In this document: in pieces, positions 1 to 64,000 of the stretch
Numbering within the stretch: position 1 is the stretch's first letter
How the letters are laid out: every line of letters starts with the position of its first letter
Assembly: GCA_037892935.1 (NCBI GenBank)
Contig: JAYXKI010000023.1
Location: 49,024 to 113,023, forward strand
Direction of reading: 5' to 3'
Origin: Phlebopus portentosus
Taxonomy: Eukaryota > Basidiomycota > Agaricomycetes > Boletales > Boletinellaceae
Length of the DNA stretch: 64,000 bases
Program-made: the position numbers and the translations under genes
Notes under the pieces: model-generated
What the model was told of the DNA's origin: nothing
The model's database searches: none
What the model saw: the letters and a program-made list of their open reading frames with translations, nothing else

Positions 1-2140
1 GAGCTGAAGTCTGGGGAGAGCACAGCCCTGTGTGCTGCAAACAACAAGATGCCAGCCGGTCACGCACAGACAATCACTATCAAGGGTCTCCGTCTCCTAG
101 GCTTTGAGGAGGGCACACCTCCAATGGCCAGCTTTGGAATCAAAATCTCAACAAATATGGCTGTTGTCGTGACTCGTGTTCTCCCCGCACCATTGGTGAT
201 TTATCCTTCGGGCTGTGCACAAATTGTCAATGGATCTTGGATGGCACGTGGCATTCAGTTCGCAAGGCTTGCAGAGCTTAAACACCTTGCAGTTGTGGTC
301 TTAAAGGATGGGAATATAGAAGAGTCCGACAGCTCGCTCGAGGTGCAGGTGCACGAGGCGGTGAAGGCTCTGATCGGAAAATGTCATGCACGTGGAATGA
401 ACGTCAACTTGGACTTCATCATGCAGGTCCTGCAGCTCCGCCGTCTGAGTCGAGAGGATCTATACCGCGATGAGGATGTGGACAAAGTATCAAGGTTGTT
501 CGAATTGCTGCCAGGCAGGCCCCAAATGGTTCTTGCCCTCATGTCAAACGAAAATAAGCACATCTATGTGGGACTCCACCGGTACTTTGACGTCGGCCAG
601 GACTTCCAGTCCATGATTGGCCTCATCGAGAACATGCCCGACAAGGAGGGCCACGATCAGTATCTGCCGAATCTCGCACTCAAGGTTAACACAAAGCTCG
701 GTGGGGTCAACCATTGGCTGGAGCCTGCTTCTCTGAAACGGCTGGCAAACACGATGGTGGTCAGGTTCGATGTGATTAAGCTGGGTGGGAATGTGGTCAA
801 GGGCGCGCCTGGTATCGCAGCGGTCGTGGTGTCGTGCGATGTGAACTTCACCCCAGTGCCATGCAAGTGTCTCCCTTCAGGGAGTAAAAGAAGAGGTGAG
901 CTCTCGTTTTTATGCTATTATGCAGGCGCCTGATGCAGCTATTCATAGACAGTTGAAAACTTATGTGCTATGATTCTGGAATGCTTAAAGAACTACTGTC
1001 AAAGCATGGGCTCGTTCCCTGAACGGATCCTTATATTCCATGCCAGTATTTCAGACGGCCAGCATGCACGGGTAATGGCCACCGAGATCAAGCAGCTGAA
1101 CGAAGCATTCGGTGAACTGAAGAAATACAAACCGAAGTTGACTTACATCACTTGTAGCAAAGGTCATCAGACTCAGTTCTACCCCAGCTGCAGACGATCC
1201 TAAGTTCAAAATGTCCCTATACAGTTTCTTGAGTTGCTGTACAAAAACACTGGAACTTGCATATTCCCGAGGCTGCCCGTCAAACAAGTGTCGATAATGT
1301 TGACGACCGTCAGTGGTGGTCGCTAGTTTGGCAAATGTTTGCATGGCAGCCCCATTGACTCTGAGCTTTGAAGTCTTCGTGATCGGACTGTGGCAGCCTG
1401 GACTTCACTGCGGAAATGGGATATAAGCTGGAAGGCTAGGTCGGCAGCGATATGTGGTGGAGGTCTGTCATTTCATTCATGCTGGTCATGGATGAGGCTG
1501 AGACAACAGTATACACGCATCTCCAATTCGTTAGCTGATTCAGCCTTTCCTCTTTGATCATCACAGAACTCCTTTAGAGACAGCAGAGCTTTTGCAGGCG
1601 TAAAGATCCAGACAACAACTTGACAGCAAGGTTGAGGACTCACAGTTCATAAGCTGCTGGGTCTCCAAAGCTCGATCAAACGTAGGTATGTTGTACATGA
1701 GATAGAGTGAAAGGATATGAAAACGTGTACATCGTTCGTGAGACTCGATAGCTATTGGTCCGTTGTCTTGCTGAATCATGAAACTGTTGCATACAGCTCG
1801 AGAGCGATCTCTGGCAAATGCCTGAGTCTCTGTGAAGTCACTGAAGTTCATCAGATGCATCCTACACATCACGACGACTGACAAGACCTTGTGCTCTATG
1901 GTGGGAATGAGCATAGACCAGGGCATGACGAGCATTTACGACTACAATTTCTCTTTGCAGGCTCATGCAGGCATGCAAGGTATCGCTCGTGCAGTTCACT
2001 ACACCGTCCTCCATAAGGACAAGAAGTTATCTCCCAACACCCTACAGTAAGGCATCAATGAAATCTCATACCTGTGGTCAGCATCAACAAAGGGTGTGAG
2101 CCTGAAACTGCCAGCCTACTGGCAAGTCAAGCATGTGCAA
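1..2140 (+). pseudogene. Decayed Argonaute (RNA-silencing slicer) gene, 5' end outside window
   Basis: Argonaute binds small RNAs and cuts matching transcripts. The open part (1-933) reads from the end of the PAZ domain through linker and MID (VLPAPLVIYPSG, then NGSWMARGIQF) into PIWI (QYLPNLALKVNTKLGG, then PGIAAVVVSCD). A second piece (970-1203) holds the PIWI segment matching PERVLVFRDGVSEGQ in active enzymes, but here it reads PERILIFHASISDGQ, so the catalytic Asp of that loop is replaced. After stops and frameshifts the C-terminal PIWI block reappears at about 1900-2050 (IDQGMTSIYDYNFSLQAHAG, then ARAVHYTVLHKDKKL) and at 2060-2140 (KGVSLKLPAYW). Roughly 700 bases between these blocks do not read as a continuous PIWI domain. 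The order of blocks is correct, so this is one decayed gene rather than a set of fragments. Introns could explain part of the breaks, but the stop codons and the lost Asp argue against a working slicer. Confidence 0.85.
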
Positions 2141-2528
2141 GGTGATGTCGCCGGTCGAGGGCAGTAAGGAGGTGAGGATGGGGAAGGAGGGATGTGACTT
2201 GTGTGAGTTGCAAGTTGCAAAGTCAACTTCATCACGTGCAACAAAAGGGTAAGACCAAAAAAAAAAGACAAGATTGATGCTCCCCATGTTCACAAGTCCT
2301 AATGATAACAAACAAATCTTGATAAAATTGAACCTAAATTTATATCATTATAGCACTTTCTAAAGCTGCCTGATGTAAACAAAGCAAGCTCAGAAGGTCA
2401 GCATAACCAGAAAGTACTGTACTATATATAAGGTGTTATTTAACTCTATCATGTGATTGTGGGAAAGTCTTCAAAAACTCGGATGTGTGCGCATCCGTTG
2501 CTCTTACTCTTAGGAGGTGTGTATTTGG

Positions 2529-2663
2529 GTAGGTCATGTAAACCGTGACTACACTAGCTTTGTACATCATCTACACGAGATCTATATTAAATTGCAAATG
2601 TATAACCAGCACTAGTTTAGCACAGATCGTCTAGATGAAATAGGTTGTACATACATGACCTAC
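2529..2663. repeat. 135-bp fold-back with 12-bp perfect inverted ends
   Basis: The sequence starts GTAGGTCATGTA and ends with its exact reverse complement TACATGACCTAC, spanning 135 bases of AT-rich DNA between the Argonaute and Hsp70 relics. No clear target-site duplication is seen. It could be a tiny MITE or a chance fold-back in an AT-rich stretch. Confidence 0.35.
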
Positions 2664-2804
2664 ATCTCTATGTGTAGGCCTGCATACATTTACTCTCTGC
2701 TTTGTTAACAGGCTCTGCAGCCTCAACATTTAGAAATTTTGTTTTCCACTTTCAGACCAATTTATAATTATATTTGATTAGAAATTATCAAAATACATGC
2801 AAGC

Positions 2805-3040
2805 TTAGCGGACGGTGGCACTGTACACAACAGCCTCATCTGGGTTGATAGACTTGCATGGCTCCTTGCCATTGAAGAAGTCAGGCATGAACTTGACAAT
2901 TTGGGGTATACGGGTGGAACTATTGACGAGGATGATCTTGTGTACATTGGAATTGTCTATCTTGGAGTCCCGGATAATCTTCTCAACAGGCTCAAGCATA
3001 GAATGGAAGAGATCCTGGCACAGCTCCTTGAATCATTGTC
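2805..3040 (-). pseudogene. Hsp70 fragment, second partial copy (end of ATPase domain)
   Basis: On the minus strand this reads the end of the nucleotide-binding domain of cytosolic Hsp70: [17 protein letters not shown], then [20 protein letters not shown] and [18 protein letters not shown], ending in a stop at 2805. An active Hsp70 has VGGSTRIP where this has VNSSTRIP. It begins abruptly in the middle of the domain, one base out of frame with the preceding Hsp70 piece, which encodes a later part of the protein. The order is therefore permuted, as expected from a partial tandem duplication. Confidence 0.8.
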
Positions 3041-4645
3041 GGCATACGTCAAGAAGATCTCTGACTTCTTTGTTGGGACAGTCATATTATGCTTAATAAA
3101 TGCAGTCATGACACTACCAGTGGTCTTGATACCGAGCGACAGAGGAGCGATATCGAGCAAGAAGGGGTCTTGGATCTTCTCCGAGGTGTTGCCCTTGAGG
3201 ATAGCAGCCAATAATCTTGTTTGCTTAGAGCAAAATGATCTGCCTGGAGACTCATGCTATTTGACTGAGTTTGGCCCCAGTCTCCTTGCTCTGAGGAATG
3301 CCACACAGAGATCAGAGACAATAACACAAAGTGGAAGCGATACGACATACTGCATGTTCATTCATCACTATGGAAGCCGACATTGTACAGAGGAGTGATG
3401 GAAAGATTGAGATGAAAGCCTGCATAAAATTGGTCAGAGTTCAGACATGAACATATAGGTTGGGTATGCACTCAAATAGGGCACTAGTCAGACCTAGAGA
3501 CACACCATAGACATCTTGTGCAACGATGGCTGTCAGTTGAAGACGATATAACTACATTGATACTGAAGAAAGATGTCCATATGCTTATTGTACCAAAGAT
3601 CTATACACTTTCCGGTATCTTGAATCACATATTGCACTTGAGGGTATTCTCTCGATCCATTCTGCACGAGCTCTTATAAGTACGCGATATTGTACAGAGT
3701 CACTGTCAAACAATTTTAAATCACACATCAACCAAGATGCTCTTCCTACTAACCTCTTTCTTGGTACATGAGAGGCATGATGATGCTCTTCAGTGTGGCA
3801 ACTTTGTCCAGTTCCAGATTTGGGTCTCCGGTGATGACAGTATGTGCCAAAAAATTAATACATTTCCCTATCAAGTTACCATGTAGATGTCCGCGACAGC
3901 CTCATCTGGGTTGCCAGACCTGCATGGCGCCTTGCTATTGAAGGAGTCAGAAAAGAGCTTAACAATACAGAGGATATGGGTGGAATCTCCGACAAGGACC
4001 ATCTCGTGTACATTAGACTTATTGACCTTGGAGTCCCAGAGAACCTTCTCAACAGGCTCAAGCATAGACCAGAAGAGATCTTGGCATAACTCCTCAAATT
4101 GTGCATAGGTGATCGAGGTGTAAAAGTTGATACCCTCATAGAGTGAATCAATTTTGATGTCATCTGCACTGCTGACGACAGTGTACGCTTCACATGCTTG
4201 CAAGCGGTATGGAGTCAGTAAAGAGCACAAGGGTTCAATAAAAGATCTAAGAAAATCAGTGTCAATACCATGATCATACGCCATCGGAATAACTTAAATC
4301 ACATACCCTTCTTGTTCTTGCACTTGAACTCCTGATTAAAGTAGTTTACAAGATGATTGTCAAAGTTCTCATCACCCAAGTGACTATTGCTAGCAGTTAC
4401 CTTGACTTCGAAGATACCCTCCTCAATAGTCAAGAGTGACACATCAAAGGTACCTCTACTAAGGTCAAAAATGAGGATATTGCACTTGCCTTGGAGCTTC
4501 TTGTCAAGACTATACATGATAGCAGCCACCGTGGGTTCATTGATGAGTCAGAAGAAGTTGAGGCCAGAGATGACACTGGTGTTGCCTGACATTATGAGTT
4601 GTTAAAGTAAGCAGGAACAGTGATGATGGCCTCAGTGACGGTGCT
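3041..4645 (-). pseudogene. Hsp70 (SSA-type) pseudogene, first copy, interrupted
   Basis: On the minus strand the blocks run in normal Hsp70 order: AIITVPAYFNNS at about 4640-4600, a broken GLNFF / [17 protein letters not shown] region, [20 protein letters not shown] (the phosphate loop GGGTFDVS is changed to SRGTFDVS), [21 protein letters not shown], then [20 protein letters not shown] and [12 protein letters not shown] up to NPDEAVA at 3890. After about 650 unrelated or intronic bases it resumes at 3211 with [15 protein letters not shown] and [16 protein letters not shown], ending at TYADND. In-frame stops occur near 4600 and 4540. Hsp70 is an ATP-driven cytosolic chaperone; this copy cannot make one. 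Confidence 0.82.
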
Positions 4646-4809
4646 GTAAAACAGTCATGAATGAGGAGGATAAAGCAGAGATGGAGATAATTTGTAGGTG
4701 CTGAGGGTGAAAAGAGTGGCATGACAGTGGTGGCAAGAGACAAAGAGGACAACATCTTAAAATGAATCTAAGCTCGTCAAATACTGGCACTGGCCCATGT
4801 AGATCTGTG

Positions 4810-4840
4810 TAGATTTACATAGTTTTATTATGTAAATCTA
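4810..4840. repeat. Perfect 12-bp inverted repeat in AT-rich DNA
   Basis: TAGATTTACATA and its exact reverse complement are separated by 7 bases. The surrounding 250 bases repeat the words TGTGTAGATTT and CTACACAGA in both orientations, so this may be the core of a decayed MITE. No target duplication is visible. Confidence 0.3.
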
Positions 4841-5089
4841 GTCCAGTTCTTGTATATCAACTCTCAAAACCTAATCAAACACCATGTCAGCTAGATGAAA
4901 CTACACAGACATTTATGTTAGGTGATCTACACAGAAATGCATATATTTGTGTACCTAATGTACCTTGTTCTACACAAATTTTCTGTGTAATGTCAGACAG
5001 ATTTTTGTGTAGATTTCCTTATCTTGGGTACGTTCAGCTACACAGGCATGTGTTAAGGATCTCCAATATGCAGTGATTGATTGCTATTC

Positions 5090-5640
5090 ATAACTATGTA
5101 CTAATATTGATATAGAATATCATCTATATGCATTTATATATTACTATATATTACTAGTCATATATTGACTATGTATTACTAATCTCTATCCAGTAATATA
5201 GACAGTTTACCACTATAAACAACTATATACTTCTTTAAACTATGGACTATAACTATTTATTAGGATCTATACAGAGATATCAGACAATATACTATTATTG
5301 ATTACTATTTATATCTATGTAGTATATGTTACTATAGGATATCATCTATATGCATCTATATATTACTATATATTACTATATATAACTAATCATACATTGA
5401 CTATATATTACTAACCTCTATTGCTATCTAAATACTGTTATGAATTGCTCACCACTATAAACAGCTATATACTTCTTTGAACTATTACCTGTAACTGTGT
5501 ACCAGGCCCTATACAGAGGTATCAAACTATGTGATACTATTAATTGCTATTGATATCTATATACTATGCATTGCTATAGAATACTATCTATATGTATCTA
5601 TATATTACTATATATTACTATAGTATACTATGCACTACTA
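5090..5640. repeat. Degenerate AT-rich tandem repeat, period about 242 bp
   Basis: Two to two and a half copies lie head to tail. The anchor ACCACTATAAACA(A/G)CTATATACTTC occurs at 5209 and again at 5451, and each copy contains CTATATATTACTATATATTACTA followed by CTAACCTCTAT-like sequence (5140, 5360 and 5600). The copies differ by scattered substitutions. No ORF is present. The block ends just before the first array pseudogene. Confidence 0.6.
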
Positions 5641-5689
5641 TGAACTACTATGATGTTATAACTCACTATCCATTAATAACTCAAAGGGA

Positions 5690-6790
5690 CTGATTTCCTG
5701 ATGAAGGACACCACAGTCAATGTAGATGCAGAAGGAGATATCAGCAGAAATAGAGTCCCTGCCAACAACAAAGACTCGGAAATCAGCAAAGTCTGCCAAC
5801 TGACAATCTACAAAGAGTTTAAGTTGATCTGCATTTGCTCACATCCTACTGTTCTAAAAGCAGGAACTACTGAAGGCCAGCATGGTGAGAATGCAACTCA
5901 TGAGTGATCATATCTGAAACCTAGTCCACCTTTATGCTGAATGGGACCCCTCCCAGGTGTAGGGTTCCACACATATCATATACAATACACATGTATATTT
6001 TCAGCTTCATATGCATATAGTCATATAAAATACACATGTATATTTGTATATTTTGTCTCTGAAGCAAGATATGCATATGCATGTATAATATACAGTGTAT
6101 ATAGCATATATGGAACTATACCGACTAATATAATATTTTGACCATCACATCTCTTGTTCGGGCCTCAAAATACTTATATGACATTCCTTAACTTAAGACA
6201 ACTAATATAAGTATTGATAAACCTACAAGCAGTAAGGTGGGAAATTGTGGGAACCACAACTGAAATTCCCATGCCTCAGTATGCAGCAACTAACTGTTGA
6301 TACCATGTCAAACCCGGTAATCAGGCCTTGAGACTGAGATCCAACTCTAAAGCTGCTTTGGTGAGTAGTTGCTCATTTTGGTAGAAGCAGAGCTGAGTTG
6401 ACTTTTATTGAAAATCCGAGTTTTCTTACTGGTTTCAGATGTTGAAAATATAAAATTTCCAAAACACATATATGCATATGAGTGTATAAATATGCACATA
6501 TATTTTGACTGCTCAAGCTGATATATATATGGGCATATAGCATATACACCATATCATATATGCTCTATACGATACGCTACAGAACCCTACCCAGGTGTGA
6601 TCAAACCATGTCGCGCTGTGAGGGCCACAGTAAGGAAAGGCAGTGCAAGCTATAGAACATCGACTCCAGATGATTCTGGAAGTAAGTGTTCAAGTCCAAT
6701 TACTGTCCCACTTGCTGATGAAGTCATGGCTCTAATCACAGAGCCATCGTTGAACAATGGCAAATCAAGTCTGCAAGTCCACAACATGAG
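5690..6790 (+). pseudogene. Array copy P: pseudogene of the left-arm family, split by a MITE
   Basis: Two pieces match array copies E to G. Piece 1 (5701-5907) reads DTTVNVDAEGDISRNRVPAN and ends ENATHE, matching exon 1 of F (DSTVNADMERDVDE ... TKATRE); the start motif and promoter palindrome are absent. The 5' splice site is ATGAGT where F has GTGAGA. Piece 2 (6598-6790) reads KPCRAVRATVRKGSASYRTS then TPDDSGSK, matching exon 2 of F (KPRRVRQATKRKDGSSRGTS), followed by LADEVM and ITEPSLNNGKSS matching the intron/exon 3 start of copy E. Between the pieces a 630-bp element is inserted directly after the intron-1 AG. Downstream the family sequence is replaced by an unrelated SNF2 fragment, so the 3' half is missing. 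Confidence 0.75.
5960..6589. mobile_element. hAT-like MITE, 630 bp, with 8-bp target-site duplication
   Basis: The element starts TAGGGTTC and ends GAACCCTA, an 8-bp perfect terminal inverted repeat, with weaker similarity continuing inward. It is flanked by CCCAGGTG at 5952-5959 and again at 6590-6597, an exact 8-bp duplication. Removing one flank restores the CTCCCAGGTG seen uninterrupted at the same spot in array copies F and G, which is direct evidence of insertion. The interior is AT-rich, repeats CATATG/ACATGTATAT words, and has no transposase. An 8-bp duplication with short TIRs is typical of the hAT superfamily; the family assignment is inference. Confidence 0.82.
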
Positions 6791-6792
6791 TC

Positions 6793-7116
6793 ATGAAGAA
6801 TGCTAGGGACAAAAACAGCCTCACTGAGGTTGCAACATCACTACTCAAACTCGAAGGAGAGAAGATCGATGTCATGCTTGACCGGGAGGCAGGCAAGACC
6901 AAAGTCCTCAGCGATAAAGACCTCGATGTGCTACTCAGTTGTTGCCCGAAAGTGTTCACAGTTAGGACCAAAGGCTGGTTCTGTGATGCAGATACTAAGG
7001 TCCAGAGAGTGCCTTTGGAAGATAAAGAAGATTCTGCTAAGATGAAGCCGAAAGCAGCATTCGCAGTATTCCAAGCTGCTACGAATGAGGGTAATGATGC
7101 GCTTGTGGCTGGGTAA
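6793..7116 (+). pseudogene. Fragment of a SNF2-family ATPase, resembling HELLS/Lsh/DDM1 C-terminus
   Basis: A 107-codon open stretch reads KNSLTEVATSLLKLEGEKID, then LSDKDLDVLLSCCPKVFTVR and KAAFAVFQAATNEGNDAL. This pattern (a LSDxDLDxLLxRSPxVF helix, a charged linker, then a FAVYEAxxDEGNxAL-like segment) recalls the region after the helicase core in fungal Lsh/HELLS-type remodelers, which help silence repeats. No helicase motif is present, so only a tail fragment exists. It is joined directly to the 3' side of copy P. The family name is from memory of the pattern and could be another SNF2 subfamily. Confidence 0.45.
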
Positions 7117-7764
7117 GGGTGTCTGAGCAGGGGATCAAACAAAGTATTCGAGCACACAGCTAGTTGATTCGTGAACTAAAGAAATACATGCTAGAGGCTT
7201 TCTATGTTTTAGGTAGTAAAGACGCAAGACATGTATATGAATTAGAATATTAACTGTGGTGGCCCAGAAAATGAGTTCCTTTTCTGTGCCACCATCATCT
7301 CTTTTACTGCGATTCTTGCTCTGTTTATGACACGCTTTCCTGGTTGGTAGAGAAGGATGGCATGCTGTTATGTATTTGTAAATTGATTCGAATTATTTTT
7401 GTACGTAGACATTCCATAGAATTAGCAAATAATAATGCATGGACTCTGGGACTCGTCGATCTCTAAGAATCCAATTCCATGAAAGTGAATACGCCCGAAA
7501 TCGAGCTCGAAGCATTGCAGGATGAGAAGTCTTAACGGCTTTGGCTCGCTCGCGTCTCCCACAATTTGACCAAATATCGTTCACTAGAGCCTATGTTAGT
7601 GACTATCATTTCAACGTGTCTGGTCTGATATCTGGGAATTTGGGTAGCGATGTCGGTCGCTCGAGCAGTGTTAGTTTTCAAGAGTAAAGGCATTCTAAGT
7701 AACAATTCAATTCGCTTTGCTGAGCAGCCATTGAATACCGGAGCGTGGCTCCTTGTCGAGCAAT
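7117..7764. other. Intergenic spacer before array copy A
   Basis: Six hundred and fifty bases with no ORF that resembles a known protein and no clear repeat. A stop-bounded minus-strand ORF at 7393-7584 has no supporting feature. Confidence 0.5.
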
Positions 7765-7800
7765 AACGTGACCACGTTTTTGATCACACGCTTTTAAATA
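7765..7800 (+). promoter_or_regulatory. Array promoter palindrome and TATA-like box, copy A
   Basis: GTGACC-N8-GATCAC forms an imperfect inverted repeat followed after a few bases by TTTTAAATAA. The same arrangement stands upstream of copies B to G at a similar distance (here about 95 bases before the ATG). Confidence 0.6.
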
Positions 7801-7883
7801 AAGACCATCTCAATCCACAACCCTGCATATCAAGGCTCACTGCTTCCTCTTCATCCATCCATACTTTAACTCTTCGAGTCAAC

Positions 7884-8851
7884 ATGGTCCTCACCAGAAG
7901 TATGGCGAAGCAGAGTGCCAGCAAGGGCGACAATGGCTCTAACAACTCTCCCGCTGATACTACCGATGCCTCAGTGAATACTGCATCCTGTAGAGACGCG
8001 GAGAGAGCCGTCGCGAACGATCGCGGCCTTATCCACATCAAGGTCTCGAAGGGTCACGACGCTCCCAAACCGCAAATCCCTCAAGGGCGCAGCTCCAGTG
8101 ATGCTCGTCCCTCTGCTGCTGTCCCAAAGACAACTGGGGCTCGTCGTGGTAGAAAGGCAAGCCGTGAGTATTCATATGAATCACCTACCCTCTTTTCATA
8201 CTGATGAAAGCTGAATCTCAGCCTCGCAAAAGCCACGACCCACGAAGAAGGTCGCGGATAAGACAGGTGGCTTGAAGCCAGTATCTGCCACTGACTCGAA
8301 CATTAAAGACATCAGTATGTCCTTTGCTGACCCGTTGCATTACTGAAGGTCTAATTCATGGAATAGCGGATCAACCTTCGGACATCCCTCCATTCAACCA
8401 AAGGGCGAAGAGACCAAGGGAGGACGAAGGCAACAAAGAAAATGAGGCCATTTCCGAACAAGAGCTATTCCTCTCGAATGCACGACGCATTCGGCAAAGA
8501 ATGACCAAGGCACCTATCGACGAGAACTCGGCAAAAGCGGCTGATGAATCGTCAAACACCGGCTCTTCGAGCATTGCTGATAATGCTGCCGAATCCTCCG
8601 ATGAGGCAATCGCTATCTCGGCGTTGCTCCAACTTTCGCCCGCAGAGAAGAGGATGGACACATTGGGAAGCTCGGCGCCGATATCGTTGGTGAATGATCG
8701 TTCTGCTTTGACTAGTCAGCGTACATCCTCGCCTAGTAAGCAAGAGACGATCTGGATCTTTAAGGGGATGAAGTTTAAGGGAATGAAACCCCCCGAGATC
8801 AAGTTATTTATGACGCTACTTGAGCTTTCGAAAACGGCCCTTTGTAAATAA
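7884..8851 (+). CDS. Array copy A: unrecognised basic, probably nuclear protein (285 aa)
   Basis: Proposed exons are 7884-8163, 8222-8314 and 8367-8851, both introns in phase 1 (GTGAGT..CAG and GTATGT..TAG); the join leaves a single 286-codon frame including the stop. Copies B, C, D and H have introns at the same places and phases. The protein starts MVLTRSMAK, the family start motif. Exon 2 carries the TGGLKPVS segment. Exon 3 has the basic module KRPREDEGNKENEA then NARRIRQRM, and a C-terminal helix-like AIAISALLQLS. Composition is Ser-, Glu- and Arg-rich with no signal peptide or membrane segment, so a disordered nuclear or nucleic-acid-associated protein is likely; that is inference. I do not recognise the family. 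Confidence 0.75.
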
Positions 8852-9014
8852 ACGCTCTTTCAAACCTCTGATCTACAATATCCTGCTAACACTCATCCAC
8901 TGAGCTCTTCGGCCTGTTCCGCTCGTACACAATAAGCATGTATACGTCTTTTGGTTTCGTTATTCCTTATAGCTTGGCCTTGTACGGTTTCCCTTCAGTA
9001 AACGAGATGTAGTT

Positions 9015-9055
9015 TGGCTCAGTGATCCTTCGAGATCGTTGTAGCACATCATATT
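9015..9055. promoter_or_regulatory. Conserved downstream block, copy A
   Basis: TTGGCTCAGTGATCC then TTCGAGATCGTTGTAGCAC lies 164 bases after the stop of copy A. Near-identical blocks follow D, E, F and G. On the plus strand AGTGATC and GATCGTT can pair around a CTTCGA loop; on the minus strand it reads YDVLQRSRRITEP without stops. Confidence 0.6.
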
Positions 9056-9199
9056 TGTCGAATGTGGGAATAGCGTAGCATTCGGCAGGGAGGGGAGAGA
9101 CATACCCTCCTTGTGTTTCGATGGCAGAGTTTACCGTGCATGTGAAATAAGGTAAGGTTGAATTGTTCGGATTTCCGAGCGTGGCTGCTTTTTGGAGGT

Positions 9200-9235
9200 A
9201 ACGTGATCGCGTTTTGGTCACGCACTATTTAAGAC
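9200..9235 (+). promoter_or_regulatory. Array promoter palindrome, copy B
   Basis: ACGTGATCGCG then TTTTGGTCACGC is the family inverted repeat (GTGATC-N7-GGTCAC), followed by TATTTAAGAC as a TATA-like box, about 115 bases before the ATG. Confidence 0.62.
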
Positions 9236-9347
9236 TTCGTTCAATCCACAAACTCCCAACAATTAACCACATCCACCCCGACATAAATCTCGCTACCAGG
9301 CGATCTCACTTCCCGTATTTCCATCCTCTTATTATCATCCAGTCGAC

Positions 9348-10286
9348 ATGATCCTTACAAGGAGGATGGCTAAGATAAAAGCAGAAGGCAGTGCCGATAG
9401 TGGCTCGAAGACATCTCCTCCTGATACCGTTACCTCCACAATGAATACTGCCATCTATAGAGACGTAGCAGGAGCTGTCGCAGAGGGCCGCGATCCTTCT
9501 GGCGTCAAGGACATGAAAGCCTGCGTGGCTCCAAACCAAAACGACCCTACAGAGGACAGCAACCATTGTTCTGTCACAGAAACGACTAAGGCCCGTCGTG
9601 GTCGTACCGCAGCTCGTGAGGACTCATTACTTTACCTATTCGATTTTGAGACCGACTGGAGCTGATTTCTAGCCTCGAGCAAATCAGGACGTGGCAAAAA
9701 AGCCATTGCGAAGGAAAGCGGCTTGAAGCCAGCATCCGTCGTGGAGTCAGCAACTGCTCCTGGTACGTCATTTCAGCTTCCATGTTAATCTGAAGGATCA
9801 ACATCTTCCACCTATACATTAGACTTTCCGTCACCCAGACAAGGCCAGAAGAGGCAGAAGGAAGAAGACAAAGGCAATAAAGAAAACGAATCTATGTCTG
9901 GGCAGCATCTACCTTCGACGAACGCCCGACGCATCCGTCGAAGGACTGCCAGAGCTGTCAGTGACGAGGCTGAAGCGACACCTCAAAACACGAACAGCTC
10001 GGTCGTTGTAAAGGATCTGTCGGGCTCTCGTTCCCTGCAGCGCGTCTCGTCACGTACCGAATATTCCGCAGATGAGGTCGTCGCCACCGCCGCCTTGTTA
10101 CAGTCTGCGAGTGGGAAGTTGAATCGATCCGCGAGCATGCTGCTGACATCCTCTGAGGTAGAGAGAAATTCTGTCCTACTCAGCGAAGCCACTCTGTCAC
10201 TGTGTAGTAGTCATGAATCGGAGCAGATCCTCAAGAGAATAGGTATTCCCGGAATCGAAGCAGTTATGACCCTGGTCGGAGCTTGA
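9348..10286 (+). CDS. Array copy B: unrecognised basic, probably nuclear protein (273 aa)
   Basis: Proposed exons are 9348-9615, 9673-9762 and 9823-10286, both introns phase 1, giving 274 codons including the stop. It begins MILTRRMAK. Exon 1 ends KARRGRTAAR, exon 2 contains ESGLKPAS, and exon 3 carries KRQKEEDKGNKENE then NARRIRRRTAR, followed by EVVATAALLQSASG. Layout and length are close to copy A, which lies 0.5 kb upstream on the same strand, so these two look like a tandem duplication. No conserved downstream block was found after this copy. Function is unknown. Confidence 0.75.
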
Positions 10287-11830
10287 GTTGCAGAGGGCCT
10301 GAAGCTGTCAGGCTTTTGGGTGGAGAATGGGCTAGCGCGACTGATGCCACCGAGATGTTCTCACAAAGCATCCAGGAGGCTCCGCAAGACACCTCGCTTT
10401 AACTTCCCTATCCTTTGGACGAAATAGTGAGCATAGGCACCATCCATTTCTTGGGCATCAGTCAACCGTTCACCTAAATAGCCATGACAACGTTCCTACT
10501 CCGCTAAAGCCTCTTCGATTGATTCTATTTAGCTCATTAGTTGCACGTACCAAGTAGCAGCTTTCCTTCGTTTTCTTGCGTGGCTTTGTACAATCACCTA
10601 TTCAATGAACAAATCATCAAATGACTCGACGGTCAATCACTATCGTTGTAGCGTTTCAAGGACATTCGGTTTACGATAAGGCCGAGGACAAATTGCCTTC
10701 CTGTAAACGACCAAAAAAAAAGTGAGTTGACGCGCGAAACAGGGATGTTAATGCGTTGTGCTTGAGTAGGATAAAGTGTAATATGACCAGAAATGTTGCC
10801 TACCTTCGATGGTTCCTAATCAGCTTGTCGCTTCGTGGTGGTGGTCATAGAGAGTAAAGTGACACTCTAGCGCTTTGTGAAAAGGGAAAAGGGACGGACG
10901 ATTATCACAATTCCACATTCTCCCACGCCATCCTAATCCTAGTGATGATCATTTCGATTTGCCGTTGATCTGCAGTGATCACTACTCAAAACACGGGGAT
11001 TACGTAGCATCTATACTTTCAATGAGCCCTCGATCGTTTGAAGTTTGAATTTGTAAACAACGATAAATGCAAGCGCTTGCCATTATGTATGTGTGATAAT
11101 AATATTTCCTACGAATCAATCTACAAAATTTGAATTATATCGCCGATAGAGCACAACTTGAAATCAGCAAATGAAAGAAGTACGTAATTTACATAAAGAG
11201 TCGAGAATCACTAGCGGGTATATCCTTCAGTTCCATTCGCTACATTCCATAACTCATATTCCTTTGACCGTTCCCCTGAGCTCGACAAGTAGTATGAGTG
11301 TAACGAGAACTGCAGATCCGGTTCCACATTCTAGCTCATGTCTGAAACGAGTGGTTGGGGAGTCGGGACAAACATATAACGAACGCGCAGATTTCGACGG
11401 CACTCGTCTCAAGGGAACGAGGAACATGAACAAAAAGACGCAGGTCCAAATGCTACAATTAGCATTTCGGTCACTTGTTGAATGAGAAAACCCCCCAACA
11501 GCATATAAGAAGCCCCCCGGGGCATCATCTCACAATCCGTCACTGAAGAATAGCCGCCCTTATGCAAAGCTGCTCGCCCATGGTTAACGCAAATTGACTG
11601 CATCCATACACGAGACCCATTTTCAGCTTAAGATGCCCATCTACCTTCTTCCATATAGCACATCGACATGCATCTTGCAAAATGCAATCTCTTGATAGCG
11701 AATAGCATTGTCAGAGGGCGTCGTCCCAGCCTCAAGAATAAAAACAACAGTTCAAACGAGTAAAAATATCAATATTAACATCCCCGCTTCGAAAAGGGAG
11801 GAATTTGAGACCGTGGCCGACTATCATAAG
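10287..11830. other. Spacer between array copies B and C
   Basis: About 1.5 kb with no recognisable gene. A 104-codon plus-strand ORF at 11171-11485 is rich in Ser and Thr but lacks the family motifs. The minus strand at about 10340-10470 has a short open stretch that does not match anything I know. Confidence 0.4.
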
Positions 11831-11831
11831 T

Positions 11832-11870
11832 AACGTGACCGCGTTTCGGCCACGCACTTTTCAGGGCCTT
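11832..11870 (+). promoter_or_regulatory. Array promoter palindrome, copy C
   Basis: AACGTGACCGCG then TTTCGGCCACGCAC matches the family element (GTGACC-N7-GGCCAC), about 130 bases before the ATG. The TATA-like box is weaker here (ACTTTTCAGGG). Confidence 0.6.
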
Positions 11871-11980
11871 GTTCAATCCTCCTAGCAATCAACCACACCC
11901 ACTTCGACTTCGAGACGTGTCACCCAAAGCACCCTATTCTCATATCCCCACATTGATCCATCTGCTATCACCGAGTCAAC

Positions 11981-12924
11981 ATGGTCCTGACGAGACGGAT
12001 GGTCAAGGAACGTGCGACAGGTAATACCAACGACGGACCCAACACTTCTAGTACCGGTCCTGCGATCCAAGTCAGTAATACCGTCTCTTCGATGTGCTCT
12101 GCCGCTGTCATCTATGGAGATGCGGTGGGAGCTAACGTTAACGGTCGTGCCTCTTCGCGCAGAGGAGGCACAAAGGCCAGCGGCGCTCCTAAACCACAAA
12201 TCTCCAGAGAGAACAACACCATCGACGCTCGGACACCGGCCGCAAGCCGCAGAGCAGGAGCAGCTAAGCGCAGTTCTAGACGCAGTTCTAGGCGCAAGCT
12301 AACCCGTGAGCAAGCATATCACTCGTTTAATTATGCTTCGTAAACCAACTGAAGTCGCATTTCAGCCTCAAAAACAGTCACCAAGCCGGGCGGCTTGAAC
12401 CTAGTCACATCCGCTTACTCACCAGATGAGAGTACTAGTACGCTCTTCTCAGCTGTTTGTTACTTTAAGGAAAACCTGACCGCCTTTCATTTCCAGACTC
12501 GCCGCCAGGGAAAAAGAGGCGGAGGGATGAAGGTGACAGTAATAAAGAGAATGCTGCTGTCGCCAGTCGAGATACTCCGTCGAAACGACGCGATGAGATT
12601 TCGACTAAGTCAGCGAACAAAAACCTGCCGGAAATTGTCGAGGCCCCGTCCAGTCGGAGATCATCGCGCCGAGCCTCCAGCAGCATGGAAACTTCTGACG
12701 ACGTAGTATTTGCCTATGAGCTGCTGAAGCTCTCGGGTCGAGGCAGAAATCAATTTGACGTGTCTCCAAGCCCTACGGCTGTCCTCTCACGCAGTCCCGA
12801 GAAGAAGAGCATATCTAACGGAATGACAGCGGTGGACAATGGAGTGGTTCGGAGACTGCTGGAGCTTTTCGATCTGAAGAAGGTTGAGGACAGGTCCGAG
12901 CAACCGGCGGTCGCGAACGCCTGA
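11981..12924 (+). CDS. Array copy C: unrecognised basic, probably nuclear protein (274 aa)
   Basis: Proposed exons are 11981-12305, 12366-12437 and 12497-12924, both introns phase 1, giving 275 codons including the stop. It starts MVLTRRMVK. Exon 1 ends in an Arg/Ser-rich run (RRSSRRKLTR). Exon 2 has KPGGLNLV. Exon 3 begins with the basic module KKRRRDEGDSNKENAA, as in A and B, but the ARRIRR core is replaced by RRSSRRASS. A helix-like DDVVFAYELLKLSGRG and a second VVRRLLELFDLKK follow near the C-terminus. The lost ARRIRR makes it the most diverged of the three short copies. Function is unknown. Confidence 0.72.
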
Positions 12925-14380
12925 TCATACTGTATCTATATCCGGCTCTCTTTCCTAACAGGCCGAACCGCGTCCTCTATAAAGAGGAAGGTTAGATGCT
13001 GCCGGCTGACCTATTGACCAGTACGAAGTTTCAACGAGACACGTTTCCTCCCACCACCAGCAGAGAGTTACTTGTATATACCATGGATGTTTGCTCCCCT
13101 TCACAATTCTTACCTGGATTTGCACAATCTACTGTGAACTAATGTAGCATCCATTGGCTCGGCGTTCCGCCGGGATTGCTGAACTGTATCATATGCGTTG
13201 ACTGTGCGATTAGCGTGGTGTCCTTCGGGACAAAGGCAAAGTCAAGTCTCATGCTCTGAAGTGAGAAGTACACTTCCGCGACTATGTCAGGTCATGAATT
13301 TGGAATAGGAACAAAAAGTGCTCACTTGTGGTGTTTCTTCATTGGGCACTTGACGGACGTAAAAATCAAGAAGAGAGGCCCATTCTTGGAGGCAAATCCA
13401 CGTCTCTCACGCCACCACTGGTATGGGTATGAATTGGCGATGATCGCCCTTTGATTTGCAGACGATCGGCTCTACCGCCACGGCTAGTGCTAGTCATGTG
13501 TAAGGATGCTGGAAATCTCAGATGGTTTCAGAGCCAATTAGATTCTCGTAGTATATTTTCTCGCGTCTTTCAATTTAGTGGATACATGTAAGAATTATCA
13601 CTGTGGACATTGATTTTGGTATTTCAATCAAGGTGCTCGCATCTATACATTTTCGACGAACTATATACCTTCTCCACCGAAGATGAAACTGTAGTCAATA
13701 CAATAGTACGCTACTGCGAGCTCGCTTCCTTCAAAAGCCCAGGAAGTATGCATTAGTCCTCTCGCGTGAATAATAAATGACGCCCGTCCCATTACAATAC
13801 TAGAAACAAGGTAATAGGTCTTGCACCAAGAAGATCCAGCCTATGCACCACTTGTCGCTCGGAGCAGAGTAGCCCTGAGATGGGATGAGGAGAGACAAAG
13901 CAATCTGTCTCGCTTCGACATTGTCAAATGCCACCGTGTGCAGTTTGAAAGCACGCAGAGGATCTTTCGCTGAGCTTTGACGGTTATGTCTAAGCAGTAA
14001 TCTTACAGAACTGGAAGATCTAAGAGACGGTTCCGTTTGACATCAAAATCCATAAAGCTGGACTTGATGGAAATTACCACTGGCACGCTTTCACCTGACG
14101 GCCGAAGCACTGCACTTGGCATTGCACGATGGGCCAAAATTCATTAGATACACTCTAAATATTAATGTAATGACATGCAGCGAGTTCCTTCTTCCAGCAT
14201 CTCTGGATTGGGGATACTTGTATGCCGGTGAGAGGAAGACCGAAGAATTGGGATGAAGAAATCCAGAAAGAACGATCACGTGCTTCACGTTTTCAACAAA
14301 GATAACGCGTTGTTGAAACAAAGAAGCGGAGCTTGAATTTGGCTTGGATACTTTGACCGTGGCTTGTTGTCGGTCAAAGA
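12925..14380. other. Spacer between copies C and D, with a possible minus-strand exon remnant
   Basis: Mostly non-coding. On the minus strand at about 13445-13160 two open stretches can be joined across a phase-0 GTGAGC..TTCAG intron into a reading with EWASLLDFYVRQVPNEETPQ followed by SMRLDFAFVPKDTTLIAQST and ending TPSQWMLH before a stop. It looks protein-like, but I do not recognise it and no upstream exon was found. It may be the tail of a dead gene. Confidence 0.3.
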
Positions 14381-14415
14381 ACGTGACCGTGCTTAGAGTC
14401 ACGTTCAAATAAAGG
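14381..14415 (+). promoter_or_regulatory. Array promoter palindrome, copy D
   Basis: ACGTGACCGTGC then TTAGAGTCACGT is the family inverted repeat (GTGACC-N8-AGTCAC), followed by CAAATAAAGGCC, about 140 bases before the ATG. A second GACCGTGGC / CGGTCAAAG pair lies just upstream at 14355-14378. Confidence 0.6.
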
Positions 14416-14546
14416 CCATGTTTTGCTGCAACCTCGTAGTATTTAACCACTATCAGTCCCTCGAAGCTCTCGACCCCAACGATTCAAAAGCCCTGCCTTT
14501 ACTTCTCTTCCGTCAATCTGTACCCATTGTCACCCAGCAGTTCAAA

Positions 14547-16158
14547 ATGGTCGTTACACGCTCCATGGCGAAGAAAGGCAACACCAAAAATAATGGCTCC
14601 AGTACATTCGCATCGTCCCGGGTACATTACAAGGCCCACAATACGGACGCTGTCGTCCCTGGAGACGTGGCGAGAGGAGCTGTTGACAACCGCGTCTCTA
14701 CGCGCAGCAAGGTCGCGAAGAGTAACAGTGCTCTTCACCATACAATCTCCGGAAAGGACAAGTCTGCACAGTCCTATCCTCGCACCAATGTCCCGAGTTT
14801 AACGACCACTTCGCGTCATGACAGTCAAAAGCCAACTCGTGAGCAATCATTTCCAACTGCCGCAGTTCTAATACTGAATAGCCGATCACAGGCACAAGAA
14901 AGCTGTCACGCTCAACCCAAGCCACGGTAAAGAAGCGTGGCTTGAAGTCCAAGGAAGACTCGGATGACTCCATTGACAAGTGTATAGGTGGGTACCTTTA
15001 CGTTTCGTCCATTTAAAAATTCTTACCATTCTCCGCTTCGACACATCAGCATCAACTACGTCGCCAACGGTAGTTGGCTCTGGCGAGGACGAATATAAAA
15101 AGGAAGATAATACTCGCCATCTGTCAACCCGAGGCGTGAAAAGAAAGAGTGATGATGAAGAGAATGCCCCTAAATTTGAACGCGGTCCCCGGGTGAACAC
15201 GAGGCGCATTCGCCGAAGACTGGAGACGCAGCCAGACGAAAAAGAGGCCCGCAAGGGACGAGTTGGGGTAATTCAAAAGAACGAAATTGATGACGGCCGC
15301 CCTACCGAGGGTCCAAGACGTTCTCCACGTCTAGCGGCCAAATCATCACTTTCGATACCCCAACAGGGCCGAAGAAGGTCAAACCGCTCTCGAAAGACGC
15401 AATGTCCTGAACACCCTCTGGCGAACGAGAGATCAGTGTCGAGGAAGCGAAAGCACGATGATGAACAGGCCGATGGCGTGATCGAAGCACCTGGCCCTTC
15501 GCGCCACGTGCGAAGACGTGCTTTGGAAGGATCTGACCGTGAAGGTGAACGTGAAGGCAAGAGCCCACCTGCTTCCGGAATCTCGACGGAGTCGCCGCAA
15601 GAGACCGTGGTCAACGACAAGTCAAACTCACCAAATACTTGCGGACCAGGAAGTGACGAAGAATCTTCCCTGCTGTCTTCTCTTCCTTTAAACGGGGATC
15701 TGGCCAGCGAACGATCAAGTCCGAGGGGACCCTCCCATAGACGTCACATGTCTATTGAGAGCGTCCCATCAGCGATTTGGTCGGAAGGAGTCAAGACCGA
15801 ACCACGAAGTCCATCCATCGAGTCTCTTATGACTCCTCCGCCGTACATAAAGGAGGAAGAGGAGGAGATCGTCCTTATCAACCAAGATCTGGACATGATG
15901 ATTCCTCTCGCTTCTCGGGATGCTGAAGAAGACGGAGCGGGGGCGGTACTCACGCACCTGCTACAGCTCGAAGACGAAGAACCTGGTGATGAGCAGTCAA
16001 TCGAAGCCGACGAGGACACTCACGACCACGTAGTCATGAATCGTTATCGGAGTCTGGCTCCTGAGCCGGATCAAGGCCTCGTAAACGCTATCCGATCGGG
16101 CGAAATCCCGGGTCTCGCTTCGCCTCCACCTTCAATGCACGAAGCGAGCTGCGCGTGA
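14547..16158 (+). CDS. Array copy D: enlarged family member (498 aa)
   Basis: Proposed exons are 14547-14838, 14892-14987 and 15050-16158, both introns phase 1, giving 499 codons including the stop. It starts MVVTRSMAKKGN. Exon 2 has KKRGLKSK. Exon 3 has KRKSDDEENAPKFE then NTRRIRRRLETQ, the family basic module, but continues into extra sequence absent from A to C: a second RRSPRLAAKSS/RRRSNRSRKT stretch, SRKRKHDDE, an acidic and Ser/Pro-rich middle, and EDGAGAVLTHLLQLEDEEP in the place of the ALLxLS helix. It is highly charged with no membrane segment. The repeated basic runs suggest nuclear localisation. It is almost twice the length of A to C. Function is unknown. Confidence 0.75.
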
Positions 16159-16426
16159 CGCGTTCATCACCGGAAATGACGAGTCCCACTGTCGGTCCAA
16201 CGATTGCGCTCGATCCCGCTCAACGATGATGATTCACCCGGTCCTGGCACAGTTGCGTTCTCTCTCTCTGTCTCAGTAAGCAAGGCTTTCTTCTGGTACT
16301 TTGTACATATCTCGAATGTTGGACTTTACTCTTGACCTCGTTTGTACTTTTCCTTTTCTTTGTTCTGTCTGCGTTTCTCTCGTGCATTATCAATGTAATA
16401 TACGAACAATCGGCTTCAGTCGCTCT

Positions 16427-16470
16427 TTGGCTCGGTGATCTTCCGAGATCGCTGCAGCACCTCATAAAGC
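16427..16470. promoter_or_regulatory. Conserved downstream block, copy D
   Basis: TTTGGCTCGGTGATCTTCCG then AGATCGCTGCAGCACCTCATAAA, 269 bases after the stop. The 3' word GCACCTCATAAA is shared with copies E and H. The minus strand reads YEVLQRSRKITEP. Confidence 0.6.
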
Positions 16471-17320
16471 TGGAGGGTGTGATAGTGTCTCAGCGTCGTT
16501 TGGATCGAGGCAAGCGCGACTGTCGCGACATGGTCGTGCAAGAACACAGTCAAGCACCTCTTGCAAGCCGAAAGCTCCGTCGGTTTGTCGACCTGAAACA
16601 GAACGACATGGATATCCAGGATGATCGGTATGAGCCCTTTGACTTCCGTGTAGAGGGTGTCCTGAGATGAGTGTTGGTCGCACCTTTGTTTGACGGATCC
16701 AGAACTTCTCACGCCTCTGACGGAAACGATGAGGATAACGTGACCCATCTGTTTCGAACTCCGAGTGAAAGTCATGATCCCCCGATGCAAATTCCCTCAC
16801 AAAAATATGGTAAGTTATCTCGTCTGGGAAGAATGGACTCGAAAGAGTTATTTACTGAATAGAATACCCAGTAAGTTTCGGCTACCCGATTTCTTAAAAA
16901 GCCCTCAATTTCAATTTGTGCTCAAAGTCTGTACTATTCGAGCCTTGATCACCTTCAAGTCGGTACGGCCTGGTCTCTTCCTGGGTCCGGATGACAATGA
17001 AGGTATTTGTTTGTCCCATTTGATGTATGATTTGGACTACTGTTTGGTCGATGGACTAGCAGGATCTTCATAGAATGATCCGAGCGTCACGAACTTGAAA
17101 GTGTACCATGTTGTGCTTTTGAATTATTTATCCGGACAGTTTCGTGCTTGACCATATTGAACCCGACACAATTTGATCCTAAATAAACAAATTGTTCTTC
17201 TATCAAAAGATGCACATTAAATATTGAATGTAGAAACGACTAGCTATGGTCCTCTGAACCCGGGAGAGTCGTCGTGTTCTTACAAGCAGACTGAATCGTT
17301 GCCTGGACCTGAACAAAGAG
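16471..17320. other. Spacer between copies D and E
   Basis: No recognisable gene. Short ORFs at 16671-16862 and 16765-17073 lack family motifs and known domains. Confidence 0.4.
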
Positions 17321-17355
17321 CGTAACCGCCTTCCGGGTCACGCGTACTTAAGGCT
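17321..17355 (+). promoter_or_regulatory. Array promoter palindrome, copy E
   Basis: CGTAACCGCCTTCC then GGGTCACGCGTAC is a weaker family palindrome (GTAACC-N8-GGTCAC) followed by TACTTAAGGC, about 120 bases before the ATG. Confidence 0.55.
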
Positions 17356-17465
17356 CTGTGCTCCTCGCGACCGCCCGACAAACAACCACGACCTCGCATC
17401 CGAGCCTTAGCAAGTTTGACCTTTACCCCTATCTATTTACAACTTGTACCCTTATCATCACAGGC

Positions 17466-18651
17466 ATGGGACTCATTATGCGCGCCATGGCGAAGAAACT
17501 CGCCGCAAACAACAGTGGCTCTGAGGTGTCCAAGAGCGTCACTGAGGATGAAGGACTCAATGTTGTCGATAGAAAGAATACCGCAGTCAATGTAGACATG
17601 GGGAGAGATGTCAATGGAAACCGCGTCTCTGCTAACGGAGGAGACATGGAAGCCAACGAAGCTCTCAACCCCAAAATCCACATAGAAAGCGAGCCAATCC
17701 ACACTCGCCCGTCTCGTTCTACCAAGCCAGAATCGAGTATTACCACGCATCGTCGTGGTAAAAAGGCAACTCATAAGTATTATTGTCTGAATCTTAGTCC
17801 GCTTTTATATCTAACGGAACCCTCGCATGCTCGACCAAAGCACGACATCCTGCACAAGCCGGTGCGACCCAGCGTAGATCGAATCATGAACCATCAATGC
17901 TGGTAGTATCTAGACGTGAGTGACATGCCATTGCATGCTCCATTCGTTGATGAAGTCGTGATTCTACAGTAGTTACAAAGCCATTGTCGGGCAAGGGCAA
18001 ATCAAATACATGGGTTCGCAGCACGAACAATAACGGCGGCACACTGAAAGACACTGGAATAGCCGCGATAGAACGAAAACGGGGAAGAGAAGAGACATAC
18101 GTCGCAGATTCACAAACGGTCGAAGGCACTAGTCCAAACGCACGGCGAATCCGCCGAAAAGTCGCAACCATCAATGAAGCATCTTCACATGGATCCAACC
18201 TCCGGGATGCCATTAATTCGTGCCGCAAAGCAAAGGCCGATGGCGGCCTTTCTATGCTGGGACAGTATGGTGCAAAGCCCAAGCCTGCTGATATGCGTGG
18301 TTTCGACAGCCTTCTCCGCTTGGGTATAGTATCCTCAGGGTATCTTCAAGAGGAAAAGGAAAATGAGCCAGCTGCACAGGGTTCAGCAAGAAGTCTCATG
18401 CAGCGCGCTCATCACAAAGACAAGTCCTTCAATGGGCAGATCTATGAGGCATGTGCTATCATGGCGCTATCTACGCCGCGACTTTTCGTTGGTGTTCAGC
18501 ACAAGTCTCCAATCCGATGGGGAGAGAAGCGAGGGCTGCTCTAGAGCCAGGCGACTTCGCATTTCTGTTTCGCCGAGCTACTCCATATGCCTTCGAAGAG
18601 TCCGACATGCGCAATTCCGCCAAAACTAGTCGAAGAAGTGAAGAGCGATGA
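17466..18651 (+). CDS. Array copy E: family member with altered intron-1 splice sites
   Basis: It starts MGLIMRAMAKKLAANNSGSE, close to F. Exon 1 runs to about 17775. The F donor (CTC|GTGAGA) is CTC|ATAAGT here, and the F acceptor CCCAG is CGCAT, so exon 2 must be spliced differently or read through to a stop at 17906. Later exons are well supported: exon 3 17970-18491 has KRGREETYVADSQT, NARRIRRKVATI and EACAIMALSTPRLF; a 53-nt phase-1 intron (18492-18544) leads to exon 4, which ends with PGDFAFLFRRATPYAFEES, the C-terminal motif shared with F and G. An alternative intron 1 (GTATTA at about 17777 to GCGTAG at about 17877) would keep the frame but is unproven. The copy may be a functional variant or early in decay. 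Confidence 0.6.
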
Positions 18652-18813
18652 GGTCGTGTATGCAATGCTGCCCTTTGTGCTTGTTTCTGGTCCCTTTCCG
18701 CGCATCTCGTCGATTTCAGCTTTCCTTTTTTTCAAATAAATACCTTTGTTTCCTGTCAGGTCTCCTAAATAAGTTTTCTTGTACAACGAAGGTGTATTTA
18801 ATAGATGTGCTCC

Positions 18814-18855
18814 TCGGCTCAGTAATCCTTCGACATCGCTGTGGCACCTCATAAA
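18814..18855. promoter_or_regulatory. Conserved downstream block, copy E
   Basis: CTCGGCTCAGTAATCCTTCG then ACATCGCTGTGGCACCTCATAAA, 163 bases after the stop. Two positions break the possible hairpin. The minus strand reads YEVPQRCRRITEP. Confidence 0.58.
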
Positions 18856-19031
18856 CGTAGTAGGCGAGAATCGTGAGCCCCCAAAACTTTGGCGACGCAA
18901 GATAGAGCGACATAGGCAAACAAGATGCGGTGAGCAGATCCGTCGAAATTTTTGAGAGTGCGAACAGACGTGCCTGTAATTATCTTGACAGGCGAGTTGC
19001 GAATTGAATCGTGGCCCGGTGCTGGATAGGT

Positions 19032-19075
19032 AACGTGACCGCGTTCAAGTCACGTACTATCCCTCTATTTAAGGC
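19032..19075 (+). promoter_or_regulatory. Array promoter palindrome, copy F
   Basis: AACGTGACCGCGTTC then AAGTCACGTAC gives GTGACC-N7-AGTCAC, followed by CTATTTAAGGCC as a TATA-like box, about 145 bases before the ATG. The 40 bases upstream (GTGGCCCGGTGCTGGATAGG) are identical before copy G, marking a recent duplication. Confidence 0.65.
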
Positions 19076-19198
19076 CCTACCAATCCTTGCGACCTCTTCA
19101 CAATCAACCACAACCACTCCTCGCTCACATACCAAATTTGAGCGAGTCCGGCCTTTGTCCCTATCCATCTCTACCTTGTACATTTCATCATTACAGAC

Positions 19199-20517
19199 AT
19201 GGGACTCATTACGCGCGCCATGGCGAAGAAACTCGCCGCTAACAATTGTGGCTCTGAAGCCTGCGGGACCGTCACTGCGGAAGTACCACGCACTGATACC
19301 GACGCAAAGGACTCCACTGTCAATGCAGACATGGAGAGAGATGTCGATGAAATCTGCATCTCTGCAAATAACAGAGGCGCAGAGAGCAATGAGGTTCTCA
19401 TTCCCAAAATCTTCATAGAGAGCGAGTCGATCGCTACTCGCACGCCTCCATCTACTGACCCAAAATCGGGAACCGTTAAACGTGGTCGCGGTACGAAGGC
19501 AACTCGTGAGAATTCATATCTGAAACTCGGTCCTCTTTTATACTGAACGGGACTTCTCCCAGGTGCGACCAAGCCACGTCGCGTTAGACAAGCCACCAAG
19601 AGGAAAGATGGCTCAAGTCGTGGAACATCAATTCCAGATGTTTTTGGAAGTGAGTGACCAAATCTGATACCTGTCTCGTTAGCTAATGAACCATCAGACA
19701 TGATTGCAGAGATTCCGCCGGACCATGTTCCATCTGGGGCTGAAATACGCAATGCAACGCATAACAACGGTGCCTCGCAAAACACCAGCGTAGTAGCAGC
19801 CGGCCAAAAGAGAAGAAGGGAAGAGACGAGCGAAGCAGATTCGCAAACGGATCGTGATATTGTTTCGGCGCGTACTACACCACGGCGCATCCGTCGGAAC
19901 ACCCGCCACAGCACATTTGTCGACGGGGCGCCTTCAGTTGCACGCAACCTCCGGGACTCCACCAACTCGAGCCCCGAAACAAAGGCAAATGACGTCCTAA
20001 ACTTGCCTGCAAGCCAGTACGGTGCAGAACACAGATCTGACGAGATACCTATTCGCAACAGTGTTTCCGGCCCCGCTGAAGTCTGTTCGGGACAGTCTCC
20101 GAGGGAAAAGGAAAATGTGCCTGCAGCACGTTTAACGTCAAGCCCCCTACAGCGCTCTCGTCGCAAGGGCACGTGCTCCGAAACAGAATTCGTTTTGGCA
20201 CGGGCTATGCTAGCACTGTCCAAACCACGGATTTTCTCTGGACTCCAGGATAACTCCGGGCCCAACGGGGGAGGAACGAGACTCACTTTCCACACGAAAA
20301 TCCGTTCAAATCTTTCCTGTCCACCGAGCATAACGACGGCGCAACGGCTCTGCCCTTGCCAGATCTCCCCGATGAGGCCGTCCAGGCTCGAACATGGGAG
20401 GCTCCACGACTGGATCCAGATGACTTCGCATTTCTGATTCGCCGAGCAACGCCGTATAGATTCGAAGAATCGAATATGCGGAATGAGGCATTTACCAGAC
20501 CGACGCCACAAGAGTGA
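19199..20517 (+). CDS. Array copy F: unrecognised family member (384 aa)
   Basis: Proposed exons are 19199-19505, 19563-19649, 19698-20303 and 20363-20517; all three introns are phase 1, giving 385 codons including the stop. The last intron (GTTCAA..GCCAG, 59 nt) was placed by comparison with G and E, which have 54- and 53-nt introns with the same phase. It starts MGLITRAMAKKLAANNCGSE. Exon 2 has KPRRVRQATKRKDGSSRG. Exon 3 has KRRREETSEADSQTD, TPRRIRRNTRHS and FVLARAMLALSKPRIF. Exon 4 ends LDPDDFAFLIRRATPYRFEE. It has no signal peptide or membrane segment. The unit (about 19.0-20.9 kb) is the intact sister of pseudogene G. Function is unknown. Confidence 0.73.
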
Positions 20518-20830
20518 CGCACGACGCTACATCTCGTACTTACCGCCTGTTGTTGTTTCTGTCCCCTTTCTTCTATCTCGCCAGTCTTAGCTTTCTGTTT
20601 ACCTTGTTTTCCACCGTGCCTTGCCTTTTTTCCTGAGCACTTCAGATGTAAAAAACAAATCGTTTGTCGTCTTGGTGATCTCTTGATGCCTTTTGTGCTC
20701 GTTTCCGATCCCTTTCCGCGTATCTCGTCGATTTCGGCTTCCCCTTTTTTTAAATAATCACCTTGTCTCCCTGTCAGGTCTCCTAAATAGATTACCTTGT
20801 ACATCGAAGCTGTATTTGATGGATGCGTTC

Positions 20831-20868
20831 TTCGGCTCAGTAATCCTTCGAGATCGCTGTGGCACTAG
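20831..20868. promoter_or_regulatory. Conserved downstream block, copy F
   Basis: TTCGGCTCAGTAATCCTTCG then AGATCGCTGTGGCAC, 314 bases after the stop. A truncated second version (GTCGTCTTGGTGATCTC) lies earlier at 20667-20685, so this copy has a composite 3' end. Confidence 0.58.
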
Positions 20869-21049
20869 GCGATGATCCGTAAGCCCCAAAGTTTTGATGA
20901 CGCAAAACCGAGCGACATAGGCAAATAGAACGCAGTGATTAGGTCCGTCGAAGTCTGGGAAAGTGCGAGCAGACGTACCCGAAGATTATCTTGACTTATA
21001 CCAAGCAGGCGAGTCGCGATTTGAATCGTGGCCCGGTGCTGGATAGGTA

Positions 21050-21085
21050 ATGTGACCGCGTCCAAGTCACATACTATTTAAGGCC
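21050..21085 (+). promoter_or_regulatory. Array promoter palindrome, copy G
   Basis: AATGTGACCGCGTCC then AAGTCACATAC gives GTGACC-N7-AGTCAC, with CTATTTAAGGCC next. The core is intact although the gene is broken. Confidence 0.6.
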
Positions 21086-21206
21086 CTACAAATCCTTGAG
21101 ACCTCTTCACAATTAACCACAACCACTCCTCGCTCACATACCAATATTGAGAAAATTCAGCCTTTGTCCTTATCCACCCCAGCTTGATCATTTCATCATT
21201 ACAGAC

Positions 21207-22508
21207 ATAGGACTCATTACGCGAGCCATGGCGAAAAACCCCATCGTCTGCAATGGTGACTCCGAAGCCTCCGGGACCGTCGCTGCGGAAGTACGACGTA
21301 CTGGTACTGTCGCCAATGGGAAGGACTCCGCCGTCAATGTAGACACGGAAAGAGATGAACGCTGCATCTCTGCAAATGACAGGGGCGCAGAGAGCAATGA
21401 GGTTCTCAATCCTAAAATCCACAAAAAGAGAGCGAGTCGATCGCTACTCGCACGCCTCCATCTACGGACCCGAAATCGGGAACCATTGGACGTGATCATG
21501 GTACGAAGGCAACTCGTGAGCATTCATATATGAAACTCAGTTCCTTTTTATACTGAACGGGACTCCTCCCGGGTGCAACCAAGCCACGTCGCGTTAGACA
21601 AGCCACCAAGAGGAAAGGTGGCTCAAGTCGTGGAACATCGACTCCAGATGTTTCTGGAAGTGAGTGATCGAATCTGATACCTGTCTCGTTAGCTAATGAG
21701 CCACTGGACATGATCGCAGAGATTCCGCCGGACCATGTTCCATCGGGGACTGGAGTACACAATGCAACGTATAACAACGGTACCTCGCAAGACACCAGCG
21801 TAGTAGCAGCCGGCCAAAAGAGAAGAAGAGAAGAGACGAGCGATGCAGATTCGCATACGGGTCGTGATAATGTCTCGAAACATCCAACGTACAACTATCG
21901 GCGAAGCGCCTTCGGTCGAGTGCAACCTCCGGAACTCCACCAACTCGAGCTCTGAAGTAAAAGCAAATGATGGCCTTGATTTGCCTGCGACCCAATACGG
22001 CGCAGAACATAGACCTGACGAGACATCTAATCTCAACAGTGTTCCCGGCCTCGTTCCAGTCTGCTGTAGACATTCTCAAGGGCAAAAGGAAAATGCGCCC
22101 GCAGAACGTTCGGTGTCAAGTCCACCACAGCGCTCTCATCGTAAGGGCACGTGCTCCGCAAGCGAAGTCGTCGGGGCACGGGCTATTCTGGCACTATCCA
22201 AGCCGCGAGTTTTCTCTAAACCTGAGCATAATCTCGAACCGCGCAAGGGGAGCAACGGAGTGCACTCCCAGACAGAAACATCGCACGCAAGTTCGTTTGA
22301 GCTTTCTCTGTCCAACGAGTGAATCTGCGCTCCGTCCTTGCCAGGTGACCATGCCGAGGATGTCGAGGCAGAAACAACTCCAACATGGGAGGCGCGAGAA
22401 CTAGATCCGGATGACTTCGTGTTCCTGGTTCGCCGAGCAACGCTGTATAGATTTGAGGAATCGAATACGCGGAATGAGGCATTTACCAGACCGACGTCAG
22501 AAGAATGA
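21207..22508 (+). pseudogene. Array copy G: pseudogene, sister of F
   Basis: It aligns with F along its whole length. Lesions seen by direct comparison: (1) the start ATG of F is ATA at 21207, leaving only an internal ATG at 21228; (2) two extra bases near 21423 shift exon 1, so the end of exon 1 reads out of frame; (3) a 32-base deletion at about 21880-21895 removes the TPRRIRR core and shifts the frame again. Exon 2, the KRRREETSDADSHT block, VVGARAILALSKPRVF and the final LDPDDFVFLVRRATLYRFEE are still readable, and the last 54-nt phase-1 intron is intact. The lesions look recent because the rest is close to F. Confidence 0.78.
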
Positions 22509-22654
22509 TGCACAGCACTGTACCTTATACGCGCCATCTGCTGTTGTTTCTGTCCCCTTTGTGCTTATCTCGCCAATTTTAGCTTTCTGTTTACTTTGTG
22601 TACCACCGTACCTCGCATTTTCCCAGTACCTCAGATGAAATAAACGGATCGTTT

Positions 22655-22698
22655 GTCGTCTCGGTGATCTTTTGAGATCGCCGTGGGGTCTCATAATC
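22655..22698. promoter_or_regulatory. Conserved downstream block, copy G
   Basis: GTCGTCTCGGTGATCTTTTG then AGATCGCCGTGGGGTCTCATAA, 147 bases after the family stop. The first hairpin pair is G-C here and A-U in copies A, E and F. The minus strand reads DYETPRRSQKITE. Confidence 0.55.
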
Positions 22699-23161
22699 TT
22701 GATAAAGAAAGAACCACAATGTTTTGATGAAGGAGATTAATCCCAGCGCCAGCATATCAAAGGATAGTTGAAGAGCCTTCTACGAAAACCTCAGTCTAGT
22801 ATTATTGTTCGATGAGATCGATGCGAAGTCGCGAATGAAGGTGAAAAAATATCATACCAGCATATACTGCTAGTTTCCTGCAGTAGAGAGCTATTCCATG
22901 CAGACGGTCCTTGATGAAGAAAGTTTGCTTTTCACGCCTTTTCACCTGAGCCTGAAATACAACTACTTTCTCCCACGCCTCAGATACCAAAATAAGCCCT
23001 ACGTGGATCAAGACGGATTTGGAGGGCAAACAGCTTGAACCATCAACCGACTCGAAGCCGAACAAACAGCAACTTTTTGTCTATGTAAGCTGATCAGTAC
23101 GATCACTTCTTTGATTTATTCGACAGATGGGGTCGTCGAGGGTATTAACGGAAAATGAATA

Positions 23162-23820
23162 CAGGCAAATACCGGTCCTTTAAACACTACCATTCCTTTG
23201 AACACCTCACATTTCCTCACTCAACTCTTCATTTCTCACCACAAAAAAATTATGGTAGGTGCTTAATGTATCAATTGATATGTGTGTATTATTTCAAAGA
23301 AAATGAGCAAGTTTTCGGGGCTGTGAAAATCAGATAGTCAATAATTTTGGGTGTAGTTGGTAGACCTAAGGCTAAACACAGTGTTCTCAAGCAATCTTTT
23401 TACATTTAATTGTACTTTTAAGCACTCTATCCAATAATGTAGCATTTCGACTGTCTTCACTCAAATTTTCATGGGAAAGCATGCACAAAATAAATTAATA
23501 CAAGATGGACAAGCAAAAAGTGTGACAGGTGAATAAAGGATTCATTTACATAATAAGATCAGCATTTGTTACACGATTAGGCGAGACTTGCCGATTTGTA
23601 ATGTCACATGGTGTTCAGAGGAGTGGTATTCTGTGACATTCTCTCTACTTTTTCATCTGTCCATATTTATTTTTTGCGGATATTTTTCATCTTGAAAATA
23701 ATTAGGCATATAGATGACATGTAGGACTATCATTATATATATTAATATTGAGGGAAAGATGTGCACAGTAAGCTGTGCAGGTGTTTTGTATTGGGTGTTC
23801 AAAGGACCGGTATTTGCCTG
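23162..23820. mobile_element. 659-bp MITE with 26-bp inverted ends and TA target duplication
   Basis: The left end CAGGCAAATACCGGTCCTTT (then AAACAC) and the right end, reading in reverse CAGGCAAATACCGGTCCTTT (then GAACAC), match at 25 of 26 positions. Both ends are flanked by TA (23160-23161 and 23821-23822). A second, weaker inverted pair lies just inside (CCTTTGAACACC near 23200 and GTGTTCAGAGGAGTGG near 23612). The interior is AT-rich and non-coding. A TA duplication is shared by Tc1/mariner and several fungal DNA transposon groups, so the superfamily is left open. Confidence 0.82.
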
Positions 23821-24149
23821 TATTATTTTTTTGAGGAGATTTTCCCACGAATATCTGTCCTGAACAAGGTCGGTCTACGACGCTCTTCGACCAATATTTC
23901 CTCTCGTTTCTTTCTGCCCTGTTATTCGCCTGCATAATCTTGAAATCTGAACGATGGTGATGAGCTCGAAGACATTTACATTTACGCGCATGCCGCAGAA
24001 ATATTAACAGGATGTCTTTCAATTCGTGAAATTTTGGATGCCGTGCTCGACCGCGGCGTTTGCAACGAGACTGAGCAAGATGTGCCAGAAACGGTGTGTA
24101 TAGAACATTAAGCGATGATGAGTTCATCTGCTGATGACTTTTACAAATC

Positions 24150-25512
24150 TACTAGGCTTCATGAATTGAAAGAAGCGACCGAAGGGCAGGTTGTGACTCC
24201 GGCCACGAAGCAGGAGACGGAGGTATTGAAGTTGGAGAGCAATTCATACATGGGGTCTCGTTCACTTGCTCATGTCGCGAGTAAACTCCGCCATTTGCTA
24301 GACACCAGATACACTCAAACCAAATGAACAATCAGTGTTAATAAGGCCGAACCAGCTCCTTTCTGTCCGCAAAAGAACGCCTCCGTAAGAATCCCTACTT
24401 GCCTACTAGAGCGCTCGCGCAATCTATTCTTCGGGACTCTCCTCTCCTCAACGAGCTTGTGATAGCCCGGGAATGACTCCATGATGGCGCGCCTGTACCA
24501 ATTCCGCCTGAAAACGCGACAGGCAGAGAGGGCAGGCGATGGACGCGACGTGGAGAAACTCATTACTGAATTAGATCCAGATGCTTTGAACAGAGAGAAT
24601 GATGGAAAGGTTTTGTCTGCTGACGATGCTGTGGGTTTTATTTGCCCGTCCTTGAACAGCGTTACATTAACGAAGAACACAGAACTACGCAAAAGCTCTC
24701 GCACAAGCTCTGTATGGATGCGTCCGAGCCGGGAAGATAGTTGAAGCCGTTGATTTATGTCGAAGAGCGAAACGACCTTGGCGCGCAGGATGTATACGTG
24801 GCTCGCTACTTTTCGACTAGAAGCTGCTTACAGGGCAGACCCAGACGAATGAAAATTGCGATACGGAAACTGCAGAAGGCTGGTCAGGGAAAAAGGGTAG
24901 AGAACTCTGAAAGCAGACGTGTAGCCTTGAACGTAAGCCACTTACACATAGGTTTTCTCCCTTGACTAAACGCATTGAGCTCGTTAGTCTCTTCTTTCCG
25001 AATCAGACCGCGCTTTACACGCAGCTTTTGCACCATCGACCGCGACATCCGTCTTCCTAAAAAATGTATGTTGAAGATGGCATGACCACCCCTGGGCACA
25101 AGTAGGCGTCGTATGTGAAGGTCGGACGTCCGACGCGCTTCGCCAGCTCCGACGAAAACTCGTAGTGGTTCGTATACGAAGAATCCACATCCCGTAACTC
25201 GCCGTACGACTGCATACCTCGCTTGTTGGGTCGGAGGGCAGGACTCCTCGCTCGGGTAGTATCCCCTTGTTCCCTTCCTATTGCCTTGTTACTTGCCCCC
25301 ATGCCTGCGCACTTCCCCGGAACCTGAAGCTGAAGCATGCATTCAGCCTCGCAGACTCGCGCTACGGACTGTACGAAGACTTCATTAGCGATGGCGTCCA
25401 GCGGCTGGAAGACCATCTCCGTTTGATACGGCAGGCGATTCAACGCGAGCTGGAGAATTGTGGGTCGGATCTCCTAGATTCTTCTGGGCCCTTCTGTGTT
25501 GCTTGCGAATAA
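24150..25512 (+). pseudogene. Truncated Nup84/Nup107 pseudogene
   Basis: Blocks in the order of the nuclear-pore scaffold protein Nup107: LHELKEATEGQVVTPATKQE (24150), PTRALAQSILRDSPLLNELV (24395), NYAKALAQALYGCVRAGK then VEAVDLCRRAKRPWRAG (24680-24800), AEGWSGKKGREL (24870), HDHPWAQVGVVCEGRTSDAL (25080), VVRIRRIHIP, and LKHAFSLADSRYGLYEDF (25335). Several stops interrupt it (after IARE, before RWHD, after RIHIP). ALRQLRRK runs straight into VVRIRR, skipping the region encoded at about 62.8-63.9 kb in the other Nup107 locus, so there is an internal deletion. The intron before LKHAFSLA is kept, so this is a DNA-level duplication, not a retrocopy. Confidence 0.82.
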
Positions 25513-25688
25513 ACTTCGAATGTGATTTCTTTCTCGCATCCTGATAGATCTAAGAGATCTTGCAAAACAACGAGCTCGGTAGGGATGCCGGAACTACGCG
25601 GTAATCAATGTAAGGTGAAGCAACGAGCTTGTTGAACAGTCATGTTTATTGAAATCCATTACACAGTACTATTCGAGTTGATGTTTAT

Positions 25689-27841
25689 TCATGATATTAT
25701 ATGACTATTTACTATAAAATCGATTTCTGAGTCGCGGTCCCTTACTTTCTGTTCTGCGCTGCTCGTATCGGTATCGTTGGCTGAGGATTTCTGTCTGAGC
25801 GTGTCCAACGTACCGTCGAGAATCGCGAACATCTTGTCAAACACCTCGTCTGAAGATTGCTCGTCCAATGGTCGCACGGCCAACCGTTTCTCACAATCCT
25901 TGATTTGTCGAATTATGTCACACTTCTTCTCAGCACCATCAGAATCAGGCTCCGTCTCCGCCTCGGATTCATTGAGGGACTCTTTGAGTTTCTTGAGGTT
26001 TTGCTCTACGTTGTTTTTTCCGACGCCGCGCAAGACGTCCGGGAAGAGTAAATCGTACATCTTCAGAGCAGTCGTCTTGAGGTCTTCAAAGTATGGTTGG
26101 AAGTGCGCGAGAATCTTTTCTTTGAATCTCCATCGCGACTCGAGGGCTTCAGCCCTATCCCGGTATGCTATATCCCACGCTCCAGGTGACGTGGGTCTCT
26201 CCCATTTCGAAAGCGGAGGCCTCTTGAAGCAGTTGCCCAAATCAAGGTTCTCGTCAGGTCCATCCAGGGCGATGCACACAAAGCACAAGAGATAGAGTGT
26301 CGATTCGAGATCTTGTCGATAGGATCGCTCGGTCGGCCCCCGTGCGCGTTTGGAATTCGCATACGCAAGTTCTTGAGGGCAGAACCACGGTGTTGTCTTA
26401 ATCTGAAGTGTACGTACGGCCCTCAAGTCAGCAAATTTCACGAACAACATGTTTGATATGCTGTAGCTGCCTTACCTTGCATTCTATATTGTAATCTACG
26501 TAATCCAGTTGAATTGCATCAGCAAAGTCAATGACACACCCTCTGCGTAGGGAGGTTGGGGACTCTGCATTCGGTGCGAGAATGACGTTGTGGAAACTAA
26601 TATCTCCGTGGAGGATGCGACGGTCGAGAAGGTCCTTGATGACTTGTCATCACAAAGGAAGGTAAAAGAAGAAAAATCGTCAGTAAGAGAACTGAGATAT
26701 ATATATGCAAATCATGCTTACCCTTTACAACGTCCCGGATCGCGGAAATGATCTCCTCCAGAGAAACAAAGCTATCCAGATGCGTCCCAACGGGCTTTAT
26801 TACATAGCGATGATGGAAGCGGGCTGGTAAGCAATAGGAATCATCGTCATCACCCTCCCAGAACGGGTTCGTTGAGTCGTCCGATCCATTCCGAGCCTTG
26901 AGCTGTTCGTGATCAACGAGGCGCGCGACGTTTTCAACGTCACTGATCATTCGCAATATTTGGACCTCAGGGGGACCGTCAATACTTTCTTCATAGTCGA
27001 GCCACACATCCTTGATGGCGTATAGTTCACCAGAACGCACAGCAAGGGTGCAAGCGGCGTCTGAGCCGAATAGGCATCCTCCCGTGCCACAAAAAACCTT
27101 CCGAGAATATGTTTTCTGATTTACGAGCGTGCTGCGTTCCCTGTCGAAGAGAACGGAGGGATCATACCCCAGATACTCCGCATCCGAGAACAACAGTCCG
27201 AGTATGAGCCGCGCGAGGTTCATCGTGTGCGAGTTGAAATGATCTTCAGAAAACATGATTCCGGACCGATTGAAGCAAGTCAGCTCAAAATGTTTGTCGT
27301 AAATTCCGATACCCATGACGAATCGACGACGATATCCCTGGTTAGACCAGATATGGACTGCAGAAGACAGGAGCTTTTTCAGAACTGTATCACTATCTCC
27401 CACGTCCTGAGCGAATACCACGGGCACCTTTACAGTTTTCCACGAAAGGAGACCGCCATGAAAGAGAGAGTGATGCTCAACCAACGCCAGTTCTGGTCTC
27501 TTCGTTTGCTTCACTCTGGAGACGTCCTCCCTGGACTCGGGAAAGGCAAACTGGCATGTGAATTCGGCCGAGAAAGGGTTCTGCGGAATCCCAAGGCGCT
27601 CTCGAACCGCAGTCCCAATCCCGTTGAATAGCTCGCCGATTCTACAACCCAGCGGACGCTGTGAATCTCTGCTGGCGAGTTCATTCAGGAAGCGCTCTTT
27701 CCGGCTCTCCACTTCGGGGAGGACGTCGGCCCAATCAAAAGAGTACCCGGAAGCGGCCGTATCGTCGTCGGGATATTTGAGCTTCCCTATGCCGTACGCA
27801 AGAGCTTCGCGGGAGAACGTGTTCTTCAGGACTCCGGTCAT
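25689..27841 (-). CDS. FunK1-type fungal protein kinase (about 666 aa)
   Basis: Proposed exons are 27841-26722, 26642-26476 and 26402-25689 (phase 1, then phase 0), giving 667 codons including the stop. FunK1 kinases are a fungal expansion of the protein-kinase fold, abundant in multicellular basidiomycetes. The first exon has the family's N-terminal region (PELALVEHHSLFHGG) and the ATP-site side (YAIKDVWLDYEE). Exon 2 has the catalytic loop ILHGDISFHNVIL (HGD with the downstream Asn) and the metal-binding Asp in CVIDFADAIQLDY. Exon 3 has TPWFCPQEL, corresponding to the activation-segment end, and DLESTLYLLCFVCIAL. All key catalytic residues seem present. The start was set at the first ATG; an open stretch continues upstream to about 27950, so an additional 5' exon is possible. 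The substrate is unknown. Confidence 0.82.
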
Positions 27842-28470
27842 ATAGCATCTCTCGATTCTCCCCACATTCAATTTGTATAGATCTCGGTCGCAGAATGAGC
27901 TGGGAATGATATCCGCGATATCCGCATGAGATAGGTGCGAACGGCGAGAAAAAAAAAGGATTATAGTGCTATTTGCGTACCAGCATGTGAAAAAGGACTC
28001 ATGATGTTCATGGCTGGATGAGTCTGCCCGATGGCTGAAGGGTAAGGAAAAAAGTCGTCAGCCGTAAGGACAGCATTTAAGTTCCTCCGGTTCTTGGCGC
28101 GTCTTTGTGGCTTGCGTCCGGTACCGGAGCGCGAGTCATGACGATGGCCTTTTCTACGTCGGTAATAACCGGTGGGCACCCTCTCGAGTCTCAAGCCACG
28201 TCTTAAACGAATGTAGACGTGCTTGGCATTGATGCAGAGAACGAAGCTCATGAAAAAAAGGCCGAGGAAAAAAAAGTATGCTAGACATGGCTCACGAACA
28301 CGAAACAGAACAAAAAACTTGGCAAAAGTCTGCTTATATAAGACGTCGAGGCAGACGCGTATATGTTACACACTTCCCCAAAAAGCGAATAAAAAGGAAT
28401 TACCGAAATGAGAACAAACGACCCTTGCGCTGTAAGCAAGTGCATACCAAAAAGAGTCCGTGGCCAGGTA
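27842..28470. other. Divergent spacer between the kinase and array copy H
   Basis: It carries the promoters of both genes. A minus-strand open stretch at 27961-28251 ends close to a GTACGC donor-like site and might be an upstream kinase exon, but no consistent splice phase was found. Confidence 0.35.
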
Positions 28471-28473
28471 GAT

Positions 28474-28486
28474 CACGTGACCGCGT
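28474..28486 (+). promoter_or_regulatory. Array promoter half-site, copy H
   Basis: CACGTGACCGCGT matches the left half of the family palindrome; the right GGTCAC half is not present. It lies about 215 bases before the ATG. Here it also makes a CACGTG E-box. Confidence 0.45.
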
Positions 28487-28699
28487 CCCTTCAAAAAGGA
28501 CGGGCGAAACGGCCAAAGCGCAATCCACGCAACTCGCAACTTCGTTGTATTCGACCACGACTACGAACAACATCGCTGAACTGCTTACTTCCCGTAGTCC
28601 CCGACGCTTCCCGCTTCTACTACTCCCATTCGCATCTCTTAATCACCCCCCACCTTTCACATACATACACCTAGTAGCACCGCTGCTGTAGCGAAAGAG

Positions 28700-31421
28700 A
28701 TGGTCGCGACTAGACAGATGACAAAAGCCCGTGCAGCCAAGCAGGGTGGCTCCAACCCGGCTGTCCGCGAGCTCGCCCAGGCCGGGGCTTCTAAGACTGT
28801 CGGCCCATCCACAAGCACTGTTGCCCGCCGGTGCACAAAACGAGGCGCTGCGAACAATCACACTTCTGTTCAAGGCGAGGGCGGCAGTGTTTCTACACTG
28901 CACGACGTGAAAGAAGACGAGGAATCTGCTTCCACGGCTTCTGTCTCCAACTCCAAAGGCAAGAAGGGTGAGTACTCAACTTCACGATTCGTCCCGATTG
29001 GAGACTGAAGAGCATATCAGGAGGCTCAGCTCGATCGTCGGGTACAGTCCAGGCCACAACCACAACCACAACCACACAGACGTGTGGCTTATATCTTGAA
29101 GTCAAGATTGAACACATCTCCGCTTCGGTAAGCGGACATTCCGGTAGGTATCTTCAACGAACGTCTCCTTCATCTCGCTCATCGAAACATGCTCGACAGG
29201 CGCATCTCCAACCCCTCCCCAGCCGCCTAAGAAGACCGGGCCACGAAAGGCTCGCGGCACCAAGAAGGCTCCCGCAAAGGGCGGGAAGCCCAAAGCAAAC
29301 ACCAAAAGGGGCAAAGCCGCTGAGAAGACGGGCGCAGTGCCAGAGAACGAGACGGTCGTGACGGGCTCCAAACGCCGCCGGCGCGAAGATGCGGACGATG
29401 AAGACGAGGGTCGGCCAGAGACCTCGCGGCAAGGTGCGCGAAGGACTCGTCGCAAGATAGGGCCTCCTGCAGACCAGGATGACGAGCCCCCCGTCGTAAG
29501 ACAAACGCGCAGTCGTAAAGCTGCTGCTGGCGTCTCCTCCCGTCCTGAGCCTCCGAAACCCCGCGCTTCTCGAAGGAAGGCTCAGGCGGGTCGCGCTGAG
29601 CCTGCGTCACGAAAGTCTCAAGCGACCAAAAAGGAGGTCTCGTCGCATGACGATATTACCGAGGCGGGGGAAAAAGTGCGAAGGAATAAAGGAAAGGGCA
29701 AGGCGGTCGACTTACCTTCCACAGAGGTTGCTTCGGTAGGCTCGAAGCGGAGACGCGACGAGGAGGATGTCGACGTCGAAGACGTTACGCATCCGCCGGT
29801 GGACCCTGGTCCGTCCCGACGTACGACTCGTCGTACGAGGCAAAAAGTCGAAGGGCCGGTAAAGTCTGAGACTTCAATGGAAGTCGCCAGACCGAGGCGA
29901 AGGACTACGAAGACGAAGGCTGCTAATAAAGGAAAGGGTAAGGCGAAGGATGAGACACCTGAGCCTACTGAACCAAAGCGCGAGTCTCCCGAGTATGAAG
30001 AGCGGTCTGGACAGCGTTCTCCAGGAGCAACAAATCCGGTGCTCGTTAAACGAGAATCGCAATATTCTTCGCCAGTCCCTCCCAAAGAAGAATCGCTCCC
30101 GAGCTCGCACACCGATGTCTCCTCGACTGAGGAGTGCAAGAAAGAGGAGCCTCCATCCTCACCGCTGCGACTGCTCCTCACGGCGATGGAATATCCAGAA
30201 AACGGTCCGATCGCGCTACTAGAGACGCATGCATCTCCGCGAACCGAGCTCCCTCCGAGACTCCGAAGTGGCGCTCCTCCGTCTCCAATAATGCCCCAAC
30301 TCGAGTCTCCGGCACCGACGTTGACGCTGAAACCAGAGGAGTCGATGCTCATTCTAGCGCCGAGACGCGTTCTTCCCGAGTCCGCGATACGGGGGACCTA
30401 CAACGGGGACGATGAAGAAACACACGGCTCCCGCTCCCGCTCGCCATCTCCGAGCGAAGCAGACGACGATGACGATGACGACAACAGCAGCAACGACAGC
30501 CTAAGCGCCGTCATCCCGGCATGGTCCAGGTTCATCTCGTCTTGTCGAAAAGCGTGTGCCAACATGGGCTCCTTCGCAGCTTCTTCTCTGGCACAACAGC
30601 GCTCTGGAGGTCCCGGGGCGCCCACGCGGACATCTACAAGCGCAGTGCCGAAGAGCGGGGCGCGAGTGGTTGCTGCTAATTGCGTTTCGTCCGTGACTCC
30701 GGGCGCCAGGAGTGAGAAGGACGAGAGAAGCCCGACTTCGTCATCCGAGGTGTCTGAGATGCTGGGCGGTGATGCCAGGTCGGACAGCGAGGACGACGAG
30801 ACGTCGCCTTGTCGTACCAGCGGGGCCTTAAGAGATGTACCTCATAGGAGCCTTACGTGTCCGTCCCCGCCATCTTGCAGATCGCTGACTACTCTACCTG
30901 CGTCCCCCGAACAGCGGAACGCAGGAAGCTCGAGCATGGCACTCGTCCCGTACAAGGGTTTCGAAATTGAGACTGATCATGAGACTCCGAGAGCCGGACC
31001 GTCGCGGCTACCCGAGCGCACGCCCTCGCCCTCACCATCCGATGTATCATTCCCGAGCGACAGCTTCGGGTTGCACTCGGACGACGAGATTGAGATCGAG
31101 TGGACGGGCGGGCCCGAGCCTGCCCCGGAGCCGCCAACGCCTCCGCCCATCCGGGCGGCTCGATTTCAGATCGCTCCTCGGTCAACGCCGCCATCGCCGT
31201 CAAAACCATCAGCGGGACCCTCGGAGCGCGACAATCGCGAGGAAGATCACGACCGCATCTTCAACACTGAGGACGAAGTGCCCCCGGAGCTCAAAAAGGC
31301 ATACCGATTCGCGAGGTCTACTCCGTTCAGTTATCTGCGCGGTGGCGTTAGAGAAAAGACCTTGCTGAGTTTGCAAAAGTCGGTATTTGGACTCGACCGC
31401 CGACTGACGGTTGAGCGCTAG
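28700..31421 (+). CDS. Array copy H: largest family member (870 aa)
   Basis: Proposed exons are 28700-28967, 29021-29143 and 29200-31421, both introns phase 1, giving 871 codons including the stop, the same layout as A to D. It starts MVATRQMTKARAAKQGG. Exon 2 has a Thr-rich run from an ACAACC repeat. Exon 3 opens with a Lys/Ala-rich, histone-H1-like stretch, then carries the basic module twice: GSKRRRREDADDEDE with ARRTRRKIGP, and GSKRRRDEEDVDVED with TTRRTRQKVEG. The rest is acidic and Ser/Pro-rich, with a run of about ten Asp. Near the C-terminus are KKAYRFARSTPFSYLR and LLSLQKSVFGL. GC content is higher than in the other copies. It is probably a disordered nuclear protein; function is unknown. 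It may be the ancestral or least decayed member. Confidence 0.75.
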
Positions 31422-31691
31422 CGCTCTTTGGGAGGGGCTGGGCTTGAGTATTCCGAGAGTCGTTTCGTGTCGTTTCGTTTCGTTTTTTTAATCCTTTTTG
31501 CGCAGCACATATCTCTCTTCTCGCCTATTGTTGTCTCTGTCGCTGTTATTTAATTATATCTCTGCTAGCTTCTGCTTGTGTACGTACCTGATACCTAGTT
31601 CCATTCTGATTGTCTTCTGTTTTCGCTGCCGTCTTTGTTGTCTTCCCTCCTCTGTATTCCGTGCATTGTAATAGTAGTAATAAAAAGATGA

Positions 31692-31750
31692 GCGGCTCGC
31701 TTCGCTCTTTTGCTCCGGTCTTGAAGACCAACGGAGCACCTCATAAAGTC
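31692..31750. promoter_or_regulatory. Downstream hairpin block, copy H
   Basis: GCTCCGGTCTTGAAGACC then AACGGAGC forms a strong hairpin (outer GCTCCG/CGGAGC, inner GGTCTTGAAGACC palindrome) followed by ACCTCATAAAGTC, the word that also ends the D and E blocks. It lies 271 bases after the stop. Confidence 0.5.
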
Positions 31751-32352
31751 CATCGCGAGTGTGATAAAGAAATCGCTCGAAAGCATTTGGTCCCAGCTCC
31801 ATTTCAAGTGCTCCAGCTCCCATCCCAAACGCATCTCGCACTCGTTTGCTTCCGTACATATCATCACGAGTGCAAAGAACAACCACGACCAGACAACCGT
31901 ACAGCAGCGAACGATCTCACTGTTGTGGGCTTAGTTGAGGGGATAATTGTCTAGAGAGATCTTCAAAGACAGATCACTGCTGGTCGACGGGCGGGCGAAA
32001 CGAAACTCACTCATCAGGTCGCGCCAGCACGTGAAGCGAGGACTCCGCCGACGGACACAACTGCGCCTCTGTTTGGCCATCACACGACAGAGGCAAAGTG
32101 AGACAGAATAAAGGCCGAGCAAAATGCTCAGTGGACTCTAGTACTACTCAGCACCTCTGTGTATCCAGGCCTTTTATTTCATTATCTTATACTCCGAGTC
32201 AAAGGTCAGGTTAGTAGTCAAGCAATATAAGATACAGCAGTGGCAGTGATAAGAGTGCTCATCTTGGCAACGACCGCGACTGAGCTGCGGTGCCGTTCAA
32301 ATACTGACGACGAGTCGCTCTTTGCTCTCACCCACCATCACATACAATATTA
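31751..32352. other. Spacer between array copy H and phospholipase D
   Basis: No gene seen. Short ORFs on both strands lack domains. It should contain the phospholipase D promoter. Confidence 0.45.
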
Positions 32353-35300
32353 ATGCCGTCGTTCTTCAAGAAGCTGGGAGACAAAGTGCAGGAAGGCATC
32401 GTCCGCACATCAGATACAATCGAAGGTCCGTTATCTCTGCTCCAATGAGTTCACGTCGTGCTCATCGACATCCCCCCCCGGCCGTGGTCGCGTGCCACAT
32501 GCATCTATAGGCCTCGTACACCCAGATCGTAAGCATTCATTAACTTTACTTTAGCTCAGGCCCAACCTTCTTCGCTTCTTGCCCGGCCCAGACCGCCACG
32601 ACGAGGAGTGGGAGAAACAGCAGGACGCAGTCCGCGCAGAGATATGCGCATCCCATCGCTTCAGCAGCTTCGCAGGCGAACGGAGTGGTAATTCCGTCAA
32701 ATGGTGCGCCCCGACTTTCGATCCAGCATGTCAAAATGATAATTGTTAATATTGTGAACTGTCGACTTGCAGGCACGTCGATGGGCATGATTACATGTAC
32801 GCCGTATCCGAGATGATCGATCGCGCAAAGGAGTGCATCTTCATCCTCGTACGTCTCATCTCATCTCATCCAAGTTCTCAAACTAACTCGAGAAACTTCG
32901 CTTTGCTTGACTCTGAAAGGACTGGTGGCTCACGCCCGAGCTGTACCTCCGCCGCCCGCCTGCGTACTTCCCCGAATGGAGGCTCGACCGCCTGCTGCAG
33001 CGCAAAGCCCAGCAGGGCGTCAAGGTGTATGTCATCGTGTACAAGGAGGTGCGTTCACGTTCTCGTTATCCCTATGAGTCTACTGATATGAATGTGTAGG
33101 TCACGCAAACGATGAACATGAGCTCGCATCATACCAAGGTCGGTTCCAGTGGTCGGAGGGTATTATCGAGGTTAATGGGGATTTTGGACAGGAAACGCTG
33201 GACGCACTTCATCCTAACATCTCATGCATGCGCCATCCGGATCACATCGGTGCCAAAGGTGAAGTGACCTCCGCTATCCATCAATTCCCGTTACTTATCT
33301 CCTGTATCCCAGACACCGTCGAGTTCTGGTCTCACCACGAGAAGGTCCGTCCGCGTTCTCAAATCCCGCACTATATAACTTCGAGCATACAGAAACTCCG
33401 ATTTATGACTGACCTGTTTACTACGCAGGTCGTGGTCGTCGACAACCACCGCGCCGCGATCGGCGGGCTCGACCTCTGCTTCGGGCGCTGGGACACACAC
33501 ACGCACCCGCTCGCCGACGCGCACCCCACGGACTTCAGCAAGACGCTCTTCCCGGGGCAGGACTACAACAACGCGCGCGTGCTCGACTTCCAGCATGTGG
33601 ACAAGTTTGTTGGGAATGCGGTTAGTATACTCGAGACGGCGCGGATGCCGTGGCATGATGTGCGTGTTTTGGTCTGCTTGGGTTGGTTGGTTGGGACGTC
33701 AGGATGGGTCGTTGATACTCGATTTGTGCGATTTGTTAGGTGCATATGACATTCACGGGCGACGCTGTCCTCGACGTCGTCCAGCACTTCATCGAGCGGT
33801 GGAACGAGATCAAGAACCGGAAGGTTGGTACTCTGGCTCTACACTATCTGGCCGTTATCATCGTCAGCCAACTGACCAACCTTTCGACCTGTCAATAACA
33901 ACAGTACAAGGATAACAAGTAGGCGCAGCCATTTTAATCCACTACATTCGCTATCTCTTGCTAAATACTTCAATTCGATACAGGCGCTTCGACTGGCTCG
34001 CCCTCCCGCACAACATCGAAGCGGCGCCAAACGAACCTGTCGTCCGTACGTCCCTTCTCCTCCCTCTCTTCCTTTTCCTCCCATTCATCTACCCACCCAC
34101 TCATTCTTCTCATCCATCCACTCACTCATCCCACGCACGCACACAGGCCACCCACACCGCGAAGCCTGGCACCACATGGGCCAGCGCTTCCGGGAGCGCT
34201 TCCACATCCCGTTCGACGAGGAAGGCCGCGGGTACGGCAACGAGGACCGCGACGCGTACCCGCCCCACCCCGCCGGCGCGTGCCGCGTCCAGTGCGTGCG
34301 CAGCGTGGGCGACTGGAGCCATGGTGTTTTGACGGAGCATAGTATCCAGAATGCTTGTACGTGTGCTTTTTTTTCTTCTTTTGTTGTTTGTTCTGCTCTT
34401 TTTTTTTTTTTTTATTTTAATAATTTGTGCTTGTCTACCCCGGAGTTGTGGTGACTGATGTGTTGCGCGCATTAGATATCCAGATGATCATGGAAGCGAA
34501 CCATTTCGTCTACATCGGTGAGTACAGTATCATCACTCATTCCCAGCACTCTCTCTTTACTAACTCTTTCCTTCCAGAGAACCAATTCTTGTAAGTTGCC
34601 CTTCAGACTCCGCTCACCTTCGCTAAACCCCACGCACCAACGCACGCCGCACACAGCATCTCAAACACTGTCGACAAAGGGCCCGTCAAGAACCTGATCG
34701 CGAAGGCCCTCGTCGAGCGGATCCTCATGGCCGCGCGCTCCGGGAAGAAGTTCAAAGTCATCGTCGTCATACCCGAGGTGCCGGGTTTTGCGGGCGATAT
34801 TAAGGACCAGTCGGCTATTAAGACGATCATGGCGGCGCAGGTGCGTCCCGCTTTCCCCTTTCGACTTGCATAGTGTGGTTTGATGCTGATTGATTTGTAC
34901 TGGTAGTATCGCACTATGAACCGCGGTGGCGATTCGATCTATGAGGCGATTCGTAAGGAGGGATACGATCCGTACGTTCCATCTCTGACTCGCGCCTCTG
35001 AGCGTACCTGAGATTAAACGACGTCCTACTGTAGTGAACTTTACATCAAGTTCTACCACCTGCGTTCGTACGACAGGCTCAATGCTCCTTACAGTAAGTC
35101 CTCAAAGTATATCATCATCTCGGATACATCTTACTTATCGGGGTCCTTAACCATAAAAAGAATCCTTCATCAGCCAAATGGAACAGCGCAGCGGCGTGTC
35201 CTTCTACCAAGCCCAAGTCGCGCTCGCGCGTCTCTGGATCGGGAACGGCGGACCGGGGGAGGAGAAGATCGAGAAGGTGCAGATCAAGAAGATCGAGCCT

Positions 35301-36782
35301 ACCGGCGAGGGCGTCGTTGTCAGCGACGACACCAAGACCGAGATCGAGGAGGTGCCGCTCCCGCAGTCGGAGGAAGAGGCGAAGGAGATCATCGAGAGGT
35401 TCGAGCGCGGGGCGCAGAACTTGAGGGCGGACGATGAGGTTGCGGACACGGTTTCGCAGCACCTTTTGGAGGATAGAACGGGCCTGAAGGAGGAGAAGTG
35501 GTTGGGCACGGAAGAGGAGGAGCTTAATTGGTATGTTTCTTTCGAGCTTTCGGATGATGGATGAATGGATGAATGGATGGATGCTGATGAACTGATAAGC
35601 TTCGTCTCGGAGCTTCTGTACATTCATTCGAAGGTTATGATCGTCGACGATAGACGCGTTATCGTAAGTTCCTTCATTACTCTCGCAGTTTTCCGTCGTT
35701 CGATAATAACTTGACGTTCTCCCGCGACTTTAACTAGATGGGCTCTGCTAACATTAACGACCGAAGCCAGAAGGTCTGTCTTTCACGTTCTAGCATCGCA
35801 TCGGAACCCAGCTGACGGGACTTTCACCTTGCGATAGGGAGATGGCGATTCGGAGATAGCCCTTGTCGTGGAAGACAACGACACAATCGAGACGACCATG
35901 GACGGAAAACCGTACATGGCCGCTCGCTTCGCCGCAACACTCCGGCGCTATCTTTTCAGAGGTGAACCTCCCTACCCCTCCCTTTCTCTCTTTCTTTTTT
36001 TTTCATTTACTGATGTCCAACTTAAAATACTAAACTATAACTTAAAACACACAAAAAAAGAGCATCTCGGGCTTATTCCACCGCAGAACTGCGAGAGCCG
36101 GGAGGCGGAAGTCACATCGCACATGCGCCCGGCGCCGGTGCCGACGGAGTATGAACTCGGCTCGGAGGAGGACCAGGCCGTCGCCGACCCGCTTGCCGAC
36201 TCGACGTTCGAGCTCTTCGACGGCACGGCGCGGAAGAACCGCGCCATCTTCACGGAGGTGTTCCGCACGGTGCCCTCCAACCTCGTCCGGGACTATAAGG
36301 CCTACGGGGTACGTACAATATCATATCTTTTCCCTTTCGCGCCAGATTTGGGTTTTTGGTTTTGGGTTTTGGGTTCTTGGTTTTTTTTTTTTTTTTTTTT
36401 TTTGCTGGCTGACTGACTGACGATGGTTTAATCTGGCGAGGACAGAACTTCGTCCCGAAAGTCAAAATCGGACACGTTGTACCCGGCATCTCGCTCGAGC
36501 GCGCGAAGGAGCGTCTCTCGGAAGTCCGCGGGGCACTCGTAGATTCTCCTCTCGTACGTCTTCGTTCCTTTCATTAAACACACACACTAGCATCTTCTTC
36601 GCTTTCCCTATCCCGGGTGTCCCTCATTGCTTTAATCCATCGCTTAAACACCTGACTTCTGACGCTGACCGAACTCTCTCTCTCTTTCCGATCCCCGACA
36701 GGACTTCCTGATCGATGAGAAGTCGCTCGTGGAGAACCCCGACTGGTCAGGCCTGAACCCGACTCTGCCCATCTACATCTAA
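32353..36782 (+). CDS. Phospholipase D, two HKD motifs, many introns
   Basis: It cleaves phosphatidylcholine to phosphatidic acid and choline. It begins MPSFFKKLGDKVQEGI at 32353. About 15 exons can be followed: HDEEWEKQQDAVRAE and FSSFAGERSGNSVKW, then DGHDYMYAVSEMIDRAKECI, DWWLTPELYLRRPPAYFPEW, GVKVYVIVYKE, and the first HKD motif in WSHHEK|VVVVDNHRAAIGGLD (split by an intron at 33345-33428). Later come IQMIMEANHFVYIENQFF, FKVIVVIPEVPGFAGDIKDQ and the second HKD motif IHSKVMIVDDRRVIMGSAN (35620-35760). The last exon ends NPTLPIYI at 36782. Both catalytic His/Lys/Asp sets are present. No PX or PH domain is visible before the catalytic core, unlike yeast Spo14, so it is a short fungal PLD1-type enzyme, probably cytosolic or membrane-associated. 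Confidence 0.9.
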
Positions 36783-38904
36783 GCGAGATGGGAAGGGAGG
36801 GAGACATGGGGATAATCCGGTAGCGTGGGGGATAAAGATGATGATCATGATTCCGAGACGATGCGATGCGATGCGGTGTGAGGTGCTTCCTATCTAATCA
36901 GCGGGTTGGGGTGGATGGGGGGATGGACGAGCCTTCCCAGGCCTTTCGTTCATCCGCACGGAGCGTGAGTTTGTTGGGGGTGTGCGTATCGGAGCAGCCC
37001 ACTGATAAATTACGGACTAAGAGTAGGTAGGAAGGAAGGAAGGAAGGAAGGAAGAGTAGGAAGGGGGGGGGGGGGGGGCGGCTTCTACTGTCTGTCTGTC
37101 TGTCGCTCCACCCTGCGAAACCATCCTCATCTCGTCAACCATCCTCACCATCGAATCCCCAGAACAGAATGAATCTTCGAACTGAACCGAAACCGAAACC
37201 AACGTGGAAATCCCGAACTCCTCTAGTCGTAGTAGTAGTTGCAACAACAATCCACCCCCAGATGATACGATTTGATATGATTGGTAACTTACACATGTAA
37301 GATGTAAGCACGTATGTACATAGACTCCGAAGTGACGGAGGGTAGAACGGACTGCGCATGTACACTGTATGTACAATTATAATAAATCACACTCGGACGT
37401 AAAGACAGTCACATGGATTCATCTCCTTGTTTCTCTGGGGGAAAATATCATACAGATCTGAATATAGCGCGAAGAGCATCACAGACACAAGAATGTACGC
37501 AAAGTGAGAGAAAATGAGAAGGTCTATCCCATCTATATCTACCCAGTAATAGTACTGTACAAGCCAACGAACTCGAGCCATCTATGTATATTCCAGAAAT
37601 TCTATATATGTATGTATGTATGTACAGTTATATATATATACCACCGTCTATATCCCGCCCAAAAAAAAAAGACAAATGAAAAATCTAACTTGCAACTACA
37701 TAACAGTCTATCGAGCGGGAGGGTAGAGAGGTATCGAGTATTGAGGTTGAGGTTGAGATTGAAATAAAGTCTATACAGAGAAGAGATAAAGTCTGTACAA
37801 AGCGGGAAGGGGAGCGGGGGAGCGAGGGAGGGGTATAAGAGGAAAGAGGATATGAAGAATATACAATTCAATTATACCTCCAACGATAAGTAAAGTAATA
37901 CGAGCGGGTCCGTCCGTTTCATGCATGGGTAGAGCCAGCAGTGATCTGATCTGCGTGAAATGTAAAAAAGCATTGTTCGATCCTTCGGCATCGGCTAAGG
38001 AATATGTAAAAGAAGGGAGATAGGGTGAGGGATAAAAAAAAACACCCGTCAAATCGACGACTAAGCAGCGCTTATTCACGGTGAAAAAACAAACAAACAT
38101 ACGGACAGACGCCACCACCGCCCGGCAGAAGGAGTGGAGCTCGAACCAAAAGGACAGAATAGAACTCGTAGAGATTGGAGTAGGGTGGGAATGAGATATG
38201 TCAAATATGTCAACGTGAAAACATCGAGAATTGGGAATTAGGAATCGAGAAAGAAGAGGAAGAAGGAAGTTGTTTTGTTCCGTACATATGTTATGATGTT
38301 GTGATATGTTGTTGTGTCCATGTGCACATCTAAATGCTGGCTAATCTACACAGCTCGAAAAGAGAAGAGAAACGAGGGGGAGAACCTTGGAAAGGTTTCT
38401 TCCCCTCCTTATTTTTGTACAATGCACGTCATAGCAGCGAAGAGACGGGGTCAAGAATGGGATGGGATGGGAAGGGAGGGGAAGTCTCCGAGCGTGAAAA
38501 ATCGCGGGGAAAGGAAGAAGGAACTTGTGAGATGTACAACAAATACCATAGAAACAGAAGAAGATGCCGAAGGATAAGAAGTAAAGCTGAACGGAAAACA
38601 TAAGGCACAAGACGTAAGGCCTTCGAAGGAGGAGTTATGATTGGAAGACATGTCGGAGAGCGAGGGGCTGAAAGCAGGAAAAGATTCGGGAGAAGAGGGA
38701 CAAAATGGAGGGCGAAGAAGAAGAGTTATTCATAGCACAGGCAAATCGCACGGTATCCACCCTTCGTTCCTCCTTTCGTACATTCGAAAATCGAAACGAA
38801 ACGAAACGAAGAACTCAAAAGACGACGGCACTTCATATTTTTCCCCTCTCGCCATTCGGTCCGATTCGATTCGATTCGAAGTGGGAGACCCAAAATGAGC
38901 ACAA
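36783..38904. other. Convergent intergenic region with simple repeats
   Basis: No gene is supported. It holds the 3' ends of two convergent genes, a GGAA run followed by a 13-base G run (37024-37078), a TATG/TA microsatellite (37605-37640) and GATTC-type runs (38860-38880). Many small ORFs here are low-complexity readings. Confidence 0.5.
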
Positions 38905-41900
38905 TCATAAACTGAATATCCCGCCAGCACGCTTCCGACTCTGAATGGGGAAAATAACGACCAGCGAGATCCCTAATCCGACTGTCAAGCCAACGCTGAC
39001 AGAAATCAGCTGCGAAGCCGTTCGGAATCCGGATAGATACGAAGTAGACGTCCCAGAGGTGTTGTTCTGCGATGCGAAGGTGATGAGACCGCCGTTGCCC
39101 AGCCCTGAGGGGAGTTGGAACAGGATGCCCGTAATCTGATGGTCACAGAGTCATTTACTCAGTCAAACAACAATGAGGAAAAGAAAAATACACGCACCAT
39201 GATCACGAACGCGTTCCCAGAGAAGAACCGACCATACAAGTTGGCCACGAAGCCTACAGCAAACGCCCTGAATACAGAAATTTAGTTAGCCTCCTCTAAC
39301 CAACAAGAAAACAGAATCGCAAAGCCACATACCCAAGAGCCGAACTAACATCATTCCGATTCGGGAACTTGAGCGCCGAAAAGTGATTACACGTCCACCC
39401 AATGCACGCAACGATCACCGTCACGATCAGTTCCTTCTTCCGCCACGGCGCTTGGTTCCTCAGCGTCAAGAACAGCGAGAACATCGGGACGGTCAGAAAC
39501 GCCCACTGTCCTCCAGGCGTGCGCTGGTACCAGGCCCCATCAGAGTGATGACTGCTGCCGCAGGTGTAATCTTCCGGATCCGCAACGGGGTTCCCGGTGA
39601 ATTTCTCGTAGAGCGTGCCGCCGATGCTGAGCCCGAAACCGAGGAATAAAGCGTACATGACCGCGTAGCCGAGCCGTACGGCGCCAGAGACGATGTTCCG
39701 ACTCGAGAGCTCCAGCGAACCGTTGAGAACCAGAAACCCCGGGAGGATGAGCACGATAGACCCTGATGCAACCGCTGAGTAGCAAAAGTGGTGCGTCCCT
39801 GCGAAGACGGCGCACAGGAAGCTGAACAGCGTCGTAATTGTAATCCTAAACAAGAGAGCATCACATCAGTATAATGCAAATATCTCAAGCGGAAATAAGA
39901 GAGAGACATACTCAAAGACGTTCGAGTAAAGCTCATTCCTCACACTCATGATTTGCACGAAAACCAGGAACATGCCGAGTGGGAACGCAATGAGGCAGTC
40001 AATGAAGCTCCCACTGAAGCTCACTTGACAAATCGCCGCAGAGCAGAATCCTCCAAACAACGCCAACTGCCAGGTCGAATACGGCGGCTTCTGCTGCATG
40101 AGCGCATCGAGCGCGCGACTCGCCTCGCCAACGCCAACTTCATCATGGATGACCTTCCAATACAGGTCGTACGCGTCCTGTAACTTCCCGAGAGACAAAG
40201 CAGCACCCTGACGGATGAACCTGATGTTACTCGTGCTCGTCGCAGCATCGTCGAACGAGATGAGCATCACGTCCGGCAAGTACATGCAGCTCAGCTCCAT
40301 CTCCAGCACACGCGCCGTCGCCTGGATCTGCGCAGGCAGCCGATGGCTCGGTGCGCCGAACATCATAAACGCACGTGCGAGCTTGAGTATGAACTCCTGC
40401 CGCTGCATAATCTCCGCAACGTGCCTCGTGATGAAGATCTCCACCTTCTTGCGCTTGCGCTTCCGTTTCTCCTCCGCCCGAACGCGATTCTTCTCGTCCC
40501 AGTAATCATGGCTCCCCGCGTCGCTCATCGTATCGGGCGTACCCGCCCCGCTCCGCATCTGCATCATCTCGCTGCTGCTCCCGTTCGCTGACGACTTCTG
40601 GAAATCTTTCAGTATCCTCGCCAACTTGCGTCGCGCCACACCAGGCGTGCTTGCTCCGCTACCATTATTATTCAGCGTCACCGACGTAGCTGCGCTCCCG
40701 CGAGTGGGTATAGTCGTCAAGCTGAGAGTGTCGCTATGCGTACGCGAATGACCACCAACTCCGAGCCCATCACCGAGAAGCGGAGCCGTACTATCAAAGC
40801 TCTTAGACTGCGCATGCCCAAGCATAGGCAAGGGCGAAGAATCGCCAAAGCTCAGAACAGCTCTCGAAGCGCCTACAAGCGGCGTCTCGCTCGCATCACT
40901 AGCCGGACTCGGGGTCGCATTAGCAATGACATCGATAATACTCGGCGGGACCTCCCCCGCAGGCGTCGTCGGTGCGCTCCTCGACATTCCAAGCACCAAC
41001 GTCGAGTCACTCCCACTCGCCGCGGCACCGAAGAACCCGGGTTCACTCCTCGTCCAGCCCATCGACACGCTCGTGCGCGGCGTGTTCCCGGGAGTCCTAG
41101 CGGGAGATTTGTTTGCTTTCTTAATCCGCCGGAGCGCCTCCTCAGCCTCTGGATTAGCACCCTCTTCGCTCCACGAATACCGATTCAAATGGAACCCAGG
41201 TTTCTTCGGATTCGGTCCTATACGCGAAGCCGCGGGCGCAGCTATACCCGTCAAGTTGCCCGTACTCGCTATAAGGCTCCCAAATACACCCGCACCACTC
41301 CTCGCACCACTCGGCAACGAATCGCCCAGCACAGGAATGCGGGGTATGGGAAGAGCAGCGAGTCTCGTCGGCGAGGTCTTTTCCTTTATCCGTTCAATAC
41401 CTCCAGACATCGTGCGAGTCAAATCACTGAACGAGCCCTTGATATTCAACGACTGCAGCGAGCGCGTTCCGGCGCGCTGCGCGTACAACGGTCGCGGTGG
41501 AGACAATTCCGCACTGCTGCCACTCTTACTTCCACTTCCAGATTCCAGTCTAATTTTGCGTTCCTGACTCCGCTCGCGAGACCTCTCGTGCTCGAACCGC
41601 TCTCGTTCATGCTCGCTATCAATCATGATACCAGAGTTCAAGCGCGTGTTGATCCTCTGCAGCTCGTCCCTCCGTCGTTCGTCCTCATCATGATCTCGAT
41701 CCTTTTCTCCTCGCGCAGAGGCATGCTTGCCGAAATAATCGCCTTTCTCTTCCTTCTTCTCCTCCCTTTCCCGATCTTTTCGTTTCCCATAAGCAAAAGG
41801 ACTATACGCAGGGAAGCCTCCTTCGCTCTCCGGCGAGGCCGGTTCGCTCCCACTAGGCGTCCTATCACCGGGCGTCGTGAACCCGCTCCTCGTTCCACCC

Positions 41901-42868
41901 GCAGGTCGATCGTACAACGTCAACAAAGCAGAAAGGACACCGCCTCCCAAAGCAAGCGGTGCATGATGCGACTGCTTATACGGTGCAGTATTCTCGACGT
42001 CCTCGTCTTCCCGCCGACGAGACTCAGATCGAGTCCGACTATGACTCCGTCTCCGGAAGCTAAACAATCCTTGTCTCTCGCTCCCCGCCTGGTTCTCGTC
42101 CTTATCAATAGAACTCTCTCGCGACTTCTCGTTCTCCGCATCCTCCTTACTCTCTGAAGCTGCAGGAGCAGAGTGCGGTCGCTTTCTCTGCGCAGTCGCG
42201 GAGTGCGAGAAGCGCGTGGGCCGACGCGGGAGAGGCGCATCGGGGTCAATATCCTCGGGTGTCATGCGCTGAAGGGCCCTGTTCCCTTTAAATCCAGCCA
42301 GGAACTGGAAACCCCTCGTATGCGCACGTACAAGCTTCGACGCCTTCCTCTCCACACGCCGCTTCTCTTCCTCCTCTGCATCGAGAGCATTGAAACTCCC
42401 AAGCGCACCATCGCCTACCCTCCCCCCTCCACCGCCGCCAGGATCAGCAGCGGAAGAAGCCATCGGGTAGTTGTCCTTCGAGCTTGACCTAAACGTGAAA
42501 CGCGAGAACCGACTCGCTAGTCCACCTCTACTCGCACTGCTCTTCAGCCCATCGGTGGTGTTATTCGACGCGGACGCAGGCAAGGGACGCGGCAACCCGT
42601 ACTGCTCAGTGCTCTCGATGATGGCTTCGCCGGGCATGCTCCGATCCGGCGTACACTCGCTTGTTTCCGTCCCAGCGTCGCTATGGATAGGAGAAAGCGT
42701 CGTCGGACTGAATATCTCGTTCAAATTGCTACTTGCCGAGACCCGGTTTGCATCCGAGAAAGGGTTGGGAGGGAGAGAAGTGAGACGCGGAGGCTCTGTG
42801 CGACGGGATCCAAGCTGTGGTCTTGAAGAAGGACCAGCGGAAGAACCTGAATGGTGGTCCGCAGTCAT
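38905..42868 (-). CDS. ThrE/DUF1212 membrane protein, Prm10-like (1,256 aa from this ATG)
   Basis: Exons 42868-39912, 39845-39333, 39267-39198 and 39135-38905 join in frame to 1,257 codons. The first ~750 residues are a disordered, Ser/Arg/Glu-rich cytoplasmic region. The ThrE domain follows: FITRHVAEIMQRQEFILKLA, FMMFGAPSHRLPAQIQATAR, VLEMELSCMYLPDVMLISF, then about ten hydrophobic segments such as LALFGGFCSAAICQVSFSG and IVLILPGFLVLNGSLELSS. The APSHR signature and the PG (ILPG) helix are typical. Bacterial ThrE exports threonine; yeast Prm10 is a pheromone-regulated membrane protein of unknown role. A likely 5' exon lies at 44083-43581. Codons fit neighbouring core genes. Confidence 0.87.
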
Positions 42869-43580
42869 ATTACTATTGCTATTATGATCTGCGAAGTCGC
42901 GTCTGAGAGTGATATGAGATTGCGATGGTGAATTTTCGTGTGAACTGGATTGGTGACGCTCGAGGGCGTGAGTGAGAGTTTGGAAAGCTTTGGGCTATCG
43001 TCGCGAAGAGCAGCAGAAACGTCGTTATCGTGTGGTAGTGGCGGCCGAAGGAAAGACGTGGTAAATCGGAATCGCAAGAACATCCGCACAGCCCGTCGGG
43101 AAGCAAGAACATATACCGAAAAAGAGATAGGTCAGTCGATCATGAAAACACAAGAATAACAGAAAATCCAAATCAGGAAAAGCGCCGAACAGGAATGAGA
43201 AACGAAACTATATATATAAATTAGGGTGCTCGGGATGACGAACCGAGAGGGCCGTATCCAGCCGCATCGACGACCCGAGGAGCCAGAAGAAAGAAGGGTA
43301 GAAAGAGGGCAGTCACCGCGCACTGAACCCAGGAGCGGAACCAGATCACAATGCATGTCACAAGAGCAGAGCACAACACGTCGACGTTCCGACAATGCTC
43401 CCAGAGATCTGATCCGCCTTACGTGCTCCCGCGAGCATTCAGGCTCCAATCATCAAACGGTGATGCAATATATGCTCAAATGCGGACAGCGCATTAACCC
43501 CATCCAGACCGCAAAACGGGGCCACAGAAGCAACGCGCAAAACGCAAAGCAAAAATTGAAAACTGAAGAGAGAACTCACG

Positions 43581-44083
43581 TCTAGTCCTTCCTCATCTAG
43601 CAAATGCATATGTCGTATCTCACTCGCACTCGGTACTCCAGCGTTTGGATTTGGATTGTCCTGAGGTCGAGATGGATATCCAGCTCGATGATAAGCAGGA
43701 TGAGGTGAATGGGCGTGCTCGGCAGCACCCATCGGACCTTCGCCTTTCGTGCTCGCAGCCCACTGGACGTTCTTCCGAGGCGTCTTTATCCCAGTCCCGG
43801 TGCCACTAGCACTACCAGTCGGAGCATGCAAGGACGCTTGGGAGATTCCACCCGCCCTTCGTTCGGTAGACAAAGGGACATTCGGGGACGAACCCTGTTG
43901 CGAACTCGAGTCGGTAGAGGAGGGTGGGTTCGACGATGAAGAGGACGAATCAGAAGCAGAACGGCCGCTCTCAACGGCTGGGAGGCTCAGCGCAGGTGCA
44001 GGCATAGGCATATTTACAAGCTCGGGAAGCTCAATCTCCTCCGGCGTTCGCGTCGGCGACGGTGGTGAAATCGGCGTCGACAT
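43581..44083 (-). CDS. Probable first exon of the ThrE/Prm10-like gene
   Basis: From ATG at 44083 the minus strand reads MSTPISPPSPTRTPEEIELP and a Ser/Pro-rich stretch, then TPRKNVQWAAST and RHMHLLDEEGLD, ending at a GTGAGT donor (phase 0). In basidiomycete Prm10-like proteins an N-terminal VQW followed by a HxLDExGLD box precedes the disordered region, which supports joining it to the ThrE exons. The splice to the downstream exon was not resolved: a phase-0 acceptor that opens into the frame of the ATG at 42868 is not obvious, so a short middle exon or a separate small gene remains possible. Confidence 0.5.
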
Positions 44084-47000
44084 CTTTCTCACTCTCGTCC
44101 TTCAACGCGTTTTATGCTTGTCCGGATGTAGGCCCCCAAATACCGAGTAACAGAGTCCGAGCAGTAGACTTTTTTCTCGAGATGAACTGTATGGACCGGT
44201 CTTCCGAAGCAGAGGGAGAAAGCAGGGAGAAAGAGATTAATGACAAGAAGGAAGGGGGACGAGGCGTTGGCGAAATGTCAACAGTGGCTTCCCAAGTTCG
44301 TGGAAGAGCGAAGCCAAAACAACGCGTATGTCGTCTATTGGCTGATGCCTTTCTTTCTCCTCCTCCGGGGAGCGACAGATAAAGAATAAGTCGCGGATAA
44401 GTCGCGGGTTCGGTCTTGCTCGCTGGTAGGACTTGAGAATCCGCCCGAAGAATCGAAGATACGTGGTTAGCGTCGAGAAAGGTGGGAAGGGAAGAAGCGC
44501 TAGTACGGTACGGAACAAGGTTGCAGGCCGTGTACTATGTATATATCAGGAGGGAGAGAAGGACAGTGGTAAATGAAAGGGGGAGTTTCTGTTTCTTCAA
44601 GGCAGCCACGGGGAACTCGAAGTGGGAAGTGGGAAGTGGAAGTGAAAGAACGTCGAACGCCGCAGACACTACTATGCCAACACGTTCGATAAGCCGCAGT
44701 AGAAGACGCGCGTGCGATATGTCGAGCTCTTAGATGGTGGTGGTGAGTGGAAGGAAGACGTGTGGAAGTGCAAGTGGGAGATACTCCGTGGTACTGGTGT
44801 GTAATATAATAATGTAATAGTCTTGTCGTCTTGTGCTTGTGTATGTATACCAAGCTCAGGCTCTTAGCTAAGCCAGAATTAATATCGATCGTCACCGCCA
44901 GGCCAAACTATAATCAACGGAAAATAACAACGTGCGGTGGCCAAAATAGCCCGAGCGCAGCACAGTCATAAACTCAGTCAGCCAGCAGTAAAAAACAATG
45001 AAAAGGGGGGCGAGTCCAGACCTTGCACTGCTTGGTGGATCTACGAGTTATCTGCACCCCTAGAATGTTCGTCTCGACTGGCCACTTTTTGTTGCTGCGC
45101 TTTGTTTTGTTCCTCGCTCGTTTCTTGTCCCTTGTTCAGAATGCGAGTCGTTACGACGGGGGTCAGTAGATCGTAAGGCCGAGACAAAGACAGAACAGCA
45201 CTTGGAAGTGCGTTGCGTTGAATGGAGAAGACAATGACAATGAAGAGAAGGGGTATGTATGTATAAGCAGCTGTGGATACTCTGTCCCGCTCGGCGTGGC
45301 CAACGCCAACGATCGTCTGTTCTTCGATCACTATCTATCCCCTTGCGGAGACAAGGGATAGGGAAATCAAAAGACTCATATCCCGCGACTCGCAAGCACC
45401 TTCTAGCATCCTCGATCCGACAGCAACAAAAAGATTGAAAAGAAGTCAACGCAACGAGAAAACTCTGTAAAAGTCGTGTTAGAGATAAGTGAGGGCTCTC
45501 ATCTCGGCCGCAATAATCCAACTCGCTTGGGAAATCTGTCTAATCTCGGCATCGGCTCACGGCCCGCGCTACGGTACTTGCACGGACCCTCTTACGTAAG
45601 TCATGATCGTCCTTCTTACTCCCGGCTCGGCTGGCTTGGGAAAACATAATATCCCGATAACATATATTAAATTCAACATGATCCCGGAAAACAGTTTTTT
45701 AAGTTATCTGAGAGGACAGGGCAGGAGAAACGTCAGTAGAGGGGGGTGTTTACTCATCAGACAAAAGCCATCTGATGTCTCCCTCTCGAGTCTTCCAAAT
45801 TATTTCCGTTCAAATTTCAAGCCCCTGTCCTCGCTAAAAAGCAAAATATTCTCAGAGAGAAAACAGAATCTCCGCAAGCGAGTCGCAATCGCGATATCGC
45901 GACTGGAGTTGGAGCTGTACATGTGTGTCGAGAACGTTCTACCGGCCACCGACTGGTTACCCTCAGTCACGGTGCTGTGCTCCTGCTCCAGCATTACGCA
46001 AAACTTCCGGCTATCAGTTGGCTCCTTATCCTCCTTTCGACTCTTCATAACATAACAAATAAATACTGTCAGCGCCACTCAGGGGTAACTAGTGATGATC
46101 CTCTCCCGTAACAATCATTCTAGCTCTAGCAGGCACTATGTTTCCCAGGTCCATTAACATTGACTCCAAGCTGTGAATAGTAAATATTAACATTCCACTC
46201 CAGCGTGAAACGTGAATGTATAATACTACATGGTTTGCATATCGGTAGCATGGCTTGCGCATTTCACATATATTCATATCGAAGTATGGTCAGTGCCAGT
46301 ACACGAGTCCATCTCATATGCCATGCATGTGCTTGCTCAGATTCGGTTCCGTCGAGTACGTAGACGATTCTCACTCACCACCTATCTACACGAGCCCTCC
46401 AGATCGACGTGACGACGACATCCGAGTCCGCGCAGCAAGCTAAATCGTACTTCCATTTGTCCTTGCGAGATCTCGCTTAGCTGAGAAGCAGGAGCTTCGA
46501 ATTCCTTTTTTTAAAAATGGGTAAATACTGTACCCAGATAAGTATGTACATACAAGTTATTCATATTTATCAAGAGGCTCCGTTGTTTTCGTGACTAATA
46601 CACGACTTCACTATCTCATGCACCACAGCAACTAGTAAGAAGCGAGCAGGTTACGAATGGCTTGAACGGTCGGTCGGACGGATCAATCGATCAATCAATC
46701 AATCTTTTATGCAACATAAATTTTTTGCAGTGCACGTTACACTCCTTTTACTGTCTGTGATTGAGAACCAACAGTCAATGAGACAATGACTCAACGGTGC
46801 ACGCTAGAGACTCGTGCTACGTACGATAATAGCTATAAAACCATTACATTACTGTAATAGTCTCCTAGCATGGCAGACCAGATCATACCTATTGCCTTCT
46901 TTCACACTTCTAACCCAAAGGAACTCCAAATTCACATTTGAGTACGTACATGTACGAGTCAGGCTCCAAGTATCATCTCCAATGAAAACTCCACTCCTGC

Positions 47001-48221
47001 CCGCTAGGGCTATCACCACCACCACGGTATATACCTTCACCAAACGGGCAGTTCTCCATACAAAACAAACAAACAAACCATCCATCACCCTCCAGTCGCT
47101 CTCCACTCCTCCTCATGCAACAGCTCCTCATCTCCTCATCTCCAACTGTACAGTACTCCGTCAAACAAAAACCCATTCTCTCACATTCACTCACAATATA
47201 CATATATACATATATATACGAGCCAGGCCGTCTCACACCCATTCACAAGAACGACGCCCGGCGTGAGGACGCGAAAGAATGCAGAAATAGAGACTTCTTT
47301 GCATTGCGTATTGCGTAGTATAAAACAGATGTCGAAGGGGGGAACACACATATAGAACAGTAAGAGAGAGACGGGACAGCTATAAAAACAAGAAAAGAGA
47401 TCGAGGGCGGAGGGGAGAGAGAGAAACAGAGAGAGACAGGTGGGACGTGACGGTAAGGGAAAAAAGGAGGACGATGGAAGCGTAAACGGAAGGGTGATAG
47501 GTGACCTATATACGCATCGTGCGTGTATGTATGTATGCATGTATGTACACAAAAAGAGAAAAAAGAAAGGGGTAACGGGGCGCACATACGATCAACGTGA
47601 GAGTCGAGTGAAGGGGGTGGAGGAAGAAGGTATGTATAGACGGGACGGACGGGAGGTTGGAGGATTCCATGGCTGTAGGATTCCAAGTCTGAAAACCGGT
47701 CATGAAAGGGGGGCTGAAGGGCTGAAGGCTGGGGTAGGTGACGGACAAGATACGTAACAACGGGAAAAGAGGAGAAGAAAGAAGGGGTAAAGGAGACTAA
47801 ACGAGTCATGAAAAAAGACTGAAGCATACTGTAAGTACGTTATGTATGAAGTACAGGTAACAACGAGAAGAAAAAAAGGGGGGAAAAGTAACGCGAAGAT
47901 ATAATCCAGGTTGCCCGCACTTGAATCGCTTCCTTTCCTTTCCTCGAGTAAGGTGAGGTAAGGCAAGGGAAGGCAAGAAGCGCGACTGGATGACAGAGCT
48001 GAAGTTGATCCATCCAATCGGGGGAACTTGAACGTTGAACAGGACGTGTCGGTGATAAAAGTACACAGAAACCGGTATCCGGGTGTCGTAGCCGTCGTCT
48101 GCTTGAATCTTGAACAAAAGAGAAAAAGGACGCGAAAGGAGAAGGGTAAGTAAGACAAACCCAAGATCAAAATCTCTCGGAATGTCTACGAGAGGGTAAG
48201 GACAGGTCAAGTCGCATCCAG
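44084..48221. other. Long intergenic region (4.1 kb)
   Basis: No gene is supported on either strand. Contents are promoter and 3' UTR-like sequence, an (AATC)n run near 46685 and TATG runs near 47525. ORFs at 45060-45521 (-), 45603-46055 (+) and 46814-47266 (+) have no domain, no consistent splice sites and mixed composition. Confidence 0.5.
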
Positions 48222-51200
48222 TCATCGCATAAGCTGCTCCGCAATCGCCGCCCGATGCTTCCGCCGGTGCTTCTGCGCCTTCTCACCCGCGAGCTTGTTG
48301 ATCGCATTCAGCAAATCGCCTCGTCTCAGCGGTTCTATTCCACCGAGATCAAATCAGCACTTCCCATCAACGGACAAAAAAGGGAGAGAGAAGCAGTAGG
48401 GTACGTACTCGTGATATGGTCGTCCTAAGTAGATCGATATGAAAGAAGATGCGTACGTGCATGGAAGAAGAAGAGAAAATTTTACGCATGAGATCCGATA
48501 CACATGAAACACATAAAACCATAGGAAGTTACACGCACCATCCCGGCTTGGAGACACCGTTCCCGATCGCCAATCACTACAGATAAGAGAGAAGGAAGGA
48601 AGCGTTAGCCAGGTTCGCAACGGAAACAGGACAAGACGATATGAGACAAGATAGGAACACAAGCGTAAGCGAGACGAAAAGCGATGTAGGGAACATAGGA
48701 ATTGGGAAATGTTAGGCACGAAGACCGGGAATAACGACCGGGAATAACGGAACGGGGAATCCAAAGAGACGAGAACATCAAAGAGAAAACTTCAACACGT
48801 ACTGGCATGAGCAGTGAGCGCGATGATAGGAGTCCGGTCCAGACCCTCATGCAGCTCGAATGCGCGAATAAGCTCCGTCGCTTCCATTCCTCCCATGAAC
48901 GGCATCGATACGTCCATCTACACAAAGCAAGAAAAGGCGTGAGTCATCGATGAGTCAAGACCCTCAAAACGTGGTGTCCCGGGACAGGCAGGAAGAAAAA
49001 AAACCTCGAAGACCGACTAACTGGAATGAAATGAAAATACATACGAGAATAATATCAAACGGCCGTCCCTGCGCAACGCGCAGCTTGTACGAATCCACCG
49101 CCAGACTCCCGTTCTCCGCAATCTCCACCGCATGCCCGTACTTCTCCAGAATCTTAACCGCGAGCTTCTGGTTCACCAGATTATCCTCCGCGAGCAGGAT
49201 GTCGAACGTCACGTCGTTCGGCGCGGCCACCGGCGAGACCGTGTTGCTCTCCAACGCGCTAATCAGAGCCGCGGAGAGGTCTTGGGCGGTTGCGGGCGTG
49301 GTTACTTGCGACGAGATACTGTTATCCAAACACCATTTCACTATGTAGAAAGGTTGGTATGTACGAGTTAGTTTGTTTGTGGAGAAGAGAAGAGAGGTTA
49401 GTATGCATACGGTTCAATCTGTGTATGGACTGGATAAGGTGGAGAAACCTCGTGTGAGTAACACAGATACGCACGAGTGTGTAAAATCACGCACCGGTGC
49501 GAGTAATACTATAGGTATGTATCGCAGGTGTTCGTATTCCCGGATCTGCTCCGTCTGTAAAAATCAAGCAATGAGCATCCACACCCCATGTGGCCATCAC
49601 ACAGTCAGAGAGAGAAAAAAAAGAAGAAATAATTAAAAACACATACCACAGTCAACGAATCCACCAAGATCGTATCAATATGCGGGCATCGCTCCTTATC
49701 CGCAACCTGCACGACGTCCTTCACCACATACGGCTTCAGGCCCAGATCCGATATCCGATCCGCCACGCCCGTCCTGTCCCCAAGCGTATCGACAAACAAA
49801 ATCGCGCGTCTCGCGAAGGGCTGCATCTTCGCGAGCACGCTCTCCATGGAGGACAGCGAGACTTGGGAAGTGATGGTGAAGAAGAACTTGCTGCCCTTCC
49901 CGAGCTCGCTCTCCACCCACATGTTCCCGTTCATGAGCGAGACGAGCCGCTTGGAGATGGACAGCCCGAGCCCCGTACCGCCGTATTCCTATATTCAAGT
50001 ATACATATGTTATCTATCAGTGCTTGCTGAATTCATACAGTGACGAAAAGTTATAAACTTACTCTCGTCGTCGACCCATCCGCCTGACAGAACGTGTCAA
50101 AGATCAAGTTCAACTTGTCCTTTGCAATCCCAATGCCCGTATCCGAGACGCAGAACTCCAACTTCACCGTCGTCTCCTCGATCGACACAAGCCTGCACGC
50201 TAGCGCGACATGGCCCTTCCTCGTCACCTTACTCGGCGTGAACTTGATCGCGTTGCCAACAAGGTTCGTGATGACCTGTCGCAGGCGTAAGGAATCGCCG
50301 ATAAGCTGGTCGGGGATGTCCGGGTCGACGTCGTACGTCAGGTCGAGGTTGTTCTGCGAGGCGCGCACGACCAGCGTCTTGAGGATCCCGAAGACGGTGT
50401 GTCGTAATGAGTACGAGACCTGCTCCATCGTCATACGACCAGCCTCGACTACATTTCAAATCAGTAACCCGGAAAAAAAAAGGAAGCCAAAAGCAAAAGG
50501 AAAAACTCACTCTTCGAAATATCCAAAATATCATCAATGATAAGCAGTAACGACCTCGCCAGACTATGCACAAGCAACAAGCTCTCCCTTTGGCTCCTAT
50601 TCAAATCGCTATCCAGGGTAAGCTCCGTCATCCCAATGATCCCATTCATCGGCGTCCTAATCTCATGGGACATGTTCGCCAGGAACTCCGACTTGCTCCT
50701 GTTCGCCAACTCCGCCGCTTCCCGCGCAGCGGTGTTCTTCTGGATCGACTCGCGCAGGTTGTACACCATCTGGTTGATCTGCGTCTTGAGCGAGTCCATC
50801 TCGCCCGAGGCCTCGACGGTGATAAAGCGCGTAAAGTCCCCGTCCATGGCCGCCGCGCTGATCTGTGCGAACCCTCGGACTTGCGTCGTCAGGTTCCCGG
50901 CCATCGTGTTCACGGCCATGCTGGGGTGATAGAATTCCGCAGTATAGATACAAAGCGATCACGGATCGACGGGACGTGATGATGATAGTGTTGCCACGAC
51001 CAACATAACGGAGTTACCATTCCCATTCCCCCAACGACAAAAGGTTCGCGGAAGGTCGTCCGAAGCAGCCAAGAAAAAAAAATCAATAAAGAAGAAAGGA
51101 AGAAGTCAAAGTCAGCTCCGAAGGTTCTCGACCTCAATTCAAAAAAAGATGAATATAAACGGAAAAGAAACATCGACGTACGTGATCTCCTGCCACGTTC

Positions 51201-54161
51201 CCTGCACATTGCCCACCTCCGCCTGGACGCCCAACTTACCCTCCGTACCGACCTCCCGCGCGACCTTGGTGACTTCAGCAGAGAACATCGCGAGCTGGTC
51301 GATCATGCCGTTGATGGTGTTGACGAGGTCCAGGATCTCGCCCTGCACGCTCACGCCCGTGATCTTCTGCGTCAGGTCACCCTTCGCGACCGCCGTCGTC
51401 GCTACCGCGATCGTACGCACTTGTAACGTCAACTATTGGGCATGGAGGGAGGAGTAAATACTCTGCATCAATGGTAATAATGCGATGTGAGTAACGCACG
51501 TTAGCAGCCATAGCGTTCACATTATCCGTCAAGTCCTTCCACGTCCCGCCCACATTCGTCACCCGCGCCTGCCCACCAAGCCGCCCCTCCGTCCCGACCT
51601 CCCTCGCAAGCCGCGTTACCTCGTCCGCAAACACCCGCAACGACTCCGTCATCCCGTTCACCGTCTCCTTCAGATCGAGTATCTCCCCGCGCACGTCGAC
51701 GGTGATCTTCTTCGTCAGATCGCCACCGGCAACGGCCTTGGTCACTTCTGTGATCGAGCGCACTTGGTCCGTGAGGTTCATCGCCATCAGGTTGACGTTA
51801 TCCGTGAGGCTCTACGGTTGACAAACACGAAATCAAATCCAGTAACCAAAGAAAGATTGTTGTTGTTGTGACCGACCTTCCACACTCCCTTCACATCAGG
51901 CACAACCGCCTGACCACCAAGCTTGCCCTCCGTACCGACCTCGATCGAAACACGGATAACCTCATTCGCAAGGGACGAAAGCTGCGCAACCATGCTATTC
52001 ACGGTCTCCTTCAGGTCCAGCATCTCACCCTGCACGTCGACATCGACGACCTTGGACAGGTTCCCGTGCGCGACGGCCTTCGTCACCTCCGAGATCGAGC
52101 GCACTTGGTTCGTCAGGTTGCTCGCCATTTTCTAGTTCGTAGCATTAGTCGTCTTCTTCGTTCTTCGAAGAGTAACGGGAGACCTACGTTGACATTGAGC
52201 GTCAGATCCGCCCAAGTTCCCTGCACACCCTCCACGCGCGCCTGTCCACCGAGGATACCCTGCGTGCCGACCTGGAGCGCCACACGCGTGACCTCGCTCG
52301 CAAACGTGCTGAGCTGGTTCACCATGGAGTTGACTGTCTCCTTCAGCGTCGCCATCTCGCCCTCGACCTGGATCTCAATCTTCTGCGTCAAGTCGCCCCG
52401 CGCGACGGCGGTCGTCACTGCTGCGATGGACCGGACTTGGTTCGTTAGATTCGAACACATCCGATTGACCTGTTCGTCACCAAAAAAAAGTAAGCGGACA
52501 GTGATGATATGATGAGGCGCATTTACGTACGTTAACTGTAAGCTGCTCCCATACACCCTCTACATCCGGAACGACTGCCTGACCGCCCAATTTACCCTGA
52601 CTGCCTACTTCCAGCGTGACTCGCGTCACTTCCGTAGCCAGCGCCCGAAGTCGAATTACCATGCCATTGACCGTATTTTTTAAATCCAAAATCTCGCCAC
52701 TACAATCGACCTCTATTTGCTTAGAAAGATCTCCGAGAGCGACAGCTTTTGTGACCTGAGCGATAGACCGGACCTGCGACGTAAGATTGGCGGCGAGACG
52801 ATTGACGACACCGGTAAGCTCGCGCCATGTACCCTCTACGTCAAGCACCAACGCTTGGCCGCCGAGTTTACTATATGCGCGTAGTTAGTTTACGTAGATC
52901 GTACCTCATACAGCAGGACAACGATGGCTATGAAGCTATGAAGCAAATACGTACCCTTCTGTACCAACCTCCTGACTGACTCGAGTAACCTCCTTTGCGA
53001 ATTGTCCCAGGTTGTCCACCTGCAGATCATGAGGAAGTACCGTGTGAATTTTCCGTTCAATAGACGTACCATAGTATTAATGACTTCCTTGAGTTGGATC
53101 ATGACGTTACCCTGGACGGGTACGGTGATCTTCTGCGAGAGATCGCCGCGCGCGACGGCCTGGCATACACGAGAGACGTCCTGGATTTGAGTCTTTAAGA
53201 GTTTGAGTTCCTCCATCGCGCTCAGGCCGCCCTCAATCGCTGCGGTAGCGAGCGGGCCGGTAGCGGGGACGACGAAGGGGCTATCGCCGGGAGTGCGATT
53301 CATGTAAATGTCGAAATCCTGAGAGAGTGGGAAGCCGTTGAGCGCGTGGCCACAGTAAGGGCACTTGGGCTGCTCGGTGACCGATGTGACGGGCTCGCTG
53401 CGCGCGCTGCTCATGGACTGCGGCAGGCTGCGCTCGAATATCTTCGCGGGGTCGATTTCGTTCTTGAGGCCCTCGAGGGAGATGGTCATCGGTGTCGGCT
53501 TGGCGCGCTTCTTCCTATCTCTCCGTAGGCCCATCGGGGCCTCGCGGTGCCGAGGCGCGTTCGGCTGGCGGGGGTGATGGTTCCGCTGCTCCATCTCCGC
53601 GCCATCGTTTGTGTCCATAGCGTCCGCGTCGGAGGCATCGCACATATCAAAGTCGGCGGTCGTAGTGGACGAATCAGGGGACGACTGTCGATGATGGACA
53701 TGCACATCATTGACGCTATAATGGCTGCAGCTGCTCGTCGTGCTATCTGTCAGCGTAGATTGCGAGTGCGCGCGAGTTTTATAGACCAACTTGACACCAT
53801 TGCTCGTAGTATTATTATTATTATTATCAGGCTCACAGAGGTCCTCGAGCTCTACGCTGCGCCTCTTCTTGGGTTGACCCCCGAGGGCGGATGACTCCCA
53901 GACGGCGTCCTGCATTCTAGCGAACTTGAGTGAGTCCTCTGCGGCATACATTCTGCGAGCCATCGCTGAGAGAGAGCGGAGGATTGATTCCGTCTGCCAG
54001 CTAGTCGGGCCATCGTAGCGCGGGACTGGGGACGAGGCAGGGCCCGGGCCGAGTTCGTAAAGGGAGAGAACGGCGACAAGATGAGAAATAAAGGGGTCGT
54101 TGTGAGCTGGGACGACGCCGACGCTGTCTGCAGCGCCATAAGCGTCGGGGAAGTTTGACAT
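48222..54161 (-). CDS. Group III hybrid histidine kinase, Nik1/Os-1 type, with seven HAMP units
   Basis: Cytoplasmic osmosensor that feeds the HOG MAP-kinase phosphorelay and is the target pathway of phenylpyrrole and dicarboximide fungicides. The ATG is at 54161 ([15 protein letters not shown]). About 16 exons can be followed on the minus strand. After a ~350-residue N-terminal region containing CPYCGH, seven HAMP-type units follow (core words [72 protein letters not shown] and [12 protein letters not shown]). Then the H-box [20 protein letters not shown] with the phospho-accepting His, the N-box [18 protein letters not shown], the G1 box [11 protein letters not shown], the G2 box [14 protein letters not shown], and a receiver domain with [20 protein letters not shown]. 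The tail ends AAIAEQLMR at 48222. All catalytic motifs are present. Confidence 0.93.
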
Positions 54162-57100
54162 TGTGGAAAGAGGAAAAACGTGTCCTCGACGACGAAATCG
54201 AGCGAGCGAGCGAGCGAAAGTGAATAGAAGAGGCGAAGTGGATGTACCCGTGGGAAATTACTGCCTTTCGGACCGACATTCCTTTTCCGGAAGGAAAATC
54301 TTAAATTCTAAACAATCATTTATTCAAACAAATAAAATATCTCTACATGTAGATCTGATCTGCTTTTCTCCGTGAAGTCGTCACACTGTCGTCACCAAGC
54401 TCTGCATCCGGTAGGTCGTATCCCGTGATCATACAATGACCTTTGCGTCAGTCGCCGTTGTTCCAACTTCGGATGTCGTTACCATTCGATCCCTCGGCAA
54501 ACATACACCGCCTCTTACCCAACATCATCTCTCTCACAGATCTCATCAAAATTACTCCACTTCGGATAACAGAACAGAAAAAAAAAGTGCTTAAAAGAGA
54601 GTTTCTTATCGATCTGTTCATCTCTCTCTTCGGCACTTGTTTTTCCTCTCAGCGCTTACTTATCGTCTGCATCTATCCTATTCAACGGAAGAAGCAGTTG
54701 TGTATATGAAAAGGAAGAATATGATCCGACCAGTCAGTGACGACAAAAAGACGGCGAAATGGCACTCCACGCCTACTCGTCAAGCGCTCCTCGCGCCGAA
54801 TTCCGCATTTCCGGAATATCTTTGAAGCCTAACGAAGACAGTATACGTATAAACTACTTTACGACAACAGCGAAATGCGACCTTTTCATACCTACCTCGG
54901 GTAGATATACTAGGTAGGGTATACCCACTACCCGCAGAAACGCCTCGCGAGTCGAGCCTCAAGGTCAACGATCGTCACCTTCGCCAGGCGCCAGGCGACG
55001 GAAGTGGCACAAGCGCTTCCGCTCCCAGCTCCCCCCCCCCCCCCTAACTTTTCTACCTCTTCCACCTCTTCTTGCTCTTCCAGCGCTTCTAACAAGGTAC
55101 ATTACATACTACTACTACCACTACTCCCCTGTCCGTCCGCTCTACCTTCACTCGAAGTTTATCAACACAAGCCAAGTAGGTTTCGTCCAGCGGCGACACG
55201 CTTCATCCCCGAATCGATAGTGTTCCTCGTGCACACACGGACACGAGATATAGTCTGAAAGCGAAAGGCAGAAGTCCTCGGCTTCATAATTCTGACTCGA
55301 ACCTACGTGAAGCCGACTCGCTTTTTTTCTCGGCTTGTTCCCTTCTTGCTTCTTGCCTCTTGCTTCTTGCTTCTGCTTCTGTAGTGTGCTGTACGTACCT
55401 CTAAGGCATCTCTACTCTACATACTAGCAGTACAGCTGTTTGATTTCCTGGCCGAGCGAAGGTGTCTCCTTCCCTAATCTTTCGATCTACTACTCTACTG
55501 GACCGGTCAGTCCCATTTACTAGTACTGTACACCCGATTCTAGACTCTGACGTAGATATGGATAATGACCTACATAGCCAGTCGTCCCGCCGGCATCCCC
55601 TGCCGGACCACCACCAGCACCTGCACACTGTACATAGGTGCCGGTGACCCAATCAATCCGAATATCCAAACAAATCCTTCCCTCTGCAGAAAAAACCACC
55701 GACGATGTCTTGATATCCTGATGTCGCGATTTCGCGACTCGTAAGGGCTCACATGACTCATGGCCTTTCTTCGTGTGAGTAATCACTCCAATAAGTTCAG
55801 CAGCGCTTAGGCGGCAAGTATGTTGTGCAGTCTATCCGTACTGTACTGTTCTGTACTGCTGAAACGTGGCGTCCAGTCTCTTCCAAATACAATACAACAC
55901 AATATAATGCAGTATATAAATACCTACCAATCACGCACGAGTACGAGTCCGGAGGGTATCCAATCAAATCCCATCTCTGCATCCGCCACGTCCAATGAGA
56001 TAGATAGACAGATAGATAGATAGATATGTACATTAATATTGTAGTTTATAGTACCATTCATCCGATATCTTTCATCTCGAAAAGCAAAGATAAAGGCAAT
56101 AAATACCCACAAAAGAAATATGTATGTATGTATGTATGAATGAAAGCTCTCGCAGCTGCATGCAATGTTTGATACTATGATAGGGGCCCGGCAAGCCGGA
56201 CTCCGGAGGGGTCCCTAAACTCCCTATTGCAATCGGAAACGATCAATCGATCGACTCGCAAGAGAGGAGAGGCTTGAAGCGGAAAATGGGATCTGCAGTT
56301 AACCGACTCGGAACTTGGTGCTTGAAGTTAATACTTGGATCAGGGTTACTGTAAGGAGAGACGGCGAGCGGATTAATATTGAACTGAGGGGGATTACATT
56401 ATTACTGAGCACTGAGTACTGATTAGAGCGATATGAAAGCGCATATTACCCCATATGTTATTACCGTACAGCGAGTAGATACAATATGGCATTTGATTCA
56501 AACGAGTTAATATGTCATTCGTCTCTTCAGGCTTCGTGCCTTTTAGATTCGGATTCGGATTCGGATTCGGATTCGATGCCGGAACCTCTATTTGATACCG
56601 TATAAATACGTACAAACAAAAAGTATCAAACCTACTTATGGTAAGTGTTCCATATGATGTATGGTACTGGCTGATACACGCCGTCAGCATTCAAAGGTTC
56701 TAGAACTAGACAGACAGTTGTTTATACATTCTTGCAATGGATATCCGGATATCATTGCGAGCGACAGTGTTTGTTTTACACCATCCCACTACTCGTCCAA
56801 AACAAGAAAACAAAAGAAAGCGACTCCCGTTTCGATGCGGTGAAACTTATAGAATGGAGGGCAGGATTCAAAGGTAATAGGAATGTGCAAAAATCGAAGC
56901 TGCTCGCCCTCCTCCGACTCGTTTTCTTTTCCCGAGTACTTACTCACCCCCACCTCGACGTCTTCAGACTCTACGCTTCTGCCTGACCTAGACTCGGCTT
57001 GTTTCTGGTACGTACCGTGTTACCGCGGACCTCCTCCTCCCGGTATCATTGTGCGCAGCCAATGTTTTTTTTTACACCATCCCATCCCACTCGCTCTGGT

Positions 57101-59080
57101 TAGAAGGACAAAAGAAAGAAAGTCCTCGTTTGATGCGAACAGAGCGGTATGTACAAACTCAATGTTAATTGTAATTGACTACAATTGACAAAAGCCGAAA
57201 TCGAAGCTGTTTTCTTTCCCTTCTCCCGTTGGTTATCCACTAAATACAATACTATTACTACTTACTCACTCCCACATCCACGTCTAGACTCTGATACGAT
57301 CCGGGCTCTCTCCTAGACCTAGACCCGGACCCAGATTCAGTCCCGCTCTGGTCTGGTGTGCTCTAGATCCCTCGTCCTCAGACTTGGATATCTGTTCCAG
57401 ACCCACATTCATTCACTCAAATCAAAATATACAGAACGAAGAACTCTGTTATTTGAGTATACCTGGATAACCGAACATGTATATATTGCAGGGTTATAGA
57501 TCCGACCTCCTAGACCTGTCTATATACTGGCTGGAACCCAGAGAACAAACCTCCCGAACCACCAGTTCTCGAAGAAAGGAAAAAAGGGACCGAGTAAACC
57601 CATACGCATAGCGCTTTTTCATTCGCTCCCGAGTCGGATTTTTTCAGCTATACAGCTAAACAACACTGCTCGTAATCAGAATAAATCCAAATCCAAATCT
57701 AAATCCAAAGTCGGAGGGTATACTACTACTTGGCGACCGACGAAGTTCGCGATTAAAACAGGCTAGATTAAATTACGAGCCCGAATGTGGATGGACGGCG
57801 ATGAAGAGGTGTAGCCGACATCCATCCATCCGTCCATCCACACATACATACATACATACATACATACATACATACATAGTAGAGGTTAGGAAAGCAACTC
57901 GCAAGAGTTGTGCTCCGGCATCGGAACGTTTCACGCAAGTTCGTTACCCGGATTCACATGTAAGCAGTATGGACTGCATAGCATAGAGTCCGTTTATGGT
58001 TTCGGACATTACATTCCGAGCCTCTCAAAAGCCAACAACACACCAGCACGTCCCAAAAATAACATACTTCGCACGTCCAGTTATGTCGGTCGTAAGTACT
58101 ACTTAATGTAGTTGCCATCGAAACCGGCAAGATTAATCACAAGAATTCGTATTCGCGTTCGCATTCAAAGATAGATCCGCTCAACCCCACACAAGATACC
58201 GCAGCTCAAAGCAAGTTGCAAAAGGAAAATAGAACACGCACAAGCACAAGCACAAGCACAAGCACAAGCACAAGCACAAGCACAAGCACAAGCACAAGCA
58301 CACAAGCACAAGCACAAGCACAGGTAAGGCATCGTATTCGCGTACTACCAAGAAAAGAAAAGGATAGGGGGAAAAAACCTAAAAGGCAATCAATCACTAA
58401 GCAAATCGAAATCGCTGAATCACGGCGTGGTGAAGATAATAATAAGGTAGACGGGCAAACAAGGCATAGACAAAGAAGTCGTCGAGCCGACAAACGGAAG
58501 GGGGGTATACAACGACATGCCTGCCAGAGACGCATAAAGATAAACGGTGGGGTAAATGAAAGACGATGAAGTGATATCATAAACTAACCATGATCGTGAA
58601 AAGGCTCTCTTCGACGACGCCTCTGTGGGAGTCGTCCCTAGGAGAGTGCCAAAGTGGTTGAAGATTAACGGATCACAGGAAAATAAAAACCGATCTGAAG
58701 GACGAGGGCTAAAGCACACGGAGGTTTCGAATCCAGGAAAAAAGATAAATCGAGGACGAAATAGAGAAAACCAGGACGAGTGAAGCGGTATATACAAATA
58801 TGTAAACCTTATTAGAGAATGTCGTTCGCTCGTTCAAACTTCAACTTCAACCTCGAAACTTCGTAAGGATGATGGCAAAGAACGAACGAACGAGCAACCG
58901 AACAGCCGCTTCACATAAATATACATAAAATTGTCAGGTCGCAAGAAAAGAGGAAGAAGATAAGGTATAGAGGAAGTGAGAATGACAGGATGCCTGAGAC
59001 GATATGGCTCGGGTAGCACGAGGATAAGAGGGGAAAAAAGAATACGGATATAGTTGTACATAACGCGCTCGACTACTTAA
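54162..59080. other. Long intergenic region (4.9 kb) with microsatellites
   Basis: No gene is supported. Notable tracts: a C run at 55031-55045, GATA/TATG runs (55998-56135), a GGATTC hexamer run (56545-56570), a (CATA)n run of about 40 bases (57840-57878) and an (ACAAGC)n run of about 90 bases (58231-58322). ORFs across the last tract simply read its six-base repeat. Confidence 0.55.
58231..58322. repeat. Hexanucleotide microsatellite (ACAAGC)n
   Basis: About fifteen near-perfect ACAAGC units with one single-base slip near 58301. The spacing is six bases with no spacer, so it is an ordinary microsatellite. Confidence 0.85.
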
Positions 59081-60922
59081 TCAATGCGCAGATCCGATAT
59101 GCGCGTCCTCATCTGCGTTCTGCGTGTCCATGCTCGAGCACGTCACGGCCATGCTCTTCCTGAAGGGGTTCGTATCCGTAGAAGATGAATCGGAGCGCAA
59201 ACGCGTAGCCGCATTATCCAACCCCATTGCCGTTCCAGGTGCTCCGAACGTCATCGAAGAGGGCGGAGGCGAGTACAAAGTCTTCATTGCAGGTCCTGCA
59301 GGAGGGGGGACCGTCACCGCAGCCGCGTTCAGAACAGGCATGGGGAACGAGATCGTCGGAGCAGGCGTACCGGGTGGAGAGGTCATTCCACCCGTGCGAC
59401 GGCGTTCAGCATACGCGCGGAGCATCTCATCCGGCGACATCGCCGCACTAGCAGACAGCGGCGTCATCGGCATTGCTTCCATAATGGGCGACTTCGCCGT
59501 TGCTGCTGGAGGCGGCGCAGCCGGCATGGACACCGAGGTTTCGACGCGCATGGGCTGGGATTGCTGATGTTTGGAACGAGAGAAGAGGAGATCCGCTTGC
59601 GCGTCGTTCCCCGTGCGCATCAGCGACAACGCGGGCAAGACAGCGTCGAGAGAGGCACGGGACTCGTTCTCGTCATCTCCGTTCATCCTTGCGCGGATTT
59701 CGTCCGCGCTGAGATCGAGAGGTCCGCTGCGCTGAGTCGGGCTCAACATAATAGCGTTGTTATCATCAGCATCAGAACTGTTATTTGTCTCGGCATCAGG
59801 CACATATTCCGAGAGACGCGAGGGAATGGAAACCGGTGGGATGTAAGCCGAGTGGAATGCGCGAGACGGGACACCAGCACGACGAGAATCAACTGAAGGA
59901 CGACCACGAGAACCAAGTCCGTCTCCGGTAGAGGTACGAGAGAAGCGAGTGTCAGCAGCGAAGGAAACGCGAGAAACGCGTCCAGCGCCTCCCACAGAGG
60001 AGGCGACTGGACCGCGAAGACCAACACCAGTACGGCGAATTTGTCCCATTTCAGGTTGACCATCGGACGAGGCACCCTCAGCTGCGTATGTGCTTGACGG
60101 ACGAGGGATACCAACACCAGCATTACCTACACCAGACCAGATAGATGCCCTGTTCGGATCAGCCATGCTCGCACGAATAGCAGCTTCGGCTCCCTTCACG
60201 CTCAAGCTGCGCCAATCGCCTGAAATGACCGACATGCGCTTATCGACCATCTCACTCCACCTTTTGCGGCGTTTCTCCTCACGCTTGCGGGTGATCTTGA
60301 TGTACGCAAAGAGCGCCAGAGCGACGGCAAGGAGAGGAAAGATGACAGCTGCTGCAATTCCACCCTTGGAAATGCCGCCCTTGTCAGTGGCAAGGTTGTT
60401 CACCTGCGTGACATTTGTATCGCCCGACGACGTCGTTCCAATGGCCGAGTCATCTGTGTTCTCGGCGGACGAATCGTATTTCGCGGTCCAGATAGGACCT
60501 GGAGGGAGCGAGGCGAAGATCTCTGAGGTACCCGTCTGGACGATGGTAAGTTGCATGTCGACAGACGAGGTCGAGTTCCACCACTTTGGTTTCAACGTCG
60601 CCTGCAGTAGGAAAGGTTATCAAAAGTCCAATAGTTGGAAGGAAATAACATACGTTGTAGCTACCCTTTGTGAAGTCGACGTTCTGGAACATTTGAACGA
60701 GCGTCGTTGCTTGGTAGGGTGCGTAGAGATAGATGTCGGCGCCAGTGATGTTCAAGCAGCTGCTATCCCAAGCGAACATGACGTCGTCGCCTACATCGAC
60801 GACTTGACCGGCCGAGGGAGCCGTAATGAATCCCGTTGAGCAAGCTACATCCCAAAAGATCAATACTTGAACACGAAAGAAAAGGACGAAGACGACATAC
60901 AAGCCCGTTTTACAGCCATCAT
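59081..60922 (-). CDS. Single-pass membrane protein with wall-type ectodomain and long cytoplasmic tail
   Basis: Exons 60601-59081 and 60844-60654 are secure (phase 0 junction). A tiny first exon 60922-60901 with a phase-1 GTATGT intron is the best guess. The ectodomain reads TGFITAPSAGQVVDVGDDVM, FAWDSSCLNITGADIYLYAP and FQNVDFTKGSYN, an immunoglobulin-like layout as in Kre9/Knh1-type fungal surface proteins. A single transmembrane helix (GIAAAVIFPLLAVALALFAY) is followed by a stop-transfer KITRKREEKRRKRW and about 380 residues of Ser/Arg/Pro-rich tail. The chosen start lacks an obvious signal peptide, so the true first exon may lie elsewhere. A wall- or surface-linked sensor is possible; the function is unknown. 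Confidence 0.72.
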
Positions 60923-62408
60923 TCTATGAGTGTTCTTGGCAGCACCTGCATGCCCTATACGAAAAGCGCCTACAGCCATCGCTTTGTTGTTGTTGTTGTC
61001 GTCGTCGTAGAAAAACAGTTGGAGAAAAGGAGTGTGGCGGCCAAGCGGGCCTGGATGAGAAAAGGAGAGAACGGACGAGGTCGTGAAGGAGGCGATGGGC
61101 GAGATGAGATGGCGGGCAGAGGACAAGCGGGGAACGAGGCGATTGAATCGAAGCGTCGGCTGGGCGCAACTTGATTACCTCATCCCCCCGACAATCATCA
61201 TCTAAACACTCAATTTCTTGGCAGATCCGACATCTATATCCCTGCCTCCCACCACAATATACTTCAAGAGAATATTACATGGTTGAAAAGCCACATACTC
61301 AAAGCACATGCAAGCTTGTTTTTTGACCTGGAAAACACTTTGGATGAATTTACAGTGAGGAGGGAAAAAAAAGAGGGATTCCAAGCCAAAAACCATCCCT
61401 TACTTACATCCTCTGATTTTCTTACTTCCTGCCACTTTTCATGGACTTTTGCTGAGCATAAGCCCCACATTAATATGATTTCTTGCCCAATTCGTCTTTT
61501 AAAACATGTAATAAATTCCCGAGATGTCATGTTACTTGCCTGTGCGACTAGGACTTTCAACACAATATGATCCAAATCAGAGGTTTTTCAATTCACTGTG
61601 TCCCACTGAACTGATTACTTTGGTGTAAAGTTGTGTACAAGGGTTTCCGTCATATATAAACAGACCAGATAAGCTCTCAGGAGTTTCTGTTCATGCACAG
61701 ATCAGTGCAATTGACTTCAGGATTGATGTGTTGGATTTTATATCAGATTGGGTAGACAGGAGAACTGGTTGCGAACACTAGGATTTATGGCCAGCAAAAT
61801 CTTCGGCGAAACCGAAGATGCAAGTTGCTGGTAGGAGCATATATCCGGGTAAGTATAGGAGGCTCAGGTATATTTCTTTTATTCTAGTTTCCGATATTCA
61901 TAGGTAATGTCATGTGAGTTTAGTCGTGCTTTTTGTCGTGGTCATGGCTCCCTCATAATTTCTCAATGTTTTTGCCTCATCCAACTTGCACTCAATCACT
62001 ATATAGAGGCTCTAGCATATTGAAAAAAAAAACAAAAAAAAAAACACTCAGAACGAAGATTAGCATCACTCTAAATCCGATGCTATCCTAGCAACCGCGC
62101 ATTTCTTTTCCTATCCTTGGACATGTCCTGCGCTCATCAGATAGACCGAGCACGAGAGAGCGAACGAACTGCAGAAATCGATTTATAGTAAACAGTCATG
62201 TAACATCATGGATAAACATCCACTCGTTTGTGATACGTGTAACAAATCTTCTTCCAATAAACACGACTGGCCATGAGTTAGTCGCCACAATCTGCACTGC
62301 TCATGTAGCCCCGACATCTGTGCCGTGCTATTACTTTGAGGATCTTTGGGATCTTTCAGAAAATGAAACAAAATATATTCACAAAACCAACGAATGGTGC
62401 AGGACAGT
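60923..62408. other. AT-richer spacer with no supported gene
   Basis: Between the membrane protein and Nup107. From 61200 to 62050 the base composition shifts to AT-rich and an A-rich run occurs at 62023-62044, suggesting old mobile DNA, but no inverted ends or duplication were found. A minus-strand ORF at 61264-61575 has no ATG start and no known motif. Confidence 0.4.
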
Positions 62409-64000
62409 CTAAGATATCACGCGTAGAGGTCTCAACGGGTCCGACCCCCCGTTCTCCAGCCCACGTAGGATCGCCTGGCGTATCGAGCGGAGATAGTCTT
62501 CCATCCGCGGCACGCCGTCACTGATAAAGTCCTCGTATAACCCATACCGCGAGTCTGCGACGATATTTGCAAGGCTGAATGCATGCTTTAGATTTCTTGA
62601 CAAAGTGCACAGGCACGTAAGCACGGGAACTTCGAGATGAAAAGGAGAGAGGAAGGAAAGTGGACTAACCGAGGAATCCTGTCTCCCGATCCGACAAGCA
62701 AGTCATGTAGCCGCACGACGAGCTCCGGGATGTAGATTCTCCGTATGCGAACCATGACGAGTTTCCGTTGGTCGCCTAGATCGAGTTCGTCAGCCGCCTC
62801 AATTCCAAGGTAGCCCAAAGAAACAAGGATACGTACGAGTCTGACTTCTCGCCACCTCTTCTTCGTTGACAAGCCATTCCGTTGTCAGCATCTCGATAAT
62901 CCTCTCTCTGACGTCATCCAGTAATTTCTATTGAACAGGGAAACATCGTCAGTTCAGCCGCCAACTATATGAAAGAAAGAAGGCAGAAAGAAACTCACGG
63001 AATAGGCATCCAGCCATTTCTCCTTCGCCCCCTTGGTTGTCAAAGAACGCTCTACGGTGTGCGCCTCCGCAACACGATCAAACAGCTCCCAAATACCGAA
63101 GAACTGCAAGTAATGCATGTATTCCGTGCTTTGACTCCGCGAGCGAGCACCCTCGGCAGGAAGAAGTTTGAGCTGGGAGGGGAGCATTCGGAGAAGTGTA
63201 CGTGCGCCGTCAATTCTTCCGCATCCTTAAGGTTTATTGTATGTCAGTGCCGGGAGAGAGACACAGAAAAAAGAATACAAACCTAAGAAATACCGAATGA
63301 TAGCATTCGCTTGTTCCAGTGCATCCGGATACGTCTGTTCATAGAATGTTGTCCACTCAATCGAGCGGATGAGGAACCATTCCGTATCTGACAAAGTGTC
63401 CTTCGTAACTACTGGAGGTAGAGTCACTTTCATACGTGGTAGCATCTACGACCCCGAGGAATCATAAGAGTTCTACATCTATGCGCAACAAGCAAAAAAA
63501 CGAACCTCAAACGCCTTTTCGAGCGTTTTCTCCGCTGTGACCTGAGCGACGCGGATCATGTCCAGAGTGTTCCTTTGAGCGCGCAACAAAGCCTGTCGAC
63601 GCTCGTCGATGTCTACAGACAGGTCTAAGCTCGTGAGGAACAGAGCATATCGCTCGACGGCATTGTCGCCTAATGCGCTTGCATAGAGTGCTATGTGTTC
63701 ACGTTGGCCTGCTCTCTAGAGTTCTAGTTTAGTAACACGCGAGACTTTGCAGAAGATAACGATAAATACCTCAAGAACCTGAAGGTAGACTTCGAGTATG
63801 GTCTGTGTCGCGTCCGCAGGAATAGGCATATCGATCAATCGAAGGAAAAGACACAGATGAGCAAAGAATCGCGTTAGGCTCGGAAAGCTACGCGTTCAGT
63901 CAATACCGACATTACATTGTATAGTTTTGTGAGAAGAAACTGACTTTGGCTGAGTAGGGTTGAACTCGCCAGACTGGAGACCTACGGCGAATTCATCGAG
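62409..64000 (-). CDS. Nup84/Nup107 nuclear-pore scaffold protein, C-terminal part (5' end outside window)
   Basis: Part of the Y-shaped Nup84/Nup107 complex that builds the nuclear pore ring. Reading the minus strand from the window edge: DEFAVGLQSGEFNPTQPK, LCLFLRLIDMPIPADATQTI, the conserved REHIALYASALGDNAVERYA, VTAEKTLEKAFEML, LIRSIEWTTFYEQTYPDALE, then a phase-1 intron to CGRIDGARTLLRMLPSQLKL, EYMHYLQFFGIWELFDRVAE, MLTTEWLVNEEE, LVMVRIRRIYIPELVVRLH, and after a phase-2 intron NLKHAFSLANIVADSRYGLY, stopping at 62409. No internal stops were seen, so it looks functional. A truncated, inverted duplicate lies at 24150-25512. Confidence 0.88.

What the first reader, a model, noticed from the sequence alone, without database searches (positions are those of the whole stretch)
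5690..31421. One-direction array of nine paralogs of an unrecognised gene family
Seen in sequence: nine units on the plus strand (P, A-H) share MxxTRxMAK or MGLIxRAMAK starts, phase-1 introns at matching places, a KRxRE...ARRIRR-type basic module and a C-terminal LLxLS or SKPR(I/V)F segment. Lengths run from 273 to 870 aa. I recognise no known domain. The mix of intact, altered and dead copies points to fast birth and death, as seen in genes under conflict or in lineage-specific regulators.
Basis: partly seen in the sequence, partly recalled or inferred. Interest (0 to 1): 0.85.

Follow-up and report, generated by a model that had tools for sequence, protein, structure and literature searches.

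The report
Mushroom gene array sharing one promoter
A medicinal bracket fungus (Sanghuangporus) carries about thirty copies, dead ones included, of a gene family seen so far only in its genus; the copies encode floppy proteins with nuclear-type signals and nearly all share one unusual promoter, and they seem to be gained and lost quickly.

Summary
Nine plus-strand units (P, A-H) are real paralogs with one three-exon plan and phase-1 introns. The window is the end of a 113 kb contig of a Sanghuangporus genome. No Pfam family passed its cut-off, and every database homolog retrieved is an unnamed Sanghuangporus protein; in four other genomes the homologs share a contig and lie within 27 locus-tag numbers. 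A, B, C, D and H are open; E, F and G are damaged; P is a remnant. More copies lie on contigs C12 and C19: about 31 units in all.

New here: nearly every unit has the same promoter module 118-225 bp before its start (CGTGGC, then ACGTGACCGCGT, usually a facing GTCACG). A genome-wide search for the first two parts found 18 places, 17 of them at family units, including a probable divergent copy (C12:1345 kb) that the protein searches had not listed.

The proteins look disordered, with nuclear-type basic clusters. Two subfamilies keep a KEN box (6 of 6 and 14 of 15); the D/H branch lacks it and has psi-K-x-E motifs. Best reading, not shown: co-regulated nuclear proteins, the KEN branch made and destroyed with the cell cycle through APC/C. 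Conflict-driven evolution is neither shown nor excluded.

The parts
5690..6721 (+). P: type-2 remnant, two homologous stretches about 630 bp apart; no promoter module found (best score 10 of 18)
7744..7804 (+). promoter module of A (core 7766)
7884..8851 (+). A: type 1, exons 7884-8163, 8222-8314, 8367-8851; 285 aa; KEN
9180..9235 (+). promoter module of B (core 9201)
9348..10286 (+). B: type 1, exons 9348-9615, 9673-9762, 9823-10286; 273 aa; KEN
11812..11869 (+). promoter module of C (core 11833)
11981..12924 (+). C: type 1, exons 11981-12305, 12366-12437, 12497-12924; 274 aa; KEN
14358..14416 (+). promoter module of D (core 14381)
14547..16158 (+). D: exons 14547-14838, 14892-14987, 15050-16158; 498 aa; two basic modules, psi-K-x-E sites, no KEN; related to the C19 array
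17297..17355 (+). promoter module of E (worn, score 15)
17466..18650 (+). E: type 2, damaged (intron-1 donor GT absent; C-terminal block out of frame)
19010..19074 (+). promoter module of F (core 19033, score 18)
19199..20437 (+). F: type 2, exons 19199-19505, 19563-19649, 19710-20437; 373 aa open frame that leaves the frame of the conserved C-terminal block; KEN
21027..21084 (+). promoter module of G (core 21050)
21207..22511 (+). G: type 2, damaged (ATA at the start site, frame break, stop)
28459..28496 (+). promoter module of H (CGTGGC and ACGTGACCGCGT only; third site absent)
28700..31421 (+). H: exons 28700-28967, 29021-29143, 29200-31421; 870 aa; two basic modules, psi-K-x-E sites, no KEN; single copy in the genome search

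Best explanation
The array is part of a Sanghuangporus multigene family of about 31 units (remnants included) that looks like one regulon. SHOWN: a shared three-exon plan; a shared promoter module that in this genome marks family members almost exclusively; proteins of low complexity and low fold confidence with basic clusters; homologs clustered on one contig in four other Sanghuangporus genomes; gain and loss of copies. INFERRED: a common transcription factor binds the CGTGRC sites and switches the family on together; the proteins enter the nucleus and contact chromatin or other nuclear partners through the KRxRE...RRIRRR modules and short helices; the KEN branch (A, B, C, X1-X3 and the E/F/G type) is removed by APC/C late in mitosis or in G1, while the D/H branch, which lacks KEN, is stable and tuned through psi-K-x-E (SUMO-type) sites. 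On this reading it is a cell-cycle-timed, dosage-tolerant set of nuclear accessory proteins that duplicates and decays freely.
For: Promoter: 20 of 20 units score 14-18 of 18 at -118 to -225; the best score in 400 background pieces of 600 bp was 14 (12 of 400). In a two-strand scan of 163 kb, 18 of 19 sites scoring 15 or more lie just upstream of family units. Genome-wide GTGGCN{13,23}ACGTGACCG has 18 places, 17 at family units (reversed-pattern control 6), one of them a probable member not listed by the protein searches. The 22-base core with at most one mismatch: 12 of 12 family. Two D-like copies found by protein search (C12:302 kb, last C19 copy) have it too. KEN: 6 of 6 non-redundant type 1 and 14 of 15 type 2, shuffle means 0.34 and 1.11; it is the only run of three invariant residues in the type-1 alignment. 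[ST]Px[KR] sites: 7 against 2.8 in type 1, reached by 11 of 300 shuffles. psi-K-x-E in H: 23 against 5.6. Fold confidence: mean pLDDT 40.7 and 36.7. Clustering in other genomes.
Against: No expression, localisation or degradation data. KEN is three letters; with 19 invariant of 214 gapless columns one invariant triplet is not rare in itself. D-boxes are at or below shuffle level, CDK-type sites are not enriched in type 2 (14 against 12.2) and psi-K-x-E is not enriched in types 1 and 2. KEN sits at different places in types 1 and 2. The module consensus was taken from the same upstreams that were then scored, and many units are recent duplicates, so one search is partly circular. H and the 1345 kb copy lack the third site; E has a worn first site; P has no module. 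Shared descent could explain the module: its mean identity is 63%, against 30% for nearby upstream DNA and 40% for intron 2, but intron 1 is also alike (54%), and the module was picked for similarity. Low pLDDT on 15- and 4-sequence alignments is weak proof of disorder.
Confidence: 0.35

Rival explanations
1. Conflict family: the proteins are parts of a nuclear or meiotic conflict (drivers, suppressors or incompatibility factors), and turnover is driven by an arms race.
For: Genus restriction, tandem arrays, different copy numbers per genome and several dead copies; possible inversion at the locus.
Against: No recent pair has dN/dS above 1; no linkage to STE3 or homeodomain genes; no known toxin, transmembrane or HET domain matched in the pieces scanned; H is kept in all four genomes where it was retrieved.
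Confidence: 0.15
2. Slack duplicates: the proteins have little present function; tandem duplication carries gene and promoter together, and resemblance is mostly descent with relaxed constraint.
For: dN/dS 0.43-0.84; damaged E, F, G, P and B-like C12 copies; the copies lie in segmental duplications; module similarity could be inherited.
Against: Reading frames stay open in A-D, H, X1-X3 and most C19 copies; KEN and the promoter outlast divergence in which the older paralogs are saturated (dS above 1); H and X1 orthologs persist across species.
Confidence: 0.3
3. Transcription co-regulators: the D/H branch activates transcription through acidic motifs (for example DLDMMIPL in D, DFDAMIPL in the C19 copies), the smaller copies are dominant-negative forms, and KEN is incidental.
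For: psi-K-x-E excess in H and a phosphorylation-type psiKxExxSP in 3 of 3 D copies; conserved acidic stretches.
Against: No DNA-binding domain was found; the activator reading of the acidic motif is from recall and by eye.
Confidence: 0.15

Closest known systems
APC/C substrates and pseudosubstrate inhibitors with a KEN box (securins, Acm1, Mes1)
   Same: Small, disorder-like, fast-evolving proteins with KEN and basic stretches (comparison from recall; one search gave a listing and abstract starts only)
   Different: No homology was tested or found; D-box not enriched; many tandem copies in one genome; binding untested
Lineage-specific gene clusters of fungi, for example in Neurospora (PMC10684091; listing and abstract start seen)
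   Same: Genus-restricted, clustered genes of unknown function
   Different: Here a single paralogous family with its own promoter signature; HET-domain neighbours were not looked for systematically
wtf driver family of fission yeast (from recall)
   Same: Lineage-restricted multi-copy family with introns and many dead members
   Different: wtf proteins are membrane proteins with poison and antidote forms; nothing of that kind was recognised here, and no crosses were possible

Membership tests
APC/C KEN-box substrates | conserved KEN motif | tested here: met
   6 of 6 non-redundant type 1 and 14 of 15 type 2; absent in 3 of 3 D and 5 of 5 H, so met for part of the family only
APC/C KEN-box substrates | a cooperating D-box | tested here: not met
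   D-box pattern below shuffle expectation in types 1 and 2 (1 against 2.2; 4 against 9.9)
APC/C KEN-box substrates | APC/C-dependent degradation | not testable with these tools
   needs an experiment
Known Pfam family or transposon protein | match above the curated cut-off | tested here: not met
   family pieces; best sub-threshold match SAP25, E 0.06
Mating-type locus genes | linkage to STE3 or homeodomain genes | tested here: not met
   STE3 on C9 and C6, Homeobox_KN on C14 and C1; none on C12, C19 or C23
Meiotic driver family | segregation distortion or spore killing | not testable with these tools
   needs crosses

The most novel reading that the evidence does not exclude
A genus-specific nuclear regulon: about thirty paralogs under one dedicated promoter code, split into a KEN branch (timed destruction) and a SUMO-type branch (stable) that compete for the same partner; an accessory cell-cycle or nuclear-identity system that is confined to Sanghuangporus and still turning over.
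Probability: 0.15. Interest if true: 0.75.

Novelty: new variant of a known kind. Interest (0 to 1): 0.55.

Why it matters
It gives a defined gene family, not described in the papers my searches listed, with a promoter signature that finds its own members, in a cultivated medicinal genus with an estimated crown age of about 15 million years (PMC8537844, passages seen). It makes a general question testable: whether young orphan families become wired into the cell cycle by gaining a degron and a common promoter.

Tried and rejected
Mating-type locus: STE3 and homeodomain genes lie on other contigs. Classical cell-cycle promoter boxes: ACGCGT was present in 5 of 18 upstreams (D, D-prime, D12, E, H) and the other boxes in 3 or fewer, so not general. 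Relatives outside the genus through the C-terminus of H: 3 hits, all Sanghuangporus. PDB by the type-2 profile: none. The structure models have low confidence, so I made no fold search. The psiKxExxSP motif is in 3 of 3 D but 0 of 5 H. Promoter-core matches with three mismatches are mostly noise: all rows 55, control 51. Orthologs of A, B, C and X2 in other species were not retrieved, but the one profile search that held them was capped at 7994 candidates, and D was never searched there, so absence is not shown. Literature: searches listed 19 of 19, 12 of 9,256 and 12 of 778 papers; none listed describes this family by title or abstract start. Beyond listings I saw only passages of PMC8537844, PMC12001456 and PMC12858565.
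Full report
Where it is. The window is bases 49024-113023 of a 113,023-base contig (C23) in an unnamed 38.4 Mb, 23-contig genome. H is 95% identical to a Sanghuangporus sanghuang protein, and the C12 copy X1 is 95% identical to a protein filed as S. baumii, so the genome is a Sanghuangporus; the species is not settled. Reading frames, a start-motif scan, a self-comparison and splice modelling confirm nine plus-strand units.

Gene plan. With no phase rule, the best models of A, B, C, D, F and H (6 of the 8 units modelled; E and G are damaged) have two phase-1 introns around a short exon 2 of 72-123 bases (phases and lengths are my arithmetic on its coordinates). Later scripts demanded phase 1. 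Annotated proteins of other genomes have matching lengths (H 842-916 aa; X1 277-303 aa). I split the family into type 1 (A, B, C, and X1-X3 on C12), type 2 (E, F, G and 15 database proteins), and the larger D and H. Shared are the N-terminus (TR.M[ATV][KR]) and a basic-acidic-basic module KRxRE...RRIRR; D and H appear to have two such modules (by eye). In type 2 the conserved islands include the N-terminus, KRxREE, the KEN segment, KGTCS..EF..A..LALS and LDPDDFAFLVRR...RFEES. AlphaFold gives helices at residues 6-15, 275-288 and 358-368 of the type-2 protein, at the first and the last two of these islands, in an otherwise low-confidence chain (mean pLDDT 40.7). H has mean pLDDT 36.7 with several helices.

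The wider family. C12:1396-1425 kb holds a second block: X1, X2, X3, two A-like, two B-like, one C and one D copy and a type-2 remnant. C23:1-12 kb holds another C and another D copy. C19:386-426 kb holds eight D-like copies, one with a stop in the matched stretch, and C12:301-303 kb one D-like copy with a stop and, by eye, a changed start region. C12:1345 kb holds a probable divergent copy. Together with the nine window units that is about 31 (10 + 2 + 8 + 1 + 1 + 9), remnants included; genome searches give lower bounds. One B-like C12 copy has a broken frame and NKK in place of KEN; the other keeps KEN but has a shortened N-terminus. C23:1-924 repeats C12:1425212-1424291 inverted at 99.35%. 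I therefore think C12 and C23 belong to one locus, but haplotig, inversion and misjoin cannot be told apart here.

Distribution. The profile search (X1, X2, A, B, C, F) found 18 proteins, all Sanghuangporus: three X1 orthologs and 15 type-2 proteins. With H, the hits of each of four assemblies report one contig length: tags 9588-9609 (S. vaninii), 1845-1871 (S. weigelae), 2643-2660 (S. baumii) and 1719-1728 (S. sanghuang). I assume that tags run in order. Type-2 counts are 3, 4, 5 and 2, plus one double-length protein in a fifth genome. Two searches with H found only Sanghuangporus. The method needs shared five-residue words and two of the three searches hit a candidate cap (7992 and 7994), so distant relatives may be missed.

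Promoter. Upstream k-mers pointed to CGTGAC: it is in 8 of 8 representatives (6-mer shuffles reached at most 7), CGTGACC is in 8 of 8 (shuffles at most 5) and ACGTGACC in 6 of 8 (shuffles at most 3; 100 shuffles each). The module is CGTGGC, a spacer, ACGTGACCGCGT, 3-7 bases, GTCACG, then often an A/T-rich box. Twenty of 20 units scored 14-18 of 18. The C12:302 kb copy and the last C19 copy score 15; the second B-like C12 copy 17, the C12 type-2 remnant 14, and P only 10. For G the printed distance starts 12 bases before its ATA. Across the genome, the inverted pair CGTGACN{8,12}GTCACG has 26 sites, 14 at family units (control 11); this search exposed the C19 array. The 22-base core gave 12 places with at most one mismatch, all family; 7 with two, 4 of them family; 36 with three, 2 of them at family promoters (control 51 in all against 55). 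The three two-mismatch places outside the family (C6, C7, C14) lack the upstream CGTGGC, and no family gene was seen in the 1.3-1.7 kb read after them. The exact pattern GTGGCN{13,23}ACGTGACCG has 18 places: 8 on C19, 5 on C23, 3 in the C12 block, C12:1345 kb and C8 (control 6). No family gene was seen after the C8 site in 1.6 kb. The C12:1345 kb site is about 174 bp before a reading frame that starts MVFTRSM and is followed by a frame with KRHRDES...CRRVRQKS; I call it a probable member. About half of the known units are not hit by this exact pattern because they differ by a base or more. Mean pairwise identity of the module among A, B, C, D, F, X1 and X2 is 63%, against 30% for upstream DNA further out, 42% for the 60 bases before ATG, 54% for intron 1 and 40% for intron 2. 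The module was chosen for similarity, so this comparison favours it.

Sequence signals. KEN is in 10 of 10 type-1 models (6 of 6 non-redundant) and 14 of 15 type-2 proteins (P0010 lacks it), in 0 of 3 D and 0 of 5 H. The three X1 orthologs and the frames of damaged E, F and G also read KEN. psi-K-x-E is in excess in H (23 against 5.6, 0 of 300 shuffles) and in D (6 against 2.6, 12 of 300), not in types 1 and 2; the C19 last exons examined (3 of 8) have one each. What KEN and psi-K-x-E do elsewhere is general knowledge that I recall, not a result.

Evolution. Ten recent copy pairs have dN/dS 0.43-0.84 with few changes each; the seven older pairs have dS above 1 or saturated. E, F and G show different lesions, while S. 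vaninii, S. weigelae and S. baumii have longer type-2 proteins annotated. Copies come and go under weak purifying selection; positive selection is not shown.

Verdict. The mechanism is inference; the conflict reading stays open.

Noticed in passing
window 25689-28057, minus strand: FunK1-type fungal kinase frames between G and H (PF17667, E 1.5e-33); DNA at and beyond its 3' end (25149-25729) recurs inverted at 62172-62771 (70-89% identity).
   Followed up: no
window 49-933: Argonaute gene fragment (ArgoL2 and Piwi) at the left edge of the window.
   Followed up: no
window 39866-42868, minus strand: Long reading frame with a ThrE domain (PF06738).
   Followed up: no
L044 2920-3430 (C19:389.0-389.5 kb): Possible small gene with a hydrophobic stretch between two C19 copies; whether it is co-duplicated was not checked.
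   Followed up: no
C23:1-924 and C12:1424291-1425212: Inverted 99.35% match at the edge of array copies: inversion, haplotig or misjoin.
   Followed up: partly
window 5064-5652: A/T-rich direct repeats just before remnant P.
   Followed up: no
C6:421604, C7:1782628, C15:1203519: Three near-identical 22-base inverted repeats CGTGACC(A/G)TT(G/A)CCTTGGTCACG outside the family; perhaps another repeat class.
   Followed up: no
L048 (C14:141 kb) and L049 (C12:301 kb): By eye, the two stretches share translated words (NPANQRRAFQFCFLY) near the second intron of the C12:302 kb copy; perhaps a mobile repeat.
   Followed up: no
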